From positions 11,716,001 through 11,780,000 of the forward strand of contig BSQZ01000005.1 in the NCBI GenBank assembly GCA_033239005.1: a stretch of DNA of 64,000 nt. The letters run 5' to 3'. Source of the stretch: Lamellibrachia satsuma. Lineage: Eukaryota; Annelida; Polychaeta; Sabellida; Siboglinidae. How positions within the stretch are numbered: position 1 is the first letter of the stretch; every line of letters begins with the position of its first letter. The position numbers and the translations under genes are program-made. Below the pieces are notes generated by a model. It was not told the origin of the DNA. It searched no databases and saw nothing but the letters and a program-made list of their open reading frames with translations. This document shows, in pieces, positions 1 through 64,000 of the stretch.

Positions 1-2186
1 CTTGAAATGAAAGCTAGGCTATGTGTACTCGCTGCATGACATTTGAAATGAAAGCTAGGTTATGTGTACTCGCTACATGACATTTGAAATGAAAGCTAGG
101 TTATGTGTACTCGCTGCATGACATTTGAAATAAAAGCTAGGTTATGTGTACTCGCTACATGACATTTGAAATAAAAGCTAGGTTATGTGTACTCGCTACA
201 TGACATTTGAAATAAAAGCTAGGTTATGTGTACTCGCTACATGACATTTGAAATAAAAGCTAGGTTATGTGTACTCGCTACATGACATTTGAAATGAAAC
301 CTAGGTTATGTGTACTCGCTGCATGACATTTGAAATGAAAGCTAGGTTATGTGTACTCGCTACATGACATTTGAAATAAAAGCTAGGTTATGTGTACTCG
401 CTACATGACATTTGAAATAAAAGCTAGGTTATGTGTACTCGCTACATGACATTTGAAATAAAAGCTAGGTTATGTGTACTCGCTACATGACATTTTAAAT
501 AAAAGGTAGGTTATGTGTACTCGCATGACACTTGAAATGAAAGCTAGGCTATGTGTACTCGCTGCATGACATTTGAAATGAAAGCTAGGTTATGTGTACT
601 CGCTACATGACATTTGAAATGAAAGCTAGGTTATGTGTACTCGCTGCATGACATTTGAAATAAAAGCTAGGTTATGTGTACTCGCATGACATTTGAAATG
701 AAAGCTAGGTTATGTGTACTCGCTACATGACATTTGAAATAAAAGCTAGGTTATGTGTACTCGCTACATGACATTTGAAATAAAAGCTAGGTTATGTGTA
801 CTCGCTACATGACATTTGAAATAAAAGCTAGGTTATGTGTACTCGCTACATGACATTTGAAATAAAAGCTAGGTTATGTGTACTCGCTACATGACATTTG
901 AAATGAAACCTAGGTTATGTGTACTCGCTGCATGACATTTGAAATGAAAGCTAGGTTATGTGTACTCGCTACATGACATTTTAAATAAAAGCTAGGTTAT
1001 GTGTACTCGCTACATGACATTTGAAATGAAAGCTAGGTTATGTGTACTCGCTACATGACATTTGAAATGAAAGCTAGGTTATGTGTACTCGCTGCATGAC
1101 ATTTGAAATAAAAGCTAGGTTATGTGTACTCGCATGACATTTGAAATGAAAGCTAGGTTATGTGTACTCGCTACATGACATTTGAAATAAAAGCTAGGTT
1201 ATGTGTACTCGCTACATGACATTTGAAATAAAAGCTAGGTTATGTGTACTCGCTACATGACATTTGAAATAAAAGCTAGGTTATGTGTACTCGCTACATG
1301 ACATTTGAAATAAAAGCTAGGTTATGTATACTCGCTACATGACATTTGAAATAAAAGCTAGGTTATGTGTACTCGCTACATGACATTTGAAATAAAAGCT
1401 AGGTTATGTGTACTCGCTACATGACATTTGAAATAAAAGCTAAGTTATGTGTACTCGCTACATGACATTTTAAATGAAACCTAGGTTATGTGTACTCGCT
1501 GCATGACATTTGAAATGAAAGCTAGGTTATGTGTACTCGCTACATGACATTTGAAATGAAAGCTAGGTTATGTGTACTCGCTACATGACATTTTAAATAA
1601 AAGCTAGGTTATGTGTACTCGCTACATGACATTTGAAATAAAAGCTAGGTTATGTGTACTCGCTACATGACATTTGAAATAAAAGCTAGGTTATGTGTAC
1701 TCGCTACATGACATTTGAAATGAAAGCTAGGTTATGTGTACTCGCTACATGACATTTGAAATGAAAGCTAGGTTATGTGTACTCGCTACATGACATTTGG
1801 AATGAAAGCTAGGCTATGTGTACTCACTACATGACATTTGAAATGAAAGCTAGGCTATGTGTACTCGCTACATGACATTTGAAATGAAAGCTAGGTTATG
1901 TGTACTCGCTGCATGACATTTTAAATAAAAGCTAGGTTATGTGTACTCGCTGCATGACATTTGAAATGAAAGCTAGGTTATGTGTACTCGCTACATGACA
2001 TTTGAAATGAAAGCTAGGTTATGTGGTTATGTGTACTCGCTGCATGACATTTGAAATAAAAGCTAGGTTATGTGTACTCGCATGACATTTGAAATGAAAG
2101 CTAGGTTATGTGTACTCGCTACATGACATTTGAAATAAAAGCTAGGTTATGTGTACTCGCTGCATGACATTTGAAATAAAAGCAAG
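1..2186. repeat. 41-bp minisatellite array (about 53 copies)
   Basis: The unit is 41 bp, with core TGAAATGAAAGCTAGGTTAT followed by GTGTACTCGCTACATGACAT. Copies differ at a few fixed sites (GAAATGAAA/GAAATAAAA, CTACATG/CTGCATG, AAGCTAGG/AACCTAGG), and some lack three bases (CGCATGAC near 523, 683, 1130 and 2080). The same order of variants returns after about 530 bp (compare 1-170 with 531-700), which is a higher-order repeat. The array runs off the left edge, so its full length is unknown. It probably lies in an intron or the 5' flank of the large gene. Confidence 0.95.
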
Positions 2187-3697
2187 CAGCCATTGATCTG
2201 TATGAACTGTATAACTTTTTGTTTTAGTGTTTTGTCATTGTTTTGTTTTGTAAAAAACATACTTATGCAGTGCCATTTTTTATTAATGCTGAATCTCATC
2301 TACATATGTCCTTTTTTGAAGTCAAATTTAATAAATTTTATGTTGTCCACCTTTTTCCAGTAACAGGCACTGTGTCCATCTGCTAACATCAAGTGATTTC
2401 TACTGTATGGCCAAAAGGTATAATAGCCAACATGATAAAAATTCCCTTACACCTTTCTCAGCTGAAGTCCCCCAAATGTCCACCTTTTGGCTGTGCCCCC
2501 CTCATGGTTCACATGTAATGTTCCACTTAAAAATAATTTAAAGAGGCACTTCTCCTTATTGGGCTGTCATTGGCCAGTGGCAGGTAAAGATGCAAAGCTT
2601 AATTTCTTTGCTAACAGATTGCCATAATTATTTACCATGTTATAAAGTGCTGCTGAAGAATTGTGTAATTCGCTATGAATCTTGTAAAGCCATATTTTGT
2701 TTTAAGCTACGTATTGTTTCTCTTTCCTAGCCCAATATAGTGCTACTTTAGCCAATAATTGTAAAGAGATTCATCAGACTGGTGATTGTAAAACATCATT
2801 CTACGCAGGTGCTCCCCCCGCTGTGTCCTTGGGCTGGTTGGCTCCCCAGGAGGTTGTCATAGACTAACTGGACAAGTCAGCAGCATGTCCAGTGTTGCTG
2901 TCCAATTGCATTGCTGCCGACGCAAATATCAGAGTATTTGAAAAATTCAATTCTTTCGTAATATTTGAATGTGAATACGCTTATTCTAATATGGTCGAAC
3001 ACAAATACTATTTTGAAAGTGATTATAAAACATTTGATTTTTCAAATGCTTTAGGCCTATTTCAAGAGGGAATAATATAAAAAATGTCCATGCATATGGT
3101 TTGTAAATTTTTTATTTAGTAATAAAGTATATGTTTTTTCGCTACTTTACGTTATTAATATGTATGAAAAAAATGCATTTTGTATTAATTCAAACATTTG
3201 CATTGAATTTAAATGCACTGACTCGCATTTCAACCCAAGCATGCATGCAATCTATAATGATATTCGATTATAATGATGGTGAAATATAGCGCCATATTTT
3301 ATAATAAAAGCTAGATATATATAAAAGGTCACACATGTATGGTGGAATGCACAGACCATGCCACATTACACATATATTGCACCGCCAAAGCATCCAAGAA
3401 TTTCGCTGCGAAAACAGTAACGCTGCCCAAGCGACCAATGTTGTTCCAACGAAGCGACCAAAATTTGCTGCAAAAGTGACCAACTAATTCGCCGAAGCGA
3501 CCACGAATTTTGCTGCTGCAATAGTAACACTGCCAAAGCGACCAGAACCAACATGGAACAGATGGTATCTGACCTTGAAAGCTGTCAAAGTGTTACAAAG
3601 AAAAAAGGTAAAATTTACTGTGAAAAATGAGAAAAAGATCAATATATTTTGGCAAATGTTTTGCATGCGTAACCAAATATTATCTGTTTCTGTTTAG
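2187..3697. other. AT-rich non-coding stretch, probably intron
   Basis: No exon-like open frame with LRR-type residues and splice sites was found here. 3383-3560 has an imperfect repeat built on AAGCGACCA and TTTGCTGC motifs. The exon that should precede exon 1 in phase 2 was not found, so it is probably left of the window. Confidence 0.5.
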
Positions 3698-6560
3698 TGA
3701 GTATCTTATGATGAGCGGAATGCAGCTGACTGATCTTCCCAGCCAGGCCTTCAGTGATGTCACTGTGACTGAGACTTTCAGCCTCAACAATAATGCCATT
3801 AAGTCCATCGAGGTAGAAGCCTTCTTCTCGGTGAAAGCCAAGAACCTGTAAGTACATGATAAAAATATGTCGATTGCAGTTATCTGCAGTATCAGTTTTA
3901 TGACAATGCCAGAGTAAATGTTGTCACATATCTTTTATTTATGACACTATTAAATGAATAAAAAAGTTGATAGTTCTGGTACTGGGCACTGGGTTAAGAT
4001 CCAAGATTAGGAGAAAATGGATAAAGTCCCTATGTTCACAATGACCTGGTGTAGATGTAGCTGATTGTGTTTTATGTTTCGTAATTTTTCTATCATTTTG
4101 TTAACTGTTGTTTGTGTGACTGTAATTGATTCACCAACACGTATCATTGTATGTTTATTTTTCAGTGTATCAATCCATAATACCATTAGATGATTTGCAA
4201 GAAGATATGTCTTGTGTTTCAGCGACCTGCAAAATAACCATGTTGAGATGGTTAAAGGGAAGATGTTTGGTGGTTCATCGTCTGTCTCTGAGGCTCTGTA
4301 CCTTAACAATAACCAACTGACATGTCTGCCATCTGACATGCTTGACGGCGTGTCCATTGATCAAGTGATGTTGGATTACAACTTACTGGATGCCTACCCT
4401 AAGTTTAGTGTCCCGAACTTCATTAGTATGTGAGTGTTATCTGTTTCGTAATCAGCAAAGTCCATTTTTAGAGTATCTTCTTCATGCTTAATGAGCAAGC
4501 ATTAAGTAATTCAATAGTTTGTATGATGATTTCATAAAAACTTCATACAAAAGTTGCACAAATGAGCTAGCATGATGCTGTGGATACTAGGTGGGTTTGT
4601 TTTTTCACAAAATTAATGCGACATGGGACTAACAAAAAATCAAATTGAGGTTGCATCTTTAAGTTGGCAGGAAATTTAGTGACATTTTACCGTCAACTAA
4701 AAACCCGCCTGTTTAAACTTATCCTTCATAGCGCCTCAGCACATCGATCCAACTGTTTACGACTGGAATTGTTAAACCGACAAGAAATTGTCTAACCCTT
4801 TTGTTTTGGTGCGCTGTTTGGTTTTCCGAGGATTTTTTAACAATAGAAGTTTTTTGTTGTATTGTACGATTGCTTCCTGTTATTTCTGTTATTGCTTCCT
4901 GTCATTGCATCCGGTTATTCTGTTATTCCTGTTATTGCTTCCTGTTATTCTGGTGACTGTCATTGTGTGTTTCTGTGTTCAGCTCATTGACCCACAACCA
5001 GATTATGCACCTTCCTGTCGGCACATTCACGTCAGCCCAGGGTCTCACAAAACTTGACCTCACCTACAATCGCTTGACCACACTGCCTGCTGGACTACTC
5101 CAGCCATTGACCAGTCTCAAGATACTGTGAGTTTACATCAACTGATACTGACCACTCTCATGACAGTTATGTCTGTGCCCATTGCATGTAACCTAACCAA
5201 AGACCTCTTGTCCATTGACACTCAGCAGACATGTAAGTCTGTGTCCACTGACACTGACCGTCTCAAGACACTGGGTCTCTATACTGACCACTCCCATGAC
5301 AATAGTGCCAATGTCCATTGCCAACGCCCTAACCAAAACCCCCCATCCACTGATACTCCGCAGAAGTATAAATCAAGGTTGAGTGACTCAGACCATCTCA
5401 AGACACTGAGTCTGTACACTGATCACTAACATGACAGTAGAGCCATTGCCAATACCATATCTAAAGACCCCCATCCAGTGAAACTGAGCAGAAGTTGAAA
5501 CAAACGGCACAATCTTGTGACATGTCCATACCATCTTCATGTTGTGTGATGTTTCGACTGATTATCTTTCTGACTTCTTCATTGGTAACACGGTCTGTGT
5601 TACGAGATGTGCAAGATGTTTCGGTAACTTCTCGTCCCCAGTGTTTGTATGCCTATGTTAAATAAGAGCATTCAGCAAATATGGTACTATAAATTTATTA
5701 TTAAAATGAATTCCATTTACAAACTTCACCTAATGTACAGACATCCTTTTCTCACAGTCGTTGGAACAACAACCTGCTGACGTCTGTGGAACAAGGAGCA
5801 CTCGACAATCTGCTAAGTCTGGAGGAAGTCTACCTCCAGGGCAATAACCTCAAGTACTTCCCAACCCTGTCAAACGTTCCTGCTGTCACAACCATTGACC
5901 TCAGCAACAATGAGATCCGTTCGCTGGGCTATGATGCGTTCAGTGGCTCACCCTCGTGTGAAGTGTAAGTGTCCATATGTTTTTGTGTGAAGTGTAAGTG
6001 GCCACATATTTTTGTTATTAACATTACCCATACTGTGTCAACCAATAAGGGAAATTATTAGGAAAGTTTGTGTAGATTTCATACATGCAAAACCAGAAAA
6101 AATCAAGTAAGATAATTGAAATAGTTACAGATTATCTCTCGGGGATGTCACCAGCCACTACATGTGACAGATATCGCTACAAATAAAGTCTTACTAGCAC
6201 CACTCTAGTTCCAAATAATTCAACAGGTGGAGTAGTGGTAATTGGAACCATGGCAGACCCGAACCATAAATAAATCGAAAACCATGTAGAACCATGAAAA
6301 CAGTGACATCAGAATAATAGTGAAAATAATTTGTATTGATGTTATTCAAGGACTACAGTTCTTGCCTTCTCCCTCAATAAACAGGTTTTTGGGAGGGAAT
6401 CCGCTGGAGTGTGACTGCTACATGTACGATACCCTGAGTGCTGTTGACACCCAGACTGCACTGTGCGCGACACCGGCTGCAGCTACTAATGTTTCATTCG
6501 GGAATCCAGACGACCTGCCTACTTACTATCTCAATGTTAACAGGGACAAGTTTTTTTGCT
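3698..6560 (+). CDS. Exons 1-5: leucine-rich repeats and LRRCT cap
   Basis: Exons 3698-3847, 4223-4429, 4983-5126, 5758-5964 and 6385-6560 encode about residues 1-295 of the visible protein. Exons 1-4 give roughly nine LRRs with repeated LxxLxLxxNxL patterns, such as [28 protein letters not shown] and [12 protein letters not shown]. Junctions 1-4 are all phase 2, which is usual for LRR exon sets. Exon 5 opens with [15 protein letters not shown], the start of an LRRCT cysteine cap, and ends with a Cys pair. The first exon begins mid-repeat, so further LRRs or an LRRNT cap and signal peptide lie upstream. The domain is expected to bind protein ligands outside the cell. Confidence 0.88.
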
Positions 6561-9500
6561 GTAAGTGCTTATAATCGGGCAGATTTTGTTTATGAAGTTC
6601 TTACTGCTGCACTAAGAAATGTGGGTGGCATATTGTTGGTGTAAATTATGTGCACAAGATAAATGTATATTACAGTATAAATCGAACGCTGAGACCAGTC
6701 CCGCCAGGATGCAATGCCATGTATAAACAAATTACTTAATAACCTCAAACTTTGAGTTAATGAAGTTTTACTGTATATGTTGTTCACAAAGTTTGAAAAA
6801 AATATTAAAAAAAAACATTTTAAGACAAAGGCTTTTCGGTGTAATTTTTATGGGAACATAATACTATTAACATAATAACAATGTTTTGTACATTTACCCT
6901 TCTATGTTTTGTATATTTACCCTTCTATGTTTTGTACATTTACCCTTTTATGTTTTTAATTGTTGTCCCCAGTTTTCTTATATTTACATATTTTTTAAAC
7001 CCGCCACACAAGATTCAACTTTACCTGATTACTGCCACATTGTTCACATGTAAAAGTTGCATCTCGAAGTTGTCCAAATGCACCCGTATCATAAACATTA
7101 CATACTATACAATATTTGTTATTGCTATACTTGATATTTTCAAACTACCCGGTAGTTATTCAATTCATTTTCGATACCACCCCATCCAAACAGTGGCTTT
7201 TGTTTCCTGAACAGAACCATATGCTTGGATTATCACAACAACATTGGAAAGATCTTTTATTATTTTATTTTTTTTAAATTTGTCAATTCACTGCATTGGC
7301 AATCCGTGTACAGTGCCTGTAATTTTTCAATTTGTTTTTGGATAGGGTATGTGTGGGTGGGTTGGGCCAATACTATCCAAAAACTTTTTTTATTGGAATG
7401 TTTTTTGAGCCTCTTAATTAGAGTTAATTCTGTTGTTTCTCGTAGCTGCAGCCGGTGTTACTGCGAGTGCTCCTGGTAACTATCAACTGAAGGTGGACTG
7501 GGAGGCACCCACATTTCTCTACCCATCGAATGGCAGTGCTCAGTCATCCGGGCCCATCAGTCGAGACCCTGGTATGTCTGGACCCTGGTAAGTTTTGCAA
7601 GCAGTGGTGGATTTATACGACTTCTCATTAACTGTTCCCTTAAAGGTATCTCTGTGCACATATATAGATGTCTCAAACACACAACAAAGTGCCGATGACA
7701 TTTGGGAATAAAACAGCACATGAAAATCTGTGGATTGTCTTTTTCAATCTCATGACAACCATGTGGTTAGCTTTCACGATATGCCTCTCATCAGTTTTCA
7801 GCTGATCTCCCTCTGCTAATCTCCATGTGGTTCTAGATTTTAGTTCAGTCTTTGATATCTTGTAGTTACACATGTTTACTTGCCGTGACATTTAAATAGC
7901 ACTGATAGCACAGAATCACATGCATATAAACCGTTGCAATCCAGTTTTATAAGTGTCAGTAATAGCAGTAGTACTTTTTTGGGGTATTTTTATATAAATT
8001 AAGAATACGCTTCTGTCAGGACCTACACAGTGACCTGTCGTAATGACATAGCATCGACACTGATGACGATGGTGACAGATGAGTCAGGCGGAGTCAATGA
8101 GACGTCAATGACACACACATTCACAGAGACAGATGGTGTGGAGGCCGCGATGGAGTACAGGTGTGACGTCACCTTGAGTGTCAACAATCTCAATATGACA
8201 AGTGGCAGCAGTCCATCAGCGTTTGTGACAACTCTCACTCTAAATGGTAGGTCTGTATACAGGACCATTATGGTAGGTCTGTATACAGGACCATTATGGT
8301 AGGTCTAATGGTTAGAGCACTTGACTGTCGATCGAGAGGACGGTGGTTCAATTCCACCTGTCGCCATTTCAAAGCTTGGGCGATTTCCTTCATTCCAAAT
8401 TGCCTGTGTCTTTCAGAAGAGATGCTAACACGTTTTGGTCCCTTCTACCTGTGTCTATGCATAGGGAAGTAAGAGATCCCACACATGAGGAAGTAAGAGA
8501 TCCCACACATGGGGAAGTAAGAGATCCCATGCATGGAGAAGTAAGAGATCCCACGCAGGGAAATAGAAAAAACTGGTCGTGTAGTCACTTTATATTAAAC
8601 TCTAGTGAAAGAAAACTGAAAATAAACCTCCCCTATGATAGCCGTAGAGTAGGCTATTTGAAGTTAAATGTCACAAGTCACATGGCCAGGCAAACCACAT
8701 ACCCATGGAGGCATACAGCTTACAGTTGTGTTAGTTAAAAGTCACTGTTTAACAAGATTTACATCCAAAGCAACAAACTCGACAACAAGGTATTGATTTA
8801 CGTACTTAATTATTGGTTATGTATTATGGGATGCCGATACCAAATGAATGTAAAAGAATTCAGAACCGAACACTTCCGACTACTAATTTGCATATGGAGA
8901 ATGTTATGCTCACTACCCGAATACCTAATGAGGTGTAGAAACAACCAATGGCAGTTGAATAAGTTTAATACAGGTCACACCTTCATCTTCTTTGCTTCTT
9001 ACTACCCCTCTGTCTTGGGCTTGATGTCTCTTATATAGCTCCTAGACTCTTCTACAATGTGTGAGAGAGCCGCACTGTATGTCCCAGCCACATTATGTAA
9101 GACGTGTGGTGTTATGCCACAAATGTAATCGTTGCCTAAACATGTCAAAAACGGTGCCTGCATAAAACTGGAAACTATGAAAGATGAAGTGTTTGTTGCA
9201 CGTTGAATTTTGCAGTAAACATAGACATCCCTGTTGAAACGGGTGACTATCATCTCGATGTCAGCTACTACGACTTTGACAAGACACACAACGATTTCGC
9301 ATACGACGACGCTACCAGCTACAGTAATCCAATGTATGTGTCTAGTCCGTTTGGGGAGTGGCTGGCGATCTCTGATTCCCCGACCTGTGACTCCTTCTCT
9401 GATTGGTTCAGAAGTGTGCCAGTCTTTAATCACGTGGTCGAGAGCAAACTGGTGTTGGAGTACAACGCAGCAGAGCAAGTCAACAGGTAATAATAATAAT

Positions 9501-10221
9501 AATAAAATCAGGACGTCTTATATAGCGCCGGTATCCATCTAGATGAGGCACTCAAGGCATTTTGTCTCATTATCAGAGCTAGTTTTTCTTGACAGCAGCT
9601 AATTCAATGCCCATCTCACATACAATTGGTGCTGTGCATGTTATAGTTTGTGAGTCGATCCACAAAAGTTTGTACATTTACCTGCTGTGTTGGATCTTTT
9701 ACTTCCCCTGGCATAGACACCAGGAAGAAGGGACCTACAGCTTTATTCTTGATTGACAGTTCGACACGCTGTGCTGCTGCACCCAAAGTTTGTTGAATTT
9801 GCAAATTCTAATACAAATTCTAGTGTTCAAAGAACTTTGCATTTGTTGATGAAAGGTTGCATTTCTCTTAGATATGCCAAGGTTGTAAAATTATTGGCCA
9901 GAAGAATATTGTGAAGGCATTGTGCAGTTTGCCAAAAATTCCAATACTATTTATTCAGATGTTTTGAACTGAGCATATGTAACATCAGTAAGTAAACACA
10001 GTGGTTTAATTTGGCAGTAGAATGATCGATGGGTTCGAGTCCACCTACTATCATTTCGAAACTTGGACAATTTCATTGACCCCCACTTTGCCCGCATCTT
10101 TTGGAAGAGACACTAAAAGTTGTTGGTCCCTTCTACCTGGTGTCTGCCCGGGGAAGTAACAGATCACACAGGATAAATGTGTAGCCATCTCTAACATAAT
10201 GCGATAATGCCTAAAGTGGTA

Positions 10222-10284
<63 letters not shown>

Positions 10285-13200
10285 GAAAGAAAGATAATGA
10301 TAAAAAACAATATTTAATACCACAAAATAAGAACTAATTGCATGAAAACCAATGCCTTCGAATCATTTCATAGAAGGTTATGTTTCAGAGCAGACTGTGC
10401 TTTCACTTTTAGATTTTTTAATGCTAAAAGTAATTCATTTGATGAATAAATAGTGAAACCTGACTTATGTAGAAGATCACAATGACAAGCATGTGTTGTG
10501 TTGGTGTAGTGCCTCGTTGGTGTAGTGCCTCGTTGGTGTAGTGCCTCGTTGGTGTAGTGCCTCGTTGGTGTACTGCCTCGTTGGTGTAGTGCGTCGTTGG
10601 TGTAGTGCCTCATTGGTGTAGTGTTGGTGTACTGCTGGTAAATGAACCTCGTTGTTTGCAAGGCAGTTCAACTGTCTTAACAAATGACAAAGGCTGAGGT
10701 CTTGTTGATGTGTCTTCAGACTCTGGAATGCTTCCTTTTTCCCTGTTGACATGTTCGGCTATGAAGAAAGAGACTGTGATGGAAAGCTGCACAACTTTGG
10801 GTAATGATAATTTTGCTTTAAATTACTTTGTTGTCGCCGAAACTTCATACGAATGTAGACATTGGTTTTGTCCACTTTGGAGAATGAAAAATAATTTCTA
10901 ACCATACAGACTGATTATGAAGACAGCAACTAAAATAGGAGAACTGTATAAAGAGGGATGTAAGAAAGATGGGAGGACTGTGTAAAGAGGGATGTAAGAA
11001 AGATGGGAGAACTGTGTAAAGAGGGATGTAAGAAAGATGGGAGAACTGTGTAAAGAGGGATGTAAGAAAGATGGGAGAGCTGTATAAAGAGGGATGTAAG
11101 AAAGATGGGAGGACTGTGTAAAGAGGGATGTAAGAAAGATGGGAGAACTGTATAAAGAGGGATGTAAGAAAGATGGGAGGACTGTGTAAAGAGGGATGTA
11201 AGAAAAATGGGAGAACTGTATAAAGAGGGATGTAAGAAAGATGGGAGGACTGTGTAAAGAGGGACGTAAGAAAGATAGGAGAACTGTATAAAGAGGGATG
11301 TAAGAAAGATGGGAGGACTGTGTAAAGAGGGACGTAAGAAAGATGGGAGAACTGTGTAAAGAGGGATGTAAGAAAGATGGGAGAACTGTATAAAGAGGGA
11401 TGTAAGAAAGATGGGAGGACTGTGTAAAGAGGGATGTAAGAAAGATGGGAGAACTGTATAAAGAGAGATGTAAGAAAGATGGGAGGACTGTGTAAAGAGG
11501 GATGAAAGAAAGGCAGAGGAGGATGACAGGTGGAGGGAGAAGGCTGCTGATAGGGAGAAGTGGGAAGGAATAACAGCTGGAACAGTGCAGCACTACATTA
11601 ACTAGCCTCACCCGTTTATAGGGAGCAACAAGGAAGAACAGAAACTGATAAATGATGATTCAGAATGATGAAGTGTCTGCTGGTATGTTTGTAGTTTCAC
11701 CAGTGCAGTGCGAGCCGGGTTCAAGTTTGAGGGAGCTGGGAGAATCACAATTGGAGGAGGAGATGAGATGTGGCTGTATGTGAATAAAATGCTCCTTCTG
11801 GAAGTACTCACTGATCCCTCTTCTGCCACCATCCCCTGCAAGACCATCGATATCAATGCTGCTTCAACGCCAGGTATGTTTACCTGTGAGTTCAGGCCAG
11901 GTAAATTTACCTGCGAGTGTCTGACACCGTCTCCCAGCTAGGTGTGTTTACTTGTGAAAGTCGCTAAGTCAGGTGTGTTTACATGTGACAGTCCCTAAGC
12001 CAGGTGTGTTTACATGTGACAGTCCCTAAGTCAGGTGTGTTTACATGTGGCAGTCCCTAAGTCAGGTGTGTTTACATGTGACAATCCGTAAGTCAGGTAT
12101 ATTTACATGTAACAGTCCCTAAGTCAGGTGTGTTTACATGTGACAATCCCTAAATCTGGTGTGCTTACCTGTGACAGTCCCTTAGTCAGGTGTGTTTACT
12201 GTGATAGTATCAGTTTTATGTCCCAGCCAAAGCTGAAAGAAAGCTAGTTTCTTTCAAGGTACACAAACTGAAAATTAGTGTTTGTGAATTCCTGTAGGTG
12301 GAGCCTATATCATTCCTCAATCTGGCACTGTGACCAATGGGAAATGCATTGTGACAACACCACTGGATGGAGAGAAAGTCCTTCTCAATTTGACGGTAGG
12401 TCATTTCATTAAAACAAAGTTGCCACGTATGAGTTCTTGTAAAAGCTGTATACAATTTGTACGTCACACTTGTTGTGATATGTCTCATGCTGTACTCATG
12501 TATCTCATACTGTATCTCATACTGTATCTCATACTGTATCTCGTACTGTACCAATTTCATGTGGTCTTACAAAACCATGACTAAATTACTACCTGCTAAA
12601 TGTTCTCAGAATTTTATTTTCAGTTCTATGTATACAACACAGTCATTATAACTATTTCGTTATGACTTTGCCTGTTTCTTTATAAAACACACAATGCATA
12701 TGGATACTTTTCACTAATAAATATTTAGCTTGCATGCTTATCCAGTTACAAACATAATAAGCTGATAAAATGTAATGTCTTTTCCTAAATATAACTTTAA
12801 AAAATTCTTTTGTCTTTTAGGTTGGTGATACATATCACTTCAGTTTGTTCCATGTGGAACGTAAACTCTGCCGCTCTCAGCTGTTCATTGAGACCAAGAA
12901 CATCGTCTTCTACCAGGACCCTGTCACACAGGACCCTCCAATGGACCATTTTGTGAATGTGTCCGAGGACCTTCACGTTGATGGTCTTGTGGTTGAGATA
13001 CCACTGACTGATGTCTTTTCTACTGGTCCAAATTATGCAGTCACCATCATGAAAGGTTGGTCTGTACTTGTTTTACCTCTCAAGAAACTTAGTGTTCATT
13101 CTGTATATTTCAACTGCATCTTGCAGTCTTCTTCAGCAGACTGAAGTTACGGATGTGTCGCATGACCAATGTCATGTGACACAAGCTGGAGTAGGACTGG

Positions 13201-15001
13201 TGGGAGCTCCTGGCCAGCGTCTCAGTTCAGAGTAGGTTTCTCTCTGTGGATGCTAATCGCCTCCTTTATTTTTCTCCTGTGCCAGTTCTCCTCGTGGTCT
13301 AGAATATTAATGTCCTTCATAGAGCACTGATGGCCTGTGTTCAGTTTGTGTTCACTTATAGCTGATAGGGGTTGACGACAAGATAGATGTTCTTTGATTC
13401 TTGTGCCCAGTGTTCTGGCTGTTTCTCCTATATAGTGTCGGTCACATTCTGGGCATTGTATGTCATATACTACCCCACACTTTGCTGCCTTTGCTGTTCT
13501 GTCTTTTGGGTGTACCAACAGTGACCTCAGGGTGTTGATAGGTTTGTGGTAAACCGGGATGTTATAGGACTTGAAAATCCTTGCTACTTGTTCTGATAGT
13601 TTATTAATGTAGGGCAGACCTATGGCATGTTGTCTTCTGCTGGTTTCTGTGGTGGTGTTCTCCTTCCTTCTTATTGGTGTTAAACATCCAAGTTTTGTAA
13701 CCGTTTGCTTTCAGCACTTTCTTGATGTGGTCCACCTCTGTGTTCTTGTCTTCTTCTTCTGTTATCAGGTTTTCTGCCCTTTGGAGGAGTGTCCTGACCA
13801 CTGATCATTTGTGTTCTAGGTGGTGATTAGAATCCCAGTTCAAATATTGGTCCGTGTGGGTTGCTTTCCGATATATCTTGACCTTGGTTGATCCATCATC
13901 ATTCAGGCATACACATGTGTCTAGAAAGGCTAACGTATTGTCCTGTTCTGGTTCTACCGTGAACTTAATGTTCTCATCCATTGAATTCAGATGTGTGAAA
14001 TGTTCTACTTCGCTCTCTTGTAACACTGTGAATGTGTCATCTACATACCTCAACCAGATGTCTGGAGGATGAGGTGCTTCTCTGATGGCTCTTTCTTCAA
14101 AAAGTTCCATGTATAGATTTGCCACTATCAGAGAGACCGGTGAACCCATGGTTGCTCCCTTCATCTGTTTGTAGAACACTCCATCATAAATTAAATATGT
14201 GGTGTTCAGACAGATTTCTAACAGTGTGCAAGTGATGATCTGGTTTACTGATAGTTCACATCTGTCTTTCAGTTTTGTATCCTGGTTTAGTCGGTCCTTT
14301 ATCACTGATACCGTCTCTGTCACCGGGATACTCATGAACAGGGCTGTCACATCAAAGGACACCATTTTCCTCCCTGGTGGGACTTCCAACTCTTTGATCT
14401 TCTTTACAAACTGTGTACTGTTTTTCACAAAATGTTCTGTGGGCTCAAAATGCTGGCTAGGATCTTTGCCGTCTTGTATGTAATGCTACATATACTTGAT
14501 ACTATAGGTCTTAATGGTAAATTGTTCTTGTGGACCTTAGGCAATCCGTAGAATTTTGGGACTGCTTCTGATGTAGGGTAGATCCTGTAGTATAGGGCAT
14601 CTGAGATCGTCTTGGTTCTTTTCCACTCTTTCATGGTGTTGACTAGTTTACTTTTGTAACATCCGTAACTTCAATCTGCTGAAGAAGACTGCGAGATGCA
14701 GTTGAAATATACAGAACAAACACTAAGTTTCTTGAGAGGTAATTATGCTTAATATTAATAACCAAGAAACCGGATCATCTATCCATTCAATGTTATATAA
14801 AATTAGCTTGCAGAAAACATTGGATGTCAGTACAAATTGTGTTATTGAGAATTGCTGTGTATTGTTACTGCATGGCGTCATTATTGTCCAGCTTTCTAAC
14901 CCGGTCACCACATCCTATTAACCCTTTCATGGTTGAAACGAAAATTTGCCCCAGCAACCTCAGCCTTTTCAAGGTTTCAATACTCTTATGTATATTATGC
15001 A

Positions 15002-15054
<53 letters not shown>

Positions 15055-18000
15055 TTGCCGCAGCAGAACACTGACACATAGGCCATAAAAATATACAGTT
15101 TCTTAAGCTGAATGAGACAGCTTTCCAACCAACCATCATTTCTTTATGAAAAATCAGACAGGCATGACAGTTTTGACAAGTCCATGATTGTTTGAAGTAG
15201 ATGATTTATTATTTATATATTTATGATGTACCGGGTACATGTAAACTATTTAAGAGTAGGGCATGTGCTACATGAAACTATTTAAGAGTAGGGCATGTGC
15301 TACATGAAACTATTTAAGAGTAGGGCATGTGCTACATGAAACTATTTAAGAGTAGGGCATGTGCTACATGAAACTATTTAAGAGTAGGGCATGTGCTGCA
15401 TGAAACTATTTAAGAGTAGGGCATGTGCTGCATGAAACTATTTAAGAGTAGGGCATGTGCTGCATGAAACTATTTAAGAGTAGGGCATGTGCTACATGAA
15501 ACTATTTAAGAGTAGGGCATGTGCTGCATGAAACTAATGTTTTTAGAACAGCGTTACGGCAACTTGTTATCCATTTGTAATTCCTCAGTGAACTACAGCT
15601 CCCTCTATGTCCTGCAGGGAATGAGGCACGTCATGTGACTATCAAAGACAACTCAGACATTTCAGCGCTGCCCAATGTCACCTACAACTTCACGTCCCTT
15701 CCAGATGTCAGTATTTCATTCATTGGTATGTAGCAAACCAATTTATGAAACCTCAGTCACTTATAAAAAATCACATGTCTGATGCCTGGTGTGTCATAAA
15801 ATGTGAACCTGTGAGACAAAAGTGTAACATCTGTCTGTGAGATGGCCCCCTACCTGCAGTGGAAATTATGGAAAGATGTAAAACAACCGCTACAGCTGCT
15901 TCATAGGCTGCTATTGTTAGTCCTCAGTTATATAGTCCAAATAATCTATTACTAGCAATAACACAGGAGTCTTGATTGAAGAAAGTATTGCTACCTAGTA
16001 CCTACCTTTCAGAGTCTTGGATATTAGCTTGACAGAGCTTTCAAGACCCCTCAGTCCCTTCGACAGTGTCATGAGTCTTGGGGCTGTATGACCGGGATAA
16101 CTCATTCGCTGTTATTTGATAAATTGCATAAATACTGATCTTGTCGTTGGTCTGCTTAAATCATAGGTGTTGATTTCTTTGTGAGGTTGTGTAGTGCAAG
16201 CAGTTGAATCCATATATTACAGATGACAGTGGTGACTGAATTACTTTAATTTTGTAGTTAAGTAAAAGTAATTCACCTCAAAACTACTTGAGTCAAAGTA
16301 AAAGTACGTTGTAAAAAAAGTACTTGAGTAAAAAGTAAAACTATTTTTCAAAACTTGAAGTAAAGTAGAAGTAAAAGTACAATGCTTAGAAATAACAACA
16401 AAGCCATGAGTAATAATATGTAGATTACACAGCTTGCATCTGATAACTGTTTTGCCACCACTCTGCCTGTTCCCACGCAGCCTTAGCTGGTCAATCGGTC
16501 TGCCACCCTTGAACATGGTGCTCAGTGGGATGCTTGGAAAATTACATAATCATTAATGAGAGCTCACAACATTAAATAATGTAAGTTAAATACAGAACTA
16601 AATGAATGATGAGGCACAACCTGTCTTTTTATCGACATGTTCCACTGGGGTATGGGAGGAGCTACATTATAGAACAGGACAGATATACGCAGACGTGATT
16701 GTATCTGAGTAGCTAAACGGTCAATCCAGTAGTAGTAGTAGTAGTAGTTGTAGCCTTTCAGGGAATTTGGTCAGGGGTAATGCTAGCACTGTCCATAGCA
16801 AAATTAACAAAGATATTTGTAATACTCTTCTGCTAGCACTGTCCATAGTAAAACTAACTATTTGATGCCTAGCTGATGAAGCCATCTGGCTTGTGAACCC
16901 CCACGTTCTCATGTCTTCCCAGACATGTCTTATCAGCTCACTCAGACATTGAAACAACATGCTTTGGCAGATAGCTGGGTTGGTTGAATCTACGACATTT
17001 GGTCACAAGACAGTTGCTAGACTCATATCTGGGTCTAGTCCTTGACAAAACAGAAACGTGGATTTTCACAAATGTGTTATTATGTACCGATGTATGAATG
17101 GTCTGGCACCACAACATGATGTGTGTGATATGTCTACATCAAGTAGTCATTCCTATAATACCAGAAATGTATGAATGGTCTAGCACCACAACATGATGTG
17201 TGTGATATGTCTACATCAAATAGTCATTCCTATAATACCAGAAATGTATGAATGGTCTGGCACCACAACATGATGTGTGTGATATGTCTACATCAAGTAG
17301 TCATTCCTATAATACCAGAAATGTATGAATGGTCTAGCACCACAACATGATGTGTGTGATATGTCTACATCAAGTAGTCATTCCTATAATACCAGAAATG
17401 TATGAATGGTCTAGCACCACAACATGATGTGTGTGATATGTCTACATCAAATAGTCATTCCTATAATACCAGAAATGTATGAATGGTCTGGCACCACAAC
17501 ATGATGTGTGTGATATGTCTACATCAAGTAGTCATTCCTATAATACCAGGAATGTATGAATGGTCTAGCACCACAACATGATGTGTGTGATATGTCTACA
17601 TCAAATAGTCATTCCTATAATACCAGAAATGTATGAATGGTCTAGCACCACAACATGATGTGTGTGATATGTCTACATCAAATAGTCATTCCTATAATAC
17701 CAGAAATGTATGAATGGTCTAGCACCACAACATGATGTGTGTGATATGTCTACATCAAATAGTCATTCCTATAATACCAGAAATGTATGAATGGTCTAGC
17801 ACCACAACATGATGTGTGTGATATGTCTACATCAAATAGTCATTCCTATAATACCAGAAATGTATGAATGGTCTGGCACCACAACATGATGTGTGTGATA
17901 TGTCTACATCAAGTAGTCATTCCTATAATACCAGGAATGTATGAATGGTCTAGCACCACAACATGATGTGTGTGATATGTCTACATCAAATAGTCATTCC

Positions 18001-21000
18001 TATAATACCAGAAATGTATGAATGGTCTAGCACCACAACATGATGTGTGTGATATGTCTACATCAAATAGTCATTCCTATAATACCAGAAATGTATGAAT
18101 GGTCTAGCACCACAACATGATGTGTGTGATATGTCTACATCAAATAGTCATTCCTATAATACCAGAAATGTATGAATGGTCTGGCACCACAACATGATGT
18201 GTGTGATATGTCTACATCAAATAGTCATTCCTATAATACCAGAAATGTATGAATGGTCTGGCACCACAACATGATGTGTGTGATATGTCTACATCAAATA
18301 GTCATTCCTATAATACCAGAAATGTATGAATGGTCTGGCACCACAACATGATGTGTGTGATATGTCTACATCAAGTAGTCATTCCTATAATACCAGAAAT
18401 GTATGAATGGTCTGGCACCACAACATGATGTGTGTGATATGTCTACATCAAATAGTCATTCCTATAATACCAGAAATGTATGAATGGTCTGGCACCACAA
18501 CATGATGTGTGTGATATGTCTACATCAAATAGTCATTCCTATAATACCAGAAATGTATGAATGGTCTAGCACCACAACATGATGTGTGTGATATGTCTAC
18601 ATCAAGTAGTCATTCCTATAATACCAGAAATGTATGAATGGTCTGGCACCACAACATGATGTGTGTGATATGTCTACATCAAGTAGTCATTCCTATAATA
18701 CCAGAAATGTATGAATGGTCTGGCACCACAACATGATGTGTGTGATATGTCTACATCAACTAGTCATTCCTATAATACCAGAAATGTATGAATGGTCTAG
18801 CACCACAACATGATGTGTGTGATATGTCTACATCAAGTAGTCATTCCTATAATACCAGAAATGTATGAATGGTCTAGCACCACAACATGATGTGTGTGAT
18901 ATGTCTACATCAAGTAGTCATTCCTATAATACCAGAAATGTATGAATGGTCTGGCACCACAACATGATGTGTGTGATATGTCTACATCAAGTAGTCATTC
19001 CTATAATACCAGAAATGTATGAATGGTCTAGCACCACAACATGATGTGTGTGATATGTCTACATCAAGTAGTCATTCCTATAATACCAGAAATGTATGAA
19101 TGGTCTGGCACCACAACATGATGTGTGTGATATGTCTACATCAAGTAGTCATTCCTATAATACCAGAAATGTATGAATGGTCTGGCACCACAACATGATG
19201 TGTGTGATATGTCTACATCAAGTAGTCATTCCTATAATACCAGAAATGTATGAATGGTCTGGCACCACAACATGATGTGTGTGATATGTCTACATCAAGT
19301 AGTCATTCCTATAATACCAGAAATGTATGAATGGTCTGGCACCACAACATGATGTGTGTGATATGTCTACATCAAGTAGTCATTCCTATAATACCAGAAA
19401 TGTATGAATGGTCTGGCACCACAACATGATGTGTGTGATATGTCTACATCAAGTAGTCATTCCTATAATACCAGAAATGTATGAATGGTCTAGCACCACA
19501 ACATGATGTGTGTGATATGTCTACATCAAGTAGTCATTCCTATAATACCAGAAATGTATGAATGGTCTGGCACCACAACATGATGTGTGTGATATGTCTA
19601 CATCAAGTAGTCATTCCTATAATACCAGAAATGTATGAATGGTCTGGCACCACAACATGATGTGTGTGATATGTCTACATCAAGTAGTCATTCCTATAAT
19701 ACCAGAAATGTATGAATGGTCTGGCACCACAACATGATGTGTGTGATATGTCTACATCAAGTAGTCATTCCTATAATACCAGAAATGTATGAATGGTCTG
19801 GCACCACAACATGATGTGTGTGATATGTCTACATCAAATAGTCATTCCTATAATACCAGAAATGTATGAATGGTCTAGCACCACAACATGATGTGTGTGA
19901 TATGTCTACATCAAATAGTCATTCCTATAATACCAGAAATGTATGAATGGTCTAACACCACAACATGATGTGTGTGATATGTCTACATCAAATAGTCATT
20001 CCTATAATACCAGAAATGTATGAATGGTCTGGCACCACAACATGATGTGTGTGATATGTCTACATCAAATAGTCATTCCTATAATACCAGAAATGTATGA
20101 ATGGTCTGGCACCACAACATGATGTGTGTGATATGTCTACATCAAATAGTCATTCCTATAATACCAGAAATGTATGAATGGTCTGGCACCACAACATGAT
20201 GTGTGTGATATGTCTACATCAAATAGTCATTCCTATAATACCAGAAATGTATGAATGGTCTGGCACCACAACATGATGTGTGTGATATGTCTACATCAAG
20301 TAGTCATTCCTATAATACCAGAAATGTATGAATGGTCTAGCACCACAACATGATGTGTGTGATATGTCTACATCAAGTAGTCATTCCTATAATACCATAA
20401 ATGTATGAATGGTCTGGCACCACAACATGATGTGTGTGATATGTCTACATCAAATAGTCATTCCTATAATACCATAAATGTATGAATGGTCTGGCACCAC
20501 AACATGATGTGTGTGATATGTCTACATCAAGTAGTCATTCCTATAATACCATAAATGTATGAATGGTCTGGCACCACAACATGATGTGTGTGATATGTCT
20601 ACATCAAGTAGTCATTCCTATAATACCAGAAATGTATGAATGGTCTGGCACCACAACATGATGTGTGTGATATGTCTACATCAAGTAGTCATTCCTATAA
20701 TACCAGAAATGTATGAATGGTCTGGCACCACAACATGATGTGTGTGATATGTCTACATCAAATAGTCATTCCTATAATACCAGAAATGTATGAATGGTCT
20801 GGCACCACAACATGATGTGTGTGATATGTCTACATCAAGTAGTCATTCCTATAATACCAGAAATGTATGAATGGTCTGGCACCACAACATGATGTGTGTG
20901 ATATGTCTACATCAAGTAGTCATTCCTATAATACCAGAAATGTATGAATGGTCTGGCACCACAACATGATGTGTGTGATATGTCTACATCAAGTAGTCAT

Positions 21001-24000
21001 TCCTATAATACCAGAAATGTATGAATGGTCTGGCACCACAACATGATGTGTGTGATATGTCTACATCAAATAGTCATTCCTATAATACCAGAAATGTATG
21101 AATGGTCTGGCACCACAACATGATGTGTGTGATATGTCTACATCAAATAGTCATTCCTATAATACCAGAAATGTATGAATGGTCTGGCACCACAACATGA
21201 TGTGTGTGATATGTCTACATCAAGTAGTCATTCCTATAATACCAGAAATGTATGAATGGTCTGGCACCACAACATGATGTGTGTGATATGTCTACATCAA
21301 ATAGTCATTCCTATAATACCAGAAATGTATGAATGGTCTAGCACCACAACATGATGTGTGTGATATGTCTACATCAAGTAGTCATTCCTATAATACCAGA
21401 AATGTATGAATGGTCTGGCACCACAACATGATGTGTGTGATATGTCTACATCAAGTAGTCATTCCTATAATACCAGAAATGTATGAATGGTCTGGCACCA
21501 CAACATGATGTGTGTGATATGTCTACATCAAGTAGTCATTCCTATAATACCAGAAATGTATGAATGGTCTGGCACCACAACATGATGTGTGTGATATGTC
21601 TACATCAAGTAGTCATTCCTATAATACCAGAAATGTATGAATGGTCTGGCACCACAACATGATGTGTGTGATATGTCTACATCAAATAGTCATTCCTATA
21701 ATACCAGAAATGTATGAATGGTCTGGCACCACAACATGATGTGTGTGATATGTCTACATCAAATAGTCATTCCTATAATACCAGAAATGTATGAATGGTC
21801 TGGCACCACAACATGATGTGTGTGATATGTCTACATCAAATAGTCATTCCTATAATACCAGAAATGTATGAATGGTCTGGCACCACAACATGATGTGTGT
21901 GATATGTCTACATCAAGTAGTCATTCCTATAATACCAGAAATGTATGAATGGTCTGGCACCACAACATGATGTGTGTGATATGTCTACATCAAGTAGTCA
22001 TTCCTATAATACCAGAAATGTATGAATGGTCTGGCACCACAACATGATGTGTGTGATATGTCTACATCAAGTAGTCATTCCTATAATACCAGAAATGTAT
22101 GAATGGTCTGGCACCACAACATGATGTGTGTGATATGTCTACATCAAGTAGTCATTCCTATAATACCAGAAATGTATGAATGGTCTGGCACCACAACATG
22201 ATGTGTGTGATATGTCTACATCAAGTAGTCATTCCTATAATACCAGAAATGTATGAATGGTCTGGCACCACAACATGATGTGTGTGATATGTCTACATCA
22301 AGTAGTCATTCCTATAATACCAGAAATGTATGAATGGTCTAGCACCACAACATGATGTGTGTGATATGTCTACATCAAGTAGTCATTCCTATAATACCAG
22401 AAATGTATGAATGGTCTAGCACCACAACATGATGTGTGTGATATGTCTACATCAAGTAGTCATTCCTATAATACCAGAAATGTATGAATGGTCTGGCACC
22501 ACAACATGATGTGTGTGATATGTCTACATCAAGTAGTCATTCCTATAATACCAGAAATGTATGAATGGTCTAGCACCACAACATGATGTGTGTGATATGT
22601 CTACATCAAATAGTCATTCCTATAATACCAGAAATGTATGAATGGTCTGGCACCACAACATGATGTGTGTGATATGTCTACATCAAGTAGTCATTCCTAT
22701 AATACCAGAAATGTATGAATGGTCTGGCACCACAACATGATGTGTGTGATATGTCTACATCAAGTAGTCATTCCTATAATACCAGAAATGTATGAATGGT
22801 CTAGCACCACAACATGATGTGTGTGATATGTCTACATCAAATAGTCATTCCTATAATACCAGAAATGTATGAATGGTCTAGCACCACAACATGATGTGTG
22901 TGATATGTCTCCATCAAATAGTCATTCCTATAATACCAGAAATGTATGAATGGTCTAGCACCACAACATGATGTGTGTGATATGTCTCCATCAAATAGTC
23001 ATTCCTATAATACCAGAAATGTATGAATGGTCTAGCACCACAACATGATGTGTGTGATATGTCTCCATCAAATAGTCATTCCTATAATACCAGAAATGTA
23101 TGAATGGTCTGGCACCACAACATGATGTGTGTGATATGTCTACATCAAATATTCATTCCTATAATACCAGAAATGTATGAATGGTCTGGCACCACAACAT
23201 GATGTGTGTGATATGTCTACATCAAGTAGTCATTCCTATAATACCAGAAATGTATGAATGGTCTGGCACCACAACATGATGTGTGTGATATGTCTACATC
23301 AAGTAGTCATTCCTATAATACCAGAAATGTATGAATGGTCTGGCACCACAACATGATGTGTGTGATATGTCTACATCAAGTAGTCATTCCTATAATACCA
23401 GAAATGTATGAATGGTCTGGCACCACAACATGATGTGTGTGATATGTCTACATCAAGTAGTCATTCCTATAATACCAGAAATGTATGAATGGTCTAGCAC
23501 CACAACATGATGTGTGTGATATGTCTACATCAAGTAGTCATTCCTATAATACCAGAAATGTATGAATGGTCTAGCACCACAACATGATGTGTGTGATATG
23601 TCTACATCAAGTAGTCATTCCTATAATACCAGAAATGTATGAATGGTCTAGCACCACAACATGATGTGTGTGATATGTCTACATCAAGTAGTCATTCCTA
23701 TAATACCAGAAATGTATGAATGGTCTAGCACCACAACATGATGTGTGTGATATGTCTACATCAAGTAGTCATTCCTATAATACCAGAAATGTATGAATGG
23801 TCTAGCACCACAACATGATGTGTGTGATATGTCTACATCAAGTAGTCATTCCTATAATACCAGAAATGTATGAATGGTCTAGCACCACAACATGATGTGT
23901 GTGATATGTCTACATCAAGTAGTCATTCCTATAATACCAGAAATGTATGAATGGTCTAGCACCACAACATGATGTGTGTGATATGTCTACATCAAGTAGT

Positions 24001-27000
24001 CATTCCTATAATACCAGAAATGTATGAATGGTCTAGCACCACAACATGATGTGTGTGATATGTCTACATCAAGTAGTCATTCCTATAATACCAGAAATGT
24101 ATGAATGGTCTAGCACCACAACATGATGTGTGTGATATGTCTACATCAAGTAGTCATTCCTATAATACCAGAAATGTATGAATGGTCTAGCACCACAACA
24201 TGATGTGTGTGATATGTCTACATCAAGTAGTCATTCCTATAATACCAGAAATGTATGAATGGTCTAGCACCACAACATGATGTGTGTGATATGTCTACAT
24301 CAAGTAGTCATTCCTATAATACCAGAAATGTATGAATGGTCTAGCACCACAACATGATGTGTGTGATATGTCTACATCAAGTAGTCATTCCTATAATACC
24401 AGAAATGTATGAATGGTCTAGCACCACAACATGATGTGTGTGATATGTCTACATCAAGTAGTCATTCCTATAATACCAGAAATGTATGAATGGTCTAGCA
24501 CCACAACATGATGTGTGTGATATGTCTACATCAAGTAGTCATTCCTATAATACCAGAAATGTATGAATGGTCTAGCACCACAACATGATGTGTGTGATAT
24601 GTCTACATCAAGTAGTCATTCCTATAATACCAGAAATGTATGAATGGTCTAGCACCACAACATGATGTGTGTGATATGTCTACATCAAGTAGTCATTCCT
24701 ATAATACCAGAAATGTATGAATGGTCTAGCACCACAACATGATGTGTGTGATATGTCTACATCAAGTAGTCATTCCTATAATACCAGAAATGTATGAATG
24801 GTCTAGCACCACAACATGATGTGTGTGTGATATGTCTACATCAAGTAGTCATTCCTATAATACCAGAAATGTATGAATGGTCTAGCACCACAACATGATG
24901 TGTGTGTGATATGTCTACATCAAGTAGTCATTCCTATAATACCAGAAATGTATGAATGGTCTAGCACCACAACATGATGTGTGTGTGATATGTCTACATC
25001 AAGTAGTCATTCCTATAATACCAGAAATGTATGAATGGTCTAGCACCACAACATGATGTGTGTGTGATATGTCTACATCAAGTAGTCATTCCTATAATAC
25101 CAGAAATGTATGAATGGTCTAGCACCACAACATGATGTGTGTGATATGTCTCATCAAGTAGTCACATACCAGAAAGTATGTCACCACAACATGATGTGTG
25201 TGATATACATCAAGTAGTCAATGTATGAAATGTATGAATGGTCTAGCACCACAACATGATGTGTGTGATATGTCTACATCAAGTAGTCATTCCTATAATA
25301 CCAGAAATGTATGAATGGTCTAGCACCACAACATGATGTGTGTGATATGTCTACATCAAGTAGTCATTCCTATAATACCAGAAATGTATGAATGGTCTAG
25401 CACCACAACATGATGTGTGTGATATGTCTACATCAAGTAGTCATTCCTATAATACCAGAAATGTATGAATGGTCTAGCACCACAACATGATGTGTGTGAT
25501 ATGTCTACATCAAGTAGTCATTCCTATAATACCAGAAATGTATGAATGGTCTAGCACCACAACATGATGTGTGTGATATGTCTACATCAAGTAGTCATTC
25601 CTATAATACCAGAAATGTATGAATGGTCTAGCACCACAACATGATGTGTGTGATATGTCTACATCAAATAGTCATTCCTATAATACCAGAAATGTATGAA
25701 TGGTCTAGCACCACAACATGATGTGTGTGATATGTCTACATCAAGTAGTCATTCCTATAATACCAGAAATGTATGAATGGTCTAGCACCACAACATGATG
25801 TGTGTGATATGTCTACATCAAATAGTCATTCCTATAATACCAGAAATGTATGAATGGTCTAGCACCACAACATGATGTGTGTGATATGTCTACATTAAAG
25901 TAGTCATTCCTATAATACCAGAAATGTATGAATGGTCTAGCACCACAACATGATGTGTGTGATATGTCTACATCAAGTAGTCATTCCTATAATACCAGAA
26001 ATGTATGAATGGTCTAGCACCACAACATGATGTGTGTGATATGTCTACATCAAGTAGTCATTCCTATAATACCAGAAATGTATGAATGGTCTAGCACCAC
26101 AACATGATGTGTGTGATATGTCTACATCAAGTAGTCATTCCTATAATACCAGAAATGTATGAATGGTCTAGCACCACAACATGATGTGTGTGATATGTCT
26201 ACATCAAGTAGTCATTCCTATAATACCAGAAATGTATGAATGGTCTAGCACCACAACATGATGTGTGTGATATGTCTACATCAAGTAGTCATTCCTATAA
26301 TACCAGAAATGTATGAATGGTCTAGCACCACAACATGATGTGTGTGATATGTCTACATCAAGTAGTCATTCCTATAATACCAGAAATGTATGAATGGTCT
26401 AGCACCACAACATGATGTGTGTGATATGTCTACATCAAGTAGTCATTCCTATAATACCAGAAATGTATGAATGGTCTAGCACCACAACATGATGTGTGTG
26501 ATATGTCTACATCAAGTAGTCATTCCTATAATACCAGAAATGTATGAATGGTCTAGCACCACAACATGATGTGTGTGATATGTCTACATCAAGTAGTCAT
26601 TCCTATAATACCAGAAATGTATGAATGGTCTAGCACCACAACATGATGTGTGTGATATGTCTACATCAAGTAGTCATTCCTATAATACCAGAAATGTATG
26701 AATGGTCTAGCACCACAACATGATGTGTGTGATATGTCTACATCAAGTAGTCATTCCTATAATACCAGAAATGTATGAATGGTCTAGCACCACAACATGA
26801 TGTGTGTGATATGTCTACATCAAATAGTCATTCCTATAATACCAGAAATGTATGAATGGTCTAGCACCACAACATGATGTGTGTGATATGTCTACATCAA
26901 ATAGTCATTCCTATAATACCAGAAATGCCTCGCAATCACATCCACCTAAAGCCAGAACTGCCTATTATCAACGCAGTTTCAGTGGGTCCGGTTTAAGGTT

Positions 27001-30000
27001 ATGGAATAGCTTACCACAGGACATACAACGCAGCCATTCTGTTGAAGCTTCAAGAACTAACAACACAAATATATGAGTGTGACACCACCATTTTAAATAT
27101 TCTCTTTTTTTATCTATTTTATTTTTGTGTGAAACACAAGATGGCAGAGCTGGGATAAAAGTATTTAATGACAGTAGTTTTCACGTAACGTATATACACA
27201 ACAAGTCAGTTGGCAACAGTTGTGGTACAATACAATAATAATGCATGTATACACAGTGAAACATAAACTGTCCATAAAGTTAGCAACATATATGTTATGA
27301 TTTTTATTTTTAATCCTGTGTACAAATGTAAATATCTATTGTATGATTGATATGTAAATGATGTGTGAATGGCTCGGCCATCGAAAATAGTGTATAACTA
27401 AGTATGTTACTGAGTGAAAATAAAATCAGTCAATCAATCACATAATGCAAGGTGCGACATTTGGTCAGTTTTTAGTAATCATAATAAAACCTTTTTTATA
27501 TATAAAATGATGTATTCTTTAATTCAGTGCTGGTGTAAGCATAAACACAGGGTATGTTGTTCATTTCTAGTATCGGAGTTCATTTAATTTATCAGAGTTT
27601 GTTCATTTCTAAAACAATTATTTATCAGAGTTCACTGCCACTGTTCATTTCTAATACTACTAGTTATTACAGTTCACTGAAACTGTTCATTTCTAATGCT
27701 ACTAGTTATTACAGTTCACTGCCACTGTTCATTTCTAATACAGTTGCGCCTAGTTATTACGCGCCCTGTTATTATGCGGATTTGGATATAACGCGGTCGG
27801 TCGTGGACCCCCATTTTCTGCCACCAGGGGAAATGCCAAATGGGCCTGTTTAAACCTACTTAGAATTGCTTTGACAGTTCTCAAGAAACATTAAGCGAAC
27901 AATGTCAATGAACTAGTATCAACATGTTGTTTGTTTTGCGGTGTCGCCGACATCAATCGCTGGCTTCGCTTCGACGGTTTGTAAATTGCAATCGAGATTC
28001 ACAAATACACCTCGAGTAAGAATCAGATAAACAGTTTTAAATGCATTTAGCAGGCAATACCAACATAGCACTTGGGCGAAATGACATGCTTCCATTACAT
28101 CGTTTTCACAACGCGAAACCAACATTCCAAATTTCTAACCCAAAGCTCTGCCGAAAACACGAATTCGTCATCTGTATATGAAACGAGGAATCGATGTTAA
28201 GTGGTGCATAATAAATTTATGCTTCGGTCGAGATCGGTTGAAAGACGAAGTGAAACAAGTATTAATTCTACCTATTCAGGTTTTCTGTGTTTTATCAGCT
28301 TACATACTACGTTTGTCAAAGCATATACGCTTTCGGCTGCTCCGATCCAGGTTATTATTTTCGATTCTTAGGCCTATTGGTCCAGTACATCATCATCGTA
28401 GTAGATCTATTCCATAAAGGTATACGTACATGTGTTTTATTAAGTTGAAGAACCAACAGGGTGTGACATTTAAAAATAATACATGTTGATACTAGTATAA
28501 TACGTTTAATAAGTTCCATAAATTGCATGTTGGTGTATAAGACAGTGCTGCAAGCACAAAGGGTTTCAACAGCGTTAAGTGCCATGCACTTGGTGCAGCT
28601 TGCGGCGATCGCTGTTGTTTACCTAACGCTTAACGTACAGCGCGGTCCGAAGTCGTGGTCCGAAGTCGTGGACCCCGACTGCTGCGCTATAACGTGGCTC
28701 GACTGTACTACTAGTTATTACAGTTCACTGCCACTCTTTATTTCTAATACTACTATCAGAGTTCACTGCCCTGCACCATTCCTTGGCTTCCGATGGATGT
28801 TGTGGCCAGCACCTCTCAGGAACTGCTCAGTGCTCTTGGCACCAGATGCTCTTTCTTCACATAAGTTGTGTAGACGCTTCTGTAGATCAACATACACGTG
28901 ATGTATCTGTTTGGCAGGCCGTTGTTCTTTGGCATCCCGTTCGCAGAACGTAGTCTTTTAAAAGGGTTTAGTCTCGTGTCGAAGTAAACCTGTGACCAAA
29001 TGTAATGCCTTGCATTATGTGACCAAATGTTGTGTGACCAAATGTCTTGTGACCGAATGCAGTGTGACCAAATGTCTGGTTGGATACCTGGAACCAGCTG
29101 GAGCTAGAATTGATAAAAAGACAGACCAGTGCAACAGAGGCTAGTTGTTGCTAATTGCAATTAAGTGCCCTGATGCTGGTCAGAGTGAATAAGCCATTGA
29201 TGGGTAAAGATGCTGCCAAATGGCAGAGTATAAATTCTTTACTCTTTAGTTCTGTAAACTAAGCATTATTAAGAATTTATTAAACACCTCAATATGAATT
29301 TTATTCGTGAAAGTAAAATGTTTAATGCTGATGTAAGCCGGTAAGGAAGTTGCTGACAATGGGCGAAAATCGGTGCAGTTCTTGATCCACGGTGCACGTT
29401 CGCTCGCAAATATCGGAATTGTATTAGTCTATAGGAATTATCAAAACAATGTCGAAATCGCAAATTTTAATATTTATAATATGTATCTACTGATTAATAC
29501 ATTTCAGTGGTGCAACAGAGACGTTTGCACCATGGTTTGAGATGGCGTTCAAGCATTGTGTGCTTGAAGTGACATTTTATATCAACAGCGTTGACCTGAC
29601 CTATGCCAGTATTTGGCAGACTACGTTCACGGATCTATATATAAAACAGTGATTGCGTCAATTTCCCAAAGAGAGGTTTGTATGCAAATATGACTGCGAA
29701 CTGGCCTGCGATTGGATAATATTAATAGCGTTTGGCCTGGTGATGGGATCCCCCTGGTGATTAGGCACGGTTTTTGAAATGTTGTTGACGGGTGGAGCGC
29801 CACCAGCAGCAGTGGTCTCGCAAAAAAATTTACGAAAATATATCACAAAGTAAATAAAAGTTATGAAGTAAAAAGTTGTGTTACCTTAGATCAAACTACT
29901 TCAGTACAAGTAAAAGTATTTGGTCAAAATTCTACTTCATTACATGCCAGTTACTTGAAATAACTACTCAAGTATTGTAACAAAGTACTTTTACTTCGTT

Positions 30001-33000
30001 ACATGAAACCATCTATTTCTAACAACACAGGGAACTTGTGGTAGTCATTGGGGTTATATGACCATTAATAACGCTTTGCTGTTATTTCATCAATTCCATT
30101 ACTGCTGTATCGCTGAGCTTGTCTTTGGCCTATTTATGTGTTAGATTTCTTTGTAGGGTTGTACAGTGCAAACAAGTTTAATTCATTATCCTTACTAGCT
30201 ATTCAGCCATGACAAATGAAGCACATTGTCAATTTGTTTAGAATGTGAAAGCAGTAGTCCATCACCAGAACCTAACGTCACTGGAACTGAAGATTTCGCC
30301 ATCACCACACCAGTAGCTCTGATGACCTTGGCAACGACCTTCGACTACGAAGTAGCGAAGAGATATGTGATCGTTCTAAAGGTGGTTGATTCAGCAGCTG
30401 TGCCCCCCGCAACTGGGCAAGTCGTCGTTAAAGTGAGTGTCACAAACGGAAAATATATCACACGTTAGAAATGCGAAAATCTTTATTTGGCTATTTTGCA
30501 TAAAGATCATGGGATAAATACTTTTCCATATTACTTTTCTTACAATCAGATCACCTTGCTAGTAACTTTGGTCGATTTGTGAACTGGAGGTGCGTTAGTT
30601 GAAGGCCATAAATCCACATCATTGTCTAGACCTGCCTAGGACTGTATTTGAGATAGGTGTGCTGGGATAAAACTACTAAATCAGAGTAATATTCCCCATG
30701 ATGCATGTGGACGAACCCACTCCACTGTGTAACAGGGAACAGTGGATGGTTACTTTGTATTGCTGGGCAAACAATGCTTAAAATGATCTCATTTAACTTC
30801 AGATGTGCTGAAAAACAGAATTTGTTGAAAAGTGAGATTTTTTTAACAAGATTGCCACCCAACATGGTTAATTCTACATAGCAAGTGCACAAGGAAGCCA
30901 CCTGAGAGGTCAACTCAAACAAACAAGCATTTAAGATTGAAAACTACTGAAATATTTGGTGAATGAATGTTAGAAATGTGATGATTTATCATGTATGATG
31001 GACAAAGACTGTCAGTTACTCTGGTGCCTTGCAGTTGACAGTGCTCGATGAGAACGACAACTGTCCTGTCCTGAACGCCACCAGCTACCAGTATGAACCA
31101 ATACCTGCGCTCAGCAAACAGCCAATCACTGCGTTCATCCCCACTGATGCTGATGTGGGGGTCAATGCTGAGTTTATGTACATGGCGTCTCAGCCCTATG
31201 TTGAGTAAGTGGCGACCCCAAGTGGCAACAATGTTTGTACTGCTGATTTATGATATTTGTTCCTATTGTTTCAGGATCTCCGTAATGTCCTATTAAGGCG
31301 TCGCTTGGGTCTAAACGCATTTTATTTTCTTATTTCATTATCACTGAACCTACAGAGCTGAAACTTGCATAGATTGCAAGTCCAGGTAAGAGTAATGATG
31401 TGAATTTTTTTCAGAAAGTACATATTTTCCCACGGTATGCCGCCATCTTGGATTGAATGTTGCGTGTGACTTATCTCAGTAACCATTGGATTTAGAGGAC
31501 TCAAATTTGGTGTGTAGTTACTCCACATAACCCCAATGAAAACAGTCAGTTGACATTCCAAGTTTTCAAAAAAATTTTGTTTTCATGATTTTTTTACATC
31601 TGAATGTATTTTTTCATCATGAAATTTTACATTGATGGTTCATTATATAAAATATAAATAATGTTTTCTAAAAAGTTACTAGATAGTTTTCAAGAGCATA
31701 CTATCAAGAAACACTGTAGAAAGTTTCAAGTAATTCTGTCAAACAATAGCAGAGATAAGTGACACGGGAGGCAGTAGGTGTGAGGGAAAACATGTTTTTG
31801 AGAAAATCGTGTTGAAAGTTTATGTACATTGGCACATACATTTCAACATCTGACAAGCAACCTAGATGATTGAAACTTTGCATACATATTACTGAATGTA
31901 TAATCTATCAAAAGGCAAAGTTAAGAGTCATTGGCATTGTAACATAAATTTCACACAAGTCCCGAGTACCCGACACCCATGTCCATCGTTGCCGACACAG
32001 CTGATCTCACCACGACAAATGGGACATTCGTCGCCTGAGTCCCATCGATACAGTCTGATGACAGAGTTGCATTGATGACCTTGTCGCAACTGGTGCAGAA
32101 AGTCTCGAGGCCACACACCATGCCGAGGGTGCGGTGCGGTCGACAGCTGGGGTGGAGAGTGTATGCTTCCTACACAACGTGCATAGCAGGTTCGCAACAA
32201 GTGATGGCAACACGGCACAGCGTACAAGTACTGTTGAAAGATCTCCATCAGCATCTGTCTCATCCTCAACCAGGAATCGCAGGACACCTATCTCCTCCAG
32301 AAGATCTGCATAACCAAACTTCTGTTCAGTGGCAGACAGTCTCCGAGACGGATCAGCTGGTACTGTTGATGACCGCCTTAATGCCTGGAAAAAATACACA
32401 ATATAAATGTATTTCATGAACAAAAAGTATCCAAGACATATTCAACAACAAAAGCCCCCCCCTTACTACGTATGCAGGGGTGTGGCATTGAATGCAATTT
32501 ATTTTATTGGCATTGCTATATTATACACACACACACGCGCGCGCGCGCGTGTATATAGGCTATGTATACGATAATTACCATGGCAAATTGTAGTAATATA
32601 ATAAACCATAGTTACAACTCTGCTTCTGGTGTGCCTGGATGGCCCCTAGGCCTGAATGTCAACACAACCACAAACATCAACAGCATGAACTAGATCAGCA
32701 TCAAATCGTTTATACAGTAATAGTTATGCCACAAAGGCTAACGATGTTTGGATAAAACACAAGTGAACATATGAAATATCAGAATTAAACTTACACTGCG
32801 TGCCATTTTCGCTGGCACCATGGACGGTGATGGTCGAAGAAGACGAAGTAGTCGCCGCAGGTTCATTGCCATTGGCGAATTCAACCCTCGATGCCTTCGC
32901 ATCGCACATTAACTGCAACGATGCAAACTTTTGCTGCCTCCCAGTACTGTAACTGCTCACTCGCTTTCGACCAAACGGCATAATGTCGTTTTGCAAAGTG

Positions 33001-36000
33001 ATATAAATGAACGAAACTCATGGGATAAAAAAGTCGATCGAATTGAACGTAGCTGGTATTTCAAGCTGACGTCAGAGGATGGAAATTAGTATTACAACCA
33101 ATTAGAGCGCTTGATTTGAGGGAATCCGACATCACGTGGTGATGTCCGGCGAATCGTCATGGCATTCCCCATTCCTTTGTCACTGAGATGGTTCAGAGGC
33201 GGTCATTTATAGTCGGAATTACTCGGATACCTCCAGGCACATTTTAAAACTGTCTGTACCATCATACAGAGCGAAAATGGGGCTTTCCCATGATATGCGC
33301 CTTGTTGGAATGGCAGCGTTTTCCGGCATGCAATGGCTCGCAGAAAATCATCTAATGTCCCATTAGTCTCGGTTCATTTGACATAAACAGAGACTTAGCA
33401 ATGATAGGCATCATACAAAAGACACGTTTTATGACAGAAACGTGTTTATTTCGACAATGCAACTTACATGAATGGCAAGTTGAATAATATTTATACACGG
33501 AAATAGCAACAACTCGAAATTCATTTTATTGTCAAAAATCCGTCAAATCCGACCCGAGTCTCCCGTTAAATGATTAATCCAACTAATAAAATCAAATATA
33601 AAGCAAAGTGTCTGTTTGGGGGGAGGTGATAAAAATTTCCAAAAGGCTGTAGTGGAAGTTGCAACCATGGAATTATTAAATTGTTATGTCATCATAAAAG
33701 TTATGCCTACACGTTTGTATGCAGCAATTTTGAATACTTTTCAGGTTATTAGAGTTTGTTTGTACCCTCACAGAGGTGTTTATTGATCAAAGGCGTCTGT
33801 ATATAGCATAACATACAAACACTAGCTACATTATAGTGGCATTGTATTTAACCAAAGATGCTGTTTTATAAAAAAGACTTGGGACAATGCTACTTGCTAA
33901 TGTTATTGACTCGGAATCGTGGCTAGTTTGCTGAAGACAAAGTACAAGTCAGATGTATGTTTATATACGAGCTTTTATAGTAAGCCAACTGATTATGCAA
34001 GAATACCAATATGCAAATATAATATAAAACATCATCATCAAATCTAGGTCATTGAAAATTCAGCAACTAACAGCAAAGGTGGGGGAACCAACCACATGCA
34101 GGTGGAGGACCCCACCATTCTACAAACAACAAGGGTAAAAATATTATTACCCACAAAAAGGGGGAAGCGTCATTACCTGACCGCGCCCTGAAACCCCTAA
34201 CGATGATTACGATAGCAATAACAAATCACTGTATATTTAACCATAAAGTATGAATTGAAAAAGACTTGCCATGTAATTGTTATATTAACATTGTAGCTGT
34301 CACTAATTTAACTAGAACAGACCACTGACCTACATAATAATGTAGATCAGTGGAAAATACCTATGGCTGCCTTTTCTCCCCATGCAACGCCAGGTAATAC
34401 ACCTAGTGACTAATGTGGTTACTAGAATTTGATGGTCCTATGAGGCCTCATTCAACTAGTCAGCGTTTTTCAAAACATCGCCAAGCTGACCTTTCTATGC
34501 TGACACTGAGGGTGGTCACTGTCAGGGTGCATGTCACTGAGGGGGGTCACTGTCAGGGTGCATGTCACTGAGGGTGGTCACTGTCAGGGCACATGTCACT
34601 TAGGGTGGTCACTATCAGGGTGCATGTCGTCCTCGGTGGGTGGTGCTTTTACGTTACTTTGCCTCAGTTCACTCAGCATGAGTGCCTGGCAATAGACAGT
34701 GATGGGATTCAAGTGATGCAATTATAAGAACGGAGCTGGATGCTTCAGTAGAAGTTGAAATGGTGTTTGTGTGAAGTGTAACTCCCTCTGAGCAATGAAT
34801 ATGACATAAACTGAATGCTTTACTTTGCAGCCCTCCACTGACGCGCTACAACGAGTCCGATGACCTCTACAGAATCGTTTACAACGAGACGAGTGACCTT
34901 GTCTTCACTCTGGTCGTCACTGACCGCGGCACTCCACCGCGCGGCACCACAGCTACTGTCCGCATAACGCTCAGTAACACGTGTCTTATGAATGTGTTGT
35001 ACGAGGCTCTAGACATGACTGTTCTAGTGGACATTGACACAGGCGCTTTCAGACTGCATCTACCACGTTACTGGGTCTACGATTACGGTATGCAACTCCA
35101 TCAAAAATTACCTGTATTAAAAATTGGTTTATGTCCTTTTGAGTTAGGGATGATCTCAATATAATGATGTATGACGATACACATAGCTGTTTCGTCTAGT
35201 GTTGTAAGTCGATGTGTTGAACATATGCAGACAATTTTGCATTATATAATGCCTGAAGCATCACCTGGCTAATGCAAAGTTACCAATTGGGTCAACGTAA
35301 TTAGAAGTTTTTTGTAGTGGTGTAAGGGGGCCTGAGGTGGGTTTTGTGTAGTGTCGTACATCTATGTTTGAGATCACCCCTTAGGGTCTGGAGTAAATGA
35401 TAGGTTAGTTAAAATGAATTTGTCAAATTCTTTGTTTCTGTTGCACCTCTGTGAGGAGTAAGAAAAATGGTTTATTTGTATGATTTTATGTAACCAACAT
35501 AAGGTAATTTTCACTTCTAGCTAGGGGTGCCTACCTTTAATTAACTCGGTGTTAAATAAATGGTATGCCATTTTACTCACACATGCGTTTGTTATTGCAC
35601 ATATTTACAGAAAGCAGCTCAGACTCCTCGTCACGTATAATAGCAATTTTTTCTGATTTATTCGGGAGTTTTATTTTAATGTGTTCACACTCAAGCTCTT
35701 CCCTGTCCACACAGAGTGCCTGGGAGAGGCAGGGATGCAGAAAGGGTTCATTCTGGGATCATGGATCACCGCATCTTCCCATCAAGTGCTCAGTCCCCCG
35801 GACAGAGCTCGACTTAACCTAACATATGGTATGTGGCAGAGACTGACATACAAACACACAAGTCTGTACAAAACTAAGACAAACTACTTGCCTAAATCCT
35901 GAGGAACCTGAGCTCAGAGGCGTGACAAACCAGAATTATTAAGCATGATATTATGAACAGGGATGTACAAAATCATCATCAGAATGAGGGGTTCTAGGTG

Positions 36001-39000
36001 AAAATACAATTTTGAAAAAAGTCAACATTTTGGTGGATGGTTAGTTTCAGATGATTTTGAAGTGATGGGAGTTCATTCCAGATTTTGGGCACAGCTACAT
36101 GGAAAGGTTAAGTTTAGTTTTAGGAACAGAAAGTGAGGACGATCCAGGTTATGTGCAGTAACATGACTTTGTGTTCAGTCTTGACAGTCATGGTAGTGTG
36201 GTTTGTTGTAGGTTGCCATAGCAATATTCATCTTGTCTAACATAACTAAAACATCTAGGAAACACAGTGCAAGTCTCTACAAGTATTTAAACTGTTGGAT
36301 ATGTCAATAAGAACTGTATTATTATGAAAATATAACAATCCTGAAGAATGTTCAACAGTAAAAAAATTCATATTCTTTGTTCCATTCACACATACATTCA
36401 TCCATACACAACATCCACAATTTTGAAATGCCAATATACACTAAAAATTTAAACTTAAAGTTATTTTATATCAGACATTTCCACAGACATGTGATACTGT
36501 AGTTTTGTTCCCTTGTCAGATGCGACAGGCCTAGTGACTGGAGGTTGGGTAGCAGCCGTAACCGATGGCAACCAGTGGCTGCAGGTTGACATGACAACAG
36601 CGTACAAGTTCCAGAAGGTGATGATACAAGGTCGTGAGGATGAAGACATGTGGGTGAAAAATTTCTACATCACTTACAGCAACGATGGAGCGGTGTTTGA
36701 GTTGTACAAGAACATCAATGGAACATCGGTGAATATGCACTTCTTCACTTCTTGGATAGTTATGCAAACTCCCTCTGTCTGTCTCCTGCTTTTTGTCTTG
36801 CCAAATGTGCATTGGTTGTGAACACATTTCAGTGTGTTCACTGTTATTTAAGTTAGTTTGACTATAACAGGACTGTTTTGTAGGACTACAAAAGCATGTG
36901 CAATCCTAGAATGGACTGTCATTTACCTCTCAAGAAACATTCGTTGTCAAACTGACTTTGCACCAGAAAAAAACAAGAAAGAACGTTTAGGAAGAAAAAT
37001 CAAGGAAGCAATAAACATCTATGAAATGAAACCTGCCCTGAACCGAGACATGAAATGAAATTGGTTAATTCTGTTCTAATTTTTGCCATGTCCCTGCTCT
37101 CTTTGTAGGAGTGAAATGTTGGGTGAGTAATATTGACGAAAATATGGACGTTATAATGAGTGTCGAGCTGCTACTTGTGCTGACAGATTGTATGTGTTTC
37201 TATTGGCAGTTGATGTTGGGCAACTCAGACAGAAATGGCATCGTCACCGCTGATCTAGTTCCTCCAATCCTCGCCAGGTTTATCCGTGTCCTCCCACAGG
37301 CATGGTTCGGCGGAATCTCATTACGCCTCGAATTCATCGGATGCAGCCAGGCAAAACAGAAATATTGTATGTACATAAATAACAATAAATAAAACACAAA
37401 ATTTATATAGCACTGTATTCACTGAGTGCTGTATGGCGCTTTACACTATTGTTCAAAGTAGGCCTACACAAGATATATTTATAAATAAAACTAATGTATA
37501 TAGCATAGGACGTATCTATGAAGCTTTTATATTCAAAACGTTTATATTCAAAAAGCAATAATGTGGCACAAAATACTTTTACCTGTTACGAAACATCTCT
37601 ACCACTATTAACTAGCACAAAACTAGTCTTAATTCAATTTACATTTTATGGATAAACACATGATTTTTATGGATAAACACATTCATATATAAAACACCTC
37701 TTCACTGCTGAATGTGCGTAACTTTTTGTAAATCTGATGTGAGACATTGTAAAAGTAGCACCCAGCTTCTGAGTTTTTAATATGCCAGCTTTTCATCAAA
37801 GATTGAGGGTGTTTTAATGCAATATTTCCTATTTCCTCCTAAATTCACTTGGCCCATTATGAACCAGGTTCGTTGATCTTCAAATATGTAGTGCGTGAAT
37901 AATTAAAGTAAAATTTGCAGTTGGCTTAATAAAAGAGTACTCTTGTTAAAACTTTCCAACGGATTGACTTTGATCCGTAGATCAGGTAGCTTTCAAAAGT
38001 GTGAATAGCTTTATATACATAGAGCTCGAGCGATCGAAAAAAATTTTTTTTACAGATGATCTAGCATGTCAAAGTCGATACGACATAGGTTAGTGTTTTT
38101 GCGATTTGAGTTGAAACGAAATGAGCACAAACATTGAATTGAAGAGGGACCCTTGATTAATATCTATATATATATAATTTCATTTGTCTGTACATTGTAG
38201 ATGATACGACCTGCCAGAGATGTCCAGCCAGTTGGTATTGTACTGGCGATGGGTCGCGGTCGCCTTGTGCTCGCTGTGAGGGCGCCACCTGTGAGGCAAC
38301 TGAACACTCGTTTGGTGCGGCCCTTGAATGTATGACGTGTCCTGCTGGCTGGGTGAGTTCATACACTTCACACAGCTGCGTCTTTGTGACTCTTGCTTTG
38401 TATGCTTCATGTTTGCATGTAATTAATAAGATATTGCACCCAAAATAGCTGTTTCAGGATATATATTATTATAAAGTCAGCTATAAAAATATATTTGAGT
38501 AATTAAAATGAATGGCATATCAAAGCTTCCTGTGTGAATAACAACATAATGTTACAGTGAAGTAATTATTTTCTTCTAATCATTAGTATTGACATTTACT
38601 TACTCAATGTTTTGCAAACAGGCCGTCCCATGGCGGGCACGTGGCTCAGTCGGTATCCCCCCTCGTGATTCATGATTGGAGTCTTTCCGATCCATATAGC
38701 CTCTTTAATCCACCTTGCGTTCCTGTTCAGGAAGTAAACTTGAATAGTTGTGATTGATGAACAGTTTCATGAATATAATGTTACAGTGTTTGACAGTGTG
38801 TTTAATTGATGTGTATTCAGTGTTGAATTGGTGTTTGTTCAGTGTTCAATTGGTCTTTGTTCAGGGTTGAATTGGTGTTTGTTCAGTGTTGAATTGGTGT
38901 TTATTCCGTGTTGAATTGATGTGTGTTCAGTGTTGAATTGGTGTTTGTTCAGTGTTTAATTGGTGTTTGTTCAGTGTTGAAATGGTGTTTGTTCAATGTT

Positions 39001-42000
39001 TAACTTTTTTGTTCAGTGTTGTTTTGATGTGTATTCAGTATTTAATTGCTGTTTGTTTTTGGTGTTGAATTGCTATGTCCCGTGTTGAATGACTTGTGTT
39101 GCCCTCAGCTGTGCCACGACGGCTACGCCACCCCGTGCCCCCTGCACCAGTATGCCCAGTGCACCAATGTCACCTGCCCTGACAGTTGCACGCCCTGTGA
39201 GCTGGGGTATGCATGCAGAGGAGGGGTGCGCTATGAGTGCCCCAAGGGCACGTACTCGGACGGCCTGCAGGGTAGGCTGTTTTACAACTCTACTTTATTT
39301 GAATAACTGCAACATACTTTCAGCAGGGATTCTGTCTACATAATAATGATAATGTTTGGTCTTCACCTAAACAGGGCGCCATGTCCTTACCCCATTTAAC
39401 ATCAGGGCAAGTTGTTTTGGCAGTAGCTGATGCAGTACTCATATGGGTTTTTGTCGACCAAGACCATTTGCACCGTGAGGGATCTGTTATTCACACTGAC
39501 AAAGGCACCAGTTAGAAGAGACATTATATTTTTTTAAAGACAGGCAAAGAGGAGTTAATAAAATTATCAAAGTTTCGAAACGGCAGTTGGGGGACTCAAA
39601 CACAGGTCCTCTTGAATGACAGTCCAGCGCCCCACGACTGAGCTACCGCGCCCCCACATTGACCTGATATAAAAAGGTTCATACTGCATCCATGTTGCAA
39701 AACATCGTAGCTATTGTGAATCCAACGTTGGACAAGATCCAAATGCACTTTATATTGATAACACCCATTATTGAAGGAAGAGTTACTTAATGTCCATTTC
39801 ATAACAAGTTAAAACTAGCTAGTGCATATTTTTAGAGGGTAAATGAATGTCCCATGTTATATGAATGTAAACTTATGAAGTTGTGTCTGTGTTGTAGATT
39901 ACTGCATCATGTGTGAGCCCGGCACGTACCAGGATGCAACGGGGCAGACTGGTTGTACGAACTGCCCTCGTGGCTACATCAGCTCCAAGATGAAGGATCG
40001 TTGTGGGGCGTGTCCCGAGGGTACCTGGTCAGACGGCTCAGGAGAGGAGTGTGTCACATGTACGGGGGAGACCGATTGCCGCTGTCTTGCTGCACCTTAC
40101 CCCTGCTATCCAGAGGCACGGTGCTTTAATTATAAGGACGCTGGTACAGCGGCATACGTCTGTGATGTCTGCCCTCCTGGTTACCATGGTGATGGGGTGA
40201 CCTGTACGGATGTGGATGAGGTGAGTTAAATGGTGTGTATGGTGAATACTCAATAGGACAGGAATGTTATAGAAAAATTTCCTATAACATAAAAATTGGA
40301 TAGGAAGAAATGGAAAAAAAATTTTCTCACAACTATTAAGTTTAACTCACTTTGTGCATGTCAGCAACCATCAGTGGCCTCCATTAGACTGTCATCCAAG
40401 GCAAAGGCCCAGATGGCAAGTGGACAAGGAAGCCATTGGCTTATCAATAGTCCAACATTTTTTCATCCATGTGTAACCCGCCCTCCTGAGATATGTGTCA
40501 ACATGGTTTTTTTAAATATTCATTAATTGTCCTCTGTGAGAACAAGTTCTTCAATTCTGGAACTTTTCTGAAAGTTTTTCTTTTGATAGCCAGATGACAA
40601 GCAGACTCCCACATGTGGTTAAGTTAGTATTACCTTCGTCTCAATTCATGATAGGTGATGTATTTTTGATTGAGAGGGTTTCCTTTATCCATCTCACACT
40701 TCTGATGCTTTCCCTGTCAGCTGGCTTGTCATGTCATCTTGTGAGATATCTGGTATCAAGGTAATTAAAGAACTAATTGCTTATTATGGATTCCAGTGAT
40801 TCTTAACAACCATGTTGTACATTAAATTTTGTAATAAAAATTATTAAAAATTTTGTACTTGACAGTGCCAAGACTACAACCCGTGCTGGAACTCGTCCTG
40901 CATAAACACCGTGCCAGGCTACCAATGTCGCGGCTGCCCGCCCGGCTACTCAGGCAGTTTTGAGGACGCCATCTCCATCAACTCGACGCGTCGCATCTAC
41001 GTCTACTGTGGCCAGACATACAGCACCGTCCAGCTACAGACGTGCGGCGACATTGACGAGTGCGCTGTCAACAATGGCGGCTGTGACGTCAATGCAGAGT
41101 GTAACAATACTGTGGTGAGTGAGGCTAGCTATATATTATTACCATTATCATCAAGTTGATATATAAATATAATGTCATGTAATTCCCAACTTCCTATATA
41201 ACAATACCAGATTTGGAAACATATTTAAATGCTGTTATATTTAAACTATAGCCTCGCATTGTCAGCTTTTGTAAATCTGGTTAACTTTGACAAGGAATGA
41301 CGCATACTCAATCATTTGCATGCGTGTTTGCGTGCATTCATGTATGTATCCATATACAAAAATATCTCTGAATTTTTTTATGCAAACAGATTATTTCCCA
41401 CATTTTAATAACAAAATTCTAGTAAATCCAGCCAGTGTGTTAGTTAGTATTAGTACATTTTATTTCTTTTCAGTCTACTCAGTGTTGTTCAGTTCACTGA
41501 TAAAAACAGTATGACAGGTATTAGTGTCTTAATATTCTTCAAAACAATAAATAAATGCATGCTTTAATGAATGCAATGGACCTACTCTTGAGTGTTTTGG
41601 TCTGAGAGCACGGCTAAGACGCCTGAATACAAAACTAGAGATCACAATCACGTATCATAGTTAATTACAGTCTCGTCCAATGTAGCTTCTATATAAATTA
41701 TGTTATAAACGTGGTTGCATGTCACATTTAACCTTTGATTATAGCTAACATTCATCTTCATCATCATCATCATCATGTCAGCCACTGGAGTCAAACTCTG
41801 GTGGCTCCAACCATCTGTCTCCAGACGCCTGTGTCCCTCATTGCCATTTGTAGCTCTGCCGGCTGCAGTCTCACATCTTCCTTTAGACAGTCAATATATG
41901 AAAGTGCTTGTTTTTTTGGCTTGTTCTTCCACAAGCTAACATTAGTCAAATATTTGTTGCATAAACATTTATTTTTGGTGCAGACTTTTTCTTTCCATAA

Positions 42001-45000
42001 TGAGATGGTTACGGAAACATATTTACTTGTCATCACTTTCTGTTTCTACAGGGAAGCTTCCTCTGTGTGTGTAGCAAAGGTTACCTTGGAGACGCATTAT
42101 ATGGTTGCTATAGCGACAACTTCTGCACCAATGACAGACATAACTGTGACAAGAATGCAAACTGCATATACACTGAACCAAGTCACTTCCTTTGCGAGGT
42201 AACTCATTAATGACCCATGTTAAGTTTCCTGCAGTCGCCAGGAAACTCCTGCAAATCCAACAAATCTCCTGCTCCGGAGAACAAATCTCCTGCTCTGGAG
42301 AACAAATCTCCTGCTCCAGAGAACAAATCTCCAGGAATTCCATTGGAAATAATCAGGTATATTGGAATAGTAAATACGTTATTCTACTAGTCCACAAAGA
42401 ATTTTTCCACTGTAAATTTTATATATTGCCATTTTAAACTCCATGTGCTACGTGTATACATGCTTTGAGTGGCGGTTACATATGCATGATTGAATGGCGA
42501 GACCGTGGAGTACTGATTTATATGCAGTTCCTATACATCGAGACCTTCTGATTTACACATATATCTTATCTGATATCTGATGACATTAACATATCTGTTG
42601 ACAACAGAATTGAGTTTTGTTAATTTTTCGGGATATACAGTCGCGCCCCTTTATTACACGGAGTCAGATATTTGGAGGTCGATCGTGGACCACGATTTTC
42701 TGCTGCCAGGGGAAATGCCAAATGGGCCTGCTCAAATGTACTTAGAATTACTTTGTTTTGCACTGCTGCCAACATCAGTCGTCGATGCTGTTGCTGGGTT
42801 CGCTTCGACGGTTTGTAAATTGCAATCAAGATTCACAAACACGCCTCGTGTAAGAATCAGATAAACAGTCTTAAATGCAATTTAGTATGCAATACCAATA
42901 TAACACTGGGGTGAAATGGCATGTTTCCATTTTATCGTAAATCTAATCGTACTCGCGATGCGAAACCAATGTGCCAAATTTATAAATAATACACGTTGAT
43001 GCTAATTGACTCGTTTAATAAGCTCTACAAACTGCATATTGGCGTATAACACAGTGCTGCAAGCACACAGTAGCTTCGACAGCGTTCTTGGACTTGGTCC
43101 AGTGGGCGGCAATTGCTATTGTTTAGTAGCTCCCTGGTGGCAGATATGGGAACACCTAACGTGCCTCGCATACAGCGCGGTCCAAAATCGTGGACCTCGA
43201 CCACCTCATTATAAAATTTACTGTAAAAGGAAATCAGCATACCCGAGGGTACATGTTTAGTTGATTATTATTGGAGAGACACTGCAGTTGTTTGTTGTAG
43301 TAGAAGCAAATGAAAATAAAGAAATTTAGGGTGTTCGCAATTCCTATATTTCTAATATTTTCCTAGATTTAAAAACAATTCCTATGTTTTCCTAATAATT
43401 GTGGAGATTTGGAAGTTTCTTGTGATTCGTCACTACTGTGGGTAGGGATCAGATTGCGATACATGATGTGAATCGCACTATACCATAATCACATCAGCAA
43501 AATCTGTGAATTTTGTGATATAATGTTGAAAATCGGTAGTTACTATTACTTTCTAATTTGCTTTAATTTGAGTCTTGTTGAATGATGACACATCAACATT
43601 TCTATATTTTGTTACAATATTCCTACATTAATGCTTTATTTTTACTTCTGCATTCCTATATGTTTCCTATACATTTAAAACCAAACGTAGATGGAACTTC
43701 AGAAGAAGAACGTTAGACAAATTACTCATTTGTGAACATAGAATACTGTGTAACACCTTTCAAATGGTTGTAATGTCTGCATTTGTCTTCAGTGTAGAGA
43801 CGGCTATGCTGGAGATGGCAGGGTTTGTGGTTTGGATCCAGACTTAGATGGATCTCCCGCCAAGAACATCTTCTGTTCTGAACTTGGTTGTGCCTGGGTA
43901 GGTGAACTATGACTTATTTGGTTGTGCCTGGGTAGGTGAAGTATGACTTACTTGGTTGTGCGATGGTAGGTGAACTATGACTTACTTGGTTGTGCCTGGG
44001 TAGGTGAAGTATGACTTACTTGGTTGTCCAGAAACCATGACTCAGAATTCTAGATACTAAATCCAGACCCAAAAATCCTCCCGGAACGCTCGAATCAACC
44101 CGACTACGCCTCACGGCCAGAACGCCTCAAATTGGACAGCAACAGAAGCTATTTTTAAACTGCGTAGTTGTAAACAGTGTCGGCCAATAAGGGCATTTCC
44201 TTCTGACAGTCGGCAGATAATAGTGAGGTTTGACTATCAAATTAAAAAAGTTGGAAATGTTGATGATTTCCGTGAATAAATACTTTATTGACAAACTTGT
44301 TCTGGGTTCGACATCAAATACTAAAAACGGATATGATGCACTTCTGTGGAATGGACAATGTTTTTATCTTAAGACCAACATCAGCACTGTGATCATTATG
44401 GCCAGTTATGTATGCAGTTGTGTTTCATGTAACGTGAAATTGCGTGAAAATTTCCAAAAATTGCTGGTTTGAAGCTATTTCATTCACTCTACGTTGCCTC
44501 AGTTTATTCAGCTGAATAAATGCGTACCTGGCTATGGAGAGTGGTGAACGAATAGTCTTTTTGTAGTGATTGCAGCGTGTCTGAATGCTTCCCTGAGAAG
44601 TCAAGTTGGCGTTGGAATGAACAGGTCTGCCAGGGGGTGAGGTGTAAGGGGCTTTGAACAGTTCGAAGCACCAGATATGGTGCTATATAAGGGTGTACCT
44701 TTACCTGTGTCTTTATCTAGGACAACTGTCCAGATGTACCCAACAGTGGACAAGAGGACAATGACCATGACTACATCGGAGACTTCTGTGACCCAGATGA
44801 TGATAATGACAGCATCTATGATGACATGGTAGGTGGCTAAGGACAGATGCCACCTGAAAAAATAAAAAAAAATTACTAAAACTGTGTTCTTCCCATATCC
44901 TGTAAGCTTTGCATGTTTATTATCAAAAGGTTCACATTCGTGACAATTACGTACCTCTAAATCATATTTATTCATGGATAAGCGTGCCTCTGTCATGTAA

Positions 45001-48000
45001 TAAATCCCATTATTCGATCTTAGACGGCCATTTAATGAAAATGCTATTTTATTAGATTTGTAATCCACAGATCTGTGGTAATATAAAATTCGTATCAATC
45101 AGGTTTGCATTGCTGCATTCTTCATTACCCTCTCCATGCCATAACAACCTTATATTTGTAATAAATTGCATAGTTTATTTGTAATGTAGGTATCCATCAG
45201 GAAAAAAGCATTTGATTTTTGTCAACAATATTTTCAATGAAAAAAAAAGTAATTTACTAATGTCACAGTACCATGTAGTCTACAAATGCTAATGGAAAAA
45301 ATGTGGTCCTATCTGTCACAGTAATGGCGGAAGGACCATTTCCAAAGTATGCTATATTTCCCAATGAAAATAGTGAAAAAAACGAAAAAGTTCCATGTAT
45401 TTTTTATCCCCTTGACCTACTCTTTCTTACTGGACAAATATCACATATAAAAATACCCTATTTATGTGGGGTGTCCCCCTTAATGAGACACGTATACAGA
45501 AGTGAGCATTGATTGTGACAAAAGTTGCCTGGGCTGAGTTATTCTCATTCAGTTCTCGATGTTTTTGTGTCCACCTGCTGTAGAGTGTTGCTAACCCCCT
45601 ACACAGCTGTAGAGTGATGGCAACTCCCTATACAGCTGTAGAGTGTTGGCAACTCCCTACACAGCTGTAGAGTGTTGGCAACTTCCTACACAGCTGTAGA
45701 ATGTTGGTAACCCCCTATACAACTGTAGAGTGTTGGCAACTCCCTATTATTACCAAGTCTGTTTCGTGTTGCCAGGACAACTGTCAGTTCACCCCCAATT
45801 ATCACCAGGAGGATGCTGACAATGACAGAGTTGGTGACGTGTGTGACAACTGTCCTAATGTTGCCAACACAGACCAGGTGGACACAGATGGAGACGGGTT
45901 TGGTGACGCTTGTGACAACGATGATGACAGTGACGGTGAGTTAACTGAGTTAATTGTTAAATTATATGTTATTTAGAAACAGTTCATTGAGATCTATAAA
46001 CATGGCCCATAAGAATGAAGCTGTTGTTAAGCGATTCATACACTACAGATTTGAACCTGAAGGAACCTGGCCTCAATCAGGTTGATGAGGGAAAGAACCT
46101 GGCCTGAATCAAGTTGATGAGGGAAAGAACCTGGGCTGAATCAGGTTGATGAGGGAAAGATCCTGGGCTGAATCAGGTTGATGTGGGAAAGTACCTAGGC
46201 TGAATCAGGTTGATGATGGAAAGAACCTGGGCTGAATCAGGTTGATGAGGGAAAAAACCTGGGCTGAATCAGATTGATGAGGGAAAGAACATGGGCTGAA
46301 TTGGGTTGATGGGGAAAGAACCTGGGTTGAATCAGGTTGATGAGGGAAAGAACTTGGGCTGAATCAGGTTGATGAGGGAAAGAACCTGGCCTCAATCAGG
46401 TTGATGAGGGAAAGAACCTGGGCTGAATCAGGTTGATGAGGGAAAGAACCTGGGCTGAATCAGGTTGATGAGGGAAAGAACCTGGCCTGAAACAGGTTGA
46501 TGAGGGAAAGAACCTGGCCTGAATCAGGTTGATGAGGGAAAGAACCTGGCCTGAATCAGGTTGATGAGGGAAAGAACCTGGGCTGAATCAGGTTGATGAA
46601 GGAAAGAACCTGGCCTGAATCAGGTTGATGAGGGAAAGAACCTAGCCTGAATCAGGTTGATGAGGAAAAGAACCTGGCCTGCATCAGGTTGATGAGGGGG
46701 TTTTAGGAGCATTATCCAGTGGAGTGTACAAGCCAACTTGGTATGACTGCTTTGTGGTTCGTGACATGACACCAGGGTTGTCAATATGTGGGGCATGGTA
46801 ACACAATTTTGTTCATTCCACGTTGCTCCAGTTCACTCAGTTGTAAAAAGAGCACCCGGCTACAGGCAGAAGTGGATACAGTTGGTGTCAGAATGAAGAG
46901 GTCTGCCAGGGAGAGTTTAAAGCTCTGTGAATGGTCCGAAGGGTCAGATACAAAAGTTACATTTACCTTTATCAATGTGTTTTTCAAAATCATGCTGATG
47001 CCAGATCGATCACAAGAGAGTTGTTTTAAAGTGAAATGTTTCTGTCAATGACTAAACGAAAGTGTTCAGTTGCTGTGTTATTATTAATTATTATATTACT
47101 CTGTAGCAAATTGATAGAGTTGATTTCTCTTAGGTATTGATGATGGTTCGGACAACTGCCCCCTGTTGACCAACACTGGTCAAGTGGATGGTGATAGTGA
47201 CGGGGTTGGTGACGCATGTGACAACTGTCCAGGTGTTGCCAATCCCACCCAGACAGACACGGACCAGAACGGGGTTGGTGACGCATGTGACATTATAGGT
47301 GGCACAAATAAAGACAAGTGAGTGTTTCACCATACAGCTGCCACCTGTCATTGTGCTCGGGTACAGGTGGACTTTACCACTGACAGCATCAGTTGAGTTA
47401 ATGGTACTTGTATGTGTCCTTGGTGCTCACGCCTGTAAGCCTGCCTAGGCATCTTCAGTCATCTAGCTCTGAGATAAGACAAACTGGCAACGAGGGCTTT
47501 CTCTGTTGCTCTACCAAAGCTGTGGAATTCAGTCCCTCGTAGTGGGAGGGGAAGGGGGTGAGAATTTCATAGGAAGAGGGAGAGAATGATGGAATGAACG
47601 AGGAAGGGAGGGGGGAGGGGGAGATGTGTTGTATAGTAATTTAGAGGTGAGTGAATATATTTTGTTTATTTAAGAATGGTATTGTTTTGTGTGTCTTAAT
47701 TGCCTTGTCTTCTGCTTCAGGGATGGAGATAGCATCTTGGACATCTTGGATAACTGTGTTGACCTATCGAACCCTGACCAGTCGGACATTGACGGCGATG
47801 GAACAGGTGAGAGATGAGAGAATGGATGAGAGAACACGTGTAGACAAAATTAGATCCTTTACTCGTACATAATAATACACAGATATACATTTGTGTGACT
47901 ATGTGTTTATTGTGTCTTGCCTGAAATAAGAAAAACAAACCTTGAGCTGGTCTCCTTACTCAAAACTGGGTAACTAGTGACCGTGCTTAAGGTATGTACA

Positions 48001-51000
48001 ATTATATGTTGGAATAAATCAAGAATATAGATATTGCTTATTTTCAGTCAACATGGGTCTTGCATGGATGTTTGATATCATTTACGTCACTGAATGAGCC
48101 GAGACAATACTGAAGTACATGAGTGATTTCAGGTGACCGGTGTGACAACGACATAGACGGAGATGGAGTTGACAATGACGTTGACAATTGTCCCTACCTC
48201 AGCAACCCTAACCAAGAGGACGCCAATGGTGCGTGAATTATGTTTTCTCCCCAGTTTCTTTCTTTTACTGTATCTAATAATGGTGTCTGTGAAAGGAGAC
48301 GCCTGTGAAGTAAAAGACCTAGATCGGCAACACTGGCAACTGTTTGGCAGCAATTTGATTTAAAATATCCAGTGAAATCAGGTTTACAATAGCACCTATG
48401 TTATATTCTGTTTGTTTGTCTTGCTGTGTATTCCTCTGCAGGTGTATTTTTATTTCTAGGTGAATTTGTTTTTCTTGTCATGTTAAAATTATGTAAAAAA
48501 AAAAATTTTTTATGCTTTCAATGGAAGGAGTTTGTTCATGGAAAATGTATGTAGTGATTCAGTTTATGGAAAACTTGCTCCACTTATCTTTGAAATAATT
48601 GTTCTCGTATCACTAAGAAAGTCAATGGCAAAATCTTAGCTGGAGCACCAAGACTGTCCCCCCTACTTGTAGTGAGACAGTGTTGTGAAAGTGCAATCAC
48701 ACACTAAGAAAAATACCTGTGTTTTCTGTGACAGGGAACAAGATCGGAGACGTTTGTGAGAGCGACACTGATGGCGATGGGGTGTTAGACAACAATGATC
48801 ACTCCCCCAGGAACCCCAGAATCCAGGGCACAGACTTGCGCCCCTACACAGTGGTGGACCTGTTACCTGTTGTGAATCAGTCTGACTGGCGTTTATCTCA
48901 CAGTGGGTCAGAGGTCAGACAGGTGGCTGATATAGACCGTCCTGTCATGCTCATAGGTGAGTGTATTGGTGTGTCTGATTGGTTGGGCTGTTGTGTGCCA
49001 ATATTTTTGATTGGTCAAAATGTTAGATATCAGTAAATGTATTTGATTAGTTGTTCCTTCTGATTGGTCAATGTATGATGTATCGGTCAGTATCATTGGT
49101 TGGATATTGACTTTCTGGACCAGAGCAGCCTCCCTCCTGGAAACAGAGGTGGAGACAAGAGTGGGGATCAACAGGCACCAGAAACAAGAACCTTGTCCTG
49201 GACCCTACAACCTTAGACCTTCCTCGATGCCAGTGGACCACCATCAACCTCATGAGGACTCTACATGTGTGATGCGGACTGATGCACAAATGGTGCATCA
49301 AAGCCACAGCAATTAAGATGCGAATGCAGCCACGACCAACAAACCATTGACCACATCAACCACTGCCGCATGTTCGCCTTCAGTGGAAGAATCTCCGAAG
49401 TCCTCTCAGCTTCACCTAAAGCACCTGAGGGAACAACAACCTGAAGATACAACTGAAGCTGAGGGAACAACAACCTGAAGATACAACTGAAGCTGAGGAA
49501 ACAACAACCTGAAGATACAACTGAAGCTGAGGAAACAACAACCTGAAGATACAACTGAAGCTGAGGAAACAACAACCTAAAGATACAACTGAAGCTGAGG
49601 TAACAACAACCTAAAGATACAACTGAAGCTGAGGAAACAACAACCTAAAGATACAACTGAAGCACTGCTCTATCCATACATAAGAAGAAGATTGGTTGGG
49701 TTGTTGGATCGTGTTGTTGGAATGTGTCAGGCCTTCTGGTGATAGTTCACTGGTGAACTTAAAACTTTGTCTTCCCAGGGCCAACTGCTTATGATGCTCT
49801 CAACTTCACTGGCACGTGGTTTGTGGAAAGTGACCAGGGCAGTGGCTACATTGGCTTTGTCTTTGGCTATCAGACCAACCGCAAGTTCTACGTTGTACTG
49901 TGGCGTCGCACCAACATCAACTACGGAGGATCGGCTTATCGAGCAGGCATCAAGGGCGTGCAGATCAAGGTAAGTGGGTCAGTGTTGGATGAATAACTAC
50001 TATTGTATTTATTAAAATTACTTTTTATCTAGACTACTTGATGATCTGTGGCTAGTACACCATACATCTACTGCTTGAATCAAGTTACTGGTATATGTTT
50101 CTCAACTCATCTGTACAATAGCTTTTACCAGTCAGAGTGGAAACTGAGATTGTTTCTTATAGTTGCTGAATTCTGTCACTGGTCCTGGAGATGATCTCGC
50201 CAAGGCATTGTGGCACAGCGCAGACTCGACCAATCAGGCCTCACTTCTGTGGCATGACCCGAGCATGCTGGGATGGCAGCACAGAACTGCCTACAGGTGG
50301 CACCTCAGTTGGCGTCCAACTCGTGGCCTCATCAGGTATGTTTGCTGTACGAATCTATCTGCCATAAGTTACACAGAGTCTTCGAAAAATCATTCTCATT
50401 GTGATGAAGTTCCTATAACATCACATTAAAGCTCACTCCTCAGTTGACTTCGCCCATTGCGTAACAAGTTTTATGGTGTAGAAGACAGTATCTTCAATTG
50501 TGGGGTCTTATGAGTTCCTTCCATCTCCTTCTGGTGACATAACAATTTTCTTCAGGAAATTTGTCAACTTTTTATAATCGCATCTCAAATATATTATTTA
50601 GAGTCAATAGTCGTGGGGCTGCAGACTGCTTGTTTTGGTATATCCATATCCATGAGTTTTATTGTTGGCACGATGTATTCTTTGCTGACAGGATAATTTG
50701 TTAAATATTTGTGAAATAGGATCGAGTACTCGTTGTCATGGATACACGATTGTTCATTGACAAAAGTGGTGTTATATTATGCACTAGAGGAGCCAGGGGT
50801 ATTGTGATTACTCTTGCGTTTTGCTTTGAAGGTTGCGAGTGTTTGATGTTAATCAAACCCTGATGGACTCAGGAGACCTCTATGATACAACCATCTCTGG
50901 GGGCCGCCTCGGAGTGTTTGTGTTCAACCAGACAAGGGTGACGTGGTCGAACCTTGTTGCTCGGAGCACTGGGCGTGAAAACGAGGCCTTGTCATTTGAT

Positions 51001-54000
51001 GGTTCAGAAGATTACGTGGAACTGGCGGATGTTAAAACACTACAAGTGAAACGCAGGTAAGTCTTCTCTATGGAGCGTCCAAATGTTGTCCTAATGTCTT
51101 TATATAAGCAAAAATCATGTACCCTCTGTTAAGACAAGAAGCCAAATCGATTTGAATATAACATGTTTGAAAGAGTTTACAAATTTAAACATCTATATAA
51201 ATGTCTATATACCAGATTTCAAAAAAATAAAATAAATCCAATTTAAATTTTAAAAATCTGATTTAAAAAAAATAAAAATCATGATTTTTTAACCCTGGTT
51301 TCCCCTGTGTTGACAGTTTCACTGTGGTAGTGTGGGTTCAATGGAGTGGTCTCTGTGTTGACAGTTTCACTGTGGGTGTGTGGGTTCAATGGAGTGTTCT
51401 CTGTGTTGACAGTTTCACTGTGGGTGTGTGAGTTCAGTGGAGTGTTCTCTGTGTTGACAGTTTCACTGTGGGTGTGTGAGTTCAGTGGAGTGTTCTCTGT
51501 GTTGACAGTTTCACTGTGGGCGTGTGGGTTCAGTTGAGTGGAGCGGGTCTCGCCGGCAAGCAGCCAATCATCTGCCTACTCTCCAGTCAGCTGTGTCTGT
51601 ATGTGAGCAATGGTCAACTCGGAGGTCAAGTGGGCCCACACTCAGTAGAGGGCACCACTGTGCTGAGCACCGACACATGGTACCACCTGGTGATGAGATA
51701 CGAAGCGGAAAGTATGTTGATTTTTAATCTCGGTCTTGTATGAACATGTATTAACTTGAAAAGTTTGAACAATTTAACCAGAAGTGTCTGAAGACAGTTT
51801 ACACATAATTTAATTAAAATGCAATTATACTTTATATTTAGTTTATATTTAGTCTGCTTAATAAAAAGTGAAAGGAATTCTTTATTGCTCTTAAATGTCA
51901 TTCACAGTTTTCTTTGTTATGTGATTTTTAGTGTAACTTGTTGATCTTTATATTTATCTTAATTTACTTGTTTTATATTCAACATAACTTATTTTATTCT
52001 ATGATGTTAAAATGTCATGCTTCTATTTTATTAACCTTTCATATGGTTCGTGATTATATTTACATGCCCATCTTAATTATTTTAAAGTAAAATATATATA
52101 ATACTATCTATAATATTACAAGTATTGTTTTACTGCAACGTGCTATTTTTTTATTTTATCCTGTAAAGTGCTGTGAACTGAACTGGATGTGGTGCTATAC
52201 AAAAAATATTATCACTATTATATATTTTTTATTTTTTTGTCCAGCACACACCCTCGACCTGTTTATAAACGGAGCCTCAAGTGGAGCCGTGGCGACAAAC
52301 ACGAGTGTTGCTCCGGTCATCTGGGTGAGTCTGGCTTCTCTGTGTTTATGAATTCACACCTCTTGAAAACTTGACATGTTTTTGGAAACTGGATATTCAC
52401 ATTTCTTCTCTGACATGCACAGCTTTAAGCTACTTATAATTTAGCCTAATAAAAAGTAACAAAAAATTTCAACTTCGCACCCTTCCATTGTTACCTGACA
52501 ACATTGGAATGAAGACCTTTAAATATAACACATTCTGGATTAAGAAAAGGCGCATGGTTGTAGCATTTTGCTGTTGTTGCTACAGTCGCGCCTCGTTATT
52601 ACGCGGATTCGGATATAATGCGGTTGGTCGTGGACCCCGATTTCCTGCCGCCAGGGGAAAATGCCAAATGGGCCTGCTTAAACCTACTTCGAATTGCTTT
52701 GACAATTCTCAAGAAACATTAGGCGAACAGTGTTAATGAATGAGTATCATCGTGTTGTTTGTTTTGCTCTGTCGCCGACATCAATCGCTGTCGCTGGCTT
52801 CGATTCGACAGTTTGTAAAAGTAGATCTATTCCATAACGGTATACGTAAGTGTGTTTTATTCAGTTCAAGAATCAACAGGGTGTGAGATTTTAAAATAAT
52901 ACACGTTGATGCTAGTTCTATAAACTGCATGTTGGCATATAAGACAGTGCTGCAAGCACACAGGGCTTCGACAGCGTTCATGGACTTGGTGCAGCAGGCG
53001 GCGATCGCTGTTGTTTAGTAGCTCCTTAGTGGTGGCACACAGTGGGAACACCTAACGCGCCTCGCGTATAGCGTGGTCCGAAGTCGTGGACCCCGACCAC
53101 CGTGTTATGACGAGGCTTGACTGTATATCCAAAATAATAATGATAATGATGACATCTTATGAAGCACAGATATCCACCAAGATAAGGAGGTCGTGACACT
53201 GCTACATTATCAGAGCTAGTTTTGGCAACAGCTCATTCAATGCACATCGCACATCAATGCACCTCCGAGCTCAGGTTACTGAGGATTTATGCTGAGCTCA
53301 GGTTACTGAGGATTTATGCTGAGCTCAGGTTACTGAGTATTTATGATGAGCTCAGGTTACTGAAGATTTCGGATGAGCTCAGGTTACTGAGGATTTAGGA
53401 TGAGCTTAGGTTACTGAGGATTTATGATGAGCTCAAGTTACTGAGGATTTATGATGAGCTCAGGTTACTGAGGATTTAGGATGAGCTTAGGTCAGTGAGG
53501 ATTTATGATGAGCTTAGGTTACTGAGGATTTAGGATGAGTTCAGGTTACTGAGGATTTATGATGAGCTCAGGTTACTGAGGATTTATGATGAGCTTAGGT
53601 TACTGAGGATTTGTGATGAGCTTAGGTTACTGAGGATTTGTGATGAGCTTAGGTTACTGAGGATTTGTGATGAGCTTAGGTTACTGAGGATTTGTGATGA
53701 GCTCAGGTTACTGAGGATTTAGGATGAGCTCAGATTACTGAGGATTTAGGATGAGCTCAGATTACTGAGGATTTAGGATCAGTAGAAATGTTATTGTTAT
53801 ATTTGTCTCGTGTTTGGTTTTTGTCTCACCTCTATCCAACAGTCGTGTGTTAACGCATCAAATACGTACACAAATTAAGATGTCAGATTGACTGATTTTT
53901 GTTTTCTGATCCCTTCGTTGTGTTTTATGGTAAATAGCAGTAAGCATTATTGCATATCCTGTATTGAAACAATAAATATGTTGACTGGATCAGTGATTGG

Positions 54001-56395
54001 ACCATCAGGGTCTTGTTTGAGAGGACCGGGGTTTGAAACCTCTTGGTGCCATTTCAAAATGTGGGAAATTTCGTTCACTCCACATTGTCCCAGTTCATTC
54101 AGCAGCAAATGAGTACCTGGCTGCAGGCAGCTCACTCAGCAGCGAATGAGCGCCTGGCTGCAGGCAGCTCACTCAGCAGCGAATGAGCGCCTGGCTGCAG
54201 GCAGCTCACTCAGCAGCGAATGAGCGCCTGGCTGCAGGCAGCTCACTCAGCAGCGAATGAGCGCCTGGCTGCAGGCAGCTCACTCAGCAGCGAATGAGCG
54301 CCTGGCTGCAGGCAGCTCACTCAGCAGCGAATGAGCGCCTGGCTGCAGGCAGCTCACTCACAGCGAAGCAGCGCCTGGCTGGCGCAGGCAGCTCACTCAG
54401 CAGCGAATGGCGCCTGGCTGCAGGCAGCTCACTCAGCAGCGAATGAGCGCCTGGCTGCAGGCAGCTCACTCAGCAGCGAATGAGCGCCTGGCTGCAGGCA
54501 GCTCACTCAGCAGCGAATGAGCGCCTGGCTGCAGGCAGCTCACTCAGCAGCGAATGAGCGCCTGGCTGCAGGCAGCTCACTCAGCAGCGAATGAGCGCCT
54601 GGCTGCAGGCAGCTCACTCAGCAGCGAATGAGCGCCTGGCTGCAGGCAGCTCACTCAGCAGCGAATGAGCGCCTGGCTGCAGGCAGCTCACTCAGCAGCG
54701 AATGAGCGCCTGGCTGCAGGCAGCTCACTCAGCAGCGAATGAGCGCCTGGCTGCAGGCAGCTCACTCAGCAGCGAATGAGCGCCTGGCTGCAGGCAGCTC
54801 ACTCAGCAGCGAATGAGCGCCTGGCTGCAGGCAGCTCACTCAGCAGCGAATGAGCGCCTGGCTGCAGGCAGCTCACTCAGCAGCGAATGAGCGCCTGGCT
54901 GTAGGCAGTTCACTCAGCAGCGAATGAGTGCCTGGCTGTAGATAGTGGGGTAGAGGTCAGTGAGTCTTCATGTAGTGATTGCGGCGTCGCTGAGAAGTTG
55001 AATTGGTGTTTGAAGGAACAGGTCTGCTGGGGGGTTTAAAACACTTTGAGCAGTCTCAAGGACTGGATATCGTGCTACATAATAACTTGCATAAATACCT
55101 TTATTGTTCTGCAAACAGTGAGGTGATGGATGATTATGAAGGTGTCCACCAGATGTGCCACAGGTCATTTTAGGCAGCTTCTATTGTGAATATCAGAAGT
55201 GTGGTTACATTTCAGGGCAACACAACATCTGATGACAACTCAACAGTTGATGACAACTCAACCACATTGTACCTGGGCCGAGATGAAAGCAACTTCTTCA
55301 GTGGGATAATGGACGAGGTAATACAGTTTGGTGGGAATTTAGTGAAATTTATACAATCAGATATATTTTATGGGAAATGTGCTTGGCTCTGTAAAAAGTT
55401 GCGCTATTTTATTGCGACACACATTTGTGTATGTATCAGGTGGGGAATAGCTGGGTAGCTAGCGAGTCGCACGTCTTGACATATTAATAGCTGGGTAGCT
55501 AGCGAGTCGCACGTCTTGACATATTAATAGCTGGGTAGCTAGCGAGTCGCACGTCTTGACATATTAATAGCTGGGTAGCTAGCGAGTCGCACGTCTTGAC
55601 ATATTAATAGCTGGGTAGCTAGCGAGTCGCACGTCTTGACATATTAATAGCTGGGTAGCTAGCGAGTCGCACGTCTTGACATATTAATAGCTGGGTAGCT
55701 AGCGAGTCGCACGTCTTGACATATTAATAGCTGGGTAGCTAGCGAGTCGCACGTCTTGACATATTAATAGCTGGGTAGCTAGCGAGTCGCACGTCTTGAC
55801 ATATTAATAGCTGGGTAGCTAGCGAGTCGCACGTCTTGACATATTAATAATTATTTATTTATATTGTATTCCTTTATCATACCAATAGGCTGCTGTATGT
55901 ACATACATAAATGGGGATATTTAAATAAATTAATTTTAAATCTCGTTAAAAATCAATGACACTGAAATGAGTCTCCATGGAAATGCACAGTTGTGTGTGT
56001 TTGAATAGCCTATTGCCGTGCAAAGAAGTAGGATATTGTAAAATGCAGTTTTCAAAAGGCACAGTACAACTACAGTTTAGGACCTATAACCATCATTTTA
56101 TTTCCTTCAGGTGCGGATCTACCGTGTTGCCCTGCTGGACGCTGATGTTGACCGGCACATGGAGATGGGTGGACTTAGATGGCCGGTCCACCAGAAGTAT
56201 GCGACTGCTCACTACAGCATGGACAACTACGATCGTAGCGGTCAGTTGACCGATACTGGACTGCTGAGACTGGACGGCCTGATACACGGACAGCCACAGT
56301 TTGTCAAGGTCAGCTATGTACAACTATTTTTGTTGTGTGGCTATAACGGGGTTTTGTATAATTAAAATGCCCCAATTCTCTGACTGTATTTGTTC

Positions 56396-56448
<53 letters not shown>

Positions 56449-56849
56449 TAACAATATTATACTTTTTTAATCTTTATTACTGCAGTATACTTGTTCTCAG
56501 TAATTGTATATGACAAGAATTTTACAGATTAGTAAATCATCCGATGAAAAACATTATATTTTATGTTTCAAAGGTAAAGATTTAGTAGTCTGCCTTTTAT
56601 TTATCGCTGTACGTGTCGTAAAACTGGCATGTTTTATATCATTGCCAAACAAACAAAGGTGTATCGAGCAATGATTCACATTGAACTATTTTATCATAAA
56701 ACTGTTTATTAAATGTTCTGTATAAAAGATAATTAGAAATATATGTCTCTACAGTTGTGTTTGTTTTTAACGCAAACAAATGAACATTCTTTTTTCAGAG
56801 TACACATGACTTTGCCAGATTCACAAAGACTTATCCAACGAACAAGTAG
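3698..56849 (+). CDS. Giant multidomain thrombospondin-superfamily matrix protein (38 exons, 5'-partial)
   Basis: I inferred this gene by joining exons: 3698-3847, 4223-4429, 4983-5126, 5758-5964, 6385-6560, 7446-7587, 8020-8246, 9216-9486, 11695-11873, 12298-12395, 12821-13055, 15618-15725, 30242-30432, 31035-31204, 34831-35087, 35715-35828, 36520-36728, 37210-37366, 38201-38352, 39109-39271, 39898-40220, 40866-41114, 42052-42198, 43793-43897, 44721-44828, 45776-45935, 47134-47317, 47721-47806, 48133-48228, 48735-48956, 49779-49969, 50163-50335, 50832-51056, 51509-51711, 52245-52324, 55216-55317, 56111-56308, 56799-56849. All introns are GT..AG and every phase fits. The visible total is about 2,150 residues ending in TAG. 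Domain order is LRR, LRRCT, FN3-like, fibro-slime, cadherin, F5/8C, GCC2/GCC3-like, EGF, TSP3, TSP-C, LamG. There is no membrane helix, so it is probably secreted. The EGF-TSP3-TSPC block is the thrombospondin hallmark; the rest is not canonical. The start codon and signal peptide are outside the window. Confidence 0.88.
5104..5505 (+). repeat. About 140-bp tandem repeat (3 copies) starting at the exon 3 donor
   Basis: The end of exon 3 with its donor (CAGTCTCAAGATACTGTGAG) is followed by two diverged copies containing CGTCTCAAGACACTGGGTCT and CATCTCAAGACACTGAGTCT. Each carries similar downstream text (CTGACCACTCYCATGACA, then CTAACCAAA and GCAGAAGT-like stretches). The later copies have lost a good donor. 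Confidence 0.65.
6561..7445. other. Intron 5, no feature seen
   Basis: AT-rich sequence. 6880-6960 has a short repeat of TTTTGTACATTTACCCTTCT. Nothing else supportable. Confidence 0.6.
7446..8246 (+). CDS. Exons 6-7: fibronectin-III-like module
   Basis: Exons 7446-7587 and 8020-8246, about residues 295-418. Visible pattern: [12 protein letters not shown] (B-strand Trp followed by a Pro), [10 protein letters not shown] (C strand) and [15 protein letters not shown] (F strand Tyr) with a final VTTLTLN. Spacing and hydrophobic pattern fit an FN3 domain, but the match is by eye and the loop between strands is long. Potential N-glycosylation sites occur (NGS, NET, NMT). It could also be another Ig-like beta-sandwich. 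The exon 7 donor (GGTAGGT) lies in a 26-bp tandem duplication. Confidence 0.6.
8221..8312 (+). repeat. 26-bp tandem duplication covering the exon 7 donor
   Basis: ATGGTAGGTCTGTATACAGG plus ACCATT occurs twice and a third copy starts (ATGGTAGGTCTAATGG). Each copy restates the splice donor G|GTAGGT. Use of the second donor would insert 26 nt and break the frame. Confidence 0.75.
8300..8575 (+). mobile_element. tRNA-derived SINE, family A, copy 1
   Basis: A-box-like TGGTTAGAGCACTTG is followed by a B-box in GGTGGTTCAATTCCACC, then a body with GGTCCCTTCTACCTGTGTCT shared with copies near 9600-9770 and 10015-10185. Inside it a 24-bp segment (GAAGTAAGAGATCCCACACA) is repeated four times at 8465-8560. 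Confidence 0.75.
8576..9215. other. Rest of intron 7, no feature seen
   Basis: No coding pattern or clear repeat was recognised in this stretch. Confidence 0.5.
9216..13055 (+). CDS. Exons 8-11: fibro-slime / PA14-like domain
   Basis: Exons 9216-9486, 11695-11873, 12298-12395 and 12821-13055 cover about residues 418-679. Landmarks follow the fibro-slime family: [17 protein letters not shown] near the start, [11 protein letters not shown], then [20 protein letters not shown] in the position of the FTFTGDDDVW motif, and finally [20 protein letters not shown], which matches the family ending in which F-x-AER is followed by S-x-x-x-x-x-T. The domain is a relative of PA14 beta-barrels, thought to bind carbohydrate or mediate adhesion. 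The family's usual run of three Asp is changed here (GGGDE), so metal or glycan binding may differ. The end of exon 11 ([20 protein letters not shown]) leads into the cadherin-like part. A Penelope-like element sits in the following intron. Confidence 0.75.
9490..9600. repeat. Dispersed repeat fragment with AATAATAAT start
   Basis: TAATAATAATAATAAAATCA is followed by TCTTATATAGCGCCGGTATC and TTATCAGAGCTAGTTTT. A related text occurs at 53136-53260 (TTATCAGAGCTAGTTTTGGC), so this is an interspersed repeat, perhaps a SINE 3' end in reverse orientation. Confidence 0.5.
9600..9775 (-). mobile_element. SINE family A, copy 2 (partial, minus strand)
   Basis: Read on the minus strand it contains GGTCCCTTCTTCCTGGTGTC followed by CCAGGGGAAGTAAAAGATCC, matching the bodies of the + strand copies at 8300 and 10015. 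No clear A/B box remains. Confidence 0.6.
10015..10185 (+). mobile_element. SINE family A, copy 3
   Basis: B-box-like GGGTTCGAGTCCACC at 10032 is followed by the shared body GTTGGTCCCTTCTACCTGGT and GGGGAAGTAACAGATC. The A-box half is eroded. Confidence 0.65.
10224..10281. repeat. (AT)n microsatellite
   Basis: About 57 bp of uninterrupted TA dinucleotide in intron 8. Confidence 0.98.
10494..10635. repeat. 16-bp minisatellite
   Basis: Unit TTGGTGTAGTGCCTCG in about eight copies with few changes, in intron 8. On the minus strand it gives spurious open frames of the [10 protein letters not shown] type. Confidence 0.95.
10935..11515. repeat. 34-bp minisatellite (about 17 copies)
   Basis: Purine-rich unit GTAAGAAAGATGGGAGAACT plus GTRTAAAGAGGGAT. 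Two alternating forms (GAACTGTAT / GGACTGTGT) suggest a dimeric higher-order pattern in part of the array. It gives a spurious 237-codon minus-strand open frame. Confidence 0.95.
11863..12210 (+). repeat. 31-bp minisatellite starting at the exon 9 donor
   Basis: From the exon 9 donor (CCAG|GTATGTTTACCTGTGA) onward the text CAGGTGTGTTTACATGTGAC plus AGTCCCTAAGT repeats about ten times. Most copies keep an AG|GTGTGT donor-like site. The first downstream donor-like site (CCAG|GTAAAT) is 27 nt away and in frame. Confidence 0.85.
12396..12820. other. Intron 10
   Basis: AT-rich. 12484-12545 holds a short 10-bp repeat of CTGTATCTCA. No other feature seen. Confidence 0.6.
12821..35087 (+). CDS. Exons 11-15: cadherin repeats
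   Basis: Coding exons 12821-13055 (end), 15618-15725, 30242-30432, 31035-31204 and 34831-35087, about residues 630-921. Exon 13 has [20 protein letters not shown], the LDYE...Y.L.V.V.D strand pattern of cadherins. Exon 14 has [14 protein letters not shown], the calcium-binding DxNDNxP linker, then [11 protein letters not shown], the DxDxGxN motif. Exon 15 has [20 protein letters not shown], the DRGxPxx end of a repeat. This supports one complete and one shorter EC repeat, with weaker cadherin-like text in exons 11-12. Calcium-dependent rigidity or adhesion is expected. The 14.5-kb intron 12 between exons 12 and 13 holds the 77-bp satellite. The last third of exon 15 has no match I recognise and leads into the discoidin domain. 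Confidence 0.85.
13075..14740 (-). mobile_element. Penelope-like element with RT and GIY-YIG, flanked by inverted repeats
   Basis: Minus-strand frames in order: RT start at 14425-14634 ([18 protein letters not shown]), RT core at 13805-14428 ([28 protein letters not shown]), connector at 13604-13801, and GIY-YIG endonuclease at 13222-13518 ([20 protein letters not shown]). This order is diagnostic of Penelope-like elements. Frame changes between segments and a stop show it is decayed, although the RT catalytic YVDD is kept. About 81 bp at 13075-13155 and 14659-14740 are near-perfect inverted copies (ACCTCTCAAGAAACTTAGTG at the outer end). The RT is 5'-truncated. It lies antisense in intron 11 of the large gene. 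Confidence 0.9.
15003..15050. repeat. (AT)n microsatellite
   Basis: About 48 bp of TA dinucleotides in intron 11. Confidence 0.98.
15239..15537. repeat. 32-bp minisatellite (about 9 copies)
   Basis: Unit GAAACTATTTAAGAGTAGGG plus CATGTGCTACAT, nearly identical copies with an A/G difference (CTACAT/CTGCAT), upstream of exon 12. Confidence 0.97.
16060..16205. repeat. Left copy of a diverged direct repeat in intron 12
   Basis: Shares ordered blocks with 30030-30190: GGGCTGTATGACC / GGGTTATATGACC, GCTGTTATTT / GCTGTTATTT, GATTTCTTTGTGAGGTTGTG / GATTTCTTTGTAGGGTTGTA, TAGTGCAAGCAGTTGAAT / CAGTGCAAACAAGTTTAAT. The right copy sits just before exon 13. Confidence 0.65.
16230..16395 (+). mobile_element. 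hAT-like transposon end (left)
   Basis: CAGTGGTGACTGAATTACTT is followed by runs of AAGTAAAAGTA, CTACTTGAGTCAAAGTAAAA and AAGTACTTGAGTAAAA. This A/T text, built on AAGTA and ACTTGAGTA, is typical of hAT terminal regions. No transposase is visible nearby. A matching end in opposite orientation is at 29865-30008. Confidence 0.55.
16967..27440 (+). mobile_element. CR1/L2-type non-LTR retrotransposon 3' end, interrupted by an internal satellite
   Basis: Just before the array, 17060-17115 reads [18 protein letters not shown] in one frame, the conserved Y-K-x-L-N-G-L-A-P region near the C-terminus of CR1/L2-like reverse transcriptases. After the array, 26852-27076 gives the normal continuation: HSYNTRNAS, then [19 protein letters not shown] and a stop. 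27077-27435 is a 3' UTR ending in TCAGTCAATCAATCA, a short 3' tail repeat typical of these elements. The 5' part is truncated or decayed. So one 3'-terminal retrotransposon fragment brackets about 9.8 kb of satellite derived from its own ORF. Confidence 0.85.
17090..26924. repeat. 77-bp satellite array (about 128 copies) from a retrotransposon ORF
   Basis: Unit: ATGTATGAATGGTCTAGCAC, CACAACATGATGTGTGTGAT, ATGTCTACATCAAGTAGTCA, TTCCTATAATACCAGAA, 77 bp in total. Each copy encodes [20 protein letters not shown] and YNTRN, but since 77 is not a multiple of 3 the frame moves at every copy. Variants: GGCACC/AGCACC, AAGTAG/AAATAG, ACCATAAATG at 20390-20560, CTCCATC at 22910-23060, and 79-bp copies with an extra GT at 24822-25080. 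From about 23460 to 26770 nearly all copies are the AGCACC/AAGTAG type. 25141-25240 holds two to three damaged copies. Confidence 0.97.
27590..28760. repeat. About 42-bp minisatellite split by a DNA transposon
   Basis: Unit TTCACTGCCACTGTTCATTT plus CTAATACTACTAGTTATTACAG recurs at 27625-27740 and again at 28707-28760, on both sides of the CAGTC-ended transposon at 27741-28705. Confidence 0.8.
27741..28705. mobile_element. CAGTC-ended TA-flanked DNA transposon, copy A (965 bp)
   Basis: Left end CAGTTGCGCCTAGTTATTAC; right end, read inward on the minus strand, CAGTCGAGCCACGTTATAGC. TA is present on both sides. Inside the ends are GGTCGTGGACCCC and its near-inverse AAGTCGTGGACCCC. Ends and TA target resemble pogo/Tigger-type Tc1/mariner elements. 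No transposase frame was found, so it is non-autonomous. It is the longest of three copies; the others (42638-43223, 52583-53123) look like internal-deletion forms. Confidence 0.85.
28775..28965 (-). pseudogene. Unidentified coding remnant, minus strand
   Basis: One minus-strand frame stays open for about 60 codons with protein-like composition: [20 protein letters not shown], then [19 protein letters not shown] and [16 protein letters not shown]. It has no start codon or obvious splice sites. I do not recognise the family; a transposon ORF fragment is likely since all neighbours are mobile elements. Confidence 0.35.
28966..29864. other. Intron 12 right part, no gene seen
   Basis: 28990-29080 has a short degenerate repeat of GTGACCAAATGT. 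The rest shows nothing I can support. Confidence 0.5.
29865..30008 (-). mobile_element. hAT-like transposon end (right)
   Basis: Read on the minus strand: CATGTAACGAAGTAAAAGTA, then CTTTGTTACAATACTTGAGT and CTTTTACTTGTACTGAAGTA. These are the same kind of AAGTA/ACTTGAGTA-rich terminal sequences as at 16230-16395 but inverted. It may be the partner of that end or an independent MITE. Confidence 0.55.
30030..30190. repeat. Right copy of the diverged direct repeat in intron 12
   Basis: Shares ordered blocks with 16060-16205. It lies directly upstream of exon 13. Confidence 0.65.
30433..31034. other. Intron 13, no feature seen
   Basis: No coding pattern or repeat recognised. Confidence 0.6.
31285..33365 (-). 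mobile_element. Mutator-like transposase element remnant, minus strand
   Basis: First exon-like block at about 32810-32981 starts [20 protein letters not shown] and ends at a donor (GTAAGTTT). A second block at about 31958-32385 starts after an acceptor with [20 protein letters not shown], shifts frame, and then reads [20 protein letters not shown] and [19 protein letters not shown]. The latter resembles a transposase-like domain I know from invertebrate genomes under a Mutator-like label. The frame change and lack of the catalytic part show decay. AATGTCCTATTA at 31282 and AATGTCCCATTA at 33353 could be a diverged target duplication. It lies antisense in intron 14. Confidence 0.5.
32520..32556. 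repeat. (AC)n/(GC)n microsatellite
   Basis: ACACACACACACGCGCGCGC followed by GCGTGT, a short alternating purine-pyrimidine tract able to form Z-DNA. Confidence 0.9.
33366..34500. other. Rest of intron 14, no feature seen
   Basis: No open frame, RNA or repeat that I can name. Confidence 0.5.
34504..34632. repeat. 31-bp minisatellite (about 4 copies)
   Basis: Unit ACTGAGGGTGGTCACTGTCA plus GGGTGCATGTC, four copies with small changes. Confidence 0.9.
34655..34735 (+). mobile_element. SINE family B fragment
   Basis: TTGCCTCAGTTCACTCAGCA followed by GAGTGCCTGGC matches the family-B body seen at 44490, 46800 and 54060. Confidence 0.55.
35088..35714. other. Intron 15, no feature seen
   Basis: No repeat or coding pattern recognised. 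Confidence 0.55.
35715..37366 (+). CDS. Exons 16-18: discoidin (F5/8 type C) domain
   Basis: Exons 35715-35828, 36520-36728 and 37210-37366, about residues 921-1081. Exon 16 starts with the first cysteine and has [19 protein letters not shown], matching the ASS and ARLN landmarks of the family. Exon 17 has [20 protein letters not shown] (WLQVDL core) and [12 protein letters not shown]. Exon 18 has [39 protein letters not shown] and a closing GC. The two terminal cysteines are in the expected places and length is full, about 155 residues. Such domains bind phospholipid, collagen or glycans on cell surfaces. A Penelope-type coding scrap lies in the intron between exons 17 and 18. Confidence 0.93.
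35829..36519. other. Intron 16, no feature seen
   Basis: No coding or repeat feature recognised. Confidence 0.55.
36890..37065 (+). mobile_element. Penelope-like element C-terminal scrap
   Basis: The + strand frame reads [20 protein letters not shown] just before a stop, parallel to [18 protein letters not shown] at the end of the GIY-YIG domain of the element at 13075-14740. It also contains TTACCTCTCAAGAAAC, the outer end of that element's terminal repeat. Confidence 0.65.
37367..38200. other. Intron 18
   Basis: 37375-37480 carries a dispersed-repeat-like text (AATTTATATAGCACTGTATT, GGCGCTTTACA). The rest is AT-rich with no other feature seen. Confidence 0.5.
38201..40220 (+). CDS. Exons 19-21: cysteine-rich GCC2/GCC3-like repeats
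   Basis: Exons 38201-38352, 39109-39271 and 39898-40220, about residues 1081-1293. Cysteine spacing repeats as C-x2-C-P-x-G-x-x: [59 protein letters not shown] and [20 protein letters not shown]. This is the ephrin-receptor-like / GCC2-GCC3 pattern found in several matrix and receptor proteins. The end of exon 21 changes into an EGF module ([10 protein letters not shown], then [20 protein letters not shown]). It probably acts as a spacer stiffened by disulfides before the EGF-TSP3 region. Confidence 0.8.
38629..38760 (+). mobile_element. Possible tRNA-derived SINE fragment
   Basis: GGGCACGTGGCTCAGTCGGT resembles a tRNA A-box region; the B-box is weak (TTTCCGATCC). Low support. Confidence 0.3.
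38797..39090. repeat. 22-bp degenerate minisatellite upstream of exon 20
   Basis: Unit TTGAATTGGTGTTTGTTCAG plus TG in about 12 variable copies, ending within 20 bp of the exon 20 acceptor. Confidence 0.9.
39340..39657 (-). mobile_element. tRNA-derived SINE, family C, minus strand
   Basis: On the minus strand the head reads GGGGGCGCGGTAGCTCAGTC followed by GTGGGGCGCTGG (A-box TAGCTCAGTCGTGG), then TGTGTTTGAGTCCCCCAACT (B-box). The body continues into TGTCTTTAAAAAAATATAAT. The tRNA fold is imperfect and fused to an unrelated tail, so this is a SINE and not a tRNA gene. Confidence 0.75.
39898..43897 (+). CDS. Exons 21-24: thrombospondin-type EGF modules
   Basis: Exons 39898-40220 (end), 40866-41114, 42052-42198 and 43793-43897, about residues 1245-1460. 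Four EGF-like modules can be read, with calcium-binding EGF starts TDVDECQDY and [13 protein letters not shown]. Other landmarks are [12 protein letters not shown] and [20 protein letters not shown]. The last is the thrombospondin transition in which the final EGF runs into C-G-x-D-x-D-L-D-G-x-P before the type-3 repeats. The module with an insert between PPGYSG and GDIDEC resembles thrombospondin EGF2. Three of the four exons are phase 0 at both ends. Confidence 0.92.
40221..40865. other. Intron 21, no feature seen
   Basis: No repeat or coding pattern recognised. Confidence 0.55.
41115..42051. other. Intron 22, no feature seen
   Basis: Only a short (ATC)n at 41757-41776 was noted. Confidence 0.55.
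42253..42335. repeat. 21-bp minisatellite (4 copies) in intron 23
   Basis: Unit GAACAAATCTCCTGCTCYRG plus A, four near-identical copies. Confidence 0.9.
42638..43223. mobile_element. CAGTC-ended TA-flanked DNA transposon, copy B (586 bp)
   Basis: Left end CAGTCGCGCCCCTTTATTAC with TA before it; the right end (TTATAAAATTTACTG) is followed by TA. Internal blocks match copy A (GGGGAAATGCCAAATGGGCC; AATTGCAATCAAGATTCACA). The 3' end is the most diverged of the three copies. Confidence 0.8.
43224..43792. other. Rest of intron 23, no feature seen
   Basis: AT-rich with no repeat or coding pattern. Confidence 0.55.
43793..48956 (+). CDS. Exons 24-30: seven thrombospondin type-3 calcium-binding repeats
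   Basis: Exons 43793-43897, 44721-44828, 45776-45935, 47134-47317, 47721-47806, 48133-48228 and 48735-48956, about residues 1426-1746. Seven DNC motifs (DNCPDV, DNCQFT, DNCPNV, DNCPLL, DNCPGV, DNCVDL, DNCPYL) match the canonical number. Calcium ligands repeat as DxDxDGxGDxCD, for example [19 protein letters not shown]. These repeats wrap many calcium ions in thrombospondins and COMP. A short insert, IIGGTNKDK, sits in the fifth repeat. In the last repeat the usual DVCPEN-like cysteine is replaced by DHSPRN. No RGD is present. Confidence 0.96.
43883..44028 (+). repeat. 34-bp minisatellite copying the exon 24 donor (4 copies)
   Basis: The exon end and donor GGTTGTGCCTGG|GTAGGTGA with ACTATGACTTACTT repeats four times. 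Decoy donors are out of frame, and the first intronic copy holds an in-frame TGA. Confidence 0.85.
44490..44712 (+). mobile_element. SINE family B copy, intron 24
   Basis: Body: GTTGCCTCAGTTTATTCAGC, ATGCGTACCTGGCTATGGAG, GAACAGGTCTGCCAGGGGGT, ATATGGTGCTATATAAGG and TACCTTTACCT. The same ordered blocks occur at 46795-46985 and 53990-55110. The tRNA head is not clear. Confidence 0.75.
44829..45560. other. Intron 25 left part, no feature seen
   Basis: AT-rich, no feature recognised. Confidence 0.55.
45577..45745. repeat. About 29-bp minisatellite upstream of exon 26
   Basis: Unit AGCTGTAGAGTGTTGGCAAC plus TCCCTACAC, about six copies, ending about 30 bp before the exon 26 acceptor. Confidence 0.9.
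46053..46697. repeat. 32-bp minisatellite (about 20 copies)
   Basis: Unit ATCAGGTTGATGAGGGAAAG plus AACCTGGGCTGA, in intron 26. Variants GGGCTGA/GGCCTGA occur in blocks. Confidence 0.97.
46795..46985 (+). mobile_element. SINE family B copy, intron 26
   Basis: TTCATTCCACGTTGCTCCAG, GAGCACCCGGCTACAGG, GAAGAGGTCTGCCAGGGAGA and TTACATTTACCTTTATC match the family. Confidence 0.7.
48229..48734. other. Intron 29, no feature seen
   Basis: No repeat or coding feature recognised. Confidence 0.55.
48735..51056 (+). CDS. Exons 30-33: thrombospondin C-terminal domain
   Basis: Exons 48735-48956 (end), 49779-49969, 50163-50335 and 50832-51056, about residues 1710-1915. It follows the type-3 repeats directly, as in all thrombospondins. 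Landmarks: [91 protein letters not shown]. These match the conserved GFIFGYQ, FYVVMWK, NSKTGPG, LWHTGDT, SYRWFLQHRP and GRLGVFCFSQ positions of the family. The domain is an L-lectin-like beta-sandwich that packs on the calcium wire. The family's closing RYRCND-type cysteine is replaced by ARSTG here. Confidence 0.96.
49125..49405 (+). mobile_element. Non-LTR retrotransposon C-terminal scrap
   Basis: One frame reads [20 protein letters not shown]. The C-x-C-x(5)-Q-T-I-D-H-I-x(2)-C pattern is typical of the region after the RT domain in many Jockey/CR1-type elements. Flanking text is frame-broken. A 34-bp minisatellite starts 20-40 bp downstream. Confidence 0.65.
49426..49665. repeat. 34-bp minisatellite (about 7 copies), intron 30
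   Basis: Unit CTGAGGAAACAACAACCTGA plus AGATACAACTGAAG, close to the retrotransposon scrap. Confidence 0.95.
50336..50831. other. Intron 32, no feature seen
   Basis: No repeat or coding feature recognised. Confidence 0.55.
50832..56308 (+). CDS. Exons 33-37: laminin-G / concanavalin-like domain after TSP-C
   Basis: Exons 50832-51056 (end), 51509-51711, 52245-52324, 55216-55317 and 56111-56308, about residues 1917-2136. Landmarks: [79 protein letters not shown] and [12 protein letters not shown]. This is the LamG_3 / pentraxin-like lectin pattern (F-D-G-x-x-D-Y-V, F-S-x-W-V, W-x-H-x-x-x, L-G-x-x, F-x-G-x-I-D-E-V-R-I-Y). It begins in the same exon as the end of TSP-C. Exon 36 adds a loop with three N-glycosylation sites (NTT, NST, NST). 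Known thrombospondins end at TSP-C, so this is an extension. Confidence 0.88.
51312..51515 (+). repeat. 48-bp minisatellite copying the exon 34 acceptor (5 copies)
   Basis: CTGTGTTGACAG|TTTCACTGTG with GGTGTGTGGGTTCAATGGAG and TGTTCT is repeated with acceptors at 51316, 51364, 51412, 51460 and 51508. Only the last joins exon 33 with an open frame; copies three and four turn the Trp codon into TGA (GTGTGAGTTC). Confidence 0.9.
51712..52244. other. Intron 34, no feature seen
   Basis: AT-rich, no feature recognised. Confidence 0.55.
52583..53123. mobile_element. CAGTC-ended TA-flanked DNA transposon, copy C (541 bp)
   Basis: Left end CAGTCGCGCCTCGTTATTAC; right end inward CAGTCAAGCCTCGTCATAAC; TA on both sides. 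The inverted ends continue into GGTCGTGGACCCCGA and its inverse. Best preserved of the three copies. No transposase frame. Confidence 0.9.
53268..53780. repeat. 27-bp minisatellite (about 19 copies)
   Basis: Unit GGATTTATGATGAGCTCAGG plus TTACTGA. Variant sites are TTTATG/TTTAGG/TTTGTG and CTCAGG/CTTAGG. A block of identical TTTGTG copies lies at 53610-53700. Confidence 0.97.
53990..55110 (+). mobile_element. SINE family B copy inflated by an internal minisatellite
   Basis: Head with a B-box-like GGGGTTTGAAACC at 54028, then TTCGTTCACTCCACATTGTC and CCAGTTCATTCAGCAGCAAA. After the tandem array it resumes with the normal family body: GTGATTGCGGCGTCGCTGAG, GGAACAGGTCTGCTGGGGGG and TACCTTTATTG. 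So the 37-bp array lies exactly within one SINE. Confidence 0.8.
54088..54945. repeat. 37-bp minisatellite (about 23 copies) inside a SINE
   Basis: Unit CAGCTCACTCAGCAGCGAAT plus GAGCGCCTGGCTGCAGG. Copies are almost identical except a damaged stretch at 54355-54415. First and last copies are closest to the single-copy SINE text (AAATGAGTACCTGGCTGCAG). Confidence 0.95.
55447..55849. repeat. 40-bp perfect tandem array (10 copies), intron 36
   Basis: Unit CTGGGTAGCTAGCGAGTCGC plus ACGTCTTGACATATTAATAG, ten copies without a single difference that I can see. Confidence 0.98.
56111..56849 (+). CDS. Exons 37-38: C-terminal tail and stop
   Basis: Exon 37 (56111-56308) finishes the LamG domain ([17 protein letters not shown]) and encodes a polar segment with [16 protein letters not shown] and [13 protein letters not shown]. 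Exon 38 (56799-56849) adds [16 protein letters not shown] and the TAG stop. There is no transmembrane helix and no GPI-like hydrophobic end, which supports secretion. The phase-0 junction and a good acceptor (TTTTTTCAG) support the join. Confidence 0.8.
56399..56445. repeat. (AT)n microsatellite in intron 37
   Basis: About 46 bp of TA dinucleotides. Confidence 0.98.
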
Positions 56850-57310
56850 ACGACCACATGACAGGTGGACTCGCAAGATAAACTCAGCTGCTCAGTGGCG
56901 CCAGACAGGAGTTGTGTAGGTCTGAGCTTTGAATCTCACTCACTTTTAATTGTGCACCATCACTACTGATGCACAGTCCATTTGTTAATGGCCAGCACAT
57001 GGCCGGGTGGCGGAGTGGCACAGTCAGACATGGCCGGGTGGCGGAGTGGCACAGTCAGACAAAGCCATATGCTTGTCCTACTATTTGTGCTATTCTGCGT
57101 GCCGTTGTGTGTCATTATACAGGGATGGATATTTATTTCATTTGCTTTAGCTATAGGAATAGGTGTTATAACATGCTTACAACTAGATTGTGAAATAATA
57201 TTAAATAATTTAAAGTCAATATTAAAAAAAGTTTTATATGTATTTTAGAATTGTCATGAAAGCTTGCATGACTGAAGTATTGAATGTTAATGTTTTAGTC
57301 ATGTTAAATT
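56850..57310 (+). other. Probable 3' UTR of the large gene
   Basis: Starts after the TAG at 56847. ATTAAA hexamers at about 57200 and 57221 could be polyadenylation signals. 57000-57060 holds two copies of a 31-bp sequence (CATGGCCGGGTGGCGGAGTG). The transcript end cannot be fixed from sequence. Confidence 0.4.
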
Positions 57311-57537
57311 TAATACACTAAAGGAGAGGAGTCCTCATTTTATGTGAATGCCTACGCTTATATATGATCACATACACTTATATACAGTTGTACATGTGGT
57401 ACAACCTGTAGTTGTTTTGTTATCACACAAATTGAATGCATTTACATATTTGGAATATAGTATAATCAGTTATAGTCATTATCAAACACAGCCGTCCAGC
57501 CAAGGTGATTATTAATGCTAAGTGGATTAATATGACT

Positions 57538-57726
57538 AAAGAATAGGTGTTGTCACATGTTTACCACTAGATGTGGGTGCTTGAGGAATAGACGTTGTCA
57601 CATGTTTACAGCTAGATGTGGGTGCTTGAAGAATAGGTGTTGTCACATGTTTACTGCTAGATGTGGCTGCTTGAAGAATAGGTGTTGTCACATGTTTACC
57701 GCTAGATGTGGCTGCTTGAAGAATGT
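57538..57726. repeat. 45-bp minisatellite (4 copies)
   Basis: Unit GAAGAATAGGTGTTGTCACA plus TGTTTACCGCTAGATGTGGC and TGCTT. Confidence 0.92.
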
Positions 57727-57988
57727 GTACACCTGAGTTTGTCGAACATGATTCCAGTATATATTTACACATGAAGATCATCTAGATATTTTAGATAGAG
57801 ATATTTTATGGTTGTATAATCAGTATACATTCATTATACAGTATATTTAATTACCTATGCGGCGTGAATACAACCGGTGTTTGCTAAGAATTGCACCATT
57901 GTGACTTCAAGATATGTCTGTTACCCGCTATAGAGAGTTGTCTATTATTACCAGCTGTGTTTATAGCTAATCTACAACATGCAGACAG

Positions 57989-57991
<3 letters not shown>

Positions 57992-58061
<70 letters not shown>
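57992..58061. repeat. (AT)n microsatellite
   Basis: About 70 bp of TA dinucleotides. Confidence 0.98.
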
Positions 58062-58065
<4 letters not shown>

Positions 58066-58582
58066 CTGTGCACTATTACTGTAAGGAACAAGGAACATGC
58101 TTGGACTTGGGCTAAACTGGTCCATACATCCGATGTTCCTTATATCCATGGCTACATATAACAGTGCTGGTCAGAATGGGATTTTAACATTGTTCCTTTT
58201 AAGCAGATGTTCTTTTTAATGGTTTAGCTTACTATGATTTCTACAAGACAATCAAACTGAGACTAGGTTGCATGATGGGATAGTAAACGGTGCGATGTTG
58301 AAAAAAGAAAAACCAGCGCCATAGCATCACTTTTGAAATTGTTGGTGACCGGAATCTATATTATTTTTTTATGGCCTTAAAACATCCAAACTCAGTCTTC
58401 CTTGGCGAGCCGCAGGACAGAAAAAGGACATGCATCACACCTTCGTTTTAAAGAAATCATTTAATATCCCACCTGAAACATTGAAGACGCCATAACAAGG
58501 ACAACAAGAACTAGAAGACACTGTCTCTTGAGACAGAAATCTGCCATAGAGCGGGAAATAACAGTAACAACAGTACACTTAC
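58062..58582. other. Intergenic or 3' region of the minus-strand gene, nothing seen
   Basis: I searched the minus strand from 56850 to here for the conserved C-terminal part of CPSF6-type proteins and did not find it. Confidence 0.5.
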
Positions 58583-59118
58583 CGGGTGGTCTCTCCCAGC
58601 CCATCCCTGGACGCTGCATCGGCATCCCAGACACGGGGGGCATGGGACCGCGAATATCAGGAACCCCTGGGGGTGGAGGACCAGTGCGGGGTGGCATCTG
58701 AAAACAGTTGACAAACACAGTGACTAGTTTTAATAATTTTTTACCAGATGATTTACTTGCCTGTCAAATTCCTGTTTTTATACTATTCCTGGTGATAAAT
58801 ATAATAGAGCAGTAGACTAACAAATAACAATGTTATAATAGGTGGTGAAAATGTTATAATAGGTGGTGAAACCAGAAAGTAAGAGAAACGAGTGTATGTT
58901 TGTGGAAATGCATATTATATACTTTTGCTAACTTATGCAATACACCTATCAAGCAAAATCAAAATATCGCATTTAGCCACTTACCATACCCAGGGGCGGC
59001 CCAGCCGGTCTCATTGGGGGTCCTTGAGGCGACATGCCTGGTGGTGGCATTCCCTGGGGTGGTGGCATCGGGCCCCCTCGAGGGGGCATCTGGTTGTTGT
59101 GACCTTGCATATCAAATC
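58583..59118 (-). CDS. Pro/Gly/Met-rich exons of a CPSF6/7-like gene (minus strand)
   Basis: Two minus-strand exons with good splice sites: 58985-59118 (acceptor TAG, donor GTAAGT) encoding FDMQGHNNQMPPRGGPMPPP and MSPQGPPMRPAGPPLGM, and 58583-58697 (acceptor TTTTCAG, donor GTAAGT) encoding MPPRTGPPPPGVPDIRGPMP and GMPMQRPGMGWERPPG. They join in phase 0, and the second ends in phase 1, so more exons are expected to the left but were not seen. Low-complexity P/G/M/R text like this is typical of mRNA 3'-end and splicing factors. The link to CPSF6/7 comes from the exons at 60443-60934 on the same strand. Confidence 0.6.
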
Positions 59119-59510
59119 CTACTCATGGTTAATAATTTTTAACAAGCTCAACGCTCCGTAATAACAGTGATGTTAATATTGGCGTGCCATACAAATAGCG
59201 TTTCTGCGACGTAACAAAATCCAAGCCAGGAAATGCTACAACATGGAAACAAATGCTGGTTATTTACCAGTGTCAAACTGTCAAACATTTATAACTGTAA
59301 CCAGGCAGTTTATTGTCCTGTGACCACAATTGATAGGTTCTGTACACTTTAGGATGGTAAACAATATATATGTTCAACATGCGTGGTTCTCACCAAATAC
59401 AATGCATGTGGACCAAAACAGTGCATGTGGACCAAATGACAAAAATAACCATAACTTTTAACAAGTTGACGGGTTGGTGATGGCAGCAACAGGGACCTGA
59501 TCAAGAAAAT

Positions 59511-59673
59511 TTAATCGAGGTTGTGTGAAAATTCATCTTGCATGTCCCACATTGGGAGGTCCTTGGGGGGGCCACCCATGGGCGGCATCCTCTGCCCACG
59601 GGACCCACCTCCACCCCGATTGCGAGGCCCGTGGCGCCCCATCGGTGAAGAGCCACGGCCACTATGACCACCA
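59511..59673 (-). CDS. Gly/Arg-rich terminal-type exon of the same minus-strand gene
   Basis: After an acceptor (AGCGCAG) the minus strand reads GGHSGRGSSPMGRHGPRNRG, then SRGQRMPPMGGPPKDLPMWD and MQDEFSHNLD with a TAA stop at 59511-59513. I see no donor before the stop, so it would be a terminal exon, although two similar exons lie further downstream. That suggests alternative 3' ends or a decayed gene. RGG/GRG motifs fit an RNA-binding protein. Confidence 0.5.
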
Positions 59674-59689
59674 CTGCGCTAGTTACCTG

Positions 59690-60442
59690 GTGGGCAAAGT
59701 CTATGTTTCGGTGATACATGTAATCCAAAGTTCACAACCAGATTTTACTAATGATGTAAATATAGAGTCCTTAGCTTTGTTGAAGGTCCTCCTCAAATCG
59801 ATTTTTTTTTGCTTGTTTCATTTCAGACTCATTTTTCAAACAAATTGAACCTGTCTAGTATTGGCTATAACCTGCTACATCGTTTGTATGAACGTCTTAT
59901 TTTAGTTTCGGTGAACTCATCAAACAAACTATTACATTTTTACCGGGTCCGACTCTATCTACTATAACACAAGGCTACTTACACTTTCACAAGTTAACTG
60001 ATCTAACGATTAAGGTAAACTTCTCGATGATGTTAACAAAAGTACAAAACTTGAATCATGATGGGATAAATCAACTGAGGATAGATCTACAAGATATCAT
60101 TTGCGATTTAACACCAAGATGTGGTCTTTCTGTTAAAAGCAACAAACACCAAGCCAAAATGTATGCGACAAACTACAAAAGATATTTTATGTGATCACAA
60201 ACATGTTATGCTGTTCAGATGCCACAGTAGTTTTCAGTAATACAATACTTTCCCTGTCACATGCAGCACACTATAGTCATGCATCTATGTTGTTAAGAAA
60301 CTATCTTGACTTTTTAACTTCCGTAATAAAAACATGAATTCTGGGTTTGCCAGATGATGGCGCTACTGTCAATAGGGCACCTTATTGATCAAGAGCATGC
60401 TCATTACACAGACCACAACCCTGCTAGCAATGCACAACATAC
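59690..60442. other. Intron of the minus-strand gene; RRM exons not found
   Basis: Both strands were read for the rest of an RRM domain (RNP1-type KGFA/KGYA with acidic context) and nothing fits. Confidence 0.5.
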
Positions 60443-60526
60443 CCAGGTAAGATTGCCAACGTAGATGGCAACACGCTTTCCCGAGTAACTGCGTGCGGAT
60501 GTTCATGCAGGAGAAGCCTTCGGTGG
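60443..60526 (-). CDS. CPSF6/7-like exon: start of the RRM
   Basis: On the minus strand, ending at donor GTATGT, it reads YSGKRVAIYVGNLTW. This is very close to the start of the RRM in cleavage factor Im 68/59-kDa subunits (Y-T/S-G-K-R, then A-x-Y-x-G-N-L-T-W). Two acceptors are possible: CGCACGCAG gives an exon of 60443-60488, and TGTTTCAG gives 60443-60526 but puts an in-frame TGA before the motif. Neither joins the phase-0 end of the exon at 60851-60934 without another exon or a frame break. Confidence 0.55.
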
Positions 60527-60850
60527 CTGAAACAGCAACAGGTAACAGAGCAATGCTAATAAGAATAAATAAATAACAATCAGATATTTAACAATATCTC
60601 ATACATGCGACTTTGGCAGAACTAGAAGATACTATAAACTAAGTACTACGGCTTCTAAGTATGATGACGTAATGACTAAAATTCAATAAAAATATTTTGT
60701 CAATGCAATATTCCCTCAAATAACCCAAAAGCAGCATACCTTTACACCCAAGTGCCAAGCTTGTTTCCAATTGTTTTCGTAAAAAACAAATGCCACTTGT
60801 TTTCAAAAAACATTCTATATTACCACTGACCTAGTAGTAGACGTCCTTAC

Positions 60851-60934
60851 CTCATCAGTTCTTCGGTTTTCACTTGATTGTGATATAATCACGTCGTCAT
60901 ATAAATCAGTATCTTGAAAATCAGATGAATCTTG
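60851..60934 (-). CDS. CPSF6/7-like N-terminal exon
   Basis: Minus-strand exon of exactly 28 codons between acceptor TTTGCAG and donor GTAAGG: QDSSDFQDTDLYDDVIISQS followed by SENRRTDE. The D-x-D-L-Y-D-D-V-I motif is the hallmark near the N-terminus of CPSF6 and CPSF7, upstream of their RRM. The protein is part of cleavage factor Im, which selects poly(A) sites in the nucleus. The start codon exon was not found; an open stretch at 62331-62445 is a weak candidate. Confidence 0.6.
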
Positions 60935-60940
60935 CTGCAA

Positions 60941-61801
<861 letters not shown>

Positions 61802-62330
61802 CAATATATACATATTCTGAATCACAGAATATTTATCTTACCAATGGTAATAACACTATCAATGTTACGATTAACTGTGGCTAATTAGCATATAATTAGC
61901 ATATGTAAACAATCGCAAAGTGAAAAATTAAATACGAGATCTAGTTTTATTTCGTCACTCATGGACACAATAAAGCACAAAATCAGGCAAGTTTGGTACT
62001 GCAAGGTAGGCCTACACCTCTATGAGCAGCAAGAGAAATTATAATAATATCTGCATTTACCTGTGAAATATTACAATTAGTATGCAAGTACTATGATTTT
62101 GGTTGACAGCATATATACATATAAAGCACACAAAACTGTTCACAAAATGTATAATAATGAATGTTTCATAGGTACATGAATCTATTGACATATATATCAG
62201 AGCACACCATGTATTGTATAATAACTGATGGAAAAGAAAAATTAAGGAATATAAATGCAGTAATTCTACAAATGTGAGTCAAATGTTACGTCAAAAGACA
62301 ATGAATACAGTAAAAACACATCAGTGATAC

Positions 62331-62445
62331 ATCGATGTTGTTGTCTTGGCCGCTACTAATGTCATTTACATCCGAATTATCGGATGTAAAACCCAACAGA
62401 TGCAATGCCCGCTCATAGTCTTCATAACCATGAATCGTAAAACGT
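62331..62445 (-). CDS. Possible upstream exon of the minus-strand gene
   Basis: A minus-strand open stretch reads HGYEDYERALHLLGFTSDNS followed by DVNDISSGQDNNID, then GTATCA as a weak donor in phase 0, compatible with the 60851-60934 exon. There is no in-frame ATG and no clear acceptor. Composition looks protein-like but I do not recognise it. Confidence 0.25.
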
Positions 62446-62559
62446 TGACAAAATATCGGTCACTTAAAAAAAATTCGCAAAAATACTAATAATTGACGGA
62501 TCGATTCGAGAAACGGCTCAAAACGTTCGCACATGTGTTGTTTTCATCCGGGCACCAAC

Positions 62560-64000
62560 AACATAGCGTGTTCAAGTTGAAGGTGAGCCCAGTGAAGCAT
62601 ACATCAGAGCACTGCATGTTATGGCAGAAAGATGTGATTATGGGCAAAATAAAGACACGTACATTCGTGATAGAATTGTCAGTGGCATTTTGGACAAAGA
62701 TCTGTCACGTGAATTGCAGATGGAAGAAAACCTCACATTGGCTACGGCAACAAATAAAGTGAGAACTAAAGAACTCATTCTAGCACAGCAGAGCCAGAGA
62801 GAAAAAAAATAAGGTTGCACCTAGAACAGAGGTCAAATATGTGAAGTATAACGAGAGTAAGAGGTCTGCTGGTGCTAACGTTTACTTCAGGGGAAGAGCG
62901 GACCACAACCGAGTGGCCTTAGAGGCACCCCTCGCGGTCTTCGTGGCACAAGTATGCATCTCAAAACTGTCGATACTGCGGAACAAGCCATAAGCCTAGA
63001 ATGTGTCCTGCCTATGGCAAAGCCTGTAACTTGTGTGGGAAACGGAACCATTTCTCCAAAGTCTGCAAAAGCAAACAATTGAATGATGTGTCAGACATAT
63101 TGGATCAACATACTAACGCAAAACGATTAAAAAGACTGGATAATTGCACTTACGATGCCCAATGAGAGAGACGCACGTTTCAAATTAGACACTGGGGCTC
63201 AATGCAATGTGATTCCCCTGGACATGTATAGACAGATGAAAGATGAAACAACCAAGCTAAAACCATCCAGTGGACACCACATTGAGGTTGTTGGGATGGA
63301 TCTCATTTCAAGTTGTGAACGGAAATGTGTCGCCACTTCTAGGTCTGGTATCAAGTGAACTGATGGGGTTGGTTATCAGAGCAGATGAAGTAAAACAAGA
63401 CACTGAAAGAAGAATACGCAGATGTGTTTGAAGGCACAGGTAAACTCAGCATGAAACACACCATCAGACTGAATGAAGGAAGGAGCGCAGCCGACAATTT
63501 GTGCACCTGGACAAGTTCCACACGCACTCAGAGAGAAATTGAAAGAGGAAATAGATCGCCTAGAAGCAGAAAACATCATTGCGAAAGTTGAAGAACCGAC
63601 TGAATGGGTGAATCCAATTGTCAACGTACTGAAACCCAACAAGCAACTCAGAATTTGCCTGGATCCGCAGAAGTTAAACGAAGCAATCACGAGAGAGCAT
63701 TATGCGCTGCCAGTAGCGTCAGACATATTTGCGAGAATCAGTGGAGGAAAAGTGTACTCGACACTTGATGCAACTGCAGGCTTTCACCAGATTGAGCTAG
63801 AAGAACAAAACAGCTATTACACGACATTCATTACTGCATATGGCAGGTACAGGTACCTTGGGTTGCCATTTGAAGTGAAGTCTGCACCTGAAGTGATGCA
63901 CAAAGCGATCAGTCAGATGTTTAATAGCATTGAAGGGGTTGAATGCTACATCGGTGGTATTCTGTTCTGGGGAAGAGATCAGGCAGAACATGATGAAAGA
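62560..64000 (+). mobile_element. Decayed Gypsy-type LTR retrotransposon, partial
   Basis: In order on the + strand: a gag piece (62621-62812; AERCDYGQNKDTYIRDRIVS), a zinc knuckle at about 62945-63075 (CRYCGTSHKPRMCPAYGKAC, then CNLCGKRNHFSKVC), an aspartic protease at 63155-63358 (FKLDTGAQCNVIP), and reverse transcriptase from about 63530 (QLRICLDPQKLNEAI, YSTLDATAGFHQIEL, YRYLGLPFEVKSAPEVM). Stops and frame changes separate the parts. The RT catalytic Y-x-D-D is changed to YIGG (ECYIGGILFWG), so this copy cannot be active. It runs off the right edge; no LTR is seen on the left. Confidence 0.9.

Follow-up and report, generated by a model that had tools for sequence, protein, structure and literature searches.

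The analysed stretch of DNA (the window, 64,000 nucleotides in length) carries the predicted 3′ three quarters of a mega-thrombospondin (mega-TSP) gene of a lophotrochozoan-like invertebrate, which is known here from genomic DNA and from the proteins of its relatives. The gene part comprises 39 exons on the plus strand, between positions 3698 and 56849, and these join in phase into one reading frame of 6,541 nt of exonic sequence, or 2,179 residues (phase 2 at the start). AG precedes all 39 exons and GT follows all 38 internal exon ends. The joined frame contains no internal stop codon and closes with TAG at 56847-56849. An initial annotation of the window had proposed 38 in-phase exons; the single frame from 3698 to 56849 is confirmed, with the exon count now 39. 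The order of domains in the frame is LRR/LRRCT, FN3, fibro-slime, cadherin, F5/8C, Cys-rich, EGF, TSP3, TSP-C and LamG (Table 1).

Table 1. Domains and last exon of the predicted mega-TSP frame, with the exons that encode them (positions in the window).
Feature	Positions	Strand	Evidence
LRR array, C-terminal part, with LRR cap	3698-3847, 4223-4429, 4983-5126, 5758-5964, 6385-6560	+	LRR_8 4.9e-27
FN3 module	7446-7587, 8020-8246	+	relatives' copies, profile and fold
Fibro-slime / PA14-fold domain	9216-9486, 10720-10800, 11695-11873, 12298-12395, 12821-13055	+	TIGR02148 5.2e-11
Cadherin region	15618-15725, 30242-30432, 31035-31204, 34831-35087	+	PF00028 4.6e-7; DxNDN motif LDENDNCP
F5/8C (discoidin) domain	35715-35828, 36520-36728, 37210-37366	+	PF00754 (F5_F8_type_C) 1.4e-23
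Cys-rich growth-factor-receptor / ephrin-receptor-like region	38201-38352, 39109-39271, first part of 39898-40220	+	PF07699 Ephrin_rec_like 1.6e-7
EGF domains	39898-40220 (last part), 40866-41114, 42052-42198, 43793-43897	+	EGF_3 4.2e-17, EGF_CA 2.4e-11; TSP-2 EGF aligned
Thrombospondin type 3 repeats	44721-44828, 45776-45935, 47134-47317, 47721-47806, 48133-48228, start of 48735-48956	+	TSP_3 9.6e-48, 7 stretches; TSP-2 alignment
TSP-C (L-type lectin-like)	48735-48956 (rest), 49779-49969, 50163-50335, 50832-51056 (start)	+	PF05735 (TSP_C) 2.7e-71
Second ConA/LamG-like domain	50832-51056 (end), 51509-51711, 52245-52324, 55216-55317, 56111-56308	+	Laminin_G_3 1.3e-14, residues 1950-2110
Last exon	56799-56849	+	16 residues then TAG; in phase; tail resembles relatives P0001, P0002, P0014 (by eye)

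The exon chain was built from the list of open reading frames by way of a hand-picked coding seed, a codon table and dynamic programming with generic splice-site weights. It was then pruned by judgement, and corrected by tblastn of relatives and by reading doubtful joins by eye; the last exon and several exon ends were placed by eye with the use of relatives. The unpruned gene finder over-predicts, giving 42, 48 and 45 exons according to the setting, and it continues beyond the stop codon. Its chain kept to the gene between 3698 and 56308, adding 6 to 10 surplus exons. Exons starting at 13127, 14291, 28599, 31356, 32252, 49147, 51317, 54905, 58600 and 59559 were dropped by judgement before the relatives were compared, and those at 28299 and 37986, also predicted by the finder, were left out of the final model; the dropped exons proved unneeded in later alignments with relatives. 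For the exon that begins at 15618, ends at 15706 and 15731 were discarded, the second of which leads to a stop codon, and 15725, at a GTATGT donor, was adopted. The exon 10720-10800 was picked up by the finder at its mildest setting only. Several splice sites are weak (e.g. a donor score of -0.3 at 10800 and at 37366) and are supported by homology. The finder score is 630.5 on the plus strand, 89.0 on the minus strand and 13.2-35.8 on five dinucleotide-preserving shuffles. This contrast is partly circular, as these exons also supplied the training data for the codon table; thus homology is the independent evidence and carries more weight.

The LRR-LRRCT and F5/8C domains, the complete EGF-TSP3-TSP-C cassette and a LamG-like domain after TSP-C, all named in the initial annotation, were recovered in the Pfam scan, with the LRRs and their cap occupying about 290 residues inside the window. 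TSP-2 structures align to the cassette at 1.9e-151 (2rhp_A) and 9.9e-151; the alignment opens at the last EGF, closes with TSP-C and crosses the introns in between. Where TSP-2 has a DDD immediately ahead of FVFGYQ, the window reads GSG, and at GRGDIC it reads KIGDVC; we take the DDD so aligned for the published DDD motif. The window's own FN3-like and fibro-slime segments gave no Pfam match. The FN3-like module that had been proposed is upheld by way of its relatives: PF00041 recognises 11 of 15 of their copies at E<=1, the strongest at 3.9e-6, a profile of these copies matches structure chains of RPTP-delta (5.6e-6) and DCC (2e-5), and the predicted fold of the Owenia copy (pLDDT 86) matches a DCC FN3 domain at 9.3e-6. 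Cadherin repeats had been claimed in the plural. The cadherin region is colinear with residues 1501-1705 of Owenia P0001, and one copy in it is clear (a single Pfam stretch, as against two in the draft model); the next is visible mainly through alignment with relatives. A Cys-rich region is found where GCC2/GCC3-like repeats had been described, but its Pfam label is Ephrin_rec_like.

A search with the TSP-C region yielded 74 relatives of fitting length, and querying with the fibro-slime region brought in P0075-P0077; a further search, with the fibro-slime region of P0069, returned 2 proteins, P0069 itself included, and added P0078. Twenty-five of 77 relatives align to the frame in a single BLASTP match that runs from before residue 300 to beyond residue 2000. 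These full-span relatives are from an annelid, molluscs, echinoderms and hemichordates, with P0050 in addition. Homologs that span the whole frame thus exist in four animal groups, and the refuting condition set in the initial annotation, homologs that are always separate genes, is not borne out. The highest-scoring are Owenia P0075 (43.5% identity), scallop P0040 (43.5%) and Solemya P0076 (42.5%), and the P0075 alignment covers window residues 3-2178. Both Owenia fusiformis proteins, P0075 (2,900 aa) and P0001 (2,952 aa; 42.9% identity), are colinear with the whole frame, fibro-slime domain included; nothing in the window corresponds to their first 721 and 746 residues, respectively.

The long introns, such as the 14.5 kb at 15726-30241, would be compatible with at least two adjacent genes, one with LRR, fibro-slime and cadherin parts and the other a thrombospondin of its own, in phase by chance and joined in the reading. 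Canonical TSPs occur alone, and some proteins span the later part only, e.g. P0005 (1,207 aa; window residues 1112-2179). Against this stand the 25 single matches, and among them P0050 has a 2,909-residue frame on a 9,859-base contig. A contig of this size is too short for introns this large, and from these lengths P0050 is read as a cDNA, which argues for one mRNA. Most exon junctions are likewise continuous in relatives. Of the 38, those with no gap in the six columns to either side number 31 in P0075, 32 in P0001, 27 in P0040, 28 in P0002 and 26 in P0050, and those with five or more gap characters number 0, 1, 2, 2 and 1, respectively. In addition, cDNA sequencing of the Nematostella mega-TSP, which is not among the 25 full-span relatives, gave a single frame of 2,804 aa (text of PMC6526912). 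A join of neighbouring genes is accordingly very improbable, and the single gene of mega-TSP kind proposed in the initial annotation is retained. Full-length cnidarian proteins also exist (up to 2,812 aa), but their single match is confined to roughly the final thousand residues, starting at 1097 or 1112 in the longest, which suggests that their middle part is more diverged.

The exon at 3698 opens inside the LRRs; therefore the gene does not start there. In the full-span relatives, the BLASTP match begins at residues 722-754 in 19 of 25 and at 109-693 in the other 6. About 720-750 further N-terminal residues, including most of the LRRs and the signal peptide, are expected upstream of the window, and the protein would total about 2,900 residues if this upstream part resembles the N-termini of most relatives. 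Window positions 1-3697, compared with the first 760 residues of six relatives, gave nothing below E 1 (best 1.1). The start of the window, ahead of the first visible exon, is a tandem array with 53 copies of a 41-bp unit (2-2183). With the N-terminal part outside the window, and with many repeats and retroelement pieces in the introns, a decayed mega-TSP copy might be considered. However, the 39 exons are open, in phase and all bounded by GT/AG, and the C-terminal tail is retained, so that a pseudogene has very little probability.

By definition, a mega-TSP starts with a signal peptide and LRRs over about 1,000 aa, continues with a cadherin-bearing central region and a TSP C-terminal region, and closes with a second ConA/MAM-like domain; the proteins are typically over 2,700 aa and have no DDD motif, and the bilaterian members typically have FN3 and discoidin domains as well, together with a Cys-rich domain of growth factor receptor type (text of PMC6526912). 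Lack of a coiled coil counts as a further mark of the family. Every tested feature of this set that lies inside the window is found: cadherin, the EGF-TSP3-TSP-C cassette, the second ConA/MAM-like domain, discoidin and the growth factor receptor Cys-rich domain are present, the DDD of TSP-2 reads GSG, and the bilaterian FN3 is seen by profile and fold of the relatives, without a match for the window's own copy. The published mega-TSPs Lingula LaMT, Crassostrea CgMT and Ptychodera PflMT, among others, have the same domain set, no DDD and the same place in the tree, whereas the window holds only the last 2,179 residues of such a protein (PMC6526912, text). Their range as described extends from ctenophores to basal chordates, but not to ecdysozoans or vertebrates (PMC6526912, text).

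A tree was calculated from the last EGF-TSP3-TSP-C part, with 34 rows; 39 of the 74 relatives had been chosen, of which 6 were lost to a length filter, and the midpoint root serves for drawing only. The window falls within a 25-row set of mega-TSP type (98/90), apart from 9 rows that consist of 6 canonical TSPs, 2 sushi-TSPs and the crustacean Palaemon P0044. It lies near Owenia and bivalves (86/92, then 85/90). The gene is almost certainly a member of the mega-TSP family, judged from its predicted protein, and this identity together with a general role in matrix adhesion is highly probable.

Canonical TSP-1, TSP-2 and COMP have the EGF-TSP3-TSP-C cassette in common with the window, as the alignment to solved structures shows. 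They are without LRR, cadherin, discoidin and second ConA-like domains and carry DDD in TSP-C, and the window is the reverse; this description of canonical TSPs comes partly from the text of PMC6526912. The close TSP-2 alignment is the one point in favour of a canonical thrombospondin or sushi-TSP with extra domains, a reading of virtually no probability, since the window protein continues past TSP-C and has LRR, cadherin and discoidin domains, a Pfam scan of the window part found neither TSP1 repeats nor VWC, nor any sushi domain (a sushi-TSP has at least three), all 25 full-span relatives are of mega-TSP type, and the tree, with its midpoint root for drawing only, parts the window from the canonical and sushi rows (98/90).

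As to copy number, two mega-TSP-type proteins are found in Owenia (P0001, P0075), where one is seen in the window, and three in Patiria (P0007, P0013, P0029), of which P0007 and P0013 are on contigs equal in size. One mega-TSP per species, with two in some, has been described (PMC6526912, text).

The domain order was considered possibly new in the initial annotation. This is rejected, as the architecture has been published for bilaterian mega-TSPs (text of PMC6526912), and the fibro-slime domain is widespread in the family. The window thus adds one more mega-thrombospondin with its gene structure, and the protein type is already described from many invertebrates. The sole fresh point appears to be a modest one, the fibro-slime (PA14-type adhesin) domain in the middle of the protein, which is predicted to be widely common to the family.

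The fibro-slime domain named in the initial annotation (residues 418-706 of the frame) is supported by TIGR02148 and by relatives; the window's own copy scores 42.9 bits, just below the curated cut-off of 45 bits. All 17 sampled relatives match TIGR02148 with E<=0.01, the best with 5.2e-17, and the fibro-slime domain is hit in all 41 of the 74 relatives that have LRR plus TSP_C; of the 49 proteins with a fibro-slime hit, some have a partial match. When the fibro-slime region was the query, 5 proteins were returned, all with TSP_C and LRR. Its wide presence across the mega-TSP family is close to shown by these matches. The predicted fold of the Owenia copy is a PA14-like beta sandwich, and the Foldseek matches of the fold model are a mixture of legume, ERGIC-53/VIP36 and PA14 lectins. 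The Pfam PA14 model was matched at E<=1 by 4 of the 17 members, with 7.8e-5 as the best value, and the two sponge-like copies gave 0.12 and 0.075. A sequence comparison of the fibro-slime profile with the PDB gave 7 weak, unrelated matches (best 0.16), and that of one sponge-like copy gave 2 matches (best 0.21).

In the window, an acidic loop of the domain has the sequence GGDE. Among 38 rows, the window and 37 relatives, it reads GGEE in 20, GGDD in 8, GGDE in 6, GGEA in 2, GADE in 1 and GGDA in 1. Calcium-dependent PA14 lectins have two consecutive Asp residues (D-cis-D) at the calcium site, as described in parts of PMC6218569 and PMC6650083. The GGDE loop may correspond to this site. The PA14/Flo adhesins Cea1A and Flo5 have the PA14-like fold in common with the window domain, but the window's loop reads GGDE and lacks the Asp-Asp pair of calcium-binding PA14 lectins. 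Fibro-slime proteins (TIGR02148) have the same domain profile in a different context. The sponge-like mega-TSPs P0069 and P0078, from metagenomes, have Ig domains, and their loops, GSDDIW and GNDDIW followed by DLGGTH, are unlike those of the 38 compared rows.

Outside this family, PA14-type adhesin modules are familiar from the attachment of bacteria to cellulose and from the flocculation of yeast. The covered part of PMC4668043 refers to models in which fibro-slime proteins of Fibrobacter bind cellulose. The text of PMC6526912, apart from figures and supplements, names PA14 once, for Hydra, and does not name fibro-slime, and the covered text of a 2025 Nematostella matrisome study, PMC12549020, cites that 2019 work and has neither 'mega-TSP' nor 'PA14'. 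A literature search, with most subscription papers and supplements outside its scope, found no paper that joins 'fibro-slime' and 'thrombospondin', and the titles of papers with 'fibro-slime' concern microbes. Perhaps the fibro-slime domain is an ancestral and defining part of the mega-TSP core from sponge-like to bilaterian members; the oldest form of the TSP superfamily would then have had a PA14-type adhesin module between the LRR and cadherin parts, with the acidic loop altered in most animal lines, where binding may consequently be calcium-free or lost. The chances for and against this history are about equal. A shared fibro-slime/PA14 domain gives mega-TSPs a putative glycan-binding module that can be tested and a link to microbial adhesins, which may help specialists, and such a module would bear on how early animal matrices bound sugars.

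The mega-TSP would be secreted, its signal peptide lying upstream of the window, and may span the extracellular matrix as a calcium-loaded bridge of many domains. Its LRRs, at the N-terminus, could bind protein partners, a speculation also found in the text of PMC6526912. The middle, made up of FN3, the PA14-fold fibro-slime domain, the cadherin-like region and discoidin, may contact glycan, collagen or membrane, and the EGF-TSP3-TSP-C cassette followed by the second ConA-like domain would be a calcium-loaded cell- and matrix-binding head. As the protein lacks the DDD motif found in the TSP-C of canonical TSPs, its retention in matrix is expected to differ from theirs. In its details, this long calcium-stiffened bridge is a proposal to which we give even weight for and against. 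The combination of adhesion with lipid, collagen and glycan binding in one molecule, put forward in the initial annotation, is likewise a hypothesis. For a Hydra family member, siRNA blocks regeneration of the head, but not of the foot (PMC6526912, text).

The introns and the 3′ flank contain several repeats and fragments of mobile elements. The 14.5-kb intron is mostly taken up by a 9.8-kb satellite (17090-26927, plus strand) with a 77-bp unit in 104.8 + 22.1 copies. Its final copy enters an open frame at 26840-27073 that includes HSYNTRN; this frame, which is without a Pfam match, reads like what we assume to be the end of a non-LTR retrotransposon protein. Since the last copy runs into this frame, the satellite may stem from a retrotransposon fragment. 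On the minus strand of intron 13056-15617, the segment 13225-14670 matches RVT_1 at 1.4e-6, below its cut-off, and GIY-YIG weakly at 0.0019, and is probably a Penelope-like element. Downstream of the gene, Gly/Pro/Arg-rich open pieces on the minus strand at 58464-59731, of which two were tried against Pfam with no match, may represent exons of an adjacent, oppositely oriented gene. At 62567-64000 on the plus strand, a weak zinc knuckle (0.091) and a reverse transcriptase (3.8e-8) are found in a segment that continues past the end of the window, and their order is presumably that of a Ty3-like retrotransposon.
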